Source: Streptomyces sp. AM 4-1-1 (GTDB taxonomy: Bacteria > Actinomycetota > Actinomycetes > Streptomycetales > Streptomycetaceae). Taken from it: a DNA stretch of 64,000 nt. The position numbers were made by a program, and so were the translations under genes. This document shows positions 1 through 64,000 of this stretch, in pieces. The stretch covers positions 5,890,001-5,954,000 of the forward strand of contig NZ_CP119145.1 in assembly GCF_029167625.1 (NCBI RefSeq), in the 5' to 3' direction. A model generated the notes under the pieces. It was not told the origin of the DNA, did not search any database, and saw only the letters and a program-made list of their open reading frames with translations. Within the stretch, counting starts at the first letter, position 1. Every line of letters starts with the position of its first letter.

Positions 1-2
1 GC

Positions 3-194
3 CTTGCCCGTCGGCTCTTGCTGCACCAGCTCGTCGACGCATGGGGCGTGCCGCACGGCAGCGCGGCACCCGACACCGCCGCGCTGCTTGTCGCGGAACT
101 CGCCGCCAACGCCGCCACGCACGGCCGCGTCCCCGGCCGGGACTTCGAGGGCGCCGCTGTAGTCCTCGGCCGGACTCTGTTTCCCGCGCGTTGA
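3..194 (+). pseudogene. Fragment of an anti-sigma-type ATP-binding protein
   Basis: This open frame enters from outside the window and ends at a TGA at 192-194. Its translation contains the N-box region of HATPase_c proteins of the RsbW/SpoIIAB-like regulatory class: VAELAANAATHG followed by RVPGRDFE. In intact relatives this is followed by the beta-strands and the G1/G2 boxes of the ATP lid, but here the frame runs only about 14 more unrelated residues before the stop. It therefore looks 3'-truncated. Streptomyces genomes carry dozens of such proteins, often beside DUF397/helix-turn-helix pairs, none of which is visible here. Confidence 0.55.
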
Positions 195-586
195 ACCGGC
201 CCTACGTGCCGATCCGGCGCAGTGCGAGGAGCGTCGCGTCGCAGGTGCGGGTCGTCCAGGTGGGCCACGAGGTGGTCGACGTAGTCCTGGCGCCCAGCGT
301 GGCCGGCGCCTGGGGCAGCTTCCCGAGAAACAGTGTTGCGCAGCTACGAGAAGGCTGCGCGTGTCATGGTCCGGGTCGGTCGGACGGCGTTCGGTAAGGC
401 GGTCCGAGTACATCAGGACGAGGTCACCGATCTCCTGCGGCGTCGCGATGGCGGTGCAGGTCGTGCCGGGGCAGGGCACTCAGAGAGAGCCCGGGCCCGC
501 CGCCGTGGGTCGGTAGCCGGGTGGCGTGACCGTCGCGCACCAGGACGGGGCGAGGTGTCCCACGCAGGCCCAGCTAAGCAGCGCGC
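195..586. other. Gap without a convincing gene
   Basis: About 390 bases lie between two ATPase-like fragments. Open frames here have no recognisable motif, and I see no strong hairpin. It is probably decayed coding DNA like its surroundings. Confidence 0.4.
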
Positions 587-1159
587 ATGTCCGCGCTGGA
601 AACCTGCCTGAACAAGTGGCGCCTCGTCGAGGCATGCGAGGGGGCGGTACGTGTGCCCGTCACCCGAATCGTCGGTCCGTCGGACGGAATCGGCGTCGGC
701 GACGCCTTCCCTGGCGGCTTCCCGGTCGCCGCCAAGCCCCGCACCGGCTTCGATTCCCGCGGTGTCACCGTCGTCGAGAACCGAGCCGGCCTCGCCCCGC
801 TCCCGTTCGTCGCCGAACTCGCCGTGAACGCCGTTCTCTACGGCGTCCCCGGACCGGGCTTCGCCCCGCCCCTTTCCCACCACGAGAGCCTGGGCATCGT
901 CCGAATCGCGGTGACCGACCTTCCTCCCGCCCGGTTGGCGCGATCGGCTCCCGATCCGGACGAGAGCGGAGGCCGCAGAGTGCTCCTCGTTGACGTGCTC
1001 GCCGCTGACTGGGGCCTGCGCGACCGCCCCCGGCCCGGGAAGACGGTCTGGGCGGAGTGCGCAACGGCTCCCCATCTCATCCGGTTCGTCGGGGCCAGCA
1101 GGTATGGCGTTCGGTTGACCGGACTGTCGGCACCGAAGCCCCGACCAGGGCATTACTGA
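587..1159 (+). CDS. HATPase-domain ATP-binding protein, possibly degenerate
   Basis: The 190-residue product shows the features of the Streptomyces anti-sigma-like ATP-binding proteins. There is an N-box (VAELAVNAVLYG near residues 74-85), a VTD segment for the G1 box, and a G2-like stretch (GGRRVLLVDVLAADWG) followed by GKTVWAEC, which is the usual C-terminal signature. The G2 box normally reads GRGL, and the change to GRRV may weaken ATP binding. The first 65 residues and the last 35 do not look like the family, so this may be a domain remnant read through into flanking sequence. The fragment at 3-194 is from the same family. Role if functional: sequestering a sigma factor or another regulator. 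Confidence 0.45.
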   Translation: MSALETCLNKWRLVEACEGAVRVPVTRIVGPSDGIGVGDAFPGGFPVAAKPRTGFDSRGVTVVENRAGLAPLPFVAELAVNAVLYGVPGPGFAPPLSHHESLGIVRIAVTDLPPARLARSAPDPDESGGRRVLLVDVLAADWGLRDRPRPGKTVWAECATAPHLIRFVGASRYGVRLTGLSAPKPRPGHY

Positions 1160-1259
1160 CATGGGCGGAGCGGTATCAGGGTTGCTCTCCGAGCGGTGCC
1201 CTGACCGCTTTCGAGGGGGAAACGGTCGTCGCACAGGGCATCGGGGGAGGGGAGCCGCC

Positions 1260-2730
1260 GTGCAGGCTCTGTACGCCGTCAGTTTCGACATCCGGTCCGC
1301 CCAGGAACAGCCGGGCCGCGTCTACGAGAGCCTTCGGCCATCTCGCCGACTGGCTCGGCCACCACGGACGTGTACCGGCACCGTCGGTGACCGAACTCGT
1401 CCGGGATGGCCGAGCAGAGCTCGCCGGCAAGATTCCCGGCCATGGTAACCGCACAGTGAGCTGGACCGTGGCGGGCGACGAACTCACCCGCGCGCTGCGC
1501 ATGACCATCCATCAGCCGCTGTCTACGGGACCGGCCCAGTTCGTCACCCGGGTCACGGTCGCCCAGTCGGAGGAAGGCGGTGGCGGGCTCAGGACCGTCA
1601 TGGGCAGGGAGATCCCCGACGGCTGGATGGCACCGGTGCAGGATCCGCAGATCAAGCGCCCGAACCTGCTGCGGGCGGTGCTCGGCGACCAGGAGCTCGA
1701 AGTGCGGCTGTTGAGCCAGCTCGCCACGGGGCGGTACGAGTAGATCCGGGAGGAGAGCCATGCTGACGTGCTCCTCGATGTCCTGGCGCTGCGCACGCGG
1801 CTCCCTATTCTCCTGATACGTCCCAGGGACCAGGCGGGATGAAGCGCGGCGGCCGACGCGTCGTGACAACTGGCTGGCCTGGCCCAGGTGGTGACCCTGA
1901 ACTACGTGACTGCACAAGCCGTCCGGCGGGCCCACGAGCAGTTGGCCGTACCCGGCGGTGGCGCCCGGCTGGTCTGGCCCGACCTCGGCTGGAACACCCC
2001 TCGTACTTGCGTGAGGAGGTGTCCCAGGCGTCCTTCGTGGAACGGCGGCTGATGCTGTCGCTCGCCCATCTCTCTGTCATCGCCCGTGGCAGTGACACAG
2101 CGTGGGAAAGTGCGTGGCAGGCTTCGTACCGCGCGGGAGCCGTTGTCGCGCGCCCAAGCCGCCGGAGACACGACCGCCGAGCTCGAAGCACTGCAGAAAC
2201 GTGTCCGGCAGCTCGAAGAGGACGCCACGTCCTGGGAGGACATGGCACAGAGCTGCATGGAGGAACGCGACAAGGCGCGAGACGATGCCGCATCCGCTGA
2301 GGCCCTGCGTCAGGACCGGGACTACTGGAAGAACGAGTACCTGGGCCTGCCGAAGGGCGGGAGCGGGCGGGCGGCCACATTCGATGCCTGGAGCGAGATC
2401 CCTCCTTCGGGATCGGATGCCGTGCTCGCTTTCGAAGCTCTCGCCAAGGCGTCGGAGGAGCACATCGTGTTCACGCCGAGAGCGGCGCGCAGTTGGAAGG
2501 ACTCCCGCTACCCGTACCCCCAGGAGATGACCGACCGGCTGACCGCGCTCGCGCAGGCTGCGATGGACCTGTACTCCAATTCCGACAAGATGCCCAGACT
2601 GGCCCAGTGGTTCTACGACAACCACGTACCCCCTTCGCGGGCTGCGGCCATGGTGGCCCGCGGCGCTCCTACGAGCGCGTGCCGGCCTGCCTCCGTTCGC
2701 GAGCGGTCGGACTCCAGGCGGAGTCCCTGA
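1260..2730 (+). pseudogene. Frameshifted hypothetical protein gene
   Basis: A coherent protein can be followed through several frames. It begins at a GTG (1260) preceded by GGGGGAGGGGAG, reads VQALYAVSFDIRSAQEQ, shifts frame near 1330, and continues to a TAG at 1741-1743. It resumes in the same frame through LAQVVTLNYVTAQAVRR (from 1879), shifts again near 2000, reads LSLAHLSVIARG, and shifts back near 2120. The end is a charged, coiled-coil-like stretch (ELEALQKRVRQLEEDA) and a C-terminal domain with RSWKDSRYPYP and MTDRLTALAQAAMDLY. From memory this matches a long Streptomyces hypothetical family of about 500 residues with no known function. At least three shifts plus a stop mean it is dead, unless the sequence has errors. 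Its 3' end overlaps the convergent gene at 2669. Confidence 0.6.
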
Positions 2731-3289
2731 GGAACGCCTCGACAGCCTTCACGCCCGGCCGGTAGCCGCTTGAGGTGTCCACTGTCAGTATCGGCACGTC
2801 GAGCGAGATCGGCGTGAAGCGGTCGTACGAGAACTTCCCCGTGGCCATCGCGTCGAGAAGTTCTTGGTCGGCGTGTGCGCCTCGATGGGCGGAGGCCCTG
2901 GCGCGTTGGGCGATCCTGCTTCGGGCGACGGCTGATGACGTGGTGCAGCGGACGACCCGGATTCGCGCGAGTGCGGCCAGGGGTTCCAAGCCGCTCCTCC
3001 ACAGCTTGTCCTGAAACGCCGCCTCGGCGACCACGGTCGTTCCGGCCCTCAGCAGCGACGTCAGCACCTCGAAGAAGACGTCAAGTGTGCGGTGGTTCAG
3101 AGGATCGTCGCCGCCGCTCCGGTAGCCAGGTGTCGCCAGAACCATCCCCTGCTTGATCTCGTCACGAATGATCGCGGGACAGCCCAGACCCTGTGCGACC
3201 TTCTGGGCGAGCGTCGTCTTGCCAGTTCCTGGTGGCCCGCTCACGACGGCCAGTGTGGGGGAGCTCGTGGAGTTGTCGGAGTGTGGCAT
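2669..3289 (-). CDS. P-loop AAA/zeta-toxin-like kinase
   Basis: The 206-residue protein opens with a textbook Walker A motif, VSGPPGTGKTTLAQKVAQ (residues about 15-32), and then CPAIIRDEIKQGM, as in small nucleotide or sugar kinases and zeta-toxin-like AAA proteins. A mid-protein TVVAEAAFQ segment and an arginine-rich lid region (RSRIAQRARAS) fit a phosphotransferase fold. The substrate cannot be deduced. It is transcribed toward the frameshifted gene and overlaps its 3' end by about 60 bases. The C-terminus (SAWSPTARERRQAGTRS) is poorly conserved in character. No antitoxin-like partner is adjacent, so a toxin role is not supported. Confidence 0.7.
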   Translation of the reverse strand: MPHSDNSTSSPTLAVVSGPPGTGKTTLAQKVAQGLGCPAIIRDEIKQGMVLATPGYRSGGDDPLNHRTLDVFFEVLTSLLRAGTTVVAEAAFQDKLWRSGLEPLAALARIRVVRCTTSSAVARSRIAQRARASAHRGAHADQELLDAMATGKFSYDRFTPISLDVPILTVDTSSGYRPGVKAVEAFLRDSAWSPTARERRQAGTRS

Positions 3290-3484
3290 GGGCGAAAACC
3301 TCGTTACGTTCGTTCGAAGAAGGCGCAGGAGGACGGTGTGAACTTCCCGGCGTCAGGCACGAATCCGGGCACCTGACGGAGCGGATCTCGCGCGCTCCGA
3401 AAGGTAGTGGGTCTCCTGTCGGCTGCCTGCGGAACCAGGACGGCGATGGTGCTGTTCGAGGATCGTCGGCGGACGCCCACGCCA

Positions 3485-3670
3485 GACCGCCTGGCGCGGG
3501 CTGAACCGGATCGGGGCCCAGTTCACCGCCCTGCGCTGCTTCACCCTCGACTGTATCGACCCGCCGACCACAAGCGGCAGGGCAGCATGGTCCGCCGCTG
3601 CACCATCCGGCGAAACCGCCGTGCCGACGACCGACGCTCACGTGCCGACGACCGACTCCCACGTGCCGTC
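3485..3670 (+). mobile_element. Remnant of an IS630-family-like transposase 3' end
   Basis: Starting at 3492, one frame reads WRGLNRIGAQFTALRCFTLD. After a one-base shift the neighbouring frame reads DHKRQGSMVRRCTIRRNRR and on to VVDG. In order and spacing this resembles the C-terminus of IS630-type transposases common in Streptomyces (LNRLGAQFxALRYFxLDGTDH, then GSMIRRYIxWRN, then a terminal VVxRANVA). No upstream DDE catalytic core and no clear terminal inverted repeats remain, so only a decayed tail is present. The rest of the 3290-3679 gap holds nothing else I can recognise. Confidence 0.5.
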
Positions 3671-3679
3671 GTCGACGGT

Positions 3680-5074
3680 CTACAGTCCTGTCCGACGGCG
3701 TGCGGAAAGGTTCTCCTGGAACCAGCGGTAGGAGTCCTTGGGTGTCCGCACCTGGGTGTCGAAGTCGACATGGACCAGGCCGAACCGCGGCTCATACCCC
3801 AGGGCCCACTCGAAGTTGTCCAGGAGCGACCACGTGAAGTAGCCGCGCACGTCGACGCCGTCCTCGATCGCGCGGGAGACCGCGGCGAGATGGTCACGGT
3901 GGTAGGCGATGCGCTGCGGATCATGGACCGCGCCGTCGGGGCCCGGACGGTCCCGGAAGGCGCAGCCGCTCTCGGTGACGTAGAGCGGCGGCAGCCGGTC
4001 GCCGTACCGCTGCGTGAAGGTGGTCAGGATCTCGCGCAGCCCATCGGGGACGACGGCCCAGTCGAGGTCGGTGGTGGGTACGTCGGTCAGGACGCGCGGC
4101 TCGAACGGCAGCCCCTCCGGCAGGGCGGCGCCCTCCAGAGCGGGCGAGCCCACGGACGCGGTGCCGGGCGCGCCGACGGGCACCGGCTGGTAGTAGTTCA
4201 CCCCGAACCAGTCCAGTGGCGTCGAGATGATCTCCAGGTCCGCAGCCAGTGTGCCGTCCGCGTGACCGGGCATCAGCATGGCCAGCAGTTCGTCGGGGTA
4301 GCTGCCGCGCAGCACCGGGTCCGCGAACAGCCAGTTGACCAGCGTGTCGTACGACGCGGCCGCCTCTCGGTCGGCATCGGAGCCGGACGCCGGCCAAGTG
4401 GGGGCGTGGTTGGAGGCGATGCCGATGTTGCCGACGCCGGCGGCGCGCAGCGCCTGCACGGTCAGGCCGTGGCCCAGCAACAGGTGGTGGGCCACCGGCA
4501 TCGCGTCGAAGCCGAGGGCCAGGCCGGGGGCGTGGGTGCCGACCGCGTGCCCGAACATCGTCGCCACCACCGGTTCGTTGACCGGCATCCACATCCCGAC
4601 CCGGTCGCCGAGCCGTTCGGCGACCACGGCGCCGTAGTCCGCCAGTCGTTGAGCCGTCTCCCGTTTCTGCCAGCCGCCTCGGTCCTGCAGCGCCTGGGGC
4701 AGGTCCCAGTGGTACAGGGTCACCGCGGGCGTGATACCGGCGGCCAGCAGATCGTCGACGAGCCGGTCGTAGAAGTCCAGACCCGCCGCGTTTACTTCGC
4801 CCGACCCGGACGGCATGACGCGCGGCCACGAGATCGAGAAGCGGTAGGCATCGATGCCCAGCTCCCGCATCAGGGCGACGTCCTCCCCCGACCGGTGGTA
4901 GTGGTCGCAGGCGACCTCGCCGGTCTCGCCGTTCCTGATCCTGCCGGGCTCGGCGCTGAACGTGTCCCAGATGGAGGGCCCCTTGCCGTCCTCGGCGGCG
5001 GCGCCCTCGATCTGGTACGACGCCGTCGACACACCGAGGACGAAGTCCTCGGGCAGGCGGGGGAAGTCGGACAT
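3680..5074 (-). CDS. Family 1 glycoside hydrolase (beta-glucosidase)
   Basis: The 464-residue protein matches GH1 beta-glucosidases over its whole length, which is normal for the family. The N-terminus has FVLGVSTASYQIEGA and GPSIWDTF; GH1 signatures follow at YHWDLPQ (121-127). The catalytic acid/base is in NEP (E167) and the nucleophile in TESG (E368). The C-terminal GYFTWSLLDNFEWALGY forms the aglycone and sugar-binding pocket. No signal peptide is seen, so it should act in the cytoplasm on an imported glycoside. The ATG at 5074 was chosen because family homology begins there; a longer upstream frame is just the shadow of the next gene. It is third in an operon after the FAD oxidase and the PLP enzyme, 26 bases after the latter. 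Confidence 0.93.
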   Translation of the reverse strand: MSDFPRLPEDFVLGVSTASYQIEGAAAEDGKGPSIWDTFSAEPGRIRNGETGEVACDHYHRSGEDVALMRELGIDAYRFSISWPRVMPSGSGEVNAAGLDFYDRLVDDLLAAGITPAVTLYHWDLPQALQDRGGWQKRETAQRLADYGAVVAERLGDRVGMWMPVNEPVVATMFGHAVGTHAPGLALGFDAMPVAHHLLLGHGLTVQALRAAGVGNIGIASNHAPTWPASGSDADREAAASYDTLVNWLFADPVLRGSYPDELLAMLMPGHADGTLAADLEIISTPLDWFGVNYYQPVPVGAPGTASVGSPALEGAALPEGLPFEPRVLTDVPTTDLDWAVVPDGLREILTTFTQRYGDRLPPLYVTESGCAFRDRPGPDGAVHDPQRIAYHRDHLAAVSRAIEDGVDVRGYFTWSLLDNFEWALGYEPRFGLVHVDFDTQVRTPKDSYRWFQENLSARRRTGL

Positions 5075-5100
5075 GGTCACACCTTTCACGGGGTCGGCGG

Positions 5101-6324
5101 TCAGAGAAACGTTCTGTGATGGCCTCGGTAGGTGGGGACGGTGTCGACGATGTGGCCGTCCTCGACGAGGTGGAGTTCGGGCACATGCTCGCAGAGCTCG
5201 CCGGCCTTGCTGTGCCGCAGCCAGACGCGGTCGCCGACGCGCAGTCCGGCGACGCCACGGCCGCGCAGCGGGGTCTGCACCTCGCCGGCTCCCTCCTGCG
5301 GCACCAGCCGTAGCCCTGTTGGCCAGGTCGGCGTGGGGAGGCGGTCGGGGCCGGCGGCCCCGGACGCGATCCACCCCCCACCCAGGAGCGTGGCGTGGTG
5401 CGGCGAGGGGCGACGCACCACCGACAGCGCGAAGAAGGCCGCCGGGCGGGGGGCGAACCGGGTGTAGAAGTCGAACAGGGTGGGAGCGAGGAGCCCGGAC
5501 CCGGCCGCGACCTCGGTGACGGAGAACTCCCGGCTGGTCGTCTCCAGGCTCCCGGTGCCACCGCCGTTGACGAACTCCAGCGGCGCCACCGACGCGACGG
5601 CGGCGACCGCCTCGGCCCGCCGTTCGGCGAGCTCGTGTGCCGAGGCCCTCTGCATGCCCCGGACCAGGAACCGTCCCGGGCCGGGGCGGTTGTCGCCGAC
5701 GCCGGCGATCTGGCCCTCGTAGGCCATCACTCCCACGAGGCGTAGCCGGGGGCGGTCGACCACCGCGCGAGCCAGGTCCCGTGCGGCGCGAGCGGTGTGT
5801 ACGGGAGAGCGCCGAGCGCCGATGTGCACGCGGCCGTCGGCCAACCGCAGCGAGGCGTCGACCTCAAGGCAGACACGTACCTGCCGGGCGCTGGGTCCGA
5901 GGCCGTCGAGGACTTCGTCGATCAGGTCGAGGTGCGCAGGCGAGTCGACCATGAGCGTCACCCGGGAGGCCAGCACCTCGTCCGCGGCGAGCCGGGCGAC
6001 GGCCGCCGCGTCGACGGTGGGGTAGCCGACCACCACGTCCTCGAACTCCTCCGCCAGCCACAGCGCCTCGGGCAGCGTGAACGCCAGTACGCCGGCCCAG
6101 CCGGGCTCTGCGGAGACCTGACTCAGCAGCGCGCGGCACCGCACCGACTTGCTGGCGATCCGGATCGGCTTGCCCGCGGCCCGGCGCACCAGGTCCCGGG
6201 CGTTGGCGCGCAGTGACGGCAGGTGCACCACGGCGTACGGCGGCTGGAGCTGTGCCGTGGCCTCGGCGAGTTCAGCGAAGAGCGCGCCGGGCGAGGCAGG
6301 GGGGAGGGAGGCCGGTGCGCTCAT
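5101..6324 (-). CDS. PLP enzyme of the D-threonine aldolase / alanine racemase fold
   Basis: The 407-residue protein has the N-terminal TIM-barrel and C-terminal beta-domain layout of fold-type III PLP enzymes related to D-threonine aldolase and D-serine dehydratase. The PLP-binding lysine is probably K59 in RIASKSVRC. Further support comes from the EVDASLR segment, the FVNGGGTGSLE phosphate-binding loop and the metal-site-like C-terminal region with LRHSKAGELCEHVPELHLVE, where the His and Cys resemble the Zn/Mn ligands of these enzymes. The substrate is probably a D-configured beta-hydroxy amino acid or amine, but it cannot be read from sequence. Its ATG overlaps the stop of the upstream oxidase gene (ATGA at 6321-6324), implying translational coupling. 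Confidence 0.82.
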   Translation of the reverse strand: MSAPASLPPASPGALFAELAEATAQLQPPYAVVHLPSLRANARDLVRRAAGKPIRIASKSVRCRALLSQVSAEPGWAGVLAFTLPEALWLAEEFEDVVVGYPTVDAAAVARLAADEVLASRVTLMVDSPAHLDLIDEVLDGLGPSARQVRVCLEVDASLRLADGRVHIGARRSPVHTARAARDLARAVVDRPRLRLVGVMAYEGQIAGVGDNRPGPGRFLVRGMQRASAHELAERRAEAVAAVASVAPLEFVNGGGTGSLETTSREFSVTEVAAGSGLLAPTLFDFYTRFAPRPAAFFALSVVRRPSPHHATLLGGGWIASGAAGPDRLPTPTWPTGLRLVPQEGAGEVQTPLRGRGVAGLRVGDRVWLRHSKAGELCEHVPELHLVEDGHIVDTVPTYRGHHRTFL

Positions 6325-7640
6325 CGGGGGCCACCGACCGAGCCGAGGACGCGGTCGAGATAGGGGTTCGCGAACACTCCGGACGGGTCCACGTGAGCGC
6401 GCAGGGCGGTGAAGTCGGCGAACCGGGGGTAGAGCTCCGCAAGCTCGGCGGCGCCGAGCCGGTGCATCTTCCCCCAGTGCGGCCGACCGCCCGCGGCGCC
6501 GAGAACGTCCTCGCACACCTGGAACCACCGCTCGTGTGGCATCCGGTGGTACTGGTGGAAGGCGACGTAGGCGACATCGCGTTCGTGGGCGGGGGAGAGC
6601 CAGATGTCGTCGGCCGCGGCGAACCGGACCTCGAAGGGGAAGGAGATCGCTTCGTCGTGGGCGTCGACCCAGCGCCGGAGCTCGCTCAGGGCGTCGACGA
6701 CGGCGTTGCGTGGGACGGCGTACTCGCCCTCGCGGAAGCGCACGTCGCGGGGTGAGGCGAAGACCCGGTGAGCGAGGTCGGTGACATCGCGGGTCCCGGT
6801 GAGCCGGGTCGCGAGGCGGGTGATGCCCGGCACGGTCCGGGGCCGTCTCGCGCCCAGGCGCAGCAGTCGGTCGAAGGCGTAGTCGGCCAGGAACCGGTCC
6901 TCGACCGCGCGCGCCACCCGGCCCCGGGGGCGCAGGCCGGTTCCGGCCGGGAGCCGAGTGAAGCGACGGGTCAGCGCGGTGGCGGTGTGCGGGAACCAGA
7001 AGAACTCGAAGTGGTCGTGGGTCGCGACGAGTTCGTCGAGCGACTCCAGCGTCTCGTCGAGCGGTTGCGGCCGGTCGACCCCGCGCAGTGCGAAGAGTGG
7101 CACGCACTGGAGGGTGACGGTGGTGATGACGCCCAGGGCGCCGAGGGAGACGCGGGCCGCGGCGAACAGGTCGGGCCGCTCCACGGACGAGCAGGTCACG
7201 ATCGAGCCGTCGGCCAGCACCAGTTCGAGCTCACGCACCTGGGTGGCCATGATGCCGAACCGTTCGCCGGATCCGTGGGTGCCGGTGGTCAGTGCCCCGG
7301 CGACGGTCTGGCGGTCGATGTCGCCGAGGATCTCCAGGGCCAGTCCGAGTTCGGCGAGAAGCGGGTTGAGCCGGTGCAGCGGCATCCCGGCCCGGACCGT
7401 GACCAGGCCGGTCCCGGTGTCGGCGCGGACCAGTCCGGTCAGTCTGTCCGGACGCAGCTGTACGCCTTCCACGACCGCGATCCCGGAGAACGAGTGCCCC
7501 GATCCGATCGCCTTGACCGAACTCCCGGCCGCGGCCGCGTCGGCGACGACGGTGGCGACCTCCTCGGCGGAGGCGGGGAAGACGACCCGGTCCGGTGTGG
7601 CCGATTCGGTGCGGGCCCAGTTCTCCCAGCGCGTGGTCAT
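6321..7640 (-). CDS. FAD-dependent sugar-lactone/alditol oxidase
   Basis: The 439-residue protein belongs to the D-arabinono-1,4-lactone oxidase / L-gulonolactone oxidase / alditol oxidase group of the vanillyl-alcohol oxidase superfamily. The PP-loop IGSGHSFSG contains H49, the residue that covalently carries FAD in many relatives. TTGTHGSGERFG and GALGVITTVTLQ complete the FAD-binding domain. The C-terminal substrate domain ends with the typical HWGKMH and FANPYLDRVLG. It would oxidise a polyol or aldono-lactone with release of H2O2. The start is supported by GGAGG ten bases before the ATG. It is the first gene of the operon and is divergent from the TetR gene; the shared 164-bp intergenic region carries the operator-like element at 7701-7726. 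Confidence 0.88.
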   Translation of the reverse strand: MTTRWENWARTESATPDRVVFPASAEEVATVVADAAAAGSSVKAIGSGHSFSGIAVVEGVQLRPDRLTGLVRADTGTGLVTVRAGMPLHRLNPLLAELGLALEILGDIDRQTVAGALTTGTHGSGERFGIMATQVRELELVLADGSIVTCSSVERPDLFAAARVSLGALGVITTVTLQCVPLFALRGVDRPQPLDETLESLDELVATHDHFEFFWFPHTATALTRRFTRLPAGTGLRPRGRVARAVEDRFLADYAFDRLLRLGARRPRTVPGITRLATRLTGTRDVTDLAHRVFASPRDVRFREGEYAVPRNAVVDALSELRRWVDAHDEAISFPFEVRFAAADDIWLSPAHERDVAYVAFHQYHRMPHERWFQVCEDVLGAAGGRPHWGKMHRLGAAELAELYPRFADFTALRAHVDPSGVFANPYLDRVLGSVGGPR

Positions 7641-7700
7641 CGGAGCCTCCGGTGGACGGGTCGGTCGGTGGCGCGACTATGGCAGCAGCGCAGAAGCTGG

Positions 7701-7726
7701 GTCAAGCGTCTTGGTCGTGCGTCCAA
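7701..7726. promoter_or_regulatory. Operator-like element, copy 1 (oxidase/TetR intergenic)
   Basis: The plus strand reads GTCAA-N-CGTCTTGG-N6-GTCCAA. TCTTGG and CCAAGA (7709-7714 and 7723-7728) form an inverted repeat, as expected for a TetR dimer site. The same spaced pattern recurs upstream of the transporter operon (14608-14633) and, more loosely, upstream of the secreted hydrolase (8447-8472). On the minus strand the element ends in TTGACC, followed 18 bases later by CATAGT, a possible promoter for the oxidase operon. Confidence 0.65.
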
Positions 7727-7804
7727 GATGGAATCGAGGACAATGGCACCCCGACGCGGGCGGTCGGGTCCTGTGACCGCCGAGCACGAGCAAGGAGTCG
7801 ACTC

Positions 7805-8407
7805 ATGAACCGGATGGCGGCGAGCGAACGACGCGAGCGGTTGGTCGACGCGGCGATCGCGGTCATGGTCCGGGAGGGAGTCTCGGCCGCCACCACGCGG
7901 GCGATCGTGGCAGAGGCCGACATGCCGCTGGGTTCCTTCCACTACTGCTTCCGCTCCAAGGAGGAGTTGCTGGGCGAGGTCATCGAGGTCATCACCGGCC
8001 ACACCCTGGAGCGGGCACTGCCGGAGGTGGTGGGCGAAGGCGAGTTGGAGGAGCGGTTGCGTCGCGGGATGCGCGCCTACTGGCAGCACGTGGTCGACGA
8101 GCCGGACGAACACCGCCTCACCTACGAACTGACGCAGTACGCCGCGCGGCAGCCCGGCCTCGCTGTCGTGGCGGAGCGGCAGTACCAGACCTACCTCGCG
8201 GCCAACACCCGCCTCATCGAGGCGCTCACCGACGGCGAGGGGAAGCCGCTGGAGTGGGACGCGCCGGTGCCGGTACTGGCGCGTTACGTCACGGCGGTGC
8301 TCGACGGGGTGACGCTGCTCTATCTCAACGAGGGGAATGCGGCCGCGGCCGGTGAGGCCCTCGATCTCGTCGCCCGGCACGTGGCGGGACTCGCCCGCCA
8401 AGCCTGA
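7805..8407 (+). CDS. TetR-family transcriptional regulator
   Basis: The 200-residue protein has an N-terminal TetR helix-turn-helix at about residues 8-54 (RRERLVDAAIAVMVREGVSA, then TTRAIVAEADMPLGSFHYCFRSKEELL). The C-terminal helical ligand-binding domain ends in a run typical of the family (VLDGVTLLYLNEGN). The ATG at 7805 follows AAGGAG at a good distance. It is divergent from the oxidase operon and upstream of the secreted hydrolase. The 26-bp element shared by three local promoters makes it the likely local repressor of all of them. The inducer is unknown but is probably an intermediate of the sugar or sulfate ester breakdown encoded here. Confidence 0.9.
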   Translation: MNRMAASERRERLVDAAIAVMVREGVSAATTRAIVAEADMPLGSFHYCFRSKEELLGEVIEVITGHTLERALPEVVGEGELEERLRRGMRAYWQHVVDEPDEHRLTYELTQYAARQPGLAVVAERQYQTYLAANTRLIEALTDGEGKPLEWDAPVPVLARYVTAVLDGVTLLYLNEGNAAAAGEALDLVARHVAGLARQA

Positions 8408-8446
8408 TCCTTGCGCTCGCGCTGATCCTTACGCTCGCGACCAATC

Positions 8447-8472
8447 CGGGACTCTTGACTGGGACGTTTGAC
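8447..8472. promoter_or_regulatory. Operator-like element, copy 3, with promoter (secreted hydrolase)
   Basis: Read on the minus strand this matches the other two copies: GTCAA-N-CGTC, then a degenerate centre, then GTCC. Relative to the rigid copies at 7701 and 14608 the inner TTGG half is altered, so binding may be weaker. It overlaps a credible promoter, TTGACT (8455-8460) with TAGGGT 18 bases downstream. The sequence just after the element (TTGACCAACTCTAGGGTGCG) resembles the matching minus-strand stretch upstream of the transporter operon (TTGACCACTCAGAGTGCG), which supports a common promoter architecture. Confidence 0.5.
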
Positions 8473-8513
8473 CAACTCTAGGGTGCGGCCCACGCCACGC
8501 CTCGGGAGACCCC

Positions 8514-10565
8514 ATGAAGAGAGTGCGTCCGGGCGGCATCGCCGCCCTTGTCCTGTCCCTCGTCGCCGCTCTGCTCCTCTCCGGCGCAGGAGCCGGCGGG
8601 GCCGGCGCCGTCGAGCGCCCCTGGTGGGAGCCGGCCGACCGGCCCGCCCCCGACTCCGGGATCAACGTGAGCGGCGAGCCGTTCACCGGCACCGACGCAC
8701 ACGGCGACGTGCGCGGTTTCGTCGATGCCCACAACCACCTGATGACCAATGAGGCATTCGGCGGCAAGCTGGTCTGCGGCAAGCCGTTCTCCGACGGCGG
8801 TGTCGCCGACGCCCTCAAGGACTGCCCCGAGCATTACCCCGACGGGGCCGGCGCGCTGCTGGAGAACCTCACCGTCGACCCCGACGGCCACCACGACCCG
8901 GTGGGCTGGCCGACATTCAAGGACTGGCCCACCTCCACCACGATGTCGCATCAGCAGAACTACTACGCCTGGCTCGAGCGCGCCTGGCGGGCCGGCCAGC
9001 GCGTCCTGGTCACCGACCTGACGTCCAACGGCGTCATCTGCTCGATCTACGTCCGCGACCGCGGCTGCGACGAGATGGAGTCCGTCCGGTTGCAGGCCGG
9101 GAAGACCTACGGAATGCAGGACTACATCGACCGGATGTACGGCGGTTCGGGCCAGGGCTGGTTCCGGATCGTGAAGACGCCCGAGCAGGCGCGGCAGGTG
9201 ATCGAAGCGGGCAAGATGGCCGTGGTCCTGGGTGTGGAGACCTCCGAACCCTTCGGCTGCAAGCAGGTGCTCGGCATTGCCCAGTGCACCCGGGCCGACA
9301 TCGACGCCGGTCTCGACGAACTCCACGCGCTCGGCGTGAGCAGCATGTTCCTGTGTCACAAGTTCGACAACGCGCTGTGCGGGGTGCGCTTCGACGAGGG
9401 GACGCAGGGCACCATCATCAACGTCGGGCAGTTCCTCTCCACCGGTACGTTCTGGAAGACCGAGACGTGCACCGGCCCCCAGCACGACAACCCGATCGGC
9501 TCGGCCAAGGTGCCCGAGGCGGAGGCGAAGCTGCCACCCGGGACCAGCGTGCCGTCGTACGACGATGACGCACGCTGCAACACCCGCGGCCTCACGCGAC
9601 TCGGGGAGTACGCCCTCGACGGGATGATGGACCGGGGGATGATGGTCGAGGTCGACCACATGAGCGTCAAGGCCGCCGGCCGGGCGATAAACATCATGGA
9701 GTCGGTGCGATACCCCGGTGTGATCTCCAGCCACAGCTGGATGGACCGCACATGGACCGAGCGGCTCTACCGGATGGGCGGCTTCGTCGGGTCCTACGAC
9801 ATGGACTCGGAGAAGTTCGTCGAGGAGGCCGCGGCGACCGCCGACCTGCGCGAGAAGTACGACGTCGGGCTGGGCTACGGCACCGACTTCAACGGGCTGG
9901 GCGGCCACCCGGCGCCCCGCGGGTCCGACGCGCCGGACAAGGTCACCTACCCGTTCCGGTCCTACCCGGGCGGCCCGCTGGTGGACCGGCAGCGCACCGG
10001 CGAGCGGGTGTGGGACGTCAACAGCGACGGCGGCGCCCATGTCGGGCTGGTGCCGGACTGGATCGAGGACGTACGCGGGCTCGGTGGCGACCCGCTCGTC
10101 GACGAGCTGCTGCACGGCGCGCAGTCCTACCTGGACACGTGGAACGCCACCGACGGGTGGGACCGGCCGGCCGACCTGGCCCGGGGCGGTGCCGCGTCGG
10201 CGAGCAGCAGCGAGTTCTCCGTCGTCACCAGTTATCGGCCCGACCGCGCCATCGACGGAGACCCCGCCACCCGGTGGGCCAGCGACTGGAACGACGACCA
10301 GTGGTGGTCGGTCGACCTGCGCAGCCCCCAGCGCGTCGGCCGGGTGGTGCTGGACTGGGAGGCGGCCCACGCCACCGCCTACCGCATCGAGGTGTCCGAC
10401 GACAACCGGACGTGGCGCACGGTGTGGCAGACCACGTCGGGCCGCGGCGGGCTGGAGACCGCTCGGTTCACCCCGACGACCGCACGCCACCTGCGGATGC
10501 ACGGCACCGGTCGGGCCACGCACTACGGCTACTCGTTGCGGGAGGTGGCCGTCCACGCGCGGTGA
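8514..10565 (+). CDS. Secreted M19-like metallohydrolase with C-terminal discoidin domain
   Basis: The 683-residue protein begins with a clear signal peptide (MKRVRPGG, a hydrophobic stretch, then an AGA-type cleavage site near residue 32). The catalytic part resembles renal dipeptidase (M19) and amidohydrolase TIM barrels: metal-ligand candidates are the His pair in DAHNHL, Glu in GVETSE, His in VDHMS, His in SSHSWMD and Asp in GYGTDFNG. Classical M19 enzymes have HxD rather than HxH in the first motif, so a peptide substrate is not certain. Residues from about 555 onward form an F5/8 type C (discoidin, carbohydrate-binding) module with AIDGDPATRWAS and WWSVDLRSPQRVGRVVLDWE. The ATG follows CGGGAGACCCC. 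It presumably acts outside the cell on a glycan-bound or sugar-linked substrate. Its 3' end overlaps the convergent FGE gene by 37 bases. Confidence 0.8.
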   Translation: MKRVRPGGIAALVLSLVAALLLSGAGAGGAGAVERPWWEPADRPAPDSGINVSGEPFTGTDAHGDVRGFVDAHNHLMTNEAFGGKLVCGKPFSDGGVADALKDCPEHYPDGAGALLENLTVDPDGHHDPVGWPTFKDWPTSTTMSHQQNYYAWLERAWRAGQRVLVTDLTSNGVICSIYVRDRGCDEMESVRLQAGKTYGMQDYIDRMYGGSGQGWFRIVKTPEQARQVIEAGKMAVVLGVETSEPFGCKQVLGIAQCTRADIDAGLDELHALGVSSMFLCHKFDNALCGVRFDEGTQGTIINVGQFLSTGTFWKTETCTGPQHDNPIGSAKVPEAEAKLPPGTSVPSYDDDARCNTRGLTRLGEYALDGMMDRGMMVEVDHMSVKAAGRAINIMESVRYPGVISSHSWMDRTWTERLYRMGGFVGSYDMDSEKFVEEAAATADLREKYDVGLGYGTDFNGLGGHPAPRGSDAPDKVTYPFRSYPGGPLVDRQRTGERVWDVNSDGGAHVGLVPDWIEDVRGLGGDPLVDELLHGAQSYLDTWNATDGWDRPADLARGGAASASSSEFSVVTSYRPDRAIDGDPATRWASDWNDDQWWSVDLRSPQRVGRVVLDWEAAHATAYRIEVSDDNRTWRTVWQTTSGRGGLETARFTPTTARHLRMHGTGRATHYGYSLREVAVHAR

Positions 10566-11509
10566 GCGCCGCTTCCGGTGCGGTCCGGGCCCGCGAGGTC
10601 CCAGACGCACCGGAAGCCCGCGTTGGCCGCCGACGCGTCCTCCTCGTTGGCCGAGCGCGCGGCGACGCGGTAGCGGTTGCACCAGGAGTCGTGGCACAGG
10701 AACGAGCCACCCTTGATCACCCGGCCGCCGCGCCAGGGGTCGGCGCACCACTCCCACACGTTTCCGACGGTCTGGAAGAGGCCGAACCCGTTGGCGGTGT
10801 ACGTCGTGACCGGGGCGGTGCCGGACCAGCCGTCGGCGGCCTCGTCGCGGTGCGGGAAGTCGCCCTGCCAGATGTTGCACCGGTGCTCCCCGTCCGGGCG
10901 CAGTTCGTCGCCCCACGGGTAGCGCGCACCTTCGAGTCCGCCGCGGGCGGCGTACTCCCACTCCGCCTCGGTCGGCAGCCGGCCGCCGGCCCACGCACAC
11001 CAGGACTGCGCGTCGCGCCATGACAGGTGCACGGCCGGGTGGTCCTCGCGGCCGGCCAGGTCGGACCCGGGGCCTTCGGGGTGCCGCCAGTCCGCGCCCT
11101 GGATCGCGCACCACCACGGTGCCGACCGGACCCGGGGGGCACGTGCCGCGACGGCGGGCGGCAGGTGCAGGTGGAGGACGTGGGACCAGCCGAACCGCTG
11201 GGCGTCGGAGACGTGTCCGGTCTCCTCGGCGAACGCTGCCCACTGGGCGGTGGTGACCGTCGTCGCGGCGACGGCGAAGGGGCCGACGGTCACGGCACGG
11301 ACCGGCCCCTCCTGGTCGTCGGGGTGGCCCAGCCCCTCGTCGCTGCCCATCCGGAAGGTGCCTCCGGGGAGCCGCACGGCGTGGGCCGGCGGCTCGGCGC
11401 CGGGTCGTGGACCACGGAGCGGCGCGGCCCCGGCGACCGGCTCGACCGGTTCGGCCGCTCCGTCCCCGCCCGGGCCGTGCCGCCCCGGTGAGCAGCAGTG
11501 ACCGCTCAC
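10529..11509 (-). CDS. Formylglycine-generating enzyme (FGE/SUMF1 type)
   Basis: The 326-residue protein is a bona fide FGE. It has FRMGSDEG, HPAVHLSWRDAQSWCAWAGGRLPTE (sulfatase-modifying fold) and NVWEWCADPW. The copper-binding active-site cysteine pair sits in GGSFLCHDSWCNRYRVAARS. By my count these are C272 and C277, the same numbers as in the characterised Streptomyces coelicolor enzyme. It would oxidise the motif Cys of the neighbouring sulfatase to formylglycine in the cytoplasm. The start is a GTG overlapping the sulfatase stop (GTGA at 11506-11509), so the two are translationally coupled. It is the last gene of the transporter-sulfatase-FGE operon. Confidence 0.92.
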   Translation of the reverse strand: MSGHCCSPGRHGPGGDGAAEPVEPVAGAAPLRGPRPGAEPPAHAVRLPGGTFRMGSDEGLGHPDDQEGPVRAVTVGPFAVAATTVTTAQWAAFAEETGHVSDAQRFGWSHVLHLHLPPAVAARAPRVRSAPWWCAIQGADWRHPEGPGSDLAGREDHPAVHLSWRDAQSWCAWAGGRLPTEAEWEYAARGGLEGARYPWGDELRPDGEHRCNIWQGDFPHRDEAADGWSGTAPVTTYTANGFGLFQTVGNVWEWCADPWRGGRVIKGGSFLCHDSWCNRYRVAARSANEEDASAANAGFRCVWDLAGPDRTGSGAHRAWTATSRNE

Positions 11510-13281
11510 AGCTCGGCCAGTTCGTCGGCGATCCGGTGCAGCGTAGCGGTGGGGATGAGTCCGACGGCCACGCCCGCGACGTCCAGCAATCCCAACTCGA
11601 GCACCTCATCGGGCAGCGGTCCGTCGACGAGATCGCCCAGATGGGCACGCAGGACCGCGACCGCGTCGGGCTCGGTCAGCAGCGTCGAGATCGGTGTGGT
11701 CACGTCGATCCTGGACCTGGGGAAGTCCGCGGCCCGCAGCGGCCGTCGGCGGCTGGTCTCCACCTGGCCGGCCTGCTCGCGGCACAGCAGGTGCTCGGGC
11801 GCCAGCGGTCCGGTCGCGGGCAGACCCATCCGCTCGAACTGCTCGGCCGGCACCTCGTTGGCCACCATCAGGTCGCGCATCAGGGTGGCCATGCGCAGTT
11901 CTTGCCCGTCGTCGATGACCGGGTGCTGCTGTTCCGGGTCGGTGTAGAGGTCGAAGAGCATCGAACCGAAGGCGTAGGGGTCGGTGTACGCGGTGCCGGG
12001 CACCCGCAGCGGCGACACGTCCTTGGTGAACCCGAACGGAGACGCGAGAGCGGCCTCCCGCAGGACCTCGACCGGCATCCGGCCGCGCATGAGTGTGGGC
12101 ATCAGTGTGTATTCCGCGAGCGGCTGGTTGCCAGGTCGCGCCGGGGCGCGCAGATAGACCCAGCGGCCGTCGGTGACGTTGACGTGTCCCCCGAAGATGC
12201 CGAACAGGCCGGCCTCGCGGACCGGTGCGTCGGACTCGACGACGTCCGCGAGCGACACTCCTTGCATGTCCCGGGTCGCGGGCCGGCCGAAGAAGTCGAG
12301 CAGGGTCGGAGCCAGGTCGATGGTCTGCACCAGCGAGGTGCGCCGCTCACCACTGCGGCGCGAGCGCGGATCCCATACGAACAGCGGCAGGTGGATGGTC
12401 TCCTGGAAGTACGGCGGGGTGTTCTTGCCCCACCAGTCGTGCTCGCCGAGCAGGAAGCCGTGGTCGGTGCCCACGATCAGCATCGTGTCGTCCCACATGT
12501 CGTGCTCGTCCATGGCTGCCAGCACCCGGCCCAGGCTACGGTCGCACATGGTGAGCAGAGCCGAGTAGAGCGAGCGGACGTGGTCGACGGTCTCCTGCGG
12601 CTCGGAGACCCGCACGTAGTCGGGCCAGTCCAGCTCGGGACCGTCGTACGCCGTGTCGTAGAGCTTGCGGTAGTCGTCGTAGGTGAAGAAGGGCTCGTGC
12701 GGGTCGAAGGTCTCGATCTGGAGGAACCAGTTGTCCTCCTCGGCGTTGGTGCCGATGAAGTGCAGCCCGGCGTCGAAAGTGAGCGTCTGCGGATGCTCGG
12801 CCTCGCTGGTCATGTAGAGCCGGTTCACCCGGTCCTGGCGACGCAGTTCCCCGTTCGTCACCGTCGGCGCCTGACCGGCGGCCACCGGCGGGTCGGCGAC
12901 GTGCCCCTTCCACTCGTCGCCCTCCTGGCCCCGGAAGAACTCGAACGTCCGGAACCGCGGATGGTAGGTCGCTCCGCCGTCGGCCCAGTAGTGCTGGTGG
13001 TCGGTCACCAGATGCGTGTAGATCCCGGCGCGGCTGAGCAGTTCGGGCATCGAGTCGTCGAACGGCTCCAGCGGGCCCCAGCCCCGGTGCAGGAAGTTGT
13101 GCCGGCCGGTGTGCAGTTCACGGCGGGCCGGCATGCAGGGCATCGAGCCGCCGTAGGCGTTGTCGAAGGTGACGCTGCGCCCGGCGAGGTCGGCGAAGTG
13201 CGGCGCGACGACGTCGTTGGCGCCGTACGGTGGCAGGAACCGCCGGTTGAGTGTGTCGAAGAGGACGAAGATGGCACGCAT
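11506..13281 (-). CDS. Cys-type sulfatase
   Basis: The 591-residue alkaline-phosphatase-superfamily sulfatase starts MRAIFVLFDTLNRRFLPPYG, where D9 is a predicted metal ligand. The sulfatase signature follows in GGSMPCMPARRELHTGR: the C-x-P-x-R core starts at C49, the residue converted to formylglycine. IVGTDHGFLLGEHDWWGKN supplies further metal and sulfate ligands. No signal peptide is visible, so it should act on an imported sulfate ester, consistent with the transporter encoded just upstream (one base between the transporter stop and this ATG). The downstream FGE gene overlaps its stop codon, an arrangement expected for a sulfatase with a dedicated activating enzyme. The substrate is not deducible. 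Confidence 0.92.
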   Translation of the reverse strand: MRAIFVLFDTLNRRFLPPYGANDVVAPHFADLAGRSVTFDNAYGGSMPCMPARRELHTGRHNFLHRGWGPLEPFDDSMPELLSRAGIYTHLVTDHQHYWADGGATYHPRFRTFEFFRGQEGDEWKGHVADPPVAAGQAPTVTNGELRRQDRVNRLYMTSEAEHPQTLTFDAGLHFIGTNAEEDNWFLQIETFDPHEPFFTYDDYRKLYDTAYDGPELDWPDYVRVSEPQETVDHVRSLYSALLTMCDRSLGRVLAAMDEHDMWDDTMLIVGTDHGFLLGEHDWWGKNTPPYFQETIHLPLFVWDPRSRRSGERRTSLVQTIDLAPTLLDFFGRPATRDMQGVSLADVVESDAPVREAGLFGIFGGHVNVTDGRWVYLRAPARPGNQPLAEYTLMPTLMRGRMPVEVLREAALASPFGFTKDVSPLRVPGTAYTDPYAFGSMLFDLYTDPEQQHPVIDDGQELRMATLMRDLMVANEVPAEQFERMGLPATGPLAPEHLLCREQAGQVETSRRRPLRAADFPRSRIDVTTPISTLLTEPDAVAVLRAHLGDLVDGPLPDEVLELGLLDVAGVAVGLIPTATLHRIADELAEL

Positions 13282-13282
13282 A

Positions 13283-14554
13283 TCAGGACACCGACCTTAT
13301 TCGTGTCACCGACCAGGCCCCGAGCAGCACGATCAGTGCACTGGCGACATAGAGGGCGCGGTAGTTCTCGTTGGTGAGGGTGAGCACCGTGAAGCCGACG
13401 AAAGGAGCGATGGGCAGGTTCTGGGCGGCGTTGACCAGGCCCAGGTCGCGGGCCCGGGTGCGCACGTCGGGCAGGACGGCGATGGTCAGCACCTGGTCGA
13501 CGGAGAGGAAGGTGCCGTATCCGACGCCGAGGAGGGCCGCGGCCAGCACCGCCGCCTCCCACGTCGGTGAGACCGCCAGGCTCAGCGCTGCCGCGATCTG
13601 GAACGCGGCGCCGGCGAGCACGAGCGGCTTGCGGCGCGGCTTGCGGTCGGAGATCAGCCCGGCGGCGTACGTCGCGACCACGCAGAACACCAGGTAGACG
13701 AGCGTGAGCGTGAGCGCCGCGCCCTCCGGGTCGGGCCGGTGGAGAACATCATCGACGTAGTAGAGCAGATACGCCGTGCCGACCAGATTACCGGCGTTGA
13801 CCAGCACCCTCGTGGACATGGCCCAGTAGTAGTCCGGCGCCCGCCGCGGACGCGGTGGCGTCAGATTGCGCAGCAGGCCCCCGGTCGGTCCGGTCCCCGG
13901 AGGCGGCGCCGGTTCGCCGACGCCGAGCAGGAAGGGCAGGCAGCAGACCGCGGCGAGCAGGGCGATCACCCACCATGCGGTGGACACGTCGTGGATGACC
14001 TCGGTGACCAGCGCCATGCCGCCGGCCAGGGCGATCACCTGGGGCGCACCGAAGGCCGCCGATGCCCGGCCGCGCTGGTTCACGGGTACCTGATCGGCGA
14101 TCATCGCGCTCAGGCCCACGAGCACGCATGCCTGTCCGAGCGCGACGAGCACGAGCAGCCCGCACACCACCGGCACCGAGTCGAGCTGTCCGACGAGGGC
14201 GAAGGCGAGCGAGGCGAGAGTGAACCCGCCCAGCGCCCACGCGCGTCGACGGCCCCAGGCCAGCCGGGTGCGGTCGCAGAGGAAGCCCACCAGGGGGACG
14301 GCCAGCACGATCGCGACCAGCATGGTGCCCTGGAACACACTGGCCAGACGAACCTTCCGGTCCGGATCGATGGCGCGGGCCAACTGGGCGAGCATGACCT
14401 GACTGGGCAGCATCACCATCAGCCAGAACCCGAGCCAGGCCAGAGCGAACAGCCACAGCCACGCCAGTGTGACGGGGGCGCTGGGCTCCGAGGAGTCCCC
14501 TGCCGGGGCGACCGGTTGCGGGGGTCCAGGCCGGTCATCGGGCGGTGCGGTCAC
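13283..14554 (-). CDS. MFS transporter (GPH/sucrose-symporter-like)
   Basis: The 423-residue membrane protein has twelve predicted helices and MFS loops such as FLCDRTRLAWGRRRAWALGG (loop 2-3) and GLISDRKPRRKPLVLAG. The large acidic/proline-rich N-terminus and the loop-2 motif resemble glycoside-cation symporters. I prefer the GTG at 14554, which sits behind a strong AGGAGG with six-base spacing, over an upstream ATG at 14599 with no visible ribosome binding site. It heads the sulfatase-FGE operon and probably imports the sulfated substrate. The operator-like element at 14608-14633 lies 54-79 bases upstream of this start. Confidence 0.85.
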   Translation of the reverse strand: MTAPPDDRPGPPQPVAPAGDSSEPSAPVTLAWLWLFALAWLGFWLMVMLPSQVMLAQLARAIDPDRKVRLASVFQGTMLVAIVLAVPLVGFLCDRTRLAWGRRRAWALGGFTLASLAFALVGQLDSVPVVCGLLVLVALGQACVLVGLSAMIADQVPVNQRGRASAAFGAPQVIALAGGMALVTEVIHDVSTAWWVIALLAAVCCLPFLLGVGEPAPPPGTGPTGGLLRNLTPPRPRRAPDYYWAMSTRVLVNAGNLVGTAYLLYYVDDVLHRPDPEGAALTLTLVYLVFCVVATYAAGLISDRKPRRKPLVLAGAAFQIAAALSLAVSPTWEAAVLAAALLGVGYGTFLSVDQVLTIAVLPDVRTRARDLGLVNAAQNLPIAPFVGFTVLTLTNENYRALYVASALIVLLGAWSVTRIRSVS

Positions 14555-14607
14555 CGGCGCCTCCTGATCTGGATGGTGCCGGGAGTTTAAGTGGCGCACT
14601 CTGAGTG

Positions 14608-14633
14608 GTCAATCGTCTTGGACAACTGTCCAA
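14608..14633. promoter_or_regulatory. Operator-like element, copy 2 (transporter-sulfatase-FGE operon)
   Basis: GTCAA-N-CGTCTTGG-N6-GTCCAA matches copy 1 at every specified base. Within it TTGGACA and TGTCCAA (14618-14633) form a perfect 7-bp inverted repeat with a 2-bp centre, a good TetR dimer site. It lies upstream of the minus-strand transporter start. Confidence 0.65.
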
Positions 14634-14639
14634 TCACCA

Positions 14640-15115
14640 GGCCGTTCCGCGGCGGGGCCCCGGCCGCAACGGCCCTTGAACGCCCTCGGGCAGTGCGGGT
14701 CACCACCCCTGCCGCACTGCGGCAGCAGTAGGACCTGTGCCTTCCTGCCGCCACCCCGGCAGGCGTCCGGCGTCCGCACCTCCGGCCGGTCCCGGCCGCG
14801 CAGCCGGGCTTCCGGACCGCCGTCGCAGTACGGCGCGATCGAGACACCGTGGCACTCACCACCGTCGCCGAGGGCGGGGCGGGCCGACACCTCGACGGCT
14901 GGAACTGGCGACGGCGGACCTGGTGGCCGGCCGTCGACGGCGCCCACTGCTCGCCCTGTCCTGTCGGCCCCGCCGAACGCTGGTGCCCGATCCGCCGCAT
15001 CCCGATCCGCATGCGGCTTTCGGTCAGTTCGTCCTGGCGCTCTGGAAAAACGGTGCGGACGGCGACAAACTATGGCTGATCGATCGCCTTGTTTGATGCT
15101 CCGGAGGAGACAAAC
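14640..15115. other. Gap upstream of the small secreted protein gene
   Basis: About 475 bases without a convincing gene. Several short open frames exist but are arginine/proline-rich with no motif. A GGAGGAGA ribosome binding site for the next gene closes the gap. Confidence 0.4.
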
Positions 15116-15436
15116 GTGCGTACTCATCACCGTGTCGCTGCTGTCGCAGCATCCCTCGCGCTGGCGGGTGGAGGTCTGCTGGGCATGGCCTCGCAGGCCG
15201 CGGCCTCCCCGTCGGCGCTTTCCTGTGACTCACCCACGTACTTGACCGGAAGCGGAGGACACCGCGGTGCCTCCATCAGGTGTACGGGCTCCTCGTTCAC
15301 CGGGGTCATCGACTGCTACAAGCCCGGGTACGGCACCTACCGGCACTTCGGCAACCGCGCGGCATCCGGTGGGACGTCGACCACCTGGTGCGATCTGAAC
15401 GCCACCGTCTCATTCGCGGGGGCCACCCCCTCCTGA
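15116..15436 (+). CDS. Small secreted protein with four cysteines
   Basis: The 106-residue protein starts at a GTG (15116) six bases after GGAGGAGA. An upstream ATG in the same frame has no such site. It has a standard signal peptide (MRTHHRVAAVAASLALAGGG, ending near AAA|SPS) and a mature part of about 75 residues with four cysteines (in LSCDSP, IRCTGS, IDCYKP and TWCDLN), suggesting two disulfides. The glycine/serine/threonine-rich mature domain is not one I recognise. It is transcribed alone, toward the ABC transporter operon, and the two share the terminator at 15479-15529. Function unknown. Confidence 0.75.
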   Translation: MRTHHRVAAVAASLALAGGGLLGMASQAAASPSALSCDSPTYLTGSGGHRGASIRCTGSSFTGVIDCYKPGYGTYRHFGNRAASGGTSTTWCDLNATVSFAGATPS

Positions 15437-15478
15437 GCACATCGCCACGACGGTGTCGGCCGGCTCGGCGGACCAACT

Positions 15479-15529
15479 CCGAAACGGCTCCGCCCCCGGC
15501 ATCGCTTGCCGGGGGCGGAGCCGTTTCGG
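15479..15529. terminator. Strong bidirectional hairpin terminator
   Basis: A perfect 22-bp stem (15479-15500 with 15508-15529) with a 7-base loop (ATCGCTT) separates two convergent genes, the secreted protein (+) and the ABC exporter operon (-). No T-run follows, as is usual in Streptomyces. Confidence 0.9.
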
Positions 15530-15557
15530 GCCCGGACCGACCTGCGTTCCGGCTCGT

Positions 15558-17279
15558 TCACTCGCCACGGGACGCCACGGGAGTCGTCGAAAGGTTCCAG
15601 AAACCGGCGTAGCGGCCACCGCGGCGCAGCAGTTCGTCGTGCCCGCCCTCCTCCACGATCCGGCCGCCCTCCAGGAAGACGATGTGGTCGGCGCGGCGGA
15701 CGGTACGCATCCGGTGCGCCACCATCACCACCGTACGGCCCGCCATCAGACGCTCGATGCCCTCGTGGACGGCCGCCTCGTTCACCGGGTCCAGTGCGGA
15801 GGTCACCTCGTCCAGCAGCACGACGGGCGCGTTCTTCAGCAGTGCTCGCGCGATCGAGACACGCTGGCGCTCACCACCCGACAGCAGCGCACCGTCCTCA
15901 CCGACCTGGGTCGCCCATCCGTCGGGCAGTCGTCCGATCACCTCGTCCAACCGCGCCGCGGTCGCCGCCGCCCGTACCTCGGCCTCGTCGGCGTCGGGAC
16001 GGCCGAGTCGTACGTTCTCCTCGATCGTGCCGTCGAAGAGATGGACGTTCTGGAAGACGATGGCGATCCGAGCCATCAGCACCTCGGTGTCGATGGCGCG
16101 CACGTCCACGCCCCCCACACGTACCGCGCCCGCGTCCACGTCGTGGAACCGTGCGAGCAGCCGCAGCAACGTGCTCTTGCCCGCGCCGGACGGTCCGACC
16201 ACGGCCAGCCGCTGCCCCTCCCGCAAGGACAACGAGACATCGTCCAGCACCGTGCGATCACCGTGCCGGAAGGCGACCGAGTCGAACTCCAGGTCGTGGT
16301 GTTCCGGCCGGACGGGATCGGGAGCTTCCGGAAGGGGCTCGGCGCTCAATACCGCGTCGAGTCTCGCCAGTTCGGAACGCGCGCCGCGGAGTTTGCCACC
16401 GATGTCCGACAGCGACAGCAGCGGATCCGCGCAGCGGGCGGCCAGCACCAGGATCGCCAGCACCTCCGCCACACCTATGTTCCCGCCGAGCGCGAGGTAC
16501 GCGCCCAGCACCAGCAACACGGTGAACATCGCCTGCACCGCGAGCGCCAGTCCCACCGCGCCGGGCAGCACGGACAGCGTGGAACGGCGGGACGCGCGCC
16601 GGACCTCACGCAGCGAGTCGTCGAGCAGCCGGAAGCGTTCGCCGGTCCGGCCGCCGGCGCGCAGCACCGGCTGCGCCTGGAGGTATTCGACGACCCGCCC
16701 GGTGGCCTCGGCGTCGCGTTCGGCGCGCTCCACGTCGGCGGCGGCCGTCGACCGTCCCGTCCGGATCTGGATCACCGCCACGACCGGTACGGCGGCCAAC
16801 GCGGCCAGTCCCATGTACCAGTTGAAGGCAAGCATCACGGCGACGATCGTCAGGGGGGTCACACAGGCGGAGATGAACGGCCCCAGCAGATGCGCGATCA
16901 CGCCCATCGCCTGGAGGACGCCCCGGCCGGCCAGGACGGACACCTCCCCGACGCGGCCCGCGCCGTACCAGCCGACAGGCAACCGGGCCAGATGATCACC
17001 GAGACGGTGGTACATGCCGCGCAACAGGCCCGCTCCGACGCGGAATCCGGACAGATCGCTGCTGTAGCGCAGTACCGCGTAGACCGCGAACGCGGCTCCG
17101 AACGCGATCAGCCAGGGCCAGGCGTCCGAGGGTGCCGTGCCGAACAGTGCCCGCAGCGCCGGTACCAGCAGTCCGTAGGACAGCCCCTCGACCACCGAGG
17201 TCGTCGTCATCAGCGCCACGGTGCGGCGCATCGGCCGGGCGTGCTCGTGCCCCAGCACACGGAGCAGTAGGCGGATCAT
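15558..17279 (-). CDS. ABC exporter, fused membrane-ATPase subunit (second of a pair)
   Basis: The 573-residue half transporter has an N-terminal six-helix membrane domain and a C-terminal ATPase with Walker A GPSGAGKSTLL, signature LSGGERQRVSIARALL, Walker B VVLLDEVTSALD and H-loop VAHRM. It lies directly downstream of a second half transporter with an ATGA overlap (17276-17279), so the two probably form a heterodimer. Overall layout and length resemble the actinobacterial IrtAB/YbtPQ-type pairs that move siderophores, but also many drug or peptide exporters. Neither substrate nor direction can be settled from sequence. Both subunits keep the consensus ATPase residues I can see, so the pair is probably not a degenerate-site exporter. 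Confidence 0.88.
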   Translation of the reverse strand: MIRLLLRVLGHEHARPMRRTVALMTTTSVVEGLSYGLLVPALRALFGTAPSDAWPWLIAFGAAFAVYAVLRYSSDLSGFRVGAGLLRGMYHRLGDHLARLPVGWYGAGRVGEVSVLAGRGVLQAMGVIAHLLGPFISACVTPLTIVAVMLAFNWYMGLAALAAVPVVAVIQIRTGRSTAAADVERAERDAEATGRVVEYLQAQPVLRAGGRTGERFRLLDDSLREVRRASRRSTLSVLPGAVGLALAVQAMFTVLLVLGAYLALGGNIGVAEVLAILVLAARCADPLLSLSDIGGKLRGARSELARLDAVLSAEPLPEAPDPVRPEHHDLEFDSVAFRHGDRTVLDDVSLSLREGQRLAVVGPSGAGKSTLLRLLARFHDVDAGAVRVGGVDVRAIDTEVLMARIAIVFQNVHLFDGTIEENVRLGRPDADEAEVRAAATAARLDEVIGRLPDGWATQVGEDGALLSGGERQRVSIARALLKNAPVVLLDEVTSALDPVNEAAVHEGIERLMAGRTVVMVAHRMRTVRRADHIVFLEGGRIVEEGGHDELLRRGGRYAGFWNLSTTPVASRGE

Positions 17280-19114
17280 CGGGACTCGTCTCCTCGCGGT
17301 AGGCCGTCGTGGGTTTCGGTCCCGTCGTCCGTCGCCGTCCGGTGGGACTGCCAGAACGCGGCGAACCTGCCGTTCCGTGCCAGCAACTCGGCGGGCGTGC
17401 CGCGCTCGACGACCGCGCCGTCCTCCAGCATCACGACGGTGTCGGCGTCGGCGACCGTCTCCAGGCGATGGGCGATGACCAGGATCGTCCGGTCGTGCCC
17501 CAGCGTCGCCAGTGCCTGGCGCACCGCCTGCTCGGTCTGCGGGTCGGCGAAGGCGGTCGCCTCGTCGAGCACCAGGACGGGGGAGTCGGCCAGCAGTGCG
17601 CGTGCGAGTGAGATCCGCTGTGCCTCGCCCCCCGACAGCCCGGCGTCCTCGCCGATCACCGACGCGTATCCGCGCGGCAGTTCGAGAATTCGGTCATGGA
17701 CGCACGCCAGCCGGGCGGCGCGCTCCACGGCGTCGGGGCCGGCGTCCGGCACCGCGAGCGCGATGTTGTCCGCGATCGACGCGCGCAGCAGACAGACGTC
17801 CTGGAAGACGAACGAGACCATCCGGTAGAGCTGTCGGCTGCCGAGTTCACGTAGGTCGACACCGCCCAGGGCGACGGACCCCTGGGTCGGGTCGAAGAAC
17901 CGCGGCAACAGCTGGACCAGCGTGGACTTTCCGCTCCCCGACGGTCCGACGAGGGCGGTGACCGTCCCCGGTTCGAGCACCAGGTCGATCCCGCGCAGCA
18001 CCTCGCGGCCGTCTTCGTAGGAGAACCGGACGTCACGCAGTTCCACCCGGTGGCCCTGTGGTGCGACCGGGTGCGCCGGCTCCGGCAGCGACCGCACCGT
18101 GAGCACGTCCCGAATCCGGCCGACCGCGCGCCCGGCGGCCCGCAGCTCGTCGAAGCCATGGCCGAGGGCCGACACCGGAGCGGTCAGGCCCAGTCCGAGC
18201 AGCAGGAAGGGCAGCAGATCGGTCGGGGCCAGGCCACCGCCCGTGATCAGGGACGTACCGCCGATCAGCACGACCAGCAGTACGAACGGCGGCGACAGCA
18301 CCAGCTGCATCCCCGCGGCGATCGCGGAGATGCCGCGCACCCACCGGTGGAAGATGTCGACGAAATCGTCCGCGGCCGTGAGGAATCTGCGATGGGCGCG
18401 GCCGGACCCCCCGAACGCCTTGACCACCGAGATGCCCTGTACGAACTCGACGACCGAACTCGCGATGTGTCCCATGGCCGCGTCGAACTCGCTCTGCTCA
18501 CGCTTCCGGGCCGGGGTCATCATCAGGGGGACCATCGCCATGGCCAGCACCACCGGGATCAGCGTGATCAGCGTGAGCCGCCAGTCGATGGCGAACAGGT
18601 AGACCAACGACACCAGCGGCACCACGAACGCGGAGACGAGTTCGCCGGGGGTGTGGGCGATGAACGGGTGTACGGCGCTGACGTCCTCGCCCACCAGCTT
18701 GGTCAGTTCGCCGGTCCGGCGCCGGGAGAACCAGCCGATGGGTACGCGTCCCAGTCGTACGGCCAGTCGCCGACGGAGCGTCAGTTGCACCTGGCCGTCG
18801 AGGATGTGCCCGATTCCGGAGGACGCGGCCGTGAACAGCAGCCGGACGAACATGCCGACCGCTCCCGCGACCACGACGATCCGGACGTGACCGTGATCGA
18901 CCGGGCCCGGCGCCAGCAGGGTGCGTCCCAGTTCGACGACCGCCAGCAGCGGTGCCAGACCCGCGACAGCGCCGATCACCTGAAGGATCACGACGACCGC
19001 GAAACGCCGGACATAGGGGCGCAGCAGCTCTCGCGCGTTCCGCCCCGCCACGGCATCGGCGTCCGGTGGTGGTGCGGACTGCTCCCTCGCCCGGGGGAGG
19101 TCAGCGGTGGTCAT
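17276..19114 (-). CDS. ABC exporter, fused membrane-ATPase subunit (first of a pair)
   Basis: The 612-residue half transporter has six membrane helices (residues about 35-330) followed by an ATPase with Walker A GPSGSGKSTLVQ, signature LSGGEAQRISLARALL, Walker B VLVLDEATAFAD and IAHRL. The ATG at 19114 follows AGGAGAGCG; longer frames upstream run into a palindrome and have no homology. It is translationally coupled to the partner gene downstream. The C-terminal tail after the H-loop is long and acidic. The 28-bp palindrome at 19146-19173 lies just upstream of the start and could be its operator. Confidence 0.88.
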   Translation of the reverse strand: MTTADLPRAREQSAPPPDADAVAGRNARELLRPYVRRFAVVVILQVIGAVAGLAPLLAVVELGRTLLAPGPVDHGHVRIVVVAGAVGMFVRLLFTAASSGIGHILDGQVQLTLRRRLAVRLGRVPIGWFSRRRTGELTKLVGEDVSAVHPFIAHTPGELVSAFVVPLVSLVYLFAIDWRLTLITLIPVVLAMAMVPLMMTPARKREQSEFDAAMGHIASSVVEFVQGISVVKAFGGSGRAHRRFLTAADDFVDIFHRWVRGISAIAAGMQLVLSPPFVLLVVLIGGTSLITGGGLAPTDLLPFLLLGLGLTAPVSALGHGFDELRAAGRAVGRIRDVLTVRSLPEPAHPVAPQGHRVELRDVRFSYEDGREVLRGIDLVLEPGTVTALVGPSGSGKSTLVQLLPRFFDPTQGSVALGGVDLRELGSRQLYRMVSFVFQDVCLLRASIADNIALAVPDAGPDAVERAARLACVHDRILELPRGYASVIGEDAGLSGGEAQRISLARALLADSPVLVLDEATAFADPQTEQAVRQALATLGHDRTILVIAHRLETVADADTVVMLEDGAVVERGTPAELLARNGRFAAFWQSHRTATDDGTETHDGLPRGDESR

Positions 19115-19145
19115 CGCTCTCCTGTCTTCGTCGATCCGGTCGTGA

Positions 19146-19173
19146 CCGGTCACGGGACCGGTCCCGTGACCGG
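19146..19173. promoter_or_regulatory. 28-bp perfect palindrome upstream of the ABC exporter genes
   Basis: The sequence CCGGTCACGGGACC and its exact reverse complement form an uninterrupted 28-bp palindrome, 32 bases upstream of the exporter start and 90 bases after the end of the esterase gene on the same strand. With no loop it suits a dimeric repressor better than a terminator, but a read-through block between the two genes is possible. Confidence 0.55.
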
Positions 19174-19263
19174 GCCGGTGGCCGTACTTCCCGGGCCCCG
19201 CCCCGGCCGGCGCCGAGCGGCCGGTGACGGCTCGCGGCCGTCGGTGCCGGGCCCGCCACGGCC

Positions 19264-20160
19264 TCACTCGGCCAGGGCGCGGCGCAGGGCCGAGGTCAGG
19301 TCGGCGAGCTGGCGCTGGGAGACGTCGGCGGACAGGATCGCCAGAGATCCGTGGAAGACGCCGGGCCACTGGTGCAGTTCGACCGACACGCCCGCCTGGA
19401 GCAGGCGCAGCGCGTAGTCGATGGCTTCGTCGCGCAGCGGGTCGAACTCCGCGGTGGCGATGTAGGCGGTCGGCAGACCGGACAGGTCGGTCGCCCGGGC
19501 CGGTGCGGCGTGGGCAGTGGCGGGCGTGGAGCCCAGGTAGTACCGCCACACCGTGGCGACCGTGTCGCGGTCGTGTCCGGGCGTATCGGTGAAGTGCCGC
19601 TGCGACCAGGTCTGTTGGCGATCGTCGAGTCCGGGCTGGTTGAGCAGCTGGAAGTGGATCGGCGGCCCCTGCCGGTCACGTGCCCGCAACGCCACCGCGG
19701 CCGCGAGCCCCGCGCCGGCGCTGTGCCCTCCGACCGCGATCCGCCGCGGGTCGACGCCGAGTTCGGCCGCGTGCTCGGCCGTCCAGGTCAGCGCGGCGTA
19801 GGCGTCGTCCAGGGCGGCCGGGAACCGGTGCTCGGGGGTCCGGCGGTAGTCCACCGAGATCACCACCGCGCCGGAGCCGCCCGCGATCCGGGCGGCGAAC
19901 GGGTGCTCGGTGTCCAGATCGCCCATGACGAGTCCGCCGCCGTGCAGCCAGACGACGGCGCCCCGGGCCTGGTGCGGGCGGTAGATCCGCACCGCCACGT
20001 CCGGATCGGCGGCGACCGTCCGGTCCTCGATCTCCATGCGCGTGGTGTCCGGTGCCGGACTCGCGGCGGCGCGCTCGGCGTAGCGCCTGCGGTCGGCGAC
20101 CGGATCGCTCAGGTCGGTCCGGGGGATCAACGGGATGAACGCTTCGAGTTCGGGATTCAT
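19264..20160 (-). CDS. HSL-family alpha/beta hydrolase (esterase)
   Basis: The 298-residue protein is a hormone-sensitive-lipase-type esterase. The oxyanion-hole motif HGGG (in WLHGGGLVMGD) precedes the nucleophile elbow GHSAG. The acid is in TAEFDPLRDE and the catalytic His in FHGS near the C-terminus. It lacks a signal peptide. It would cleave short-chain esters or acetylated small molecules. The start at 20160 (MNPELEAF) is typical for the family; two further in-frame starts lie within 15 bases upstream. It is divergent from the PucR-type regulator with about 120 bases between them. Confidence 0.85.
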   Translation of the reverse strand: MNPELEAFIPLIPRTDLSDPVADRRRYAERAAASPAPDTTRMEIEDRTVAADPDVAVRIYRPHQARGAVVWLHGGGLVMGDLDTEHPFAARIAGGSGAVVISVDYRRTPEHRFPAALDDAYAALTWTAEHAAELGVDPRRIAVGGHSAGAGLAAAVALRARDRQGPPIHFQLLNQPGLDDRQQTWSQRHFTDTPGHDRDTVATVWRYYLGSTPATAHAAPARATDLSGLPTAYIATAEFDPLRDEAIDYALRLLQAGVSVELHQWPGVFHGSLAILSADVSQRQLADLTSALRRALAE

Positions 20161-20278
20161 GACGACCATCCTCACCGCGGCCCCTCCACGGGTTCATCCG
20201 CCATCCGTCGGGCATTCCGGCCGGATCGCGCACCGATCGGCGCGCCTCCTCCGCGCCCCGGGGTCCTATCCTTCTGAC

Positions 20279-21313
20279 ATGGAAGCCCTGGCTGTACGGC
20301 TGTCGGGAATGGACTCGTACGTCGAAGGCGTGGTCCGGGTCGTCGCGTTCTACGACACACTGATGCGCCGGCGGGTGGACCTTCCGGCGCTCGCGCGGGC
20401 CACGGCGGGCCTGGCCGAGTGCGTGGCCGGCATCCGGCTGCACGGCACGGGGCGGGCGATCCGCATCTCGCCCGACGGCAGGCAGGCGCCGGTCCCGCCG
20501 TCACCCCCGTCCACCACGGCGCCGATCACCCTCGACGAGGAGGAGATCGGCACGGTGTGGCTGGAACGCCCCGGCCCGTCGAGCCCGCTCGACGAGGTGC
20601 TGCTGGACCGGCTCGCCATCGCCGCCGCGGCGGTCGCCGAGCGGTACGGCCCGGCCCGTACCACCATGGCCGACCCCGCCCTCGTCGAACTCGTGGTCAG
20701 CTCCGACAGTGACGAGCCGGCCAGAGCCCGTGCGCTACGGCTCCTGGGCTTCGCCGCCGACGTGCCGGTCCGCGTCGCCGCCGTACACTCGCGGGTTCCG
20801 CTCGACCAGGTGGGCGGCCTGCTCTGCCCGGCTCGTCCGGTGAAGGCGGCCCCGCTCGCCGACGTGGGTGTCATCCTGGCCACCACCCTCGACCCGACCC
20901 GGTTCCCGCCAGGCGTACGCGCGGGCATCGGCGCCGCCGACGGCCCCGCCCGGTCCTGGCGCGAGGCCCGCACCGCCCTCCGCTTCACGACCCCGCACCG
21001 GCCCGTCGTCCGTCACGACGAACTGGGCGCGTTGGCCCTGCTCGCGGAGATACCCGAGGACGCCGCGCGCGACAACGTCGATGTGGCCGCGATCGACCGC
21101 ATCGCCGGCAACGCGGAGGATCTGGAGACCCTGGACGCCTACTGCGCCACCGGCTCCCTGCGCCGGGCCGCCGAGATCCTGCACATGCACCACAGCAGCA
21201 TCGCCCGTCGGCTCGAACAGATCGGCAAGGCCCTGGGCATCGAACTCACCGAGCCCACCGGCCTGACACGGGCCAAGCTCGCCCTCACCACATGGCAGCT
21301 CCTGAACGGCTGA
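20279..21313 (+). CDS. PucR/CdaR-type transcriptional regulator
   Basis: The 344-residue protein ends in the PucR-type helix-turn-helix: LETLDAYCATGSLRRAAEILHMHHSSIARRLEQI, about residues 280-315. The central part is poorly conserved and may bind a ligand. The ATG is only seven bases after a TATCCT box (20267-20272), so the mRNA is probably leaderless, which is common in Streptomyces. It may control the divergent esterase gene. An upstream in-frame start at 20135 would overlap the esterase and is unlikely. Confidence 0.8.
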   Translation: MEALAVRLSGMDSYVEGVVRVVAFYDTLMRRRVDLPALARATAGLAECVAGIRLHGTGRAIRISPDGRQAPVPPSPPSTTAPITLDEEEIGTVWLERPGPSSPLDEVLLDRLAIAAAAVAERYGPARTTMADPALVELVVSSDSDEPARARALRLLGFAADVPVRVAAVHSRVPLDQVGGLLCPARPVKAAPLADVGVILATTLDPTRFPPGVRAGIGAADGPARSWREARTALRFTTPHRPVVRHDELGALALLAEIPEDAARDNVDVAAIDRIAGNAEDLETLDAYCATGSLRRAAEILHMHHSSIARRLEQIGKALGIELTEPTGLTRAKLALTTWQLLNG

Positions 21314-21425
21314 GGGGTCTCACCGCAGCGCTCCGGGAATCCGTGGACGGACCCACGGGTCCCGTCGCGAGGGTGCGGCCCTTGTACGGAGTCCTTCCGG
21401 CGCGCCCGTCGGTGGGTCGGCCGTC

Positions 21426-21493
21426 GCCGACGACGCCGCCGCGAGGCGCTGTAGCTGCCGTCGCGCGCCCGCCAGGGATGACGGGACAACGCT
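21426..21493. mobile_element. Degraded end of the MITE/IS-like element also found at 63200
   Basis: About 68 bases match the reverse complement of the left end of the element at 63200-63362. Shared blocks include CCGCGAGG, GTAGCTG, CGTCGCGCGCCC and CGGGACA, in the same order with only small indels. The terminal repeat is decayed (CGGGACAACGCT against CGGGACAGCCCT). Only one end is recognisable. It lies directly upstream of the VOC gene and overlaps its promoter region. Confidence 0.6.
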
Positions 21494-21506
21494 TAGGCTC
21501 GCTCAC

Positions 21507-21905
21507 ATGCTGAAACTTGGAATCCCCGTCATCGGTGTCACGGACGTGCCCCGCGCGGTGGCCTTCTGGACCGAGGCTCTGGACCTGGTCGCCACTCAGG
21601 AGTGGAAGAGCGACACGTGGCGGACGCTCGATCACGCCGACGGCTCCGGCCGGGCCCTCGGGCTGCTGCGCAGTACGTCTCCGGCCGAGCCGCACCCCCG
21701 TCTCCACCTGGACCTCTTCACGGACACGACGGAGGAACAACAGGCGGAGGTCGAGCGGCTGATCGGTCTCGGTGCGCGGACCGTCGACTGGGACCTCTAC
21801 CCGCCCGACCCGGACTTCATCGTTCTCGCCGACCCGGACGGCAACGTCTTCTGCGTGGTGGACCTGAGCCGTGCGCCCAGCGGCAGCAACCGGCCGACGA
21901 CCTGA
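21507..21905 (+). CDS. VOC-superfamily (glyoxalase-like) protein
   Basis: The 132-residue single-domain protein shows the paired beta-alpha-beta-beta-beta pattern of the vicinal oxygen chelate fold: VIGVTDVPRAVAFWTEALDLV at the start and FIVLADPDGNVFCVVDL at the end. Putative metal ligands (His in RLHLDL and Glu in the repeat halves) are compatible with a glyoxalase, dioxygenase or resistance-protein role, but the substrate is unclear. A TAGGCT box 8 bases before the ATG suggests a leaderless transcript. The promoter lies at the edge of a degraded mobile-element end. Confidence 0.8.
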   Translation: MLKLGIPVIGVTDVPRAVAFWTEALDLVATQEWKSDTWRTLDHADGSGRALGLLRSTSPAEPHPRLHLDLFTDTTEEQQAEVERLIGLGARTVDWDLYPPDPDFIVLADPDGNVFCVVDLSRAPSGSNRPTT

Positions 21906-22363
21906 CAGCCACGCGTCCGCGCGCGGGGGCCGGGCACTTCCGGTCGCGGGCCGGCATTCCGGCACGGGCGTCCTTCCGGACCGGTGTGCCGCTCCGGCGC
22001 GCGGTGTGACCGGATCGCACCGGTTGTTCGCGCCCCGGGCCCTCATCCGGACCGGACGGTATCCGGACCGGCCGACGGGGCGGTATCGGCCGGATGAGGC
22101 CGGCCCGTGACGTCGCCGGGCGGGCCGGTGAAGCCCCCGCGCGTCGGCGGGCCGCTGGGCGAAGCGGTGGGTGGCTCCGTCGGGGCCGATGATCGCGGCG
22201 CGGTTTCCCCGCTCGTCGTAAAACGGTTTGTTTCAAGGGAATATATTACCTCCAGGTAACATCAAGACCTGGCCAGGAAGGCTTGACATGTCCTGGCTGT
22301 GTGGCAATCATCAAAGGGCCCTGTCGGGGGGGCGTGCGTCGCCAATGGGGGAGAGGGTGGAGG
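21906..22363. promoter_or_regulatory. Gap with the promoter region of the pathway SARP gene
   Basis: The left 300 bases hold no gene. A minus-strand stretch near 22040-22216 reads YDERGNRAAIIGPDGATHRFAQ, possibly a remnant. From 22210 the DNA turns AT-rich and regulatory in character. CGGTTTGTTT (22224-22233) resembles half of a gamma-butyrolactone-receptor (ARE) box, and TTACCT-CC-AGGTAA (22246-22259) is an inverted repeat. TTGACA (22283-22288) with AATCAT 17 bases downstream is a plausible promoter. Confidence 0.5.
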
Positions 22364-23164
22364 GTGTTTTTTCGTATTCTGGGTCCGCTCGAAATCGAAG
22401 GACCGAATGGCGAAAAGGTCGGCCCCTGGGCCCCAAAGCTCCGCGCCCTGGTTTCCTATTTATGCTGTCACAACTCGGCCGTCGTCTCCTGTGAGCGGCT
22501 GAGAAACGCCCTCTGGTCGGAAACGCTGCCGGAGAGCGCCACCACGGCCCTTCATGTGTACATCTCCCAACTCCGTGGGAACTTCCGGAGCCTGGGCCTG
22601 GAGCGTTCCGTTCTCGTCACCCAGCCGACCGGCTACCAGCTGCAACTTCCCGACTCCTACCTCGACCTCAACCTCTTCGAGACGCATATGACGCGTTCCC
22701 GGGAGTTGCGGGACCGGGGGGAACTCGAAGAGGCATCTGAATTCCTCAGCGCGGCCATCGGTCTGTGGCGGGGCCCGGCGCTGGACGGATTCCGGGAACT
22801 GCCCGCCTACGAATCCCTCGGACAACTGCTGGACGAGAAGCGGGCACATGCCCATGAACAGCGGCTGCAACTGGAGTTGGAGCTCGGGCGTCACCATGCT
22901 CTCATCGGTGAGCTGTATTCCCTGGTCGCCGCGCATCCCACCTGGGAATCGATCTACGGGTATCTGATGATTTCCCTCTACAGGAGTGGCAGGACGGCGG
23001 ACGCGCTGGGCGCGTTCAATCGAATCCGGCGCACCCTGGTGGAGGACCTCGGCATGGAGCCGGGTCCGAGACTGCAGAAGATCCAACGATCCATCCTCGC
23101 CAGGGACACCTGGCTGGAGAACCCGAGTCCGCAGTATGGAAGCCCTCTGAAGTTCGCCAGCTGA
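22364..23164 (+). CDS. SARP-family pathway regulator with a TTA codon
   Basis: The 266-residue protein is a small SARP (OmpR-like winged helix plus bacterial transcriptional activation domain). The start FFRILGPLEIEGPNG, the recognition region SCERLRNALWSETLPESATTALHVYISQLRG and the BTAD stretch from about residue 100 are typical. The GTG at 22364 was chosen because SARP homology begins right there; the longer upstream frame is rich in Gly/Arg. Codon 33 is TTA (22460-22462), the rare codon read by the bldA tRNA, so its translation should depend on development. It precedes the isonitrile-PKS genes and is the obvious activator of the cluster. Confidence 0.9.
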   Translation: MFFRILGPLEIEGPNGEKVGPWAPKLRALVSYLCCHNSAVVSCERLRNALWSETLPESATTALHVYISQLRGNFRSLGLERSVLVTQPTGYQLQLPDSYLDLNLFETHMTRSRELRDRGELEEASEFLSAAIGLWRGPALDGFRELPAYESLGQLLDEKRAHAHEQRLQLELELGRHHALIGELYSLVAAHPTWESIYGYLMISLYRSGRTADALGAFNRIRRTLVEDLGMEPGPRLQKIQRSILARDTWLENPSPQYGSPLKFAS

Positions 23165-23195
23165 CGTGATAGGGAAGGGCCCAGCCGACCTACAC

Positions 23196-23229
23196 CAACA
23201 GGTGGTCGGACGGCGGCGACCATCTGTTG
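23196..23229. terminator. Hairpin between SARP and KAS III genes
   Basis: CAACAGGTGGTC (23196-23207) pairs with GACCATCTGTTG (23218-23229) with one G-T wobble around a 10-base loop. It lies 32 bases after the SARP stop and 37 before the next start. It could terminate or attenuate SARP transcription, or be an operator. Confidence 0.5.
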
Positions 23230-23265
23230 TCGCCTCGACACACCCCAGCCCAGAAGGACTCACCG

Positions 23266-24204
23266 ATGACTGGATCTCGCATCCTGGCCCTTGGTCACTA
23301 CCAGCCGCAGAAGGTGCTGACCAATGACGATCTCGCACGGGTGACGGACACCAGTGACGAGTGGATTCGCAGCCGGGTCGGAATCCGCACGCGGTGTGTC
23401 GCGGCCGAGGACGAGACGGTGGCAGACATGGCGGCGGAGGCCGCGCAGAAGGCGCTGGCCAACGCGGGTCTGAGCGGCGCGGACATCGACATGGTCATCG
23501 TCGCCACCTGCACCTCGCACGACCGCTCGCCCAACGTCGCGGCGCGGGTCGCCGCCGCACTGGGCATCACCGCTCCCGCCGCCCTCGACGTCAACACCGC
23601 GTGCTCCGGCTTCCCGCACGCCCTCGCCATGGCCGATCTGGCCATCAAGGGCGGCTCCGCGACCAAGGCCGTGGTCATCGGGGTGGAGAAGCTGACGGAC
23701 TTCGTCGACTGGTCCGACCGCAGCACCTGCGTACTCGTGGGCGACGGGGCGGGTGCCGTCGTCGTCGGCGCCACCGACACCCCGGAGATCAGCCCCGTGG
23801 TGTGGGGTTCGGTGCCGCAGATGGGCCGGGCCGTGCTCATCGAGGGCAAGGGCGGCACCTTCTCCCAGGAGGGCCAGTCCGTGTACCGCTGGGCCACGAC
23901 GGCGCTGCCCGAACTGGCGCGGCAGGTGTGCGAACGGGCGGGGATCGCTCCCGAGGACCTGGGCGGTGTCGTCCTGCACCAGGCCAATCTCCGCATCGTC
24001 GAACCCGTCGCCCGCAAGATCGGCGCGGTGAACGCGGTCATCGCCCGGGACGTCGTGGACTCCGGCAACACGTCGGCCGCCAGCATCCCGCTGGCCTTCT
24101 CGAAGCTCGTCGAACGCGGGGAGCTGGAGAAGGGGACCCCCGTCCTGCTCTTCGGCTTCGGCGGCGGCCTCTCGTACGCCGGGCAGATCGTGCGATGCCC
24201 GTGA
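23266..24204 (+). CDS. Beta-ketoacyl-ACP synthase III (KAS III/FabH-like)
   Basis: The 312-residue protein is a complete KAS III with the triad Cys113 (NTACSG), His238 (LHQAN) and Asn268 (SGNTSAAS). The N-terminal SDEWIRSRVGIRTR is diagnostic. FabH-type enzymes join an acyl-CoA or acyl-ACP starter to malonyl-ACP without a PKS KS. In this cluster it could prime the reducing PKS with a short acyl or isocyanoacyl group, or transfer an acyl chain between carriers. It stands apart from the following genes by about 580 bases and may have its own promoter. The ATG follows AGAAGGACTCACCG. Confidence 0.92.
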   Translation: MTGSRILALGHYQPQKVLTNDDLARVTDTSDEWIRSRVGIRTRCVAAEDETVADMAAEAAQKALANAGLSGADIDMVIVATCTSHDRSPNVAARVAAALGITAPAALDVNTACSGFPHALAMADLAIKGGSATKAVVIGVEKLTDFVDWSDRSTCVLVGDGAGAVVVGATDTPEISPVVWGSVPQMGRAVLIEGKGGTFSQEGQSVYRWATTALPELARQVCERAGIAPEDLGGVVLHQANLRIVEPVARKIGAVNAVIARDVVDSGNTSAASIPLAFSKLVERGELEKGTPVLLFGFGGGLSYAGQIVRCP

Positions 24205-24783
24205 CGGCGGGGGAGTCCGCCGGCCGCCGTATCCCCAGGTGAGCCGCGAACTCCGACGGCCCCTCACCCGCCGGGTCGCGCCGGCGGACCGCGGAGGCGG
24301 CAACGGCGTGCCCGCCGCCGGGCTCGGGTCCGGCGGCCGACGCCACCGCCCGCGTCTTCATACCTCCGAGTGATGCGCCCACTCGGCCGTGCGGCCGGGC
24401 TGAACTCCGCCGACGACAACGCGTAGAAGTACCACAACAGGGTCTCCTGGAACTCGAACGGCCTCGCGGCCCCGAGTCACCGGCAGGCCCTGCCTTCATT
24501 TCCCCACGGCCAGGGGATCACCCGAGCCGGCCTCCTCCGCCGGGCCGGCCGGCCCGCTGATCACGTCCGGTGCCGCGCCGCCCGCACGGGCGGAAAGGGA
24601 CATTCATGCCCCCAACCGGTACGCAGCCGCCGGTGAATGATCGAAAAGTGAAGTGGATCTTTTCTTCACACGGGCCGCCGAAAGCCATTTTTTAGGGGCT
24701 CTTAAGGGCTGTGGGATAACATTTTAGCAGCGTTTCCTGGCGCCTGGTGGGGTGCAATGTCCGACTATCGGAAGAGGCTGTCA
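24205..24783. promoter_or_regulatory. Gap and promoter region of the isonitrile-PKS operon
   Basis: No gene is supported in these 580 bases. The last 120 are AT-rich for this genome. TTAGGGGCT (24692-24700) and TTAAGGGCT (24702-24710) form direct repeats 10 bases apart, followed by GATAACAT (24715-24722) as a possible -10. SARP activators bind direct repeats of about this spacing just upstream of the -10, so this is a good candidate target for the adjacent SARP. Confidence 0.5.
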
Positions 24784-25671
24784 ATGGAAATCAATCGACG
24801 GTCCGGAGAGAAATTCGGCTCCACGGTCGAGGGCTTCGATCTCCAAACGGCCACGGCGGCCGACTTCGAAGAGATCAAGAGCCGCGTCTACAGCGACAAG
24901 ATCCTGGTCCTGAAGGACCAGGACCTTTCCCCGGAGCAGTTCCTCCGACTGGGCCGGAGCCTCGGCACGCCGGAGACGTACTACGAGCCGATGTACCAGC
25001 ACCCCGAGGTGCAGGAGATATTCGTCTCCTCCAACGTGAAGGACGGGGAACAGCAGGTAGGCGTACCGAAGACGGGCAAGTTCTGGCACGCCGACTACAT
25101 GTTCATGCCGAAGCCGTTCGGACTGACCCTGATATACCCCCAGGTCGTTCCCACGAAGAACCGCGGCACGTTCTTCATCGACATGGGCCGGGCCTACGAA
25201 ACCCTCCCGCAGGATCTCAAGGACTCCCTCGAAGGGGCCGTGGCGGTGCAGAGCGTGCGCCGCTACTTCAAGATCCGGCCGCACGACGTCTACCGGCCCA
25301 TCTCAGAGATCCTCCAGGAGATCGAGACCAAGACCCCGGCTTCCCCGCACCCGGCCGTCTTCAAGCACCCCGCCACCGGTGAGCAGGTCCTCTACGTCAG
25401 CGAGGGGTTCACCGAGAGCCTGCGGGACGCGGACGGCGATCCGCTCGACGAGTCGGTGCTGCGTGACGTCCTGGAGGCCGTCGGCCAGCTGGACGAGACG
25501 TGCGAGCACGAGAACATCCATCTCCAGACCTTCGAGAAGGGCGACCTGCTGGTCTGGGACAACCGCAGCCTGGTCCACCGCGCCCTGCACACGGCGACGC
25601 CGGAGCCCACCGTCTCCTACCGGGTCACCGTGCACGACAGCTTCCCCTTCTACGAGGGCATCGACGCCTGA
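24784..25671 (+). CDS. ScoE-type Fe(II)/2-oxoglutarate isonitrile synthase
   Basis: The 295-residue TauD-fold enzyme is full length against ScoE, the oxidase that turns a glycine-derived N-carboxymethyl-3-aminoacid into an isonitrile by two 2-oxoglutarate-dependent oxidations and decarboxylation. I see the iron triad H102, D104 (FWHADYMFM) and H265, and R280 for 2-oxoglutarate. All substrate-pocket residues I remember for ScoE are also present (Y66/Y67/Y71 in YYEPMYQ, K163 in RYFKIRPHD, and H269), at a constant offset of 30 from the published ScoE numbering. The ATG at 24784 is preferred because ScoE homology starts there and GGAAGAGG lies six bases upstream; an ATG at 24757 would add nine residues. 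It is the first gene of a contiguous run through the exporter at 48573. Confidence 0.9.
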
Positions 25672-25771
25672 CCACCGGTCACCCCCGGTCCCGGCCCGGA
25701 GGCGCCGTCCCCGCCGCCCTCCGCCCCGGGGGTCCCACCCCCCCCTGCCTTCCGCCCCAGAAAGGGTCGTC

Positions 25772-26974
25772 ATGACCACTGCGCCGTCCGCGCCGAACCA
25801 CCCGTTCCCGTTCGACGACAAGTTCTTCAAGGACCCCTACCCGACCTATGTCGCCCTGCACGGGACGGGCAGGACGGTGCACCGGATCTCCCTGCCGGAC
25901 GGGAACGAGTCCTGGCTGATCACGGGGTACGAGGAGGCCAGCGAGGCGCTCAAGGACCGCCGCCTGGTGCGCAACCGCCGGCACGCCGGCTCGGACTACC
26001 AGAGCGAGATGCTTCCCGAGATCGTCCGCTCCGGCAACCTCCACATGGAGGACGGGCAGATCCACACCCGGCTGCGCCGCTTCATGAACTGGGCGTTCAC
26101 GCCCAAGCGCGTCGAGGCCCTGGTGCCCCGCATCAAGGAGGTCACCAAGGGGCTGCTCGACGCCATGGAGGCGAACGGCGGCGGTGACATCATGGACGGG
26201 CTCGCGGCCCCCCTCCCCATCGCCATGACGACCGGCATCCTGGGCGTACCCGACGACCAGATCGGCGACTTCCGCTTCTGGAGCGACGAGATGCTGGGCG
26301 GTGAGCCCGCCAGGGCCCGCGCGGGCGCGGAGAAGCTTCTGGAGTACGTACAGCGGCTGATCGACCTCAAGCGCCGCGAGCCGGACGACGACCTCATCTC
26401 CTACTGGGTCTCGGCCACGGACAACGAGGGCAACCCGCTGACCGATCAGGAAATGATCGGCATGACCTTCTTCCTGCTGCTCGGTGGTTACGACACGACG
26501 GTCGGCCAGATAGGCGCCTCCGTGATCGCTCTGATCAACCACCCGGAGAAGGCCGAGCAGATGCGGAACAACCCGGAGATCATCCCCGACGCCGTCGAGG
26601 AGCTGATGCGCTGGGACGGTTCCACCCACAGCGGCATCCGGCGCTTCGCCGCCGAGGACGTGGTGATCGGCGGCGAGAAGATCTCCTCCGGTGACCTGGT
26701 GCTGATCTCGCTCGGCGCCGCCAACCGCTGCCCGATGCGCTTCTCCGAGCCCGACGAGCTGGACTTCGGGCGCGAGGAGAACTTCCAGCTCGGCTTCGGG
26801 CGCGGACCGCACCACTGCCCCGGCAAGGAGCTGGCCCGCCACGAACTGCGCGTCGCCCTGGGCGAACTCGTCCGCCGCTTCCCCGATCTGAGCCTGGCCG
26901 TGCCCGCCGAGGACATCACCTGGCGCCCGTCGTACCTCATCCGGGTCCCGTACAAGCTTCCCGTGCGGTTCTGA
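25772..26974 (+). CDS. Cytochrome P450
   Basis: The 400-residue soluble bacterial P450 has the I-helix oxygen-activation motif LLGGYDTT, the ExxR motif in EELMRW, and the heme loop FGRGPHHCPGKELAR with the ligand Cys349. It needs an external ferredoxin and reductase, neither encoded nearby; the ferredoxin at 63489 belongs to another unit. Its position between the isonitrile synthase and the FcoT-type gene marks it as a tailoring enzyme of this pathway. Known isonitrile fatty acids such as amycomicin carry an epoxide or hydroxyl next to the isonitrile, and this P450 could install such a group. That is inference. Confidence 0.9.
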   Translation: MTTAPSAPNHPFPFDDKFFKDPYPTYVALHGTGRTVHRISLPDGNESWLITGYEEASEALKDRRLVRNRRHAGSDYQSEMLPEIVRSGNLHMEDGQIHTRLRRFMNWAFTPKRVEALVPRIKEVTKGLLDAMEANGGGDIMDGLAAPLPIAMTTGILGVPDDQIGDFRFWSDEMLGGEPARARAGAEKLLEYVQRLIDLKRREPDDDLISYWVSATDNEGNPLTDQEMIGMTFFLLLGGYDTTVGQIGASVIALINHPEKAEQMRNNPEIIPDAVEELMRWDGSTHSGIRRFAAEDVVIGGEKISSGDLVLISLGAANRCPMRFSEPDELDFGREENFQLGFGRGPHHCPGKELARHELRVALGELVRRFPDLSLAVPAEDITWRPSYLIRVPYKLPVRF

Positions 26975-27086
26975 CCCCCGGTCCCCTTCCCCGGCCCCGC
27001 CTCGTCCCGCCCCGTTCCGGACCGGACGGCGCGGGGCCGGAATCCGCTGGAACACGGGGAACTCCCCGCACCGCCCGGAGTGAGAG

Positions 27087-27662
27087 ATGCCGACCTTGAC
27101 CCAACCCGGTACCGGCGCCGTCGGCTTCGGTACCGACGACGCGCTGCTCGCTCAGGTGCTGCGCCCCTACCGCCAGAACTGCCAGTACCTCAAGTCGGCC
27201 GGACTGAAGGTCCTGGACGCGTCCGAGGGGCCCGGACTGGTCACCGCCGACTGCGAGTTCGAGATCCCGGAATCCTGCTACATCGACGACACCGGCCACT
27301 TCAACTCGGTCGAGTTCAACATCTGTTACAACCAGATGCTCTACTACACGGTCGCCAAGGTGGTGCAGGAGCGGCTGGTGGAGCCGCTGTCCGCCTGGAC
27401 CATGGAGGACTACTGGGCGCGCCAGCTGGCGGACTTCCTGATCACGGACTTCCGCAGCAGCTTCAAGCGCGCGATGCGCGGCGGCCGGTTCTCCGGTGAC
27501 ATCACGCTGCTCGACGTCGTGGAGTGGGAGGGCGACGACCTGCGGGAACCGCTCCTCGTCCTGCACACCTCCTGCCGCTACTGGGACGAGAACGGCGGCA
27601 ACTGCCACGGCGACGTCCGAGTCGCCATCACCCACCCGACCACCCACCAGACCCCCTCCTGA
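27087..27662 (+). CDS. ScoD/FcoT-type thioesterase (glycine-adduct forming)
   Basis: The 191-residue hot-dog-fold protein resembles FcoT (Rv0098) and ScoD. The central helix region HFNSVEFNICYNQMLYYTVAKVV and the following MEDYWARQLADFLI and FSGDITLL segments fit that family. In isonitrile lipopeptide pathways this enzyme adds glycine to the beta-carbon of an alpha,beta-unsaturated acyl-ACP and then hydrolyses the thioester, giving the substrate of the ScoE-type oxidase. Its place between the ScoE-type gene and a ScoB-type carrier protein supports that role. The ATG follows GGAGTGAGAG, and seven bases separate its stop from the carrier gene. Confidence 0.82.
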   Translation: MPTLTQPGTGAVGFGTDDALLAQVLRPYRQNCQYLKSAGLKVLDASEGPGLVTADCEFEIPESCYIDDTGHFNSVEFNICYNQMLYYTVAKVVQERLVEPLSAWTMEDYWARQLADFLITDFRSSFKRAMRGGRFSGDITLLDVVEWEGDDLREPLLVLHTSCRYWDENGGNCHGDVRVAITHPTTHQTPS

Positions 27663-27669
27663 GGAACTC

Positions 27670-28068
27670 ATGGCGACGACCACGCCGTTCATCGAGCAAC
27701 TGCGCAAGCTGCCCGGTTCGGAGCGACGGGCCCGGATCGAGGAGCTGGCCCGCACGGAGTTCCGCGCCGCGCTGCTCATGACCGACGACGAGGACATCCC
27801 GCTCGACCAGAACTACTTCGACCTCGGGCTGACCTCGCTGCGCGTCACCGAGACGAAACAGCGGCTCGAAGAGCGGCTCGGCTGTGTCATCGACACCGCA
27901 CTGCTCTTCTCCGCCCCCACCCTGGGCCGGCTCGTGGAACACCTGCACACCGAAGTCCTTCCCGCCCTGCTCGGCGAGGGCACCGCGCCCGGCGGCCCGG
28001 CCTCCGCCGTGCCCGGGACACGCAAGAAGCTCGTCGACGACCTGCTGGCCGACCTCTACAAGGCATGA
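27670..28068 (+). CDS. Stand-alone acyl carrier protein (ScoB type)
   Basis: The 132-residue protein contains one carrier domain with phosphopantetheine serine S56 in YFDLGLTSLRVTE, where Thr replaces the usual Asp of the DSL motif. A C-terminal extension of about 35 residues (TRKKLVDDLLADLYKA) could dock to a partner. In the Sco system ScoB carries the enoyl and isocyanoacyl chains handed over by the ligase ScoC and used by ScoD. The same gene company here (ScoC, ScoD and ScoE types) supports that job. The ATG comes after GAGGAACTC. Confidence 0.88.
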   Translation: MATTTPFIEQLRKLPGSERRARIEELARTEFRAALLMTDDEDIPLDQNYFDLGLTSLRVTETKQRLEERLGCVIDTALLFSAPTLGRLVEHLHTEVLPALLGEGTAPGGPASAVPGTRKKLVDDLLADLYKA

Positions 28069-28138
28069 CGGCACACCCGGCCCGACCATGAACTATTCCG
28101 TGGGGCGCAGCGCGGTCCCCGGAGCGGAGGAAGCGACC

Positions 28139-31100
28139 ATGTCCAACCGGCGCCCGGACGTACAGGACGAGCTGGAGACCGCCCGGCAGGCACTCCAGGA
28201 ACAGCGCCAGGCGCTCGACGAGCTCCTGCTGGAGAAGTACGAGCCGATCGCGATCGTGGGCGTCGGGCTGCGGTTCCCCGGGGACAACTCCACCCCGGAG
28301 GGGTTCGCGGACTTCCTCGAACAAGGCAGGTCGGGCACGGGGCCGATCCCGGCCGACCGCTGGGACGTGGAGGGCTTCTCCTCGGGCGGCGAGGACGTCA
28401 AGGGCAAGATCCGCACCCTCGGCGGCGGATACCTCGGCCAGGTGGACCGCTTCGACCCGCAGTTCTTCAACATCTCACCGAAGGAGGCCCAGTACATCGA
28501 CCCGCAGCAGCGCCTGGCCCTGGAGACGGCCTGGGAGGCGCTGGAGGAGGCCGGGATCGACCCGACCCGGCTGCGCGACGGCAACGGCGGCGTGTACATC
28601 GGCGTCTCCACCGTCGACTACACCATCGAGGCGGACGCGCTGGCGTACGAGGAACTGGACGCGGGCATCGGCACCGGCACGGCCCACTCGGCGGTGCCCG
28701 GCCGGGTCTCGTACTTCCTCGGCTGGCGCGGCCCGAGCATGGCGGTCGACACGGCGTGCTCCGCCTCCCTGGTCACCGTGCACCTGGCGGCCGAGGGGCT
28801 GCGCCGAGGCGAGTGCGACATCGCCCTGGCGGGCGGGGTGAACGTGATCCACCACCCCCGTAACCACATCGTCTTCTCGCAGGCGAACATGCTGTCCGTC
28901 GACGGCGAGTGCAAGACCTTCGACTCCGCCGCCGACGGCTACAGCCGTGGCGAGGGGTGCGGCATGGTCGTCCTCAAGCGGCTCTCGGACGCCAAGCGCG
29001 ACGGCGACCGCGTCCTCGCCCTGGTCCGCGGGTCCGCGGTGCGGCAGGACGGTGAGAGCGGCGGCCTGACCGTCCCCAACGGTTCCGCGCAGGAGATGGT
29101 CATCCGCGCGGCGCTCGCGAGCGCCCTGCTCGAACCGTCCGACATCCAGTACGTGGAGGCGCACGGCACGGGCACCTCCCTGGGCGACCCCATCGAGATG
29201 GGCGCCGTCAACTCGGTGTTCTCCCGGTCGCACACCAGGGAGAACCCGGTCGTCGTCGGCTCCCTGAAGACCAACCTCGGCCACATGGAGGCCGCCGCGG
29301 GCATCGGCGGCGTCATCAAGACGGCCCTCCAGCTCTACCACGGGCGCGTCTATCCCCACCTCAACCTGAAGAAGCCCTCCGAACACATCCCCTGGGACCG
29401 GTACGTCGTGGACGTGCCCGTCACCGGCCGGGAGTGGAGGGCGCCCACGCGGCGCGCGATCGTCAACTCCTTCGGCTTCGCGGGCACCATCGCCTGCACC
29501 GTGCTCGAACAGGCCCCCGCCTTCCGGCCCGCCGAGCCGACGGCCGGTACCGGCAGGCACGTCTTCACGCTGTCCGCCAAGAGCGGGAAGGCCCTGGCCC
29601 TCCAGGCGGAGCGCTACCGAAGCCACCTCGCCGCGCACCCCGAGCAGGACGTGGCCGACATCTGCTTCACGAGCAACGTCGCGCGCGCCCACTTCGGCAG
29701 CCGTCTGTCGGGCGTCGTCCGGGACACCGGCGAACTGCTCGCGCTCCTGGACCGCGCCCCGGCCGCCGACCGCGACCTGCGCAAGGTGGCCCTCCTCTTC
29801 ACCGGACAGGGCTCCCAGTACGCGGGCATGGGCGCATCGCTGTACGACGCGTTCCCCGTCTTCCGCGAACACCTCGACCGGTGCGACGCGTTGTTCGCGG
29901 ACCGGATCGGCCGCTCGGTCAAGGACCTGCTCCTGGGCACCGCCGACGACTCCGGGGAGATCGACCAGACCCGCTTCACGCAGCCCGCGCTGTTCGCCCT
30001 GGAGTACGCCACCGCGCGGCTCTGGCTGAGCTGGGGCGTCGAGCCGAGCGCGCTGATCGGCCACAGTGTCGGGGAGGTCGTCGCCGCGGCGGTCGCCGGA
30101 CTGTTCTCGCTGGAGGACGCGGTGGCGCTGGTCGCCGCGCGCGCCCGCCTCATGCAGTCCGTGACCGCGCCCGGCACCATGCTGGCCGTCCAGGCGGCGG
30201 CCGACGAGGTCGCCTCCCTCGTCGACGCGTACGACGACGTGTCCTTCGGCGCGTTCAACGCGCCCGGACACTGCGTGGTCTCCGGCGGTGCGGCGTCCGT
30301 CGCGGCGCTCGCGGAACTGCTCGCCGAGCGGGGCGTGCGCACCAAACCGCTGCCGGTCTCGCACGCGTTCCACTCGCCGCTGATGGCCGAGGTCTTCGAC
30401 GCCTTCCGCGAGGCGATCGGGGACATCACCTTCCGCGAGCCGCAGATCACGCTCATCTCCAACATCACCGGCCGGGTCGCCGACCTCGCCGAGATCTCCA
30501 CCGCCGACTACTGGGTGCGGCACATCGCGGAGCCCGTCGACTTCCAGGCCGGATTCGCGGCCCTGGCCGAGCGGGGCCGTCACATCTTCATCGAGGTGGG
30601 GCCCTCGTCGACGCTCCTCGGTCTGGGCAAGCGCATCGTGGACCCCAAGGAACACGCCTGGCTGCGCAGTTCGGCGAAGGGCGACACCGACGCCGGGGTG
30701 ATCAAGGGTTCCCTGGCCGAGTACTACGCCGCCGGCCGGACCGTCGACTGGGCGGGCCACCACCGGGGCCGCGGCGGCCGGCGGGTGCCGCTGCCGACGT
30801 ACGCCTTCGACACCAAACGGTACTGGCTGCCCATCGTCGGCGACCGGCACTCCAAGCAGCGCGCGGTCGACCCCGCGCACGCCCACCACCCGCTGCTCGG
30901 CGCCGAGACCACCACGGACGAACAACGCGCCGACGGTGTACGGGAGTTCAGCGCGACGGTGAGCCCCGGACAACCGGCCTACCTGGTCGATCACGTGATC
31001 ATGGGGCAGACGGTCTTCCCCGGTGCGGGCTACGTCGAGATCCTGCTCGCGCTCCAGGACGCGGTCCACGGAGAGAACGACAGGCTCCTGGAGGACCTGA

Positions 31101-34100
31101 CCATCCTGGAGCCGCTCATCCTGTCCGCCGACCGGCCCACCGAGGTCCGCACGCGGCTGCGCGCCCTTCCCGGCGGAGCGGCGGAGGCCGAGATCATCAG
31201 CCGCACGGCGGACACCGACAAGGCCATCGAGCGCTGCCACGCCACCGCGCGGATCGGCGCACCGGACGCGGCCCATCCCGAACTCGCCGCCGTCGCCGCC
31301 GGGCTGGAGCGCAAGGCGTCGGCCGACGGTCCCACGCACCCGCCCCGCCGTCCCGACGACCTGTACGCGGAGTTCGCCGACCTCGGCCTGGAGTACGGAC
31401 CCGCGTTCCAGCGCATCGAGCACCTGGTGCGGCAGGGCGAGGACGTCTCGGTGGGCCGGCTGCGCGGCTGCGCGGCCCGCCCGCTGGAGCACCTGCCGCC
31501 CGTCGTCCTGGACAACGTGACACAGTCCCTGGCCGGTGTCCTGGGCGACGCGCAGACGTATCTCCCCGTCGGACTCGGCGCGTTCCGGCTGCTGAAGAAG
31601 CCCAAGGGGGGCCTGCTGCGCAGCCTGGTGCGGCTCACCGGCGACGAGGACGCCGACGGCGTGATGACCGCCGACATGCTGCTCACCGAGGACGGCAGGC
31701 CGGTGTTCGTCGTCCACGGCTTCCGCCTCAAGCGGGTCACCGCGACGGCCGGTACCTCGCGGCGGCAGCTCTTCCACGCGCCGCGCTGGACCAAGCGTTC
31801 CCTGGTACGGCCGGGCGACGGCCGCGAGCGCCGGGTACTGGTCGTCAACGGCGCCCCGGAGGACTTCGCGTCCGCGCGCGACCACCTCGACGCGCACGGC
31901 GCCTCCCTGTCGTTCGCGCCGGACACCGCGACGGCGGCCCGGCTGCTGGACGATCGGCCCACCGACGTCTGCTGGTTCTGGCGCGGCGGGGACGGACCGG
32001 TCGACAGCACCGAGAGACTGCGCTCGGAGTGCGAGACGAACTACCGGGAACTCCTCGGCCTGCTCGCCGCCCTCCAGGAGCACGGCTTCGGCCGCGAACA
32101 GCGCCTGTGGCTGGTGACCGAGGGCGCCCAGCGGCTGCCCGGCGACATCCCCGGCCGGCCGGGCCGTGCCGCGGAGGTGTCCCCGGCCGCCACCCTCTGG
32201 GGATTCGGCCTCACGCTGTGGAACGAGTACCCGGCCTACCGCGCGACCCTGGTCGACCTCCCCGTCGGCGGGGACCGGCGCGCCCTCGCCGACGAACTGC
32301 TGGCCGCCGAGAAGGACGAGTTCCAGATCGCCTTCCGCGACGGGCAGCGGCACGTGCGACGGGTGGGCGTGGTGCCGCCCGCCGACGGCGGTGACGAGAA
32401 CTTCGAGCTGGCCATCACGGAGTACGGGGAGTTCGCCGACGTCAGGCCGGTCCCCGTACCGGACATCGCGCCCGAGGGCGACCGGATTCAGGTCGCGGTG
32501 CACTGCGCGGGCCTCAACTTCAAGGACGTCCTCAACGCCCTCGGTCTGCTGAAGGCCCACGCGCTGGAGAACGGCCTCGACCACCAGCCGCTGCCGCTCG
32601 GCTTCGAGGGCGCCGGTACGGTCGTCGCCGCCGGACCCGAGGCCGAGTTCGAGGTGGGCGACGAGGTCGTGCTCAGCCACCTCGGCTGCATGAAACGGCG
32701 CGTCACCGTGCCCTCGGCGATGGCCGTGCGCAAGCCCGCCGCCATCGGTTTCGCGCAGGCGGCCGGGCTGGCGACCGCGTACGTCACCGCCTACTACGCG
32801 CTGCACCACCTCGCGGGCATCAAGCGGGGCGACCGGGTCCTCGTGCACGCCGCCGCCGGCGGGGTCGGCCAGGCGGCGGTGCAGCTCGCCAGGCTCGCCG
32901 GCGCCGAGGTCATCGCCACCGCGAGCCCGCGCAAGCAGGAGCTGCTGCGCTCCCAGGGCATCGAGCACGTCTTCAACTCACGGACGCTCGACTTCGCCGA
33001 CGAGGTCATCGACGCCACGGGTGGCAAGGGCGTGGACATAGTCCTGAACAGCCTCAACAAGGACTACATCCCCGCGGGCATGCGCACCCTCGCCGACGGC
33101 GGCCGGTTCGTCGAGCTGGGCAAGATCGGGATCTGGTCGCCGGAGCGGGCCCACGAGGCCAGGCCGGACGTGAAGTACCACAACTTCGACCTCAGCGAGT
33201 TCCCGCAGGAGGAACTGCTCAAGGTCAACAAGGAGATCCTGCAGACCGTCGCCGACCTGCTCGACGAGCGGGCGATTCAGCCGCTGCCGACGACCCGCTA
33301 CACCCTCGACGAGGTCGAGGAGGCGTTCTCGGTGCTCAGCCGGGGCGCCAACGTGGGCAAACTGGTGATCGACCTCGTCGACGAGGACGCCCTCCCGGCC
33401 CGCCCGGTGACCATCGCCGGCGACCGCACGTACCTCATCACCGGCGGCCTGGGCGCACTCGGCCGGGTCACCGCGCGGAAGCTGGTCGACCTGGGCGCCC
33501 GGCACCTCGTACTGGCCGGCCGACGGGAGCTGTCGGCGCTGGACGCGGAAGCGTACGCCGCCGAGCTGGGCGGGGACGTGCGCGTCACCTCGGTGCGGTG
33601 CGACGTGTCGGTACGGGACGACGTGCGGCGGCTCCTCGACTCCCTGAGGGACGGCCCGTACCCGCCGGCCGGTGTCCTCCACACCGCGGGGGTCCTCGCC
33701 GACATGCCCCTGTCCGCCCTGACCTGGGAGGACATCGACAAGGTCTTCCAGGCCAAGGTGTACGGCACCTGGCACCTCGACCAGGAGCTGCGCGGGTTCC
33801 CCGAGGAGCCGTTCCTCGTCGGCTTCTCCTCCATCGCGTCGGTGGTCGGCTCGGCGGCCCAGGGCAACTACGCGGCGGGCAACGCCTTCATCGACGCCCT
33901 CATGGTCCGGCGCGCGTCGCGCGGCCTTCCCGCGCTCAGCATCAGCTGGGGTCCCTGGGCCGAGGTGGGCATGGCGGCCGGGCTGAGCGGCCGCCTGATG
34001 CGGAACATCGAGTCCCAGGGCATGAAGTTCCTGAGGCCCGCCGACGGGGCCCGCGCGATGTTCAAGGCACTCGGGCGGCCGGCCGCGCACGTGATGATCG

Positions 34101-34567
34101 GCGAGTTCGACTGGGAACGCCTCATCGCGGGACGGCCCGCGGCCAACGCCTTCTACGCAGAGGTGGCGGGAGCCGGCACGGCCGGACAGCGCGGCGTCGA
34201 CCTGGACGCGCTGCTCGCCCTGCCCAGGTCGGAGCGCCGCGGCGCCATCAACGAGATCGTCCGGACCCGCGTCGCGACGCTCCTGCACTTCGAGAGCGCC
34301 GACGACGTGGGCACCAACGACAAGTTCCTCGAACTGGGACTTGACTCGCTCACCGCCGTGGAGCTCAAGAACACCCTCGAAGTCGCCTTCCAGCTGCCGC
34401 TGTCCACGGCGATCGTCTTCGACCATCCGTCGATCGGCGTGCTCACCGAGTACCTGGAGGAGCGGCTGCTGCCCGCGCCGGAGGCGGCGGCTCCCGCGCC
34501 CGACGACGTGCGCACGGTCTCGGACTCCGACGCGGAGGCCGAACTGGCCGCGATGATGGAGCTGTGA
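28139..34567 (+). CDS. Type I PKS, fully reducing module: KS-AT-DH-ER-KR-ACP
   Basis: The 2142-residue protein starts with a short coiled coil (residues 8-30), possibly a docking helix. The KS has Cys207 (DTACSAS), EAHGTGT and GHMEAAAG; its usual NAHV near the end is IACT. The AT has Ser643 (GHSVGE) and HAFH, predicting malonyl-CoA. The DH is intact (H952 in HVIMGQTVFP; Asp in LDNVTQ). The ER has HAAAGGVGQ and the KR has TGGLGALG with Ser and Tyr (NYAAGN, about 1910). The ACP Ser is about 2069 in [10 protein letters not shown]. It should add one or, if iterative, several saturated two-carbon units. There is no thioesterase domain. The ATG at 28139 follows GGAGGAAG. The stop lies four bases before the next gene. 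Confidence 0.93.
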   Translation: MSNRRPDVQDELETARQALQEQRQALDELLLEKYEPIAIVGVGLRFPGDNSTPEGFADFLEQGRSGTGPIPADRWDVEGFSSGGEDVKGKIRTLGGGYLGQVDRFDPQFFNISPKEAQYIDPQQRLALETAWEALEEAGIDPTRLRDGNGGVYIGVSTVDYTIEADALAYEELDAGIGTGTAHSAVPGRVSYFLGWRGPSMAVDTACSASLVTVHLAAEGLRRGECDIALAGGVNVIHHPRNHIVFSQANMLSVDGECKTFDSAADGYSRGEGCGMVVLKRLSDAKRDGDRVLALVRGSAVRQDGESGGLTVPNGSAQEMVIRAALASALLEPSDIQYVEAHGTGTSLGDPIEMGAVNSVFSRSHTRENPVVVGSLKTNLGHMEAAAGIGGVIKTALQLYHGRVYPHLNLKKPSEHIPWDRYVVDVPVTGREWRAPTRRAIVNSFGFAGTIACTVLEQAPAFRPAEPTAGTGRHVFTLSAKSGKALALQAERYRSHLAAHPEQDVADICFTSNVARAHFGSRLSGVVRDTGELLALLDRAPAADRDLRKVALLFTGQGSQYAGMGASLYDAFPVFREHLDRCDALFADRIGRSVKDLLLGTADDSGEIDQTRFTQPALFALEYATARLWLSWGVEPSALIGHSVGEVVAAAVAGLFSLEDAVALVAARARLMQSVTAPGTMLAVQAAADEVASLVDAYDDVSFGAFNAPGHCVVSGGAASVAALAELLAERGVRTKPLPVSHAFHSPLMAEVFDAFREAIGDITFREPQITLISNITGRVADLAEISTADYWVRHIAEPVDFQAGFAALAERGRHIFIEVGPSSTLLGLGKRIVDPKEHAWLRSSAKGDTDAGVIKGSLAEYYAAGRTVDWAGHHRGRGGRRVPLPTYAFDTKRYWLPIVGDRHSKQRAVDPAHAHHPLLGAETTTDEQRADGVREFSATVSPGQPAYLVDHVIMGQTVFPGAGYVEILLALQDAVHGENDRLLEDLTILEPLILSADRPTEVRTRLRALPGGAAEAEIISRTADTDKAIERCHATARIGAPDAAHPELAAVAAGLERKASADGPTHPPRRPDDLYAEFADLGLEYGPAFQRIEHLVRQGEDVSVGRLRGCAARPLEHLPPVVLDNVTQSLAGVLGDAQTYLPVGLGAFRLLKKPKGGLLRSLVRLTGDEDADGVMTADMLLTEDGRPVFVVHGFRLKRVTATAGTSRRQLFHAPRWTKRSLVRPGDGRERRVLVVNGAPEDFASARDHLDAHGASLSFAPDTATAARLLDDRPTDVCWFWRGGDGPVDSTERLRSECETNYRELLGLLAALQEHGFGREQRLWLVTEGAQRLPGDIPGRPGRAAEVSPAATLWGFGLTLWNEYPAYRATLVDLPVGGDRRALADELLAAEKDEFQIAFRDGQRHVRRVGVVPPADGGDENFELAITEYGEFADVRPVPVPDIAPEGDRIQVAVHCAGLNFKDVLNALGLLKAHALENGLDHQPLPLGFEGAGTVVAAGPEAEFEVGDEVVLSHLGCMKRRVTVPSAMAVRKPAAIGFAQAAGLATAYVTAYYALHHLAGIKRGDRVLVHAAAGGVGQAAVQLARLAGAEVIATASPRKQELLRSQGIEHVFNSRTLDFADEVIDATGGKGVDIVLNSLNKDYIPAGMRTLADGGRFVELGKIGIWSPERAHEARPDVKYHNFDLSEFPQEELLKVNKEILQTVADLLDERAIQPLPTTRYTLDEVEEAFSVLSRGANVGKLVIDLVDEDALPARPVTIAGDRTYLITGGLGALGRVTARKLVDLGARHLVLAGRRELSALDAEAYAAELGGDVRVTSVRCDVSVRDDVRRLLDSLRDGPYPPAGVLHTAGVLADMPLSALTWEDIDKVFQAKVYGTWHLDQELRGFPEEPFLVGFSSIASVVGSAAQGNYAAGNAFIDALMVRRASRGLPALSISWGPWAEVGMAAGLSGRLMRNIESQGMKFLRPADGARAMFKALGRPAAHVMIGEFDWERLIAGRPAANAFYAEVAGAGTAGQRGVDLDALLALPRSERRGAINEIVRTRVATLLHFESADDVGTNDKFLELGLDSLTAVELKNTLEVAFQLPLSTAIVFDHPSIGVLTEYLEERLLPAPEAAAPAPDDVRTVSDSDAEAELAAMMEL

Positions 34568-34571
34568 CCGG

Positions 34572-36026
34572 GTGAAGGAGTACATCGAGTCCCTGCAGCA
34601 GCTCTCGAAGTCACAGCTCGTCCTCGCGCTCGCGCGCCAGCGGCTGCGCGAGACCGAACGGATCGCGGTCGTGGGCATGGCCTGCCGCTTCCCCGGCCGC
34701 ATCGACACACCCGAGGAGTACTGGGACGCACTCGCGCGCGGACGCAGCGTCCTCACCGAACCGAGGGGCATACCCACCGACTCCGCGGGCCGGCCCCGCT
34801 GGAACGTCTCCGCGCCCGACCTCGCGCCCCTGGCCGGGCTGCTCGGGCAGGGCGCCTACCTGGACTCCGTCGACCTCTTCGACGCCGAACGCTTCGGCAT
34901 CCCGGACGAGGAGGCCGACCACATGGACCCGCAGCAGCGGCTGCTGCTGACCTGCGCGGCCGAAGCGCTCGACGAGGCCGGGCCGTTCGACCGTTCGGCC
35001 AGGGTGGGCGTCTTCGCCGGGGTGAGCACGGTGGAGTACACCTTCGCCTGCCTGCGCAACGGCCTCGGCGTGGACGGACTGTCCCCCTACATGGGCACGG
35101 GCGGTGCGCTGAGCGCCACGGCCGCCCGGGTCGCCACCGGCCTCCATCTCAACGGCCCCGTGCTGACGGTCGACACCGCCTGCTCCTCCGCCCTGGTCGC
35201 CGCGCACCTCGCGGTGTCGGCGCTGCGCCGCGGCGACTGCGACATGGCGGTCATCGGCGCCTGCCACCTCATGCTCGCCCCCTTCACCACCGGCGTCTTC
35301 GACCGGGCGGGCATGCTCTCGCCCACCGGGCGCAGCCGGCCCTTCGACGCGGCGGCCGACGGCCATGTGCGCGGCGAGGGCTGCGGAGTCCTGGTGCTCA
35401 AGCGCGAGCGTGACGCCAAGGCGGACGGCGACCTGCCCTACGCCTTCATCAGGGCGAGCGACATCCACCAGCAGGGCGACCGGCCCTCCATGGCGGCCGT
35501 CTCCGCAGTGGCGCAGCGCCGGGTCATGTCCCAGGCGCTGGCGGAGTCCGGACTCGATCCGCACCAGGTGCACTACATCGAGGCCCAGGCCAACGGCTCC
35601 CAGCTCGGCGGTGTCATCGAGGCGGAGACGATCGCGGAGGTCTACCGGCGTACGGACCCCGGCGCGCCGCCGCTCCACCTGGGTTCCGCCAAGGCCAACC
35701 TCGGCTACCTGGAGACGGCGTCCGGCGCGGCCGGTCTCATCAAGGTCGCGCTGGCCCTCTCCCACCGGACGGTCCCGCCCCAGCCGGGCGTGGACCGGCC
35801 CGACCCGGCGGTGCCGTGGGAGCGGCTGAGCCTGACGATGCCTCGCGCCGCCCTGCCGTGGCCCGCCGAAGGACCGCCCACCGCCGCGGTCAGCGCGTTC
35901 GGCTTCACCGGCACGAACGCCCATGTGCTGATGCAGGGCGCCGACACCCCACAGCCGCGGCCCGCGCCGCGCCGCACCGTGACCAAGGGGCGTGCCCACT
36001 GGCCCGCCGAGAACATCTGGCGCTGA
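34572..36026 (+). CDS. Stand-alone ketosynthase with both catalytic His replaced
   Basis: The 484-residue single-domain KS begins at a GTG four bases after the PKS stop. An N-terminal helix (YIESLQQLSKSQLVLALARQ) may dock to the preceding ACP. The nucleophile Cys204 is kept (DTACSSA). However, the first catalytic His is Q339 (EAQANGS instead of EAHGTGT) and the second is Y379 (NLGYLETASG instead of NLGHxEAAxG). Such a protein should load an acyl chain on Cys but not decarboxylate malonyl-ACP, so it may be an acyl transferase, gatekeeper or chain-length-factor-like partner instead of a condensing enzyme. The terminal GTNAHV is intact. It has no AT or ACP of its own. Confidence 0.88.
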   Translation: MKEYIESLQQLSKSQLVLALARQRLRETERIAVVGMACRFPGRIDTPEEYWDALARGRSVLTEPRGIPTDSAGRPRWNVSAPDLAPLAGLLGQGAYLDSVDLFDAERFGIPDEEADHMDPQQRLLLTCAAEALDEAGPFDRSARVGVFAGVSTVEYTFACLRNGLGVDGLSPYMGTGGALSATAARVATGLHLNGPVLTVDTACSSALVAAHLAVSALRRGDCDMAVIGACHLMLAPFTTGVFDRAGMLSPTGRSRPFDAAADGHVRGEGCGVLVLKRERDAKADGDLPYAFIRASDIHQQGDRPSMAAVSAVAQRRVMSQALAESGLDPHQVHYIEAQANGSQLGGVIEAETIAEVYRRTDPGAPPLHLGSAKANLGYLETASGAAGLIKVALALSHRTVPPQPGVDRPDPAVPWERLSLTMPRAALPWPAEGPPTAAVSAFGFTGTNAHVLMQGADTPQPRPAPRRTVTKGRAHWPAENIWR

Positions 36027-36073
36027 CCGCCCGCGGCGCCGGCGGGCCGAGCGACGAGGACCTGAGGAGCGAC

Positions 36074-37645
36074 ATGTACTACCCGAACCTGCGGACGCTC
36101 GACGCGACCGCCGCCCATCACGCGGAACACCGCCCCTCGCACCCGGCGGTCCGGTGCGAGGGACGCACCGTCACCTACGGCGAACTGCACCGGCGCAGCA
36201 ACCGGCTGGCGCACGGACTGCGCGCGGCCGGCCTCTCCGGCCGGGCCCGGGTCGCGTATCTCGGCAAGGAGTCGGAGCACTACTACGAAGTGCTCTTCGC
36301 CTGCGCCAAGTCGGGGACGGTCATCGTGCCCATCAACTGGCGGCTGACCGTCAGCGAGGTCGATCACATCCTGCGCGACTCGGGCACCGAACTCCTCTTC
36401 GTGGAGCGGGAGTTCCAGGCCATCGGCGAGAAGGCCGCCGCCTCGCTCCCGCACCCGGTCACGATCGTGACGGTGGACGGGGCGGACGGCGCCGGGGCCG
36501 GAATCGGCCGCTGGGCGGCCGGACACCCCGACGACGACCTGCCGGGCACCGCCGAGGAGGACGATCCGGTCGCCCAGCTCTACACCAGCGGCACGACCGG
36601 GCTGCCCAAGGGCGTGGTGCTCGCCCACCGCAGCTTCTTCAAGGTGCGGGACGCGCAGGCGGCCGGGGGAGTGGAGTGGATCGACTGGCGGGAGGGCGAT
36701 GTCAGCCTCATCGGCATCCCCGGGTTCCACGTGGGCGGACTGTGGTGGGCGACGCAGGGCTTCAACGCGGGCATCACCAACGTATCCATGCGGATGTTCC
36801 ACGGCGCGGACGCGCTGCGGCTGGTCCGTGATCTCGGTGTCACCACGGCCTGTGTGGTGCCCTCCATGCTGCAGATGCTGCTGAGTGAACGAGGCGCGCG
36901 CGACGAGGACTTCGCCACGCTGCGCAAGGTCGTCTACGGCGGCTCGCCCATCTCGGAGCGGCTGCTGGAGGAGGCCATCGAGCGTGTCGGCTGCGACTTC
37001 GCGCAGATCTACGGACTCACCGAGACGGGCAACACGGCGGTCTGTCTGCCCCCGCACGAGCACGTGGTGGGCGGCGCCCGGATGCAGGCGGCCGGCCGCC
37101 CGTACCCCGGATTCGAGCTGAAGATCGTCGACGGCGACGGCGAGCGCCTGCCCGACGGCGCGATCGGCGAGGTGTGCGTCCGCACGCCCTCGCACATGAT
37201 CGAGTACTGGGGCCTTCCCGAGGCGACCGCGAAGACGCTGGTCGACGGCTGGATCATGACCGGCGACGCCGGATACCTCGACGACGGCGGTTACCTGTTC
37301 GTCTGTGACCGGATCAAGGACACGATCATCGTGGCGGGGGAGAACGTCTACCCGGCCGAGGTCGAGAACGTGCTCACCCGGCACGAGGCGGTGGCGGACG
37401 CCGCCGTGATCGGCGTGCCCGACGAGCAGTGGGGCGAGTCGGTCACCGCATGCGTCTCGCTGCGGCCGGGGGCGGCCGCCACCCCGCGCGAACTGATGAT
37501 GTTCATGAAGGGCAGGATCGCGGACTTCAAGATCCCCGTACGGTACGAGTTCGTCGAGACGCTTCCGCGCAATCCCAGCGGGAAGATACTCCGCCGTGAG
37601 CTGCGCGACACCTTCTGGCGAGACCGCAAGCGCAACGTGAACTGA
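36074..37645 (+). CDS. Acyl-CoA/ACP synthetase, ANL family (ScoC type)
   Basis: The 523-residue adenylate-forming enzyme has the P-loop YTSGTTGLPKG, IYGLTETGN, GWIMTGDAGYLDDGGY and the terminal catalytic lysine in NPSGKILRREL. It is full length for a fatty-acid ligase. In the Sco pathway the ligase ScoC activates the unsaturated acid and later the isocyano acid, and loads them onto the carrier ScoB. The matching gene set here suggests it loads the free isocyano acid released by the ScoD/ScoE steps onto the ACP at 27670 or a PKS ACP. The exact substrate is not provable from sequence. Confidence 0.88.
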   Translation: MYYPNLRTLDATAAHHAEHRPSHPAVRCEGRTVTYGELHRRSNRLAHGLRAAGLSGRARVAYLGKESEHYYEVLFACAKSGTVIVPINWRLTVSEVDHILRDSGTELLFVEREFQAIGEKAAASLPHPVTIVTVDGADGAGAGIGRWAAGHPDDDLPGTAEEDDPVAQLYTSGTTGLPKGVVLAHRSFFKVRDAQAAGGVEWIDWREGDVSLIGIPGFHVGGLWWATQGFNAGITNVSMRMFHGADALRLVRDLGVTTACVVPSMLQMLLSERGARDEDFATLRKVVYGGSPISERLLEEAIERVGCDFAQIYGLTETGNTAVCLPPHEHVVGGARMQAAGRPYPGFELKIVDGDGERLPDGAIGEVCVRTPSHMIEYWGLPEATAKTLVDGWIMTGDAGYLDDGGYLFVCDRIKDTIIVAGENVYPAEVENVLTRHEAVADAAVIGVPDEQWGESVTACVSLRPGAAATPRELMMFMKGRIADFKIPVRYEFVETLPRNPSGKILRRELRDTFWRDRKRNVN

Positions 37646-37722
37646 GTCTGCTGCCAGCATGGTTCGCAACGTGTCCCCGATGCCGCGGCCGCCCACCGGC
37701 CCGGCGGAACCCAGGTGGTCCG

Positions 37723-38586
37723 ATGAGTCCGTCCTTCACGACCGTACGGCGGGTCCTGAACGCCGCCTCGTACCTCTCCCCGCGCCTGTTCGGCGGCTAC
37801 GTGTTCCGCCTCTTCTGCGAACCGCAGTCCCGCGACACGGTGCGTGAGGCGCAGCGGCCGGTGCACGATCAGGCCGTGGTCGAGGAGCTGACGACCGACG
37901 GCCGCCGCCTGGTCACCTACCGCTGGGGCGACGGCGAACGCCCGGTCGTGCTCCTGCACGGGTTCGGCGGCCGGGCGGCCAACTTCGCCGGTTTCGTCCA
38001 CGCGCTGAACCGGAGCGGTATCAGCGCCGTGTCGTACGACGCCTACGGCCACGGTGACTCCGGCGGCAGGAACGTCACGGTCCTCGACCATCTCGCGGTC
38101 CTGCGGGAACTCCAGGAACGGCACGGCCCGTTCCGGGCGATCATCGGGCACTCGTTCGGCGGCACCAGCGCCTATCTGGCCCTGCGCCGCGGGATCAAGG
38201 CGGACCGGCTGGTCTCCATCGCGTCGGAGGGCGACTTCGGCGCACTGCCGGGCCTGTTCTGCCACCAGCTCGGCCTGCGGCAGTCGTACGCGGGTGAACT
38301 GCGCCGCCGCTCCGAGGAACTCTTCGCGGCGGAACCGGACTTCTGGCACGAGTTCTCCCCCGTGCACCGGCCCGAGGAGATCTCCCAGCCGCTGCTCGTG
38401 GTGCACGACAAGAAGGACCGGGAGGTCGGCGTGGCACAGGGCCGCGCCATCGCCGAGGCGTACGGCGACCGGGCCAGGCTGCTGGAGACGGACGGCCTCG
38501 GACACCGGCGGATTCTCGGCGACCCCGCGGTGATCACGCACGTGCTGACCTTCGTCGCGGGCGGGGACACCACGCCCATCGCCTGA
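37723..38586 (+). CDS. Alpha/beta hydrolase (possible type II or offloading thioesterase)
   Basis: The 287-residue protein has a canonical alpha/beta hydrolase core: oxyanion loop LLHGFGG, nucleophile elbow GHSFGG, acid in HDKKDREV and His in GLGHRRIL. The N-terminal 40 residues (SYLSPRLFGGYVFRLFCEP) are hydrophobic and basic, as in membrane-associated esterases. No PKS here ends in a thioesterase domain, so this enzyme may release the finished chain or edit stalled acyl-ACPs. GHSFGG differs from the GHSMGG of classical type II thioesterases, so the assignment is tentative. Confidence 0.8.
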   Translation: MSPSFTTVRRVLNAASYLSPRLFGGYVFRLFCEPQSRDTVREAQRPVHDQAVVEELTTDGRRLVTYRWGDGERPVVLLHGFGGRAANFAGFVHALNRSGISAVSYDAYGHGDSGGRNVTVLDHLAVLRELQERHGPFRAIIGHSFGGTSAYLALRRGIKADRLVSIASEGDFGALPGLFCHQLGLRQSYAGELRRRSEELFAAEPDFWHEFSPVHRPEEISQPLLVVHDKKDREVGVAQGRAIAEAYGDRARLLETDGLGHRRILGDPAVITHVLTFVAGGDTTPIA

Positions 38587-38651
38587 GAGCTGTTCCGGGA
38601 GCGGCACCGGGGCGCGGCGGCTACGACCCGTAACCAACCTAAGTGAGAGCG

Positions 38652-41600
38652 ATGACCAGCCAGTCTGTACGCACCGGAAGCGATGTACGCGGTTCCCTGG
38701 GCGAGCCGGTCGCCGTCGTGGGCATGGCCTGCCGGCTGCCGGAGGCGTCGGGCCCGAGCGGCTTCTGGCAGATGCTCCGTGAGGGACGGCACGGCATCAC
38801 CGACGTACCGGCCGGCCGGTGGGACCCCGCCGACGGGTCCGCCGATCCCGGCGCGGTGCCCCGGGACACCGTCGGCCGGGGCGGCTTCATCGCGGGAGTC
38901 GGCGACTTCGACGCGGGCTTCTTCGGGATCTCGCCGCACGAGGCCGCGTCGATGGACCCGCAGCAGCGGCTCGTGCTGGAACTGGGATGGGAGGCGCTGG
39001 AGGACGCGGGCATCCCCGCCGACACCGTGGCCGGTGCCCCCGCCGGGGTGTTCCTGGGCGCCATCGCGGGCGACTACGACGCGCTGTTGAGCGGGTACGG
39101 GGCCCGGGGAGTCACCCGGCACTCCTTCACGGGGTTGCAGCGGGGCATGATCGCCAACCGCGTCTCGCACCTGTTCGGCTTCCGCGGCCCCAGCCTCACC
39201 GTCGACTGCGGCCAGTCGTCCTCACTCGTCTCGGTCCACCTGGCCTGCGAGAGCATCCGCTCGGGGGAGTCCTCCTTCGCCGTCGCGGGCGGCGTCCACC
39301 TCAACCTGGTACCCGGATCGGCCGCGCGCGCGGACGCGTTCGGCGTCCTCTCGCCCGACGGGCGCTGCTACACGTTCGACGCGCGCGCCAACGGATTCGT
39401 CCGGGGGGAAGGCGGCGCGGTCGTCGTCCTCAAGCCGCTCTCCCGAGCGCTGGCGGACGGTGACGACATCGTCTGCCTGGTGCTGGGCAGCGCGGTCAAC
39501 AACGACGGTCACGGCGAGGCCGTCGGCGTCCCCAGCCCACGGGCGCAGAGCGCGGTCGTCCGCACGGCCCTGCGCCGGGCGGGGGTGGCCGCCGCCGACG
39601 TCCAGTACGTCGAACTGCACGGCACGGGCACCGCCCGCGGCGACGAACTGGAGGCCCGCGGGCTCGGCTCGGTGTTCGCGGCGGCCCGTCCGCCCGGCGC
39701 GCCCCTGCTCGTGGGGTCGGCCAAGACCAACGTGGGCCACCTCGAAGGCGCGGCGGGCGCCGTCGGCCTGCTGAAGGCGGCCCTCAGCATCGCGCACGCC
39801 GAACTCCCCGCGAGCCTCAACTTCGAGTCCCCCGGCCCCCGGCTGCCCCTCGCCGAGCTGGCCCTGGAGGTCCGGCGGCGGCACGGCGCCTGGCCGCGCC
39901 CGGCGCAGCCGCTGCTGGCGGGCGTCAGCTCCTTCGGCGTCGGGGGCACCAACTGCCACGTCGTACTGGGCCCGGCGCCCCGCCCCGCCACCGTGCCGGA
40001 CGCCCCGGCACCCGGTACGGCACCACCGGTCCTGGCCTGGCCGCTGCACGCCAGGAGCCGCCAGGCACTCGCCGCCCAGGCGCGCGCGCTCAGCGACCAC
40101 CTGGCCGCTCACCCCGGCCTCGGCCCCGCCGACGTCGGCCTGTCCCTCGCGACGACCCGCACGGCGCTGGAGCACCGCGCCGTCGCGGTCGCCCGGGACC
40201 GCGACGGCCTCACCAGGGCACTGGACGGGCTCGCCGCCGGTGAGCTGCCCACCGGCACGGCCCGCGGCGTCGCACGCGGCCCGGCCAAGGTGGCCTTCGT
40301 CTTCCCCGGCCAGGGCTCGCAGTGGACCGGCATGGCCCGCGGCCTGCTGGAGCGCTCCGAGGTGTTCCGCGACGAACTCGCCGCCTGCGGGCGGGCGTTG
40401 GCGCCGTACGTCGACTGGGACCCGGCCGAGGTCCTGCGCGGCGACACCGGCCTCGACGACGTGGAGGTCGTCCAGCCGCTGCTGTTCGCCGTCATGGTCT
40501 CGCTGGCGGCGCTGTGGCGCTCCCACGGGGTGGAACCCGACGCCGTGGTGGGGCACTCCCAGGGTGAGCTGGCCGCCGCGTACGTCTGCGGGGCGCTGAC
40601 CCTGGAGGAGGCCGCCCGCGCCGTCGCCCTGCGCAGCCGGGCCATCGGCCGGATCGCGGGGACGGGCGGACTGCTGTCGGTGGCGCTGCCCGCCGACCGC
40701 GTCGTGCCCTACCTGGAGCACTCGCCGCACGAACTGTCCGTGGCGGTGGTCAACAGCCCGCGCTCGACCGCCGTCGGAGGCACCCCCGAGGCGCTGGCCG
40801 CCCTCGCCGGTGACCTGGAGCGCGACTCCGTACGCACCCGCCGCATCCTCATCGACTACGCCTCCCACTCGGCGCAGGTCGAGGCCGTCCGCGAGGAGGT
40901 CCTGGACGCGCTGGCGGACATCGCCCCCCGCTCCTCGGACATTCCGTTCTACTCCAGCACCGACGGCGGACTCCTGGACACCGCGCGCCTCGACTGCGCG
41001 TACTGGTACCGCAACCTGCGGGAGACCGTGCGGTTCGAGCGGGCGACGCGGGCCCTGCTGGAGACGGGCCACACCGTGCTCATCGAGATCAGCCCCCATC
41101 CCGTGCTCGTGGCCGGGGCGCTGGACACCATCGAGGACGCGGTCGCGGACGGCGTCGTCGGCGCGGGTGACGCCACCGCCGTCGCCACCCTGCAACGCGG
41201 TGAATCGGGCACCGGCCGCTTCCTGGAGGCCGTCGCGGCGGCCTACGTGCGGGGCGTGCCCGTCGACTGGGCACGTCTCCACGCCGGAACGGGGGCCCGC
41301 CGGGTCAAGCTGCCCGGCTATGCATTCCAGCGGCGCCGGCACTGGATCGAGGCGCCGCTCGCGCGGGCCGGGGACGCCGAGAGCGAGCGTCCCCGGCCCG
41401 CCGCCGCGGAACGCCCGGAGACCGTCCGGCCGGACCGACGCGGCGGCGGGGCGAGGGAGTTGACCGGAGCCGTCGGGACCAGGGAGCCGGCCGGGCCCGC
41501 CGGGCAGGCGGACACCCTCGACCTCGTCCGGCGGCACGTCGCGCGCGTGCTCGGGCACGACGACCCGTCGGCCGTCGACGTCCGCATGTCCTTCCAGGGC

Positions 41601-44600
41601 CTCGGCTTCGACTCGCTGGGCGCGGTCCAGCTCAGGGAACGGCTCAGCGAGGCCACCGGAATCCCGCTGCCGGCCGGACTGGTCTTCGACCACCCGACCC
41701 CGGCCGCGCTCGCCCACCGGCTGACCCGGCTGTCCTCCCGCGCGCCGGACGCCCCGGACTCCTGGGGCGCCGGGGCCGCACCCGCCACTTTTGCCGACGA
41801 CGACCCGATCGCCGTCGTCGGCATGGCCTGCCGCTACCCCGGCGGCGTCGAGTCACCGGAGGACCTGTGGCGCCTGGTGACCGGCGGCCGGGACGCCGTC
41901 CGCGGGTTCCCGGCCGACCGGGGCTGGGACATCGAGGGCCTCTACCACCCCGACCCCGGCCACCGGGGGACCACGTACACGCGCAGCGGTGGATTCCTGG
42001 ACGGAGCGGCCCTGTTCGACCCCGCGTTCTTCGGGATCAGCCCCCGCGAGGCGCTGGCCATGGACCCGCAGCAGCGGATACTGCTGGAGACCGGCTGGGA
42101 GGTCTTCGAGCGGGCGGGCATCGTGCCGGGGGCCGTCGACCGGACGCGTACGGGTGTCTTCGTCGGCGCCATGCCGAGCGGCTACGGTCCGCGGCTGGAC
42201 GAACCGGCGGGCGGCCTGGAGGGGTACGTCCTGACCGGTTCGTCGCCGAGCGTGCTCTCCGGGCGGCTCGCCTACACCTTCGGGTTCGGCGGCCCGGCCG
42301 TGACCATCGACACGGCCTGCTCCTCCTCGCTGGTCGCCCTCCACCTCGCGGCGCGCTCCCTGCGGAGCGGCGAGTGCTCGCTGGCGCTCGCGGGCGGCGT
42401 CAGCGTCATGGCGGGTCCCGGCATGTTCGTGGAGTTCAGCCGCCAGCGCGGGCTGTCCGCCGACGGCAGGTGCAAGCCGTTCTCCGCGCGGGCCGACGGC
42501 ACGGGCTGGGGCGAGGGCGCCGGTGTCCTGCTGCTGGAACGGCTCTCGGACGCCCGCAGGCACGGGCACCCGGTGCTCGCGCTGGTGCGCGGCTCCGCGG
42601 TCAACCAGGACGGCGCGAGCAACGGGCTCACCGCGCCGAACGGACCGGCGCAGGAACGGGTGATCCGCGACGCCCTGGCCTCCGCGGGGCTGCGCCCCGG
42701 AGACGTCGACGCGGTGGAGGCGCACGGCACCGGCACGGTGCTCGGCGACCCGATCGAGGCGGGCGCGCTGCTGGCCGTCCACGGCCCCGGCCGGGACGCG
42801 GAACGGCCGCTGTGGCTCGGCTCCCTCAAGTCGCACACGGGCCACACCCAGGCGGCGGCCGGGGTGGGCGGGGTGATCAAGATGGTGATGGCCATGCGGC
42901 ACGGGCTGCTGCCGCGCTCGCTGCACGCCGACACCCCCTCGCCGCACGTCGACTGGTCGGCCGGAGCCGTACGGCTGCTGAGCGAGGACGTCCCCTGGGA
43001 GGGCGGGACGGGCGCCCCCCGCAGGGCCGGAGTCTCGTCCTTCGGCATCAGCGGCACCAACGCCCACGTGGTGATCGAGGAGGCCCCGGCGTCGGCCCAG
43101 GAGCCCCGGGCGACCCGGCCGGGGAGCACCCGGCTGGTCCCGCTGCCGCTCACCGCCGGGAGCGCCGCCGCGCTCGGCGCGCAGGCCGAGCGGCTGCGCG
43201 CCCACGCGGCGTCGACCGATGCGGACGTGGCCGACCTCGGCCACAGCCTGGCCACCACCCGCACCGCCTTCGACCACCGGGGCGTGGTGCTGGCCCGCGA
43301 TCCGGCGGAACTCGCGGACGGACTGCGGGCACTGGCCACCGGCGCCCCCGCCGACAACGTGACACGCGGTACGGCGACGGCGGGCCGCCTGGCGTTCCTG
43401 TTCGCCGGACAGGGGAGCCAGCGCCCCGGGATGGGGCGCGAACTGTACGCCGCCCACCCGGCCTTCGCCCGAGCGCTGGACGCCGTCTGCGACACGCTGG
43501 ACCGGCACCTCGAACGCCCGCTGCGCGACGTGATGTTCGCGGAACCCGGGACCGAGGGCGCGGCCCTGCTGGACCGTACGGAGTGGACCCAGCCCGCGCT
43601 GTTCGCCTTCGAGGTCGCCCTGTACCGGCTCGTCGAGCGCTGGGGCCTGGTTCCCGACCTCCTGCTGGGACACTCGGTCGGCGAACTGGCCGCCGCGCAC
43701 GTGGCGGGCGTGCTCTCACCGGCCGACGCCGCCCTGCTGGTCACGGCCAGGGCCCGGCTGATGGGCGAACTCCCTTCCGGCGGAGCCATGGTGGCGCTGG
43801 AGGCGACCGAACGCGAGGCGGCCGACTGGCTCGCGGAGCACGGCGCCGCCGCGGACATCGCCGCGGTCAACGGGCCCCGCGCGGTCGTCGTCGCCGGGGA
43901 CGAGAGCTGGGCGGTCCGGCTCCTGGACGAGTGGCGCGAACGCGGGCGCCGGGCCAGCCGCCTGACGGTGAGTCATGCATTCCACTCGGCGCGGATGGAG
44001 CCGATGCTGGCCGAGTTCGCCCGGGTCGCCGGAACCCTCGACTACCGCCCGCCGGTCATCCCCGTCGTCTCCGACGTCACCGGGCGGCCGGTCGACGCGA
44101 CGACACTCTGCTCCGCCGACCACTGGGTCCGGCACGCGCGCAGCGCCGTGCGCTTCGGCGACGGCGTACGGGCGTTGACGGCGGCCGGAGTCACCCGCTT
44201 CCTCGAACTGGGGCCCGACGCGGTCCTGGCCCCGATGGTGCGGCGCGATCTGCCGGACAACCCCCGCTCGGTGGTGGCCGCCGCCGCCCGCCGGGGCCGC
44301 CCCGCCGAACAGAGCCTTCTGACTGCCCTCGCCGAGCTGTACGCGCACGGCGCCGACGTCGACTGGGCGGCGACCCTGGCGGGTACCGGCGCGCGCACCG
44401 TCGACCTGCCGACGTACGCGTACCAGCGGGAGCGGTACTGGCTCCCGCCGGCAGCGCGCGGTACCGGCGACCTGTCGCGCGCCGGACTCGACCCCGCCCG
44501 GCACCCGCTGCTCGGCGCGGCCGTCGAACTCCCGGCCACCGACGGCGTCGTCCACACCGGCGAGCTGTCCCTCGCCGCCCACCCCTGGCTCGCGGACCAC

Positions 44601-47069
44601 CGGGTGCTGGGCGCCACGGTGGTGCCGGGCGCAGTCATCGCCGACTGGGCCGTCCACGCGGCACGCGAGTCGGGCTGCGGGCGCGTCGGGGAACTCGTAC
44701 TCGAAGCGCCACTGGTCCTGGAGGAGGACACCGGCACACAGGTCCGGGTGAGCGTCGCAGGCCCGGGAACCGACGGGCGGCGCGAGTTCACGCTGCACGC
44801 CCGCCCCCGGGAGGCCGCGGGCGGGGAGTGGACCCGGCACGCCACCGGCCGGCTGGAGCCCGCCGATAGCGCGGCGGCCACGAGCGACGCCGAACCGGCG
44901 AGCTGGCCGCCGCACGGAGCCGAGCCGGTGGACATCGCCGGGGCCTACGACGGGCTCGCCGACCGGGGACTCGGCTACGGAGCGGCCTTCCGGGCGCTGC
45001 GCGCCCTGTGGGTGCGCGGCGACGACGTCTTCGCGGAGGTCGAACTCCCCGACGGGAGCGCGGAACAGCGCACCGGGCACGAGATCCACCCCGTACTGCT
45101 CGACGCCGCGCTGCACGCCGTGCTGGTGGCGAGGCCGCAGGACGGCCCCACGCTTCCCTTCGTCTGGCGGGGCGTCATGGCGCACGCGGCGCCCGTGGGA
45201 CGCCTCAGGGCGCGGGTGAGCACGGTGGGGCGGCGGACCAGGGCGGGAGAACTCACCGTCGCGGTCGTCCTCGCGGACGCCACGGGCACCGTCGTCGCGT
45301 CCGTCGACTCCCTGCTCCTGAGGCGGACCACGCCCGCCCACCTGGACGCCGCGCTCGGCGCCCGCCGAGGCGCGCTGCACCGGCTCACCTGGCCGGCCGC
45401 CCCCGTCACGGAGACCGGCCGGACACCGGGCCCGTGGACGGTCCTGGGCAGCGACAGCCTGGGCCTGACCGGCGTGTTCAAGGGCGCGGGCGTCCGCGTG
45501 GACATCCGCGCCGACCTGCTCGCCCTCGACAGCCTCGTCGGCTCCCGTACCCCGCTGCCGGAAGCCGTCGTGGTCTCCTGCGTGGGAGAGCGCGACAGCG
45601 CCGGCGAGTCGCTGATCCCGGCGAGCCGCCGGGCCCTCAGGCTCGTCCAGGAATGGGTGGGCGACGACCGCCTCGCGTCGACCCCGCTGGTGTTCGTCAC
45701 CTCGGGCGCGGTCGCCGTCCACGAGGGCGACGAGGTGTCCGATCCGGCGGGCGCCGCCGTGTGGGGCCTGGTCCGCAGCGCCCAGACGGAGCACCCCGGC
45801 CGCTTCGTGCTCGTCGACGTCGAACCGGGAGCGGAGGGCCTGCCGCGAGCGGTCCTGTCCGGCGAACCGCAGAGCGCGGTCCGGGCCGGCGTCGTGCACC
45901 GGCCCCGGCTGGCGGCCGTCCGCCGCGCGCGCACCTCCCCGGCCGGCGCCCCCTGGGCACCCGGCGGTACCGTCCTCATCACCGGCGGCACCGGTGCGCT
46001 CGGCGGGCTGCTCGCCCGGCACCTGGTCGAGCGGCACGGGGTGCGCGACCTGGCGCTGATGAGCCGCAGGGGCCCGGCGGCCCCCGGCGCGGCCGGACTC
46101 GCCCGGGAGCTGACCGCGCTCGGGGCACGGGTCACGCTCCTGGCGTGCGACGCCGCCGACCGGGGTGCCCTGACGGAAGCCCTCGCCCGGGTGCGCGCCG
46201 GGGGCACGCTGGGCGCCGTCGTGCACGCGGCGGGAGTGCTCGACGACGGTACGGTCGCCGGGCTGACGCCGAAGCGGCTGGAGCGCGTGCTGCGCGCCAA
46301 GAGCACGGCCGCCTGGAACCTGCACGAGCTGACGGCCGACGACGGCCTGACGGCGTTCGTCCTCTTCTCCTCGGTCATCGGCATCCTCGGCGGGGCGGGG
46401 CAGGCCAACTACGCGGCGGCGAACACCTTCCTGGACGGCCTCGCGCACCACCGCCGGGCGCTCGGACTCCCCGCGGTCTCGCTGGCCTGGGGCCTGTGGG
46501 GCGAGGGCGCGGGCCTCGCGGCGGCGCTGACGGAGGCGGACGTCGCCAGAATGGCGCGATCCGGGCTCGCCCCGCTGTCCCCGAGACGAGGTGTCGAGCT
46601 GTTCGACGCGGCGCTCGCCGCCGACGAGGCCGTGCTCGTGCCCGCCGCGCTCGACGGCGCCGCCCTGCGCCGCCGTTCGGCGGACCTCGCCCCGGTCCTG
46701 GCTGACCTGGCCCCTCGCGGGCGGGCCGGCGAGGGAGACGGCGGAACAACGGTCGCGCGTACCCTCCGGGACCGGCTCGCCCTGCTCGAAAACGACGAAC
46801 GGCCCTCCGCGCTACTGGAGTTCACCCGTGACCAGATCGCGACGGTGATGGGATACGCGGACGCCGGCGCCGTCGATCCGGACGCCGAGATCTGGAATCT
46901 TGGCCTCGACTCACTCACCGCCCTGGAACTCACCGGCCGTCTGACGGCCGCCACCGGTCTACGGCTGCCCACCACGCTCACCTTCGACCATCCCTCCGCG
47001 CGGGAGATGGCGCGCCACCTCGGCGACGCGCTCGACCACGGGAGCGGACCGACGCCGCCCGGACAGTGA
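38652..47069 (+). CDS. Type I PKS, loading plus one module: KSQ-AT-ACP-KS-AT-DH-KR-ACP
   Basis: The 2805-residue protein opens with a KSQ: the active-site Cys is Q188 (VDCGQSSS), the mark of a decarboxylating loading module. AT1 has GHSQGE (S636) and YASH (736-739), predicting methylmalonyl-CoA, so a propionyl starter. ACP1 Ser988 is in GFDSLGAV. The extension module has an active KS (Cys1223, [15 protein letters not shown]) and AT2 with S1675 and HAFH (malonyl). Its DH has H1983 ([10 protein letters not shown]) and LLDAALH. The KR has TGGTGALG (about 2444), an LDD motif (B-type) and NYAAAN. ACP2 Ser2754 is in LGLDSLTAL. There is no ER or TE. Predicted product: trans-2-pentenoyl-ACP. The ATG at 38652 is preferred over a GTG at 38643. 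Confidence 0.93.
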
Positions 47070-47103
47070 GACCCCCACGGCCGACCAACGGGAGACAGCG
47101 ACA

Positions 47104-48573
47104 ATGAGCCAGACTTCGGGACCGGACGCGAGACCGGCCTCATCCGGACAGAACCGAATCCTGGCCGGGCTGGTGCTGGGCATGCTCGCCTTCACGGTGG
47201 TGCAGACATCGGTGGTGCCGATCCTGCCCTCGCTCGCCGCCGCGGTCCACGTGTCGGGCAGCACCGTGGCGTGGCTGATGACCGCCAACCTGCTGGCGGC
47301 GGCGGTGCTCACACCGCTGCTCGGCCGCTTCGGCGACCTCTACGGCCACAAGCCGATGCTGCTGGTCTCCCTCGGCGGCCTGGCACTCGGCTCGGTGCTC
47401 GCGGTGAGCACCGATTCGTTCGCGCTGCTCGTCGTCGCACGGGTCCTCCAGGGCGCGGGCGGTGGTGTGGTGCCGCTGGCGATCAGCGTGGTGCGCACCC
47501 GGTTCCCGGCGCCGAGGATTCCCTCGGGCATCGCGGCCATCAGCGCGTCGATGGGCATCGGCAGCGCGCTCGGCCTGGTCGTCACGGGCCTGCTGATGGA
47601 GCACTGGAGCTACACCTCGGTCTTCTGGGCCGGACTCGTCTTCAGCGTCGCGGCGATCGTGGTGACCGTGGTGGGCGTGCCCCGCTCCACGCGGACCGAT
47701 CCGGTGGGCAAGGCCGATCCCCTCGGCGCCCTGACCCTCGCGGGCTGGCTGTGCTCCTTCCTGATCGCGGTCAGCGAGGGCAACGAGTGGGGCTGGACGT
47801 CCGGCAGGGTCGTCGGCCTCTTCGCGGTCGCGGCCGTGCTCGGCGCCTGCTGGGTCGTCGTCGAGCTGAGGGTGCCGTATCCGCTGGTGAGCATCCGCAT
47901 GCTGGTCAATCCCGTGGTCGCCTTCACGAACCTGTCCGGCGCCCTCTTCGGATTCGGCATGTACGGCTGCTTCCTGGTCATCAGCAACTTCGCCCAGACA
48001 CCCGAGAAGTTCGCGCACTACGGTTTCGGCGCCAGCGTGCTGGGCGCCGGGGTGATGCTGCTCCCCTCGGCCGTGGGCAGCATGGTCGCCGCGCCCGTCG
48101 GGGCGAGGATGATCGCCGGCCGCGGCCCGAGGGGCCCACTCGTGCTCGGCGGTCTGCTCTCCGCGGTGGCCATGGGCTTCCTGGCGGTGGCGAACGGGCA
48201 CCCCGCCGACCTCTACATCGCCTCCGCGACCTTCGGATTCGGGCTGGGGCTCGCCTACACGGCCATGCCGGCGGCCATCAACTCGGCGGTCCCGGCCGCT
48301 CAGAGCGGGATCGCCAACGGAATGAACGCCGTGTTCCGCACCGTCGGCGGCGCGGTGGGCACCGCGGCGCTGGGCGCGACCCTGGCGGGCGACACCATCG
48401 AGCAGCTGGGCCTCCCCACCCTGGGCGCCTACCGGCAGGCGTTCTGGATCACGGCGTTCTGCTGCCTCGTCGCCGCGGCGGCACCGCTGGCCTTCCGTGT
48501 CCGCCGGGACGCGCGGGACACGCCCCGCGAACAGCTCCCGCACAGCGACCCGGCCGGCGAAACGGTCTCCTGA
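47104..48573 (+). CDS. MFS drug exporter (EmrB/QacA type)
   Basis: The 489-residue protein has about fourteen hydrophobic helices. Signature loops are GRFGDLYGHKPML (motif A, helices 2-3) and RVLQGAGGGVVPLAISVVR (motif B, helix 4); motif C is recognisable in SMGIGSALG. It is 34 bases downstream of the bimodular PKS and is the last gene of the forward run, so it most likely exports the cluster product or gives self-resistance. A hairpin at 48595-48620 may end the operon. Confidence 0.88.
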   Translation: MSQTSGPDARPASSGQNRILAGLVLGMLAFTVVQTSVVPILPSLAAAVHVSGSTVAWLMTANLLAAAVLTPLLGRFGDLYGHKPMLLVSLGGLALGSVLAVSTDSFALLVVARVLQGAGGGVVPLAISVVRTRFPAPRIPSGIAAISASMGIGSALGLVVTGLLMEHWSYTSVFWAGLVFSVAAIVVTVVGVPRSTRTDPVGKADPLGALTLAGWLCSFLIAVSEGNEWGWTSGRVVGLFAVAAVLGACWVVVELRVPYPLVSIRMLVNPVVAFTNLSGALFGFGMYGCFLVISNFAQTPEKFAHYGFGASVLGAGVMLLPSAVGSMVAAPVGARMIAGRGPRGPLVLGGLLSAVAMGFLAVANGHPADLYIASATFGFGLGLAYTAMPAAINSAVPAAQSGIANGMNAVFRTVGGAVGTAALGATLAGDTIEQLGLPTLGAYRQAFWITAFCCLVAAAAPLAFRVRRDARDTPREQLPHSDPAGETVS

Positions 48574-48594
48574 CCGACCGACGGCCGCACGGTG

Positions 48595-48620
48595 CCGACA
48601 GGACGCGCGTGTCCTGCCGG
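48595..48620. terminator. Short hairpin between convergent MFS and AfsR-like genes
   Basis: CCG-A-CAGGAC, a 6-base loop, then GTCCTG-C-CGG gives a broken 9-bp stem 22 bases after the MFS stop. The rest of the 290-base gap to 48864 shows no gene. Confidence 0.4.
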
Positions 48621-48863
48621 GATGCTCCGCCCCGCAGTTCGTTCGCCCGGGCCGACGGCGTGGCGGGCATCCGGGCCGGCCGTGTCGCGGCGCGGACGAC
48701 CGCCCACCGGGCTGGTGTTCGACGACGGCGAGCAGGCGTCCGCCGTCGCCGACCGGCCGCACTCCGGGTCCTCCGCCACCGGATCGCCGGACGACTTCGA
48801 GTACGGCCCGCCGGCAGACCGGACGGCCGCCTCCCACCGCGCCATGGGCGTCGCGGCGCGCGG

Positions 48864-51602
48864 TCACGTCCGGGACATCAGCCGCACCATCGCCATGTCG
48901 TACCGGGCCCGCAGCCCCAGATCCGAGGACACCCGCAGCAGCGCGCCGAGAGCCCGTACCGCGCCCTCGTCGTGGCCGGACGACTCCGCCTCGTCCGCCG
49001 CCCTCTCAAGGAGCCGGATGCCCTCGGCCTCGTCACCCATCCCCAGCAGCGCCTCCCCGGCGGCGGTGAGCAGCAGTATCCGGGACGCCGTCGACGGGTC
49101 CGACCGGCCTTCGAGTGCGAACGCCGCGGTGGCCGTGTCGAGCGCCGACTGCCAGTGATGGCCCTCCAGTTGATGCCGGGCGAGGTGGTAGAGAGCGAGC
49201 CGTTCGGTGCGCGGGTCGCCCACGGTGCGAGCCAGCCCGGCCGCGTGCGCGCATCCCTCGGCGGCCTCCACCAGGCTGCCGAGCGCCGCCTGGACGAGTG
49301 ACAGGTTGACCAGCGCGGTCGCCTCGCCGCGTGGATCGCCCGCCTGGGCGGCGAGCGCGGCGGCCATCTCCAGGTGGACCAACGCCTCGTCGGTGCGGCC
49401 CTCTTCGGTCAGAACCCATCCGAGCAGGGCGAGGACACGGGACTCGGCGCGGGTGTCGGCGTCGGCCCGTGCCGCCTCGACGGCCTTCTGGAGCAGCGGG
49501 GTCCAGCCGTCGCGGACCCGCCACACGACCTGCGGCCACAGTCCCAGGACGATCCGCCACGTCCTGCCGTGCAGTTCCGCCGCGTGTGCGGCGGCGACCG
49601 TCAGGGTCAGGTCGTCGCGTTCGGCCGCGTACCAGGCCATGGCCTGCTCCCGGTCGGCGAACGTCCGCACCTCCCGCGGCGGACGCAGGTCCGCGGGCAG
49701 CGCGAAGCAGGACTCGTCGCCGGGCTCGGCCGCGTCCGCCGCCGCGAGGGCGGTGACCACGGTGTGGTCGAGCGCCCGGACGAGGGTGTCGGGCCCGGCG
49801 TCCAGGCCGCGCGCGTACAGCCGTACGAGATCGTGCATCGTCCAGCGCCCCGGCGCGGTGCGGACGAGGAGGTGCGCCGCGGTCAGCCTGTCCAGCGCGG
49901 CCTCGGCCGTGACCGGGTCGGTGCCGGCCACGGCCGCGGCCGCGTACCGGTCGACGTGCGTGCCCGGGTGCCGGCCGAGATGGGCGAAGTGGTGCGCGAC
50001 GTCGTCGGGCAGCCGGCGCACCGTGAGCCTCAACGCCGCCTGTACGCCGGTGTCCTCCACGTCCAGGAGGCTCAACCGGCGTGACTCGTCGGACAGTTCC
50101 GCGCTCATCGCGCTCAGGGACCAGTCCGGCTGGTCGGCCAGTTTGGCGGCGGCGACCCGCAGCGCCAGGGGCAGCCCGCCGCACAGGTCGGCGAGGCGCC
50201 GGGCGGCCACGGCCTCCGCGAGCACCCGCTCCTGGCCGAGCACGGCGGCGAGCAGGGCCGTGCTGTCCTTCGGTTCGAGTATGTCCACGGGGACGGGCCG
50301 GGCCGCGTCGGAGGCGATCAGACCGCTCAGCCGGTACCGGCTGGTGACCACGGTCACGCATCGGGCACCGCCCGGCAGCAGCTCCCTGACCTGGTCGGAA
50401 CCGCGCGCGTTGTCCAGCACGACGAGGAGCTGACGGTCGGCGGCGAGGGACCGGAACAGTGCGGACGCGCCGTTCGTCGACTCCGGGATGCGGCGCGGCG
50501 CGACGCCCAGCGCCAGCAGGAACTCGCGCAGCACCTCCAGATGCGTCGGCTCTCCGGTGTCGCTGAAGCCGCGCAGGTCGGCGTAGAGCAGGCCACCGGG
50601 GAAGCCCGCGCGGTTGCGGTGGGCCCAGTGCACGGCGAGCGCGGTCTTGCCCACCCCCGCGGGCCCGGTGACCAGGCACACGGGTGCTTCGCCGGCCGCC
50701 GCTCGGGAGAGCGCGGTGAGTTCGGCGGCGCGCCCGTGGAAGCCGCGTGGCATGCGGGGCAGCAGGTCGACGGTGTCCGGCGGCGGCGGGGAGGACACCG
50801 GCTGGGGGAGGGCGGCGGGCACGGGCGGCGGGTCGGAGACCGGTCCCTCCTCGGCCTCGTCGCCCTCACCGCGCAGCGCGACCGCGTAGGCGTCCGCCAG
50901 CTCCCGGCCGGGGTCGACCCCCAGTTCGTCGGCGAGCAGCCGCCGGGTGCGGTGGAACTGGTCGAGCGCCTCCGAGCGGCGCCCGGCCCGCTGGAGCGCC
51001 CTCATGAGCGCGGCGGAGAGCGATTCGCGCAGCGGATGGGCGCCGGCCTCGGCGGCCAGCACGGCGGCGGCCCGGGAGTGCTCCCCGAGCCGGGTGTAGG
51101 CCCCGGCCAGTGACTCCACGGAGGCCAGCCGCAGTTCCTCCAGCGCGTGCGCGGCGGCCTGCAGCGGTGGGCTCTGGAAGGCGCCGGTCAGCGCGGGCCC
51201 CTGCCACAGCGACAGGGCCTCCTGGTACATCGACACGGCGTCGATCGGCCGGCGCTGGCCGCGGGCCAGCGTCACCAACTCCTCGAAGCGGTGGGCGTCC
51301 AGCAGCGTTTCGGGCATCCGCAGGACGTACGCGGGTCCCTGGGTGACCAGTTCCACGCCGTACGTCTCGGCGTCCGTGGTGGACAGCAGGACCCTCAGAC
51401 GCGACACATGGCCCTGGATGACGCTGCGGGCACGTGGCGGCGGCTCGTGATCCCACAGCGTGGCCGTCAACTGGTCCACCGACACGGGACGGTTGGGTCT
51501 CAGCAGCAGAGCGGCGAGAAGGCTGCGCCGCTTCGCGGGTCCGAGCGGCGGTTCGCCGGTCTCGGTGACGACGGAGACCGCTCCGAGCAGCCGGAACTCC
51601 AA
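48864..51602 (-). CDS. AfsR-like SARP (DNA-binding, NB-ARC and TPR domains)
   Basis: The 912-residue regulator has an N-terminal winged helix (MEFRLLGAVSVV, then VDQLTATLWDHEPPPRARSVIQGHVSRLR). A BTAD domain runs to about residue 245. A proline-rich linker leads to an NB-ARC ATPase (P-loop GPAGVGKTALA; VVLDNARG) and C-terminal TPR-like repeats (ALALLGWVLTEEGRTDEALVHLEMAAALA). The only suitable start is a TTG (51602) ten bases after AGGAGG; no ATG or GTG fits. It is convergent with the end of the PKS operon and may be a second regulator of that cluster or a pleiotropic AfsR paralogue. Confidence 0.88.
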   Translation of the reverse strand: MEFRLLGAVSVVTETGEPPLGPAKRRSLLAALLLRPNRPVSVDQLTATLWDHEPPPRARSVIQGHVSRLRVLLSTTDAETYGVELVTQGPAYVLRMPETLLDAHRFEELVTLARGQRRPIDAVSMYQEALSLWQGPALTGAFQSPPLQAAAHALEELRLASVESLAGAYTRLGEHSRAAAVLAAEAGAHPLRESLSAALMRALQRAGRRSEALDQFHRTRRLLADELGVDPGRELADAYAVALRGEGDEAEEGPVSDPPPVPAALPQPVSSPPPPDTVDLLPRMPRGFHGRAAELTALSRAAAGEAPVCLVTGPAGVGKTALAVHWAHRNRAGFPGGLLYADLRGFSDTGEPTHLEVLREFLLALGVAPRRIPESTNGASALFRSLAADRQLLVVLDNARGSDQVRELLPGGARCVTVVTSRYRLSGLIASDAARPVPVDILEPKDSTALLAAVLGQERVLAEAVAARRLADLCGGLPLALRVAAAKLADQPDWSLSAMSAELSDESRRLSLLDVEDTGVQAALRLTVRRLPDDVAHHFAHLGRHPGTHVDRYAAAAVAGTDPVTAEAALDRLTAAHLLVRTAPGRWTMHDLVRLYARGLDAGPDTLVRALDHTVVTALAAADAAEPGDESCFALPADLRPPREVRTFADREQAMAWYAAERDDLTLTVAAAHAAELHGRTWRIVLGLWPQVVWRVRDGWTPLLQKAVEAARADADTRAESRVLALLGWVLTEEGRTDEALVHLEMAAALAAQAGDPRGEATALVNLSLVQAALGSLVEAAEGCAHAAGLARTVGDPRTERLALYHLARHQLEGHHWQSALDTATAAFALEGRSDPSTASRILLLTAAGEALLGMGDEAEGIRLLERAADEAESSGHDEGAVRALGALLRVSSDLGLRARYDMAMVRLMSRT

Positions 51603-51917
51603 TGGAACAACTCCTCCTGGGCGGAAGGAGTCAGATTACCGGAGCCGGTGGAGGCGTGCGCACGATGTCCACGGCGCCACCGGTGACACCGCGCGCGACG
51701 GGGCGGGAACACCTGGGTGATGCGGGCGACCACGGGCGGGTCGGTGCCGCTGGAGGAGGCCCCGGGCGAGCGTGTCCGGGCCCATGCGGGGCAGCCCGGA
51801 CCCGGCGGACCTGCCGCGGCCCCGGCCCCGGAGGGTTTCCGGGGTTGGGGCCGCGTGGTTCAGGACACATGCCGCGGGACACGGATTCGGGACACGGGCT
51901 TCAGGAAGCCGGTCGGT
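51603..51917. other. Gap between the acyltransferase-GH16 gene and the AfsR-like gene
   Basis: About 315 bases with no supported gene, presumably containing the promoter of the AfsR-like gene. TTCAGGAAGCCGGT occurs twice at 51900-51930 as a direct repeat straddling the 3' end of the neighbouring gene. Confidence 0.4.
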
Positions 51918-54900
51918 TCAGGAAGCCGGTCCCCGCCGGGTGGCGACCGTCACCCGGTCGACCCGCATCGGGTGGCCCGGCTCGGTCGCCCCGGTCGCCG
52001 TGGCGCCGTCGGTGACGGGGAGGTTCCCGCCGATGGCCACGTTCAGGATCAGGAACATCCCGTGGTTCACCGCCCGGTCCCAGGTCGCCCTGTCCATCCG
52101 GGCGGCGCTCACCCGGTGGTGGACGCGGCCGTCCACGTACCAGCGGACCTCCTCCGCGCCCCGGGTGCGGTCCACCTCCACCGCGTACGTGTGAAATCCC
52201 GTACGGCAGTCCGGGCACGCCCTGGGGGCCGAGACCAGGCCCACCGGTTCCGCGCAGGGACCGCCGGCGAGCAGTCCGCAGTGCATGGTGCCGAAGACGG
52301 TGTCCCGGCCGTTCACGGACTCCATGATGTCCAGCTCACCGACGCCCGGCCAGCCGGTCCAGCCGTCCCGCAGCTCGCCGCCCAGCGTCCAGAACGCGGG
52401 CCAGTACCCCTCCGCCGCACGGCCGGTGACGTCGGGCAGCGCCAGGGACGCCTCGATCCGGAGCATCCCGCCGGGCGGCGCGGTGAAGTCGGCCCTACGG
52501 GTCTCGATCCGGCCCGACCTCCAGTGGCCGCCCTCCCGGGTGGGCACGATCTCCAGGGCGCCCCTGCCGTCCAGCCGGACGTTGTCGGTGGAGTCCGTCA
52601 TCGTCTCGATCTCACCGGTGCCCCACCTCGGAGCCGGGCAGCCCGGGTAGCAGGTGCCGATGTCGTACGTCCAGCGCGCGGCGGACGGTCCGCTGCCCGC
52701 CGGTCCGTCGAAGTCGTCCCGGAACACCTGCGTCCAGCCGGACGCCGGAGCCCGGGGCAGCCCGCCCGCGTCCGTCAGCAACCGCTCCAGCCGGGGCGTG
52801 AGCACCACGGCCGCGGCATTGGTGAGGTGCGCGTCGTCCCGGTACAGCAGGATTCGGTCCAGTACCGCGGGGCAGGTGGCGGCCCGCGCGGGGCACAGGA
52901 CGTCGTTCACCGAGACGGACCGCACACCGGGCGTCCGGCCCGCCGCGATCCGCTGCGCCAGCGGGTCGGGCCACCGGGCCTCCTTCCGGTCGAAGGCGCA
53001 GGGGCCGGGGTCGTTCCGGTGTCCGGAGACACAGGCCGGGATGTCCTTGCCGGGGACGGGGGTGTCCTCGACGTAGACGATCGGAGCGCCCAACTCCCTC
53101 AGCTGCTCCAGTGTGTTGTCCCACCCCTCGGCGAGGCGCCCGGGGCCGTCGGTGTACCGGTTCAGGGAGGCGATCACGATCAGCCGGGGCTTGGGGCCCT
53201 GTCGCAGCCGCTCCAGACTGTCCGTCCGCCAGGTGTCGCACTCGTGATACGTACGACCCAACTGGGGGCTGGTGACGGTGAGTCGGGGGAGTGGGCAGCC
53301 CTGCTTCACCAACTCCTGGAGCGCCCAGCCGCGTTGGGACGCCATGGCGAGCAGCGGAGAGAACCACTGTCCGGCGTGGGAGTCGCCGAGCAGCACGATC
53401 CGGTCCGCGCTGTCCTTCGCCCCGAACAGGCACGGCGGACTGCTGACCGTCCCGGGAGCCACCTCGCACGCCCCGTCCGGCGGGAAGTCCTGGCGGGCCT
53501 GGACCGCGCTGGGCACCACCGGCCCGTCCGGGACCGCCCCGGCGGTCCTGGCCAGCAGGAACGGGCCGGCCGCCGCGCCCGGCGGCAGGCCCTTGAGGTC
53601 GACCGGTGTGGACGGGCCCAGCAGCCGCAGCGTGGTCGTCCCCGTCACCAGCGCCAGCACCACCGGAATGATGATCGCCGACAGACCTACCGACAGCCCG
53701 CGCCGGGGGAGTTCCAGCACCGTGCGGCTGTACCGCAGGGGCCGCTCCACCCAGTGCGTGGTGGCCAGCGCGGGCAGCGCCGACGCCACCGTCAGCGCCG
53801 CCTTCACGGGCCAGCCGAGCGTGCCGAACCGCGCCTCGGCCAGCACCAGCACCGGCCAGTGCCACAGATACAGGGTGTACGAGAGCCGGCCGACGGCCCG
53901 GGGCGCCCGCGCCGCCAGCAACCGCGCGACTCCGGCCGGTGCCTCGTGGGCGTGCCGGTCCGGAATTCCGGCGAGGATGATCGCCGCCGTGCCCAGGGTC
54001 GGGACCAGGGCCGCGTACCCCGGGTAGGGCGTCGACGCGTCGTACCGCAGCACGCTCCAGCCGATCGCAGCGAGCCCCGCCCAGCCGGACAGCAGCCGCA
54101 GCGCGCGCGGACCGCGCAGCAGATGCCACGGCAACAGCGCCAGCAGTGCCCCCACGCCGAACTGCCAGACCCGCGAGGGCGTCCCGAGGTAGGCCAGCGA
54201 GACGGAGGAGTCCGCCCAGTGCAGGGAGAGACCGAAGGAGACGAGCGTCGCAGCCGCGGTGACGGCGGCGGCGACGGCCCGCAGGGCACGGCCGCGCCGC
54301 ACGGCCCGCGCCACGGCGTACGCGAGCAGCGCGAACAGCGGTGCCCAGACCAGGTAGAACTGCTCCTCCACGGCCAGGGACCAGAAGTGCAGCAACGGGC
54401 TCTGGTCGTGCCCGGCGGCGAGGTAGTCGGTCTGCTGCGAGACGAACCGCCAGTTGGCGACGGACAGGGCCGCCGCGACGACGTCGTACTCAAGGTCGGT
54501 GCGCCGCAGCGGCACGGTCAGCCACGCCCCCGCCAGTGCCACCGCGGCGAGCACCACGGCGACGGACGGGAGCAGTCGGCGGGCCCGGCGCGAGAAGAAC
54601 TCCCCGAGCCGGACGCGGCCGGTGGCGACCGCCTCACGGACCAACAGACCGGTGATCAGATAGCCGGATATGACGAGGAAGACGTCCACGCCGACGAAGC
54701 CCCCGGCGAATCCGGGCAGGGCCGCGTGGAACGCCAGCACACAGAGCACGGCCACCGCCCGCAGTCCCTCGATGTCGGGACGGAACCTGGTGTGGCCGGG
54801 AGCGCTCCCGGAACCGCGGCGCCCCGGGGGCCGGGGACTGCGGGGGCCGGAGCCGTCGAACGGGGAGCCGGGGTCGGTGGTGCGGTCGGGACGGGGGTCC

Positions 54901-54920
54901 GGGACCACGGTTGTTGACAT
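51918..54920 (-). CDS. Membrane acyltransferase 3 - SGNH - GH16 triple fusion
   Basis: The 1000-residue protein has an acyltransferase-3 (OafA/YrhL-like) membrane domain at about residues 45-420 (RFRPDIEGLRAVAVLCVLAFH, FVGVDVFLVISGYLITG, FFSRRARRLLP, HFWSLAVEEQFYLVWAP). An extracytoplasmic SGNH esterase/acyltransferase domain follows (nucleophile S514 in LLGDSHAGQW; DDAHLTN near the end). It finishes with a family 16 glycoside hydrolase domain (W-rich, catalytic E862/D864/E867 in GELDIMES). AT3-SGNH fusions that O-acylate polysaccharides are well known; adding GH16 suggests acetylation and trimming or transglycosylation of the same beta-glucan-like polymer. It starts 16 bases after the glycosyltransferase gene and is probably co-transcribed with it. 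Confidence 0.85.
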   Translation of the reverse strand: MSTTVVPDPRPDRTTDPGSPFDGSGPRSPRPPGRRGSGSAPGHTRFRPDIEGLRAVAVLCVLAFHAALPGFAGGFVGVDVFLVISGYLITGLLVREAVATGRVRLGEFFSRRARRLLPSVAVVLAAVALAGAWLTVPLRRTDLEYDVVAAALSVANWRFVSQQTDYLAAGHDQSPLLHFWSLAVEEQFYLVWAPLFALLAYAVARAVRRGRALRAVAAAVTAAATLVSFGLSLHWADSSVSLAYLGTPSRVWQFGVGALLALLPWHLLRGPRALRLLSGWAGLAAIGWSVLRYDASTPYPGYAALVPTLGTAAIILAGIPDRHAHEAPAGVARLLAARAPRAVGRLSYTLYLWHWPVLVLAEARFGTLGWPVKAALTVASALPALATTHWVERPLRYSRTVLELPRRGLSVGLSAIIIPVVLALVTGTTTLRLLGPSTPVDLKGLPPGAAAGPFLLARTAGAVPDGPVVPSAVQARQDFPPDGACEVAPGTVSSPPCLFGAKDSADRIVLLGDSHAGQWFSPLLAMASQRGWALQELVKQGCPLPRLTVTSPQLGRTYHECDTWRTDSLERLRQGPKPRLIVIASLNRYTDGPGRLAEGWDNTLEQLRELGAPIVYVEDTPVPGKDIPACVSGHRNDPGPCAFDRKEARWPDPLAQRIAAGRTPGVRSVSVNDVLCPARAATCPAVLDRILLYRDDAHLTNAAAVVLTPRLERLLTDAGGLPRAPASGWTQVFRDDFDGPAGSGPSAARWTYDIGTCYPGCPAPRWGTGEIETMTDSTDNVRLDGRGALEIVPTREGGHWRSGRIETRRADFTAPPGGMLRIEASLALPDVTGRAAEGYWPAFWTLGGELRDGWTGWPGVGELDIMESVNGRDTVFGTMHCGLLAGGPCAEPVGLVSAPRACPDCRTGFHTYAVEVDRTRGAEEVRWYVDGRVHHRVSAARMDRATWDRAVNHGMFLILNVAIGGNLPVTDGATATGATEPGHPMRVDRVTVATRRGPAS

Positions 54921-54936
54921 GGGTGACGAGGGCCTT

Positions 54937-56772
54937 TCAGCTCAGCCAGGGCAGCATCGGGTCGACCCAGCCGGACGCGAGCAGGGCGGTCAGCACGAGC
55001 GCGGCGGTGACGGCCAGCGTCTCCGGCCAGCGCCGGGGCAGCATTCCGCCGCCCGGCACCCGCACGGAGAACCGGGCCGGGACCGGCGTACGCACGGGAC
55101 CGCCCGGCCCACGCACCGGACCCTCCGGCGCTCCGGACGGCCGGCCGGGCACGGCGGACACGGCGGCGACAGCGGAAGCGGCGGACAGAGCGGGTGCGAC
55201 GGTCGCAGCGGGTGCGTCGGACACTTCGGACACGGCCGCGCCGGACGCCCGCGCCGGGCGAAGTTCGGCCAGCAGATCGCGGATCAGCGGCAGATTGATC
55301 TGGCACTGCACCACCAGATACAGACCGAGCCCCCAGGCGGGCCCCCAGCCGTTGCGGGACATGACCAGGGCGAGCCCGACGGCGGCGGCCCCCGTGGAGA
55401 GGCAGAGCCAGACCAGCGAGACGAGCACCACCCGGCGGGCCAGGCCGCCGGACGACGAGCCCTTCGCCCCGGTGGGTACCCAGGCCGCGCTGCGCCCCCG
55501 CAGGGTGTGCAGGAACGCCACCGCGGCGGCGACGCTGGTCAGCACGTTGGCCCGGATCACCTCCACCCGCCAGCGCGTCCGGCTGACACGTGGCATCAGG
55601 ACGTGCCACAGCCAGAGCGGGGCGAGCAGGGGCAGTACGTGCCAGGGGCGGATGTCGTCCGGGTACCGGAACATCATCACCAGTGGCGGCAGCGGCGCCG
55701 CGAAGGTGTTCACCGCCGTGGTCAGATAGCCGACGATCCCCTCGTAGAAGCACAGCCGCATCCGCCACGGGGCGCCCATCCGCTTCAGCACGGGGGTGGT
55801 GAGCAGATGCACGTTGCCCATCGCCCAGCGGTACTGCTGGTTGACGTACGAGGCCAGGCTGTCGGGCGAGGTGCCCTTGGCCACCAGCACGGGGACGTAC
55901 AGGGTGCGGAACCCGCGTTCGTGGAGGGCGAGCCCGGTGTACAGGTCCTCACTGTGGTCGAGCCGGGCGAATCCGCCGGCCCGGTCGATCGCCTCACGCC
56001 GGTACACGGCGTTGCTGCCGCAGCAGATGGCGGCGTCGCTGGCGTCGCGGGACGGCTGGATCCAGCGGAAGAACCACTCCTGGGCCGATCCCGCGGCGCG
56101 CTGTATCCAGCCCATGGTGGCGTCCGTGTCGAAGCACTGCGGGCTCTGGACGATGCCCACGCCGGGATCTGCCAGGTACGGCACGAGATGGCGCAGGAAG
56201 TCGGGCCGGGGCGCGAAGTCGGCGTCCAGGATGGCGATGTGCTCCGCCGTGCTCAGGGTGAGCGCGTGGTTGAGGTTCCCCGCCTTCTTCAGATGCCCCC
56301 GGTCGGGACGTACGACGTAGCGGTAGCCGTACCGGGCGGCCAGTTCGGCCACCTCGGTACGGTCCGCGTCGTCCAGTACCCAGACGGTCAGCGCGTCCGG
56401 CCAGTCCAGCGCCGTGACCGCCCGGTAGGCGTTCTCCAGTACGGGGAGCGGTTCACCGCAGGTCGGCAGGTACAGGTCCACCGTCGGGAGTCCGGCCGGA
56501 TTCCAGGCACGGACGAGCACTTCGTGGGATCTGCGCGTCAGCCTGCGCTGGCGCAGGCCGTTGAAGCTCGACAGCACGAGGGCGACGACGTTGAGCGACA
56601 GCACCGCGAGGAAGGCCCACAGGGCCGGGGTGCGCAGAGCGAAGGTCAGCATCGTCGCCGCCGTGAGGACGAAGGCGAGGGAGGTGCTGATCAGCACCCA
56701 GCGGCGTTGAGGTCCGAAGTACCAGAAAAGCTCCTGGTCGGAAGGAGGTTGAGGTAAGTGATGAAGCGTCAT
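54937..56772 (-). CDS. Processive family 2 glycosyltransferase (cellulose-synthase-like)
   Basis: The 611-residue protein has two N-terminal membrane helices, a cytoplasmic GT2 domain and four or more C-terminal helices. The catalytic signature is complete: VLDDADRTE, D183-x-D185 (ILDADFAP), the base in SED (273-275) and QQYRW (311-315). It would polymerise a beta-linked glycan from a UDP-sugar and extrude it. No PilZ domain is seen. The long Ala/Val/Pro-rich segment near 520-580 is low complexity. Its partner downstream is the acyltransferase-GH16 fusion, so together they look like an exopolysaccharide synthesis and modification unit. A DasR-box-like site lies 57 bases upstream of the ATG. 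Confidence 0.88.
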   Translation of the reverse strand: MTLHHLPQPPSDQELFWYFGPQRRWVLISTSLAFVLTAATMLTFALRTPALWAFLAVLSLNVVALVLSSFNGLRQRRLTRRSHEVLVRAWNPAGLPTVDLYLPTCGEPLPVLENAYRAVTALDWPDALTVWVLDDADRTEVAELAARYGYRYVVRPDRGHLKKAGNLNHALTLSTAEHIAILDADFAPRPDFLRHLVPYLADPGVGIVQSPQCFDTDATMGWIQRAAGSAQEWFFRWIQPSRDASDAAICCGSNAVYRREAIDRAGGFARLDHSEDLYTGLALHERGFRTLYVPVLVAKGTSPDSLASYVNQQYRWAMGNVHLLTTPVLKRMGAPWRMRLCFYEGIVGYLTTAVNTFAAPLPPLVMMFRYPDDIRPWHVLPLLAPLWLWHVLMPRVSRTRWRVEVIRANVLTSVAAAVAFLHTLRGRSAAWVPTGAKGSSSGGLARRVVLVSLVWLCLSTGAAAVGLALVMSRNGWGPAWGLGLYLVVQCQINLPLIRDLLAELRPARASGAAVSEVSDAPAATVAPALSAASAVAAVSAVPGRPSGAPEGPVRGPGGPVRTPVPARFSVRVPGGGMLPRRWPETLAVTAALVLTALLASGWVDPMLPWLS

Positions 56773-56828
56773 GAATGGCCCCCACCGGTCATGTATTCCC
56801 CTCTATCGGGGCAACCCATCCTACTGCC

Positions 56829-56844
56829 AAAGGTATAGACCACT
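56829..56844 (-). promoter_or_regulatory. DasR-box (dre)-like site upstream of the glycosyltransferase gene
   Basis: On the minus strand AGTGGTCTATACCTTT matches 13 of 16 positions of the dre consensus (A-G/C-TGGTCTAGACCA-G/C-T) as I remember it. It is 57 bases upstream of the glycosyltransferase start and could overlap its -10 region (TATACC). DasR responds to N-acetylglucosamine metabolites. Confidence 0.5.
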
Positions 56845-57350
56845 GACCGAGGTGAGGAGAATGGCGTGTTAACGCTCCGCCAACTCTCCCGGCGCCCGCC
56901 CCGCCGGAACCACTTCGTGTCCGATTCGCCCTGAGGTCGGCGGTGTACCGGGGCGGGTGCCTGAGGGTGCCCCGTGGTGGCGGAGACGGTGAACCGGCGG
57001 CCCCGTGAGCCGCCTTGCCCGTGCGGGGCGGCTGGGGAATGCTGCCGCGACGGCTCTGTGGCGGCCGTGATGCGGGAGTTCTCGGCGCGCGGCGCTCCGA
57101 ATCCGTCCGTGACCCGCTGAACGGTCATGCTCGCGCCAAATGCCAACACGCATTTCGGTGTCGGCCGGCGTCGGAAGAACGCAATCCTGCCACGATATCG
57201 CGCACATTCGTGCCGCTCGACGGCGGTGTGCCGGTGGCCGGTACAACCATCGCTCACCGCATGCCACTCAGGGGTCGCTCTGTGTGAATCGCCAGGAGGG
57301 GGTGGCGCCTTGGCCGACTGGTGTTTCCGATTCCGATGTTGACACCTGAA

Positions 57351-57366
57351 GTTGGTCTAGTCCATT
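57351..57366 (+). promoter_or_regulatory. Second DasR-box-like site
   Basis: GTTGGTCTAGTCCATT matches 12 of 16 positions of the dre consensus, including the core TGGTCTAG-CCA. It follows a TTGACA (57339-57344). The nearest plus-strand gene starts 465 bases downstream, so its target is unclear. Confidence 0.4.
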
Positions 57367-57830
57367 TTAGTGAGACACGAGTGCAGCAAGGGGCGGGTGT
57401 GGCGCACCCTCCTTGGCGGACGGGCCAGTTGGCCTGCCGACACCATGAGGGCACCCCCGAGGTGTCGACGGTCTGTGTGGGGCGCCAAGTGCGGGGGGAC
57501 GACTGGGCGGCAGGCCCGTGCTGTATTCGCTGAGAACCGCATTTCCCCCGGGACGACCGGTCGGCGCGAAGCGTGCTTCCCTCGGGTCGCGTCGCGGAGC
57601 GCCTGTTCGTCCCCCGACAACCACACCGACCGCCGTCGTTCGCTCAATCTCCTTCTCACTGGCGCTCGGTGACTGATCGTGGCCCACATCGGCGTCGGCC
57701 TCGACGGGTGCGCGGAGACCGGTCCCGGTTCTGCCGTGCGGGCCCCGCGCCGCTGGTGTGTTCCGACGCGAGAGCGGTCCGGGGGCGGCCCGATCGGGCA
57801 CGGAAGATCTCAATTTTTTGGAGTGATTGC

Positions 57831-58895
57831 ATGTCGAAGCCTGACGACTATCTGTATCGGGCACCCTCGGACGTCCCCTATTTCAGCTCGGACGCCGATA
57901 CCTATCTGGCCCGGACGCAGTTGCGGGACCTCCGGAAGACCCGGGAACTCCGGGTCCTTTCCGAGGAGGACTTCGCCTTCTGGCAGACGTACGGATACAT
58001 CGTGGTGAAGCAGGCGATCCCGGCCGACGCCGCGAAACGTCTGCTGGATTTCACCTGGGATTTCCAGGGACTTGATCCGGAGCGGCCCGAAACCTGGTAC
58101 GAGGACCGTGAATTCCGTACGGATCTGGACCGGGAACTGCACATCTACGGTTTCGTGGAGGCGTACCACCACCAGCTTCTGTGGGACAGCCGTCAGGCCC
58201 AGCGGGTGTACGACGCTTTCGTCGACGTATGGGACTGCGAAGAACTCTGGGTCACCCTGGACCGGCTCAATCTGAATCCGCCCAACATCAAGAACCGGGA
58301 CCGCGCGCTCATAGCGCCGACGGAGAAGGGTTTCGACATCGAGCTGCACTGGGATGTCGACACCACGCTCGGCATGCTGCCGCAGCGGGTCCAGGGGATC
58401 ATCGCCCTGAACGACACCGACGAGGCGAGCGGCGGCTTCCAGTGCGCGCCCGAGCTGTTCCGCCGGTTCGACCGGTGGAAGGCCCTCCAGCCGGCCGACC
58501 GGGACCCGATCCGACCCGCGTTCGACCGGGCGGACATGCCCGTGGTCCGACCGGAGCTGGAGGCCGGTGACCTGCTGATCTGGAACGGTCTGCTGGCGCA
58601 CGGAGTGGCCCCGAACACCTCCGGGAACCGTGTCCGTTCGGTCCAGTACCTCTCGATGATGCCCGCGCTCGAAACGCACGAGAGGCTGCGGCGCTCCCGG
58701 GTCGAGTCCTGGCGCGACCTCAGCACGCCGGACTGGAACGCGACGCTGGTCGGCGACGCCACGAAGCACGAATCGCTGCGGTACGAGACCGCCGAGCTGA
58801 CCGACCTGGGCGCCAAGCTGCTGGGTCTTGAATCGTGGACCGGCCGGGATCTCGGCCGGCCGACCGGGGGAGCAGCATGCGCAGAATCTGCCTGA
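57831..58895 (+). CDS. PhyH-like Fe(II)/2-oxoglutarate dioxygenase
   Basis: The 354-residue protein belongs to the phytanoyl-CoA dioxygenase-like superfamily. It begins with FWQTYGYIVVKQAIPADAAKRLLD, followed by the iron ligands H173 and D175 (LHWDVD) and H257 (LLAHGV). R267 is the probable 2-oxoglutarate carboxylate ligand, ten residues later. It likely hydroxylates a free or modified amino acid. The ATG follows GGAG after a T-rich stretch. It is the first gene of a five-gene unit and overlaps the next gene by 19 bases. The sequence is unrelated to the ScoE-type enzyme at 24784. Confidence 0.85.
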   Translation: MSKPDDYLYRAPSDVPYFSSDADTYLARTQLRDLRKTRELRVLSEEDFAFWQTYGYIVVKQAIPADAAKRLLDFTWDFQGLDPERPETWYEDREFRTDLDRELHIYGFVEAYHHQLLWDSRQAQRVYDAFVDVWDCEELWVTLDRLNLNPPNIKNRDRALIAPTEKGFDIELHWDVDTTLGMLPQRVQGIIALNDTDEASGGFQCAPELFRRFDRWKALQPADRDPIRPAFDRADMPVVRPELEAGDLLIWNGLLAHGVAPNTSGNRVRSVQYLSMMPALETHERLRRSRVESWRDLSTPDWNATLVGDATKHESLRYETAELTDLGAKLLGLESWTGRDLGRPTGGAACAESA

Positions 58896-60196
58896 CCCTT
58901 CCCACCAACAGGGCGTGCGCGGCGACGATATCCGCCATCGGCGAGGAGGCGGACCACGCGGCCGAGCACTTCGGCGTCGAGGTCCACCTGCTGATCCTGG
59001 ACTCCTCCGCCGAGCCCGTGTTCGCCGAGCACGCGAAGGTCGTGCGCGAGACGCGCAGGGCGCCCGGAGTGGTGACGCACCATCTGGACGAGGCGGCTCA
59101 GCGGGACTTCCTGCGCCGGGTGATCAGCCGCGCCGGCCTGGCGGAACCCGAGCTGCTGCTCGACCTCATGCTGCCGGACGCCCTGTCCTACGGCGCCTGC
59201 ACCAACCGCGCCTTCCTCATCGGTGCCGCGCTCGGCTGCGAGTCCGTGCACCGCAGGGATTCCGACAGCCGTTACCAGGTCGTCGACGGCGTGCCCGTCC
59301 ATCCCGTCCACCACGAGCTGATGTCCCTCGGGAAGACCGCGGCCGACGCGGCGAGCGGGGTCACCGAGACCACGCTGGACCCGGCGCACGCACACCGGCC
59401 GGTGGCGATGGTGGGCAGTTCCTTCACGGGCGAGCCGTCCGTGGACATCGACGAGATCCACCGGCTCGACCGCGGCGTCTACCACGACGTGGTCAGCCTG
59501 TGGGCGCCCCAGGACTGGTCGGACGAGCAGAAGCGGCAGCTCGTCGACGAGTCCTTCCGGGGAGCCGGCGCCGAGCCCTTCACCCGGGACCACTCGTCCC
59601 TGGGACTCGTCGACCCCATGCGCGTCGACATGTGCAACATCAGCTTCCACCAGGTGCACGAACGTGTGCCGCTGCCGCCCGCGACGGACACCATCGGCAG
59701 CGACTACTTCCTGATCCACCTCGTGCACGACGCCGCCCTGCCCGGCGTCCTGCACAACCGCAACATCGAGAACTTCTACACCGGGGAACGCCGCACCGAC
59801 CCCGGATTCATGGCCTACCAGCTGCGGTTCGTGAAGTTCTTCCTCTCGATGCTTTATTTCAACTTCATTTACGAAAGAATGGCGCAGAGTGGCGAAGCGC
59901 TGCTCGACGAGCACGATCAGGTACGGGCGTCCGCCGTCGTGGAATTCGCCAGGGAGAGCACCGGCCTCGACCGCGCGGAGAATGTGTGGCGGCTGGACGT
60001 CCTGGACAGCTCCTACCGGAAGCTGGGCGGCAGATACGCCACGTTCGCCGACCTCCTGGCCTCACGTCGTGAGCGACTGCTCGACGAGGCCCGCCAGGAC
60101 ATCGAGAACTTCGCACTGCTCACCGAGGCATGGGGTCCGATGATCGAGGCGGGCAGAGCCACGGATCTCGGACAACTCCAACGGCAGTCGGGCTGA
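58877..60196 (+). CDS. DUF6271-type protein of unknown function
   Basis: The 439-residue protein has a Rossmann-like N-terminus (RRICLTLPTNRACAATISAIGEEADHAAEHFG, then VEVHLLILDSS) that resembles glycosyltransferase-A or nucleotidyl-transferring folds. Conserved-looking stretches include LMLPDALSYGACTNRAFLIGAALG, MVGSSFTGEPSVDIDEI and IENFYTGERRTDPGFMAYQLRFVKFF. I believe this family is catalogued as DUF6271, found in Streptomyces gene clusters with no assigned reaction. It overlaps the dioxygenase gene by 19 bases and ends nine bases before the decarboxylase ATG, so it works in the same pathway. A ligation or transfer step on an amino-acid-derived substrate is possible but unproven. Confidence 0.7.
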   Translation: MRRICLTLPTNRACAATISAIGEEADHAAEHFGVEVHLLILDSSAEPVFAEHAKVVRETRRAPGVVTHHLDEAAQRDFLRRVISRAGLAEPELLLDLMLPDALSYGACTNRAFLIGAALGCESVHRRDSDSRYQVVDGVPVHPVHHELMSLGKTAADAASGVTETTLDPAHAHRPVAMVGSSFTGEPSVDIDEIHRLDRGVYHDVVSLWAPQDWSDEQKRQLVDESFRGAGAEPFTRDHSSLGLVDPMRVDMCNISFHQVHERVPLPPATDTIGSDYFLIHLVHDAALPGVLHNRNIENFYTGERRTDPGFMAYQLRFVKFFLSMLYFNFIYERMAQSGEALLDEHDQVRASAVVEFARESTGLDRAENVWRLDVLDSSYRKLGGRYATFADLLASRRERLLDEARQDIENFALLTEAWGPMIEAGRATDLGQLQRQSG

Positions 60197-60204
60197 GACT
60201 GTCG

Positions 60205-61449
60205 ATGATGCACAAGAACACGGCCCTGCTCGCGGCTCTCGCCGCCGCCACCGAGGACCAGATCGTCTACGACCTCCCCGGAATAGAAGCGTGTTACGAG
60301 GACCTGCTGAGACAACTGCCCGGCGTCTCCGTCCGATTCGCCATGAAGGCGTGTCCGGTGGACGAGGTGCTTTCCCTGCTGGCCGGGAACGGCGCCGGCG
60401 CCGACGCGGCGAGCCCCAACGAGATCCGGCAGGCGATCGGCACCGGGGTGCCGGTCGAGAGAATTCATTACGGGAACACCGTCAAGTCCGACCAGAACAT
60501 CGTCGACGCGTACCGTCTCGGCATCAGGGTTTTCGCGACCGACAGCCTGGAGGACGTGACGGCGATCGCCGCCCACGCCCCCGGCGCGCGGGTGTTCTGC
60601 CGGCTGGCCACCGACGGGGGCGGGGCGCTCTGGGGCCTCAGCAACAAGTACGGCTGCTCGGCCGACGACGCCGTGCGCGTGCTGGAGAGGGCGCGGGACC
60701 TGGGGCTGACACCGTCCGGACTGTCCATTCACGTCGGCTCGCAGCAGATGACGGCGCAGGCGTGGCGAAGCGCCCTCGACCGCCTGGCCGATGTCGTCGT
60801 GGCCCTGGGCCGGCGCGGAATACGGCTCGACCACATCAATCTCGGTGGTGGCCTGCCGGCCCGCGGGTACCGCGACAAGCGGGGCAACGAGCTGGACCCC
60901 CCGATCGCCGCGATCTTCGCCGAGATCCGGGAGGGCACCCGGCGGCTGAGGGAGATCTCCGCGAGCGCGCTGGACTTCATCGTGGAGCCGGGCCGCTATC
61001 TGGTCGCCGACCACGGTGCCATCCGGGCGCACGTGGCCCGGCTGTCGGCGCGGCAGAAGCTGAACGGTGAACGCCAGCACTGGCTCTACCTGAGCTGCGG
61101 GAAGTTCAACGGGCTGTACGAGATGGACGAGTTGCAGTACCGGCTCGTGTTCCCCTCGCACCCCGACGCCTCGTACGTACCGGCCGTCGTCGCGGGTCCC
61201 ACCTGTGACAGCGACGACGCCTACTCGCACGAGCACGGGCTGGTCGAGGTGCCCGAGACGGCCACGTCCGGCGATCCCGTCTGGGTCCTCTCCTGTGGTG
61301 CGTACGCGACCAGTTACATGACCCAGGGGTTCAACGGTTTCGACCCGCTTCCGTACACCTTGATACCCGTGGGGGACGGCGAACGGGACGATCCGCGTCA
61401 CCGGCGGCTGCCTTCCGGTGTCGGCGCGTCCGGGGAAGGCCTTCGGTAG
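60205..61449 (+). CDS. Type III PLP-dependent amino acid decarboxylase (ODC/DAPDC fold)
   Basis: The 414-residue protein is an alanine-racemase-fold decarboxylase. The PLP lysine is K48 (RFAMKACP), the stacking His is H176 (IHVGSQ), and the phosphate loop is INLGGGLP. It has EPGRYLV and the dimer-interface catalytic C334 in GPTCDSDDAYS, plus GAYATSY. The Cys motif is closer to ornithine/lysine decarboxylases than to diaminopimelate decarboxylase. The substrate is probably a basic amino acid or its hydroxylated form made by the upstream dioxygenase. The start is one of two adjacent ATGs (60205/60208). Its TAG stop abuts the next ATG. Confidence 0.88.
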   Translation: MMHKNTALLAALAAATEDQIVYDLPGIEACYEDLLRQLPGVSVRFAMKACPVDEVLSLLAGNGAGADAASPNEIRQAIGTGVPVERIHYGNTVKSDQNIVDAYRLGIRVFATDSLEDVTAIAAHAPGARVFCRLATDGGGALWGLSNKYGCSADDAVRVLERARDLGLTPSGLSIHVGSQQMTAQAWRSALDRLADVVVALGRRGIRLDHINLGGGLPARGYRDKRGNELDPPIAAIFAEIREGTRRLREISASALDFIVEPGRYLVADHGAIRAHVARLSARQKLNGERQHWLYLSCGKFNGLYEMDELQYRLVFPSHPDASYVPAVVAGPTCDSDDAYSHEHGLVEVPETATSGDPVWVLSCGAYATSYMTQGFNGFDPLPYTLIPVGDGERDDPRHRRLPSGVGASGEGLR

Positions 61450-62019
61450 ATGAACCTCGATGTGCGCCTGCGGCACATCTCCGACCGTGACTGGGACGGC
61501 ATCGTGGCGCTGGAATCCGGTGCCTACGCCGCCCTCGGACTGTCGGAGGACCGCGCCGCGCTGGAGTCCAGGGTCCGCGCGTCGCCGGGCACGTGCTTCG
61601 TGCTGGACCTCGGGCAGCGGCTGGCGGGATATCTGCTGGCACTGCCCTACCCGATGTTCCGCTACCCGGATCTGACCCGGGCGGAACAGACCGACTTCCA
61701 CTCGCGCAACCTGCATCTGCACGACCTCGTCATCGCGGAGGACCTTCGCGGCAGAGGGCTGGCCAAGCAATTCCTGCACCACGTCACGGCGACGGCCGCG
61801 GCACAGGGGTACGAGCGGATGTCCCTGGTGGCCGTCGGCGGCACCGACACCTACTGGGCGGCGAACGGATTCGTCGCCCACCCGGGGGTCGTGCCGCCGG
61901 GCGGCTACGGCACGGACGCCGTGTACATGTCCACGACGGTGCGGGTGGACCGAGCCGAGAAGTCGAAGCCGACCGGCGCTGTGCTGCGCGGCTCATCCTT
62001 GCAAGACGAAGTGGGTTGA
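61450..62019 (+). CDS. GNAT-family N-acetyltransferase
   Basis: The 189-residue protein has a GNAT core. The acetyl-CoA pyrophosphate loop is in LVIAEDLRGRGLAKQFL, and the downstream YWAANGFVAHPG is the usual motif B region. It begins immediately after the decarboxylase stop (TAGATG). In this unit it may acetylate the amine formed by the decarboxylase, either as a biosynthetic step or for self-protection. The C-terminal 25 residues are polar and unlike the fold. Confidence 0.88.
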   Translation: MNLDVRLRHISDRDWDGIVALESGAYAALGLSEDRAALESRVRASPGTCFVLDLGQRLAGYLLALPYPMFRYPDLTRAEQTDFHSRNLHLHDLVIAEDLRGRGLAKQFLHHVTATAAAQGYERMSLVAVGGTDTYWAANGFVAHPGVVPPGGYGTDAVYMSTTVRVDRAEKSKPTGAVLRGSSLQDEVG

Positions 62020-62024
62020 TACAC

Positions 62025-63200
62025 ATGTTCCGCGTTCACGATCCATTCCTGCGCGCGCAGTTGGCGATCGCCGCCCTGTTCTGTTCGCTCGGCTTCCAGT
62101 ACGCCACCTGGGCGGCACGGATTCCCGCGATCAAGGCGGACCTCGGCCTGACGGCGGCGGAGGTCGGCTTGTTGCTGATGGCCACCGGCGTGGGCGCGGC
62201 AGTTTCGTTTCCGCTGGTGGCGGTGCTGATGAAGCGGCTGGGCTCGCAGCACCTCGCGCTGCTGTCGGCCCTCTTCCTCGCCGCACTGCTCTTCGCGCTG
62301 GCCGAGGCGCCGAACTACCCGGTCGCCCTGCTGGTGATGTGCCTCGACGGGGTCGCGGTCGGTGGCCTGAACGTCGCCATGAACGCGCAGGGCGCCGCGC
62401 TGGAGGTGAAGTACTCGCGGAACGCCATGGCCAGGCTGCACGCGACGTTCAGCGGTGGCTCCCTGCTGGCCGCGCTCCTGGCCTCCGGGGTGAACGCGCT
62501 CACCTCGACCGTGGTCGTGCACTTCGGTGTCGCCGCCGTCCTGCTGCTCCTGCTGCTCGCGTACGCCAGGACCGGGCTGCTCACGGACGATCGGCCCGCC
62601 GAGCGCAAGGAGAAGGAGGAGAAGGAGGGGAAGGAGAAGAGCGGCAGCCGGTGGACCGTACCGTCCCGTCTGACGTTGTGGATGTGCGCGGCGATGGCGT
62701 TCGGCACGGTGGTCGAGGGCTCCATGAACGACTGGTCGGCCCTCTACATGAAGGACGTCGTCGAGGCTTCCGCGGAGCTGGCGCCCATGGGCATCGCCGT
62801 GGTCTCCGGGATGATGGTGCTGGCCCGTCTCTTCGCCGACGGCTGGCGCAGCCGCTGGGGTGACGGACGGATCGTCCGCGTCGGCAGTCTGCTGGCCGGT
62901 CTCGGCCTGGCGCTCGCGCTGCTGGCCGGTGGAGTGGTGCCCGCCCTGATCGGGTTCGCCTGCGTCGGGCTGGGCATCGCGGCCGTGACCCCGTGCGTGT
63001 ACGTGGCGGCGGCGGGACAGGGTTCGGACTCACTGACCCTGGTCGCCGCCATGGGCACCACGGGCCTGCTGGCCGGGCCGCCGGTCATCGGGTTCATAGC
63101 GAGCGGCAGCAGTCTGGTGTGGGGGCTGGGCGCGGTCGCGCTGTCGGCGGTCGTCGTCTCGCTGTGCAGCACACAGATCCGCTGGACGGCGACCGCCTGA
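62025..63200 (+). CDS. MFS exporter
   Basis: The 391-residue protein has about twelve hydrophobic helices in two halves joined by a highly charged loop (KEKEEKEGKEKSGS, about residues 187-200). The first helix pair reads LFCSLGFQYATWAARIPAIKADLGLTAAEVGLLLMATG, typical of a YbjJ/FucP-like MFS subgroup. It follows the GNAT gene by five bases and ends the five-gene unit, so it probably exports the product. Its stop codon abuts a mobile-element end whose first A is the last base of TGA. Confidence 0.85.
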   Translation: MFRVHDPFLRAQLAIAALFCSLGFQYATWAARIPAIKADLGLTAAEVGLLLMATGVGAAVSFPLVAVLMKRLGSQHLALLSALFLAALLFALAEAPNYPVALLVMCLDGVAVGGLNVAMNAQGAALEVKYSRNAMARLHATFSGGSLLAALLASGVNALTSTVVVHFGVAAVLLLLLLAYARTGLLTDDRPAERKEKEEKEGKEKSGSRWTVPSRLTLWMCAAMAFGTVVEGSMNDWSALYMKDVVEASAELAPMGIAVVSGMMVLARLFADGWRSRWGDGRIVRVGSLLAGLGLALALLAGGVVPALIGFACVGLGIAAVTPCVYVAAAGQGSDSLTLVAAMGTTGLLAGPPVIGFIASGSSLVWGLGAVALSAVVVSLCSTQIRWTATA

Positions 63201-63362
63201 GGGCTGTCCCGCTAATTCCTGGTGGGCGCGCGACGACAGCTACGGCACCTCGCGGCGTTGTCGGAACGTCCCCATGCATCCAGTACGAGGACGCCCCTCC
63301 GCCTCGCGACGCACCACATCTGACGCCGCACGCTGATCCACCACGGATCGCGGGACAGCCCT
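63200..63362. mobile_element. 163-bp MITE-like element
   Basis: Perfect 13-bp terminal inverted repeats, AGGGCTGTCCCGC (63200-63212) and its complement (63350-63362), extend imperfectly to about 25 bp with a shared GGTGG block. The interior has no credible gene. The left end coincides with the stop codon of the MFS gene. A degraded relative of one end is at 21426-21493, so this is a dispersed family, probably mobilised by an IS5-like transposase encoded elsewhere. Confidence 0.7.
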
Positions 63363-63426
63363 TCGGGCCGTCGGGAAGAGTGCGGTGTCACTCCGGCGGT
63401 ACGGTGAGCGGTTCCGCCATCGGTGT

Positions 63427-63460
63427 CCGGGGCGTCGGCGTGATCACGCCGACGCCCCGG
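63427..63460. terminator. 34-bp perfect palindrome downstream of the ferredoxin gene
   Basis: CCGGGGCGTCGGCGTGA and its exact reverse complement form a loop-less palindrome 29 bases beyond the ferredoxin stop. As RNA it would be a very stable hairpin. It probably terminates the P450-ferredoxin operon. Confidence 0.65.
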
Positions 63461-63488
63461 CGGCATGTCCGCCGGGACGTCCGCCCGG

Positions 63489-63677
63489 TCACTCCAGTGT
63501 GATCGCCCCCACGGGACAGGCACGCGCCGCCTCCCCGGTCATCGGGCCCTCGACGGCGTCCTCGTGCCCCGGCAACAGAGCGCTGAGGCCGTCGTCGTCC
63601 TGGGTGAAGACCTTCGGAGCGGTCAGGGCGCACTGGCCGGCGCCGATGCACACGTCCGTGTCGATACTGATCTGCAT
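63489..63677 (-). CDS. [3Fe-4S] ferredoxin of P450 type
   Basis: The 62-residue ferredoxin is full length. The three cluster cysteines are C10, C16 (VCIGAGQC) and C54 (ACPVGAI), with Ala at position 13 where a fourth ligand would sit in [4Fe-4S] proteins. This is the standard electron donor to actinobacterial P450s. It is 53 bases downstream of a P450 gene on the same strand and so most likely serves it. The ATG at 63677 follows AGGAAAGGAACCACTCGCG. Confidence 0.92.
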   Translation of the reverse strand: MQISIDTDVCIGAGQCALTAPKVFTQDDDGLSALLPGHEDAVEGPMTGEAARACPVGAITLE

Positions 63678-63697
63678 CGCGAGTGGTTCCTTTCCTG

Positions 63698-63709
63698 AGG
63701 GCTGTCCCG
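63698..63709. repeat. Isolated copy of the MITE terminal repeat
   Basis: AGGGCTGTCCCG between the ferredoxin and P450 genes equals the outer 12 bases of the element at 63200. No partner repeat is seen nearby. Confidence 0.5.
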
Positions 63710-63730
63710 TGGTCCCCGGCCGGTGCGCGG

Positions 63731-64000
63731 TCACCACGACACGGGCAGTTCGAGCATGCCCTGGAGCGTGTCGCCCGGCTTGAAGGGGATGTCGTCGGCG
63801 GGCGCCGCCAGTCGCAGCCCCGGCAGCCGGGTGAAGAGGGAGCGCAGCGCGATCTCGATCTCGGCCCGCGCCAGGTTCTGGCCGAGGCACTGGTGGACGC
63901 CGAAGCCGAAGGCGACGTGATGGCGCGCCTCCCGGCCCAGGTCCAGTCGGTCCGGTGACGGGTAGGTGGCCTCGTCGCGGTTGATCACCGACGCGGCCAG
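63731..64000 (-). CDS. Cytochrome P450, C-terminal part
   Basis: The gene runs off the right edge of the window; only the last 89 or so codons are present. The visible part has the meander (INRDEATYPSPDRLDLGRE), the heme-binding loop FGFGVHQCLGQNLAR with the Cys ligand, and a normal C-terminal beta region ending in LPVSW. It is followed by its likely ferredoxin. The rest of the gene and any further operon members lie outside the window. Confidence 0.93.
   Translation of the reverse strand: MAASVINRDEATYPSPDRLDLGREARHHVAFGFGVHQCLGQNLARAEIEIALRSLFTRLPGLRLAAPADDIPFKPGDTLQGMLELPVSW

What the first reader, a model, noticed from the sequence alone, without database searches (positions are those of the whole stretch)
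22364..48573. A polyketide assembly line coupled to an isonitrile-forming Sco cassette, with no NRPS
Seen: ScoE-, ScoD-, ScoB- and ScoC-type genes lie in one nearly contiguous run with a KAS III, a P450, two type I PKSs, a lone KS and an exporter. Known: in Streptomyces (Sco) and Mycobacterium (Rv0096-0101) this cassette makes 3-isocyanoacyl units for an NRPS that caps a diamine-type core. Inferred: here the acceptor is a PKS, so the product should be an isonitrile polyketide or fatty acid, conceptually near amycomicin or aerocyanidin but with a dedicated PKS-made chain. This is the best candidate for an undescribed system in the window.
Basis: partly seen in the sequence, partly recalled or inferred. 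Interest (0 to 1): 0.9.

Follow-up and report, generated by a model that had tools for sequence, protein, structure and literature searches.

The report
Isonitrile polyketide cluster, amycomicin family
A Streptomyces gene cluster that probably makes an isonitrile-bearing fatty-acid-like antibiotic related to amycomicin, with one extra polyketide enzyme, an unusual non-condensing synthase and a spare copy of the enzyme that amycomicin attacks.

Summary
Window 22283-48573 holds a tight + strand run: SARP regulator, KAS III, ScoE, P450, ScoD/FcoT, ACP, a full PKS module (PKS1), a lone KS, AMP ligase, alpha/beta hydrolase, PKS2 and MFS exporter, with no NRPS. All twelve genes recur in S. capoamus, eleven (not the MFS) in S. 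virginiae and NRRL F-2664.

The interpretation needs correcting. An isonitrile cassette with a type I PKS and no NRPS is the amycomicin kind. The lone KS and P450 have 56-57% relatives in, by name or contig length, amycomicin producer Amycolatopsis AA4, and in a Streptomyces reported with that cluster. A published table gives the PKS of a Micromonospora amycomicin-like cluster as KS-ATm-DH-ER-KR-ACP, as PKS1 here. The PKSs probably build the enoyl chain that ScoD attacks, not only accept the isonitrile.

Extra here: PKS2, a KSQ propionyl-loading module plus one enoyl-forming module. The lone KS keeps Cys but lacks both catalytic His, under purifying selection. The KAS III is a duplicate FabH, a candidate self-resistance gene. 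The S. virginiae 'amycomicin' cluster is probably this variant.

Verdict: new variant of a known kind.

The parts
22283..23164 (+). SARP-type regulator
   Evidence: BTAD PF03704 145 bits, Trans_reg_C; 66% in S. capoamus, 52% in S. virginiae and G189
23266..24204 (+). KAS III / FabH copy; candidate self-resistance gene
   Evidence: TIGR00747 over cut-off; ACSG, HQAN and GNTSAAS active-site motifs; 87/78/77% in three sister clusters; paralogues of 72% (standalone) and 44% (fab operon) elsewhere in the genome
24757..25671 (+). ScoE-type Fe/alpha-KG oxidase/decarboxylase that makes the isonitrile
   Evidence: NF049937 over cut-off; 14 of 14 metal, CABA, H-bond-network and alpha-KG positions of ScoE retained (11 of these residues from passages of PMC7949033; the 3 metal-ligand numbers recalled and agreeing in register)
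25772..26974 (+). Cytochrome P450, predicted to oxidise the ACP-bound isonitrile acyl chain
   Evidence: PF00067; 83% in S. capoamus; 56-57% relatives include one named from Amycolatopsis sp. AA4; lies between ScoE and FcoT in the 7 KS0-bearing Streptomyces clusters; in Glycomyces it lies further downstream
27087..27662 (+). FcoT/ScoD-type bifunctional thioesterase: adds glycine to enoyl-ACP and hydrolyses
   Evidence: PF10862; nearest PDB 5wsx/5wsy, which I recall as SAV606; ScoD equivalog 212 bits, under its cut-off of 250
27670..28068 (+). Discrete acyl carrier protein (ScoB-like role)
   Evidence: PF00550; 72/57/57% in sister clusters
28139..34567 (+). PKS1: KS-AT(malonyl)-DH-ER-KR-ACP, stand-alone fully reducing module
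   Evidence: Domains by Pfam, same set by Pfam in S. virginiae and G189; GHSVG/HAFH AT; the best full-length PDB match is mycocerosic acid synthase
34572..36026 (+). Lone KS0: active-site Cys kept, both His replaced (EAQANGS, KANLGY)
   Evidence: dN/dS 0.255 against S. capoamus
36074..37645 (+). Acyl-ACP/CoA ligase (ScoC-like): reactivates the free isonitrile acid
   Evidence: PF00501 and PF13193; 57-65% to the ligases of the NRPS-type isonitrile loci
37723..38586 (+). Alpha/beta hydrolase, probable release or editing enzyme
   Evidence: PF12697; present at 42-74% in the 7 other KS0-bearing clusters examined
38652..47069 (+). PKS2: KSQ-AT(methylmalonyl)-ACP / KS-AT(malonyl)-DH-KR-ACP, predicted to give 2-pentenoyl-ACP
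   Evidence: Domains; Cys-to-Gln in the first KS, GHSQG/YASH then GHSVG/HAFH ATs; 69/58/57% in three sister clusters, whose extension modules also have DH and KR
47104..48573 (+). MFS exporter
   Evidence: PF07690; 73% in S. capoamus, only a 31% match in S. virginiae

Best explanation
The run is a biosynthetic gene cluster of the amycomicin family that makes a beta-isocyano (probably epoxidised) fatty-acid-like polyketide, with its own FabH copy for immunity. Proposed order: (1) PKS2 loads methylmalonyl, its KSQ decarboxylates it to propionyl, and one malonyl extension with KR and DH gives 2-pentenoyl-ACP. (2) PKS1, a mycocerosic-acid-synthase-like module, extends this or its own starter, perhaps iteratively, to an enoyl chain. 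(3) The ScoD-type thioesterase adds glycine across the enoyl thioester and releases an N-carboxymethyl-3-amino acid. (4) ScoE converts it to the 3-isocyano acid. (5) The AMP ligase reloads it onto the discrete ACP. (6) The P450 oxidises it there. (7) The lone KS0, unable to condense, transfers the acyl chain, the hydrolase releases it and the MFS protein exports it. (8) The extra FabH replaces the inhibited target. Shown here: gene content, domain order, active-site residues, conservation and kinship to genes of amycomicin-type strains. Steps 3-4 follow from established chemistry of the families. Steps 1-2, 5-8 and the product are inferred.
For: ScoE equivalog over cut-off with 14 of 14 functional positions kept. 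KS0 relative P0053 (57%, EAQANGV and KANLGY) and P450s P0132 (57%) and P0152 (56%) have a longest contig of the same length, 8,800,179 bases, and P0152 is named Amycolatopsis sp. AA4, the amycomicin producer in a review table. Streptomyces sp. JH14, listed with a 100% amycomicin cluster (passages of PMC10037901), has a KS0 (56%) and a P450 (56%). A table of PMC9967187 lists the predicted amycomicin PKS as KS ATm DH ER KR ACP. KSQ and AT motifs. Cluster edges by comparison. FabH: 188 of 199 genomes have a match better than 1e-100, beyond the fab-operon type (9.1e-75 in this genome), and the four with a copy of 77% or more are the window, S. virginiae (in the cluster) and G039 and G198, where FabH and a thioesterase gene stand without ScoE. 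FabH as amycomicin target: passages of PMC13273461.
Against: The Micromonospora table lists one PKS protein and no lone KS for its amycomicin-like cluster. FcoT is under the ScoD equivalog cut-off. No PKS2 was found in the 32-60 kb held around the Glycomyces, G135, G113 and G189 clusters, so it is not part of the core. Docking, iteration number and the P450 step were not tested. The FabH could instead prime a chain; the gain or loss order at the two orphan loci is unknown.
Confidence: 0.68

Rival explanations
1. One reading: a short 3-isocyano acid (from pentenoyl or crotonyl) is the starter unit, and PKS1 then extends it, giving an isonitrile polyketide with the isonitrile far from the carboxyl end.
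For: The ligase and discrete ACP would hand an activated isonitrile acid to PKS1, the gene right after the ACP. In cremimycin a CmiS1-type product becomes a PKS starter (passage of PMC11284099). PKS2 would then supply the short enoyl chain.
Against: PKS1 is kept in clusters where no PKS2 was found, so there the short enoyl chain would need another source. In amycomicin, as cited in PMC13273461, P450s act in forming the isonitrile-bearing end, which a P450 beside ScoE here fits.
Confidence: 0.22
2. The cluster-linked KAS III is a biosynthetic priming enzyme, not a resistance copy.
For: It keeps the active-site motifs, and a KAS III-like gene of another clade lies beside ScoE in most NRPS-type loci.
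Against: PKS2 has its own loading module. The window KAS III groups with FabH copies found across the genus, not with the three KAS III of NRPS-type loci put in the tree (100/100 split). FabH and a thioesterase persist in two genomes without the cluster.
Confidence: 0.35
3. Beta-amino-acid (cremimycin-like) starter biosynthesis rather than an isonitrile.
For: FcoT/CmiS1-type enzyme plus PKS and ligase, as in cremimycin (passage of PMC11284099).
Against: A ScoE equivalog over cut-off takes the place of the FAD enzyme CmiS2. No FAD oxidase family is among the Pfam matches of the run.
Confidence: 0.03
4. The isonitrile unit is used by an NRPS elsewhere in the genome (diisonitrile lipopeptide), and the PKSs are unrelated neighbours.
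For: The genome has 30 condensation-domain matches, the nearest about 37 kb upstream of ScoE. One distant ScoE locus, G343, has PKS1-like and NRPS-like genes together (typed by similarity only).
Against: The four loci with ScoE and PKS1 show no match to the INLP-type NRPS in the up to 10 kb held on each side. PKS1 moves with the cassette at 53-77% identity.
Confidence: 0.03

Closest known systems
Amycomicin biosynthesis (Amycolatopsis sp. AA4)
   Same: ScoE-type oxidase, bifunctional thioesterase, ligase, ACP and P450 logic (pathway recalled, and in part as cited in PMC13273461). KS0 and P450 relatives at 56-57%. Single KS-ATm-DH-ER-KR-ACP PKS in a Micromonospora relative.
   Different: Adds the KSQ-loaded PKS2 and a linked FabH copy of the Streptomyces type, as far as can be told without the amc cluster itself. 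One P450 gene in the window, while three P450s are cited for amycomicin.
S. virginiae cluster described in print as amycomicin (PMC13273461)
   Different: No MFS ortholog, P450 only 49%. THA-960 itself was not examined.
Sco/INLP isonitrile lipopeptide clusters
   Same: ScoE (63-69%), FcoT (44-54%) and AMP ligase (57-65%).
   Different: They carry a C-A-PCP-reductase NRPS and gave no hit at E 1e-10 to PKS1, KS0, PKS2 or the P450, apart from one 36% P450 in L074. Their KAS III is of another clade (3 put in the tree).
Cremimycin beta-amino starter pathway
   Same: PKS-made enoyl chain attacked by a CmiS1-type thioesterase (passage of PMC11284099).
   Different: ScoE in place of the FAD-dependent CmiS2, so an isonitrile is expected rather than an amine.
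Non-condensing ketosynthases (KS0)
   Same: Active-site Cys without the catalytic His pair.
   Different: A stand-alone protein of a family with Tyr in place of the second His (116 of 120). KS0 of trans-AT PKSs are recalled, not compared here.

Membership tests
ScoE (isonitrile-forming oxidase/decarboxylase) | Score over the curated equivalog cut-off | tested here: met
   NF049937 505 bits, cut-off 400
ScoE (isonitrile-forming oxidase/decarboxylase) | Metal, CABA and alpha-KG binding residues | tested here: met
   14 of 14 positions; 11 residues from PMC7949033 passages, 3 metal ligands recalled
ScoD enoyl-ACP glycyltransferase | Score over the curated equivalog cut-off | tested here: not met
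   NF049938 212 bits, cut-off 250; the FcoT family is met. It may work like ScoD but is not filed as the equivalog
Sco/INLP lipopeptide cluster | NRPS (C-A-PCP-R) next to the cassette | tested here: not met
   No NRPS in the run; nearest condensation domain about 37 kb from ScoE
Amycomicin-family cluster | Stand-alone KS-AT(malonyl)-DH-ER-KR-ACP PKS with the isonitrile cassette | tested here: met
   compared with the table passage in PMC9967187
Amycomicin-family cluster | KS0 and P450 relatives in an amycomicin producer | tested here: met
   P0053, P0132, P0152; AA4 assignment by the name of P0152 and equal contig length; co-location in the amc cluster not shown
Amycomicin-family cluster | Gene-by-gene match to the AA4 amc cluster | not testable with these tools
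   Papers not held; AA4 DNA not reached
Amycomicin-family cluster | Epoxy isonitrile product | not testable with these tools
   Needs isolation and NMR
KSQ loading module | Active-site Cys replaced by Gln, both His kept | tested here: met
   DCGQSS, ELHGTGT, KTNVGH
Condensing ketosynthase (lone KS) | Cys-His-His triad | tested here: not met
   C, Q, Y at the three positions
Target-duplication self-resistance (FabH) | Extra copy of the target, active-site motifs intact, beside the cluster | tested here: met
Target-duplication self-resistance (FabH) | Copy confers tolerance to the product | not testable with these tools
   Bench test needed

The most novel reading that the evidence does not exclude
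The cluster makes a new isonitrile antibiotic class: a KSQ-primed, PKS-built beta-isocyano acid, handed between carrier proteins by a stand-alone ketosynthase that has lost condensation and become an acyl transferase, and protected by a dedicated FabH copy that also survives as an orphan immunity gene in non-producers. The S. virginiae compound assigned in print as amycomicin would then be this different molecule.
Probability: 0.3. Interest if true: 0.72.

Novelty: new variant of a known kind. Interest (0 to 1): 0.52.

Why it matters
Amycomicin inhibits S. aureus at an MIC of 30 nM by hitting FabH (as told in passages of PMC13273461). A relative with a KSQ starter module would be a route to analogues. 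The KS0 family (none of the 120 listed homologs has both catalytic His) is a ketosynthase group whose reaction I did not find described, though I made no literature search aimed at it. The linked FabH gives a testable self-resistance gene and a way to find further clusters. The comparison also questions the amycomicin assignment of the S. virginiae cluster.

Tried and rejected
A cremimycin-like beta-amino starter was considered and rejected, because ScoE passes its equivalog cut-off and no FAD oxidase family was matched in the run. Use by a distant NRPS was considered and rejected: the nearest condensation domain lies in another locus that has only generic matches in the sister regions. KAS III as the INLP-type enzyme was rejected: the tree puts it with FabH. 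Decay of KS0 was rejected: dN/dS is 0.255 (S. capoamus) and 0.333 (S. virginiae), against 0.291 and 0.431 for PKS1. Tree caution: the six cluster-type FabH copies are not resolved as one clade. Seven positions are fixed in them and absent from 27 standalone copies, which alone says nothing about resistance.

Led nowhere: the protein search with PKS2 residues 1-1000 was swamped by generic modular PKSs (3069 of 3086 scored candidates passed) and cannot say whether AA4 has a PKS2. The P450 PDB search gave only other P450s. The domain scan missed many DH domains because single-sequence queries were used; Pfam finds the DH in window PKS1 and PKS2 and in the S. virginiae and F-2664 PKS2 and the S. 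virginiae and G189 PKS1. Literature searches (open-licence PMC library, listings only apart from the papers named) showed no description of this cluster with PKS2, but subscription papers are not covered. The amycomicin pathway paper (Zheng 2024) and discovery paper (Pishchany 2018) were seen only as references and citing passages.
Full report
Observation. The window is bases 5890001-5954000 of contig 1 of a 7.47 Mb genome. The genus is Streptomyces: same-genus G042 has a contig of the same length, with ScoE at the same place, as S. virginiae ISP-5094. Codon-position GC and Pfam give one + strand run from 22283 to 48573: SARP regulator, KAS III, TauD/ScoE, P450, FcoT, ACP, PKS1, lone KS, AMP ligase, alpha/beta hydrolase, PKS2, MFS. 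All twelve have counterparts at 66-87% in S. capoamus, and eleven (not the MFS) at 49-78% in S. virginiae and NRRL F-2664. The other genes picked in the window and its 20 kb flanks have only matches of 40% or less, to common domain types, in the S. capoamus, S. virginiae and F-2664 stretches (72-80 kb each). The cluster therefore ends at the SARP and at the MFS.

Isonitrile cassette. ScoE passes the curated ScoE equivalog cut-off (505 against 400 bits). It keeps 14 of 14 positions checked: Tyr96, Tyr97, Tyr101, Arg157, Lys193, Arg195, Asp198, Arg201, Glu209, His299 and Arg310 from passages of PMC7949033, plus the metal ligands His132, Asp134 and His295, whose numbers are recalled. FcoT matches its Pfam family and is nearest to PDB 5wsx/5wsy, which I recall as SAV606, the dual-function thioesterase described in a passage of PMC11284099. 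It falls short of the ScoD equivalog cut-off (212 against 250), so it is called ScoD-like.

NRPS or PKS. A scan of GTDB-220 contigs with this ScoE gave 54 loci. 47 carry a relative of the NRPS of L082, 4 carry PKS1 (S. capoamus, S. virginiae, NRRL F-2664, Glycomyces paridis) and 3 are cut by contig ends. The L082 NRPS is C-A-PCP-reductase. In 392 Streptomyces genomes, 32 have ScoE at E 1e-60, with 37 genes in all. I fetched wider surroundings of 14 of the 37 (window included). In 11 a PKS1 relative of at least 51% lies beside ScoE, and in 5 of those (window, S. virginiae, G135, G113, G189) the lone KS follows it. The other 3 were a PKS1-like 1311-aa protein with NRPS-like genes (G343), a modular PKS (G222) and a 7770-aa ORF that I did not type (G348). 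The remaining 23 were not typed this way.

Kinship to amycomicin. Protein searches found relatives of the lone KS (P0053, 57%) and of the P450 (P0132, 57%; P0152, 56%), each with a longest contig of 8,800,179 bases. P0152 is named Amycolatopsis sp. AA4, which a review table lists as amycomicin producer; the other two are named MULTISPECIES [Actinomycetes]. Streptomyces sp. JH14, listed in PMC10037901 with amycomicin at 100% (passages), has both too, at 56%. PMC9967187 lists the predicted amycomicin PKS of a Micromonospora as one KS-ATm-DH-ER-KR-ACP protein (passages). This is the order of PKS1 here; no lone KS is listed with it. The family is thus known, and PKS plus isonitrile without NRPS is not new in itself. 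I could not read the amc cluster: both primary papers are not held.

What is added. PKS2 begins with a KS whose Cys is Gln while both His remain (DCGQSS, ELHGTGT, KTNVGH). It is followed by an AT with GHSQG/YASH motifs and an ACP, then KS-AT(GHSVG/HAFH)-DH-KR-ACP. By the usual reading of these motifs (recalled) it makes propionyl and then 2-pentenoyl-ACP. The three sister clusters have the same design. G105 has it over two overlapping ORFs, and G353 has a KSQ with a malonyl-type AT in a longer protein. Around the Glycomyces, G135, G113 and G189 clusters (32-60 kb held) the PKS2 query hits only PKS1, KS0 and, in G189, some KS-like proteins. KSQ modules start chains, so PKS2 is more likely to supply the enoyl chain than to accept the isonitrile. 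PKS1 has mycocerosic acid synthase as its best full-length structural relative, which makes iterative use plausible but does not show it.

Lone KS. Its Cys204 is kept, but the two catalytic His positions are Gln339 and Tyr379. Among the 120 listed homologs (132 passed the limit) none has both His. The second is Tyr in 116 and His in 4, the first is Gln in 97 and His in 23, and the Cys is Ser in 47. dN/dS against S. capoamus is 0.255, close to PKS1 at 0.291. This is a maintained protein that should not condense. Acyl transfer between carriers is my inference.

KAS III. The genome has three FabH-like genes over 40%: the cluster copy, a standalone one (72%) and one in a row with AT-, ACP- and KS-type genes as in the fab operon (44%, E 9.1e-75). 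In 199 Streptomyces genomes 195 have a match at E 1e-60; in 7 of these the best match lies between 2.6e-62 and 4.6e-78, the range of the fab-operon type, so 188 have a closer copy (counted). The non-cluster copies listed are 68-74% identical. Copies of 77% or more occur in 4 of 199: the window, S. virginiae in the cluster, and G039 and G198, which have no ScoE match. In those two the FabH and a neighbouring gene are kept without PKS genes in the 40 kb held. In G039 that gene is a thioesterase by Pfam; the pair is 84-86% identical in DNA to that of F-2664 in both. In G039 it lies within about 8 kb of sequence collinear with F-2664's right flank. Since amycomicin targets FabH (passages of PMC13273461), a resistance role is the simplest reading, with a priming role as rival.

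Consequence for print. PMC13273461 describes an amycomicin cluster conserved in S. virginiae strains, with only accurate-mass evidence for the compound (passages and section 9). The only ScoE match in the S. virginiae ISP-5094 genome is in a sister of the present cluster, with PKS2. THA-960 was not examined, so this is a prediction: its product may be a PKS2-primed relative.

Verdict. Observation confirmed, interpretation partly supported, new variant of the amycomicin kind.

Noticed in passing
L193:18838-20549 (G039) and G198:C1:3636389-3638100: FabH copy (77-79%) with a thioesterase gene kept without any ScoE/PKS cluster: possible orphan immunity genes (thioesterase by Pfam for G039 only).
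   Followed up: partly
KS0 homologs P0001-P0120: 47 of 120 homologs of the lone KS have Ser in place of the nucleophilic Cys; 58 of 120 are longer proteins of at least 560 aa.
   Followed up: partly
P0056 (Micromonospora humidisoli, locus tag TPA0907_47670): A KS0 homolog with Ser for Cys whose tag is next to _47680, listed in PMC9967187 as an orphan KS-ATm-DH-ER-KR-ACP PKS: the PKS1-KS0 pair may be wider than amycomicin clusters.
   Followed up: no
G000:C1:5863499-5880533 (window about -26.5 to -9.5 kb): A separate PKS/NRPS locus upstream of the window; its condensation match is read through one in-frame TGA.
   Followed up: no
57573-63200: Run of PhyH-like oxygenase, DUF6271 (795 bits), PLP decarboxylase and MFS transporter on the + strand: looks like a small uncharacterised pathway.
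   Followed up: no
10529-13281: Adjacent sulfatase and sulfatase-modifying (FGE-like) genes; ordinary.
   Followed up: no
S. capoamus G392:C18:171139-173848 and 146979-148190: S. capoamus has two P450s between ScoE and FcoT (83% and 45% to the window one) and a third beside its KAS III. The 83% one is split between two frames in this assembly, while a 400-aa S. capoamus protein at 83% exists (P0122).
   Followed up: no
L081 and L114-L115 (Glycomyces paridis): A smaller core cluster with ScoE, FcoT, ACP, PKS1, KS0, ligase, hydrolase, a KAS III that groups with the INLP type, and a P450 further downstream, without PKS2.
   Followed up: partly
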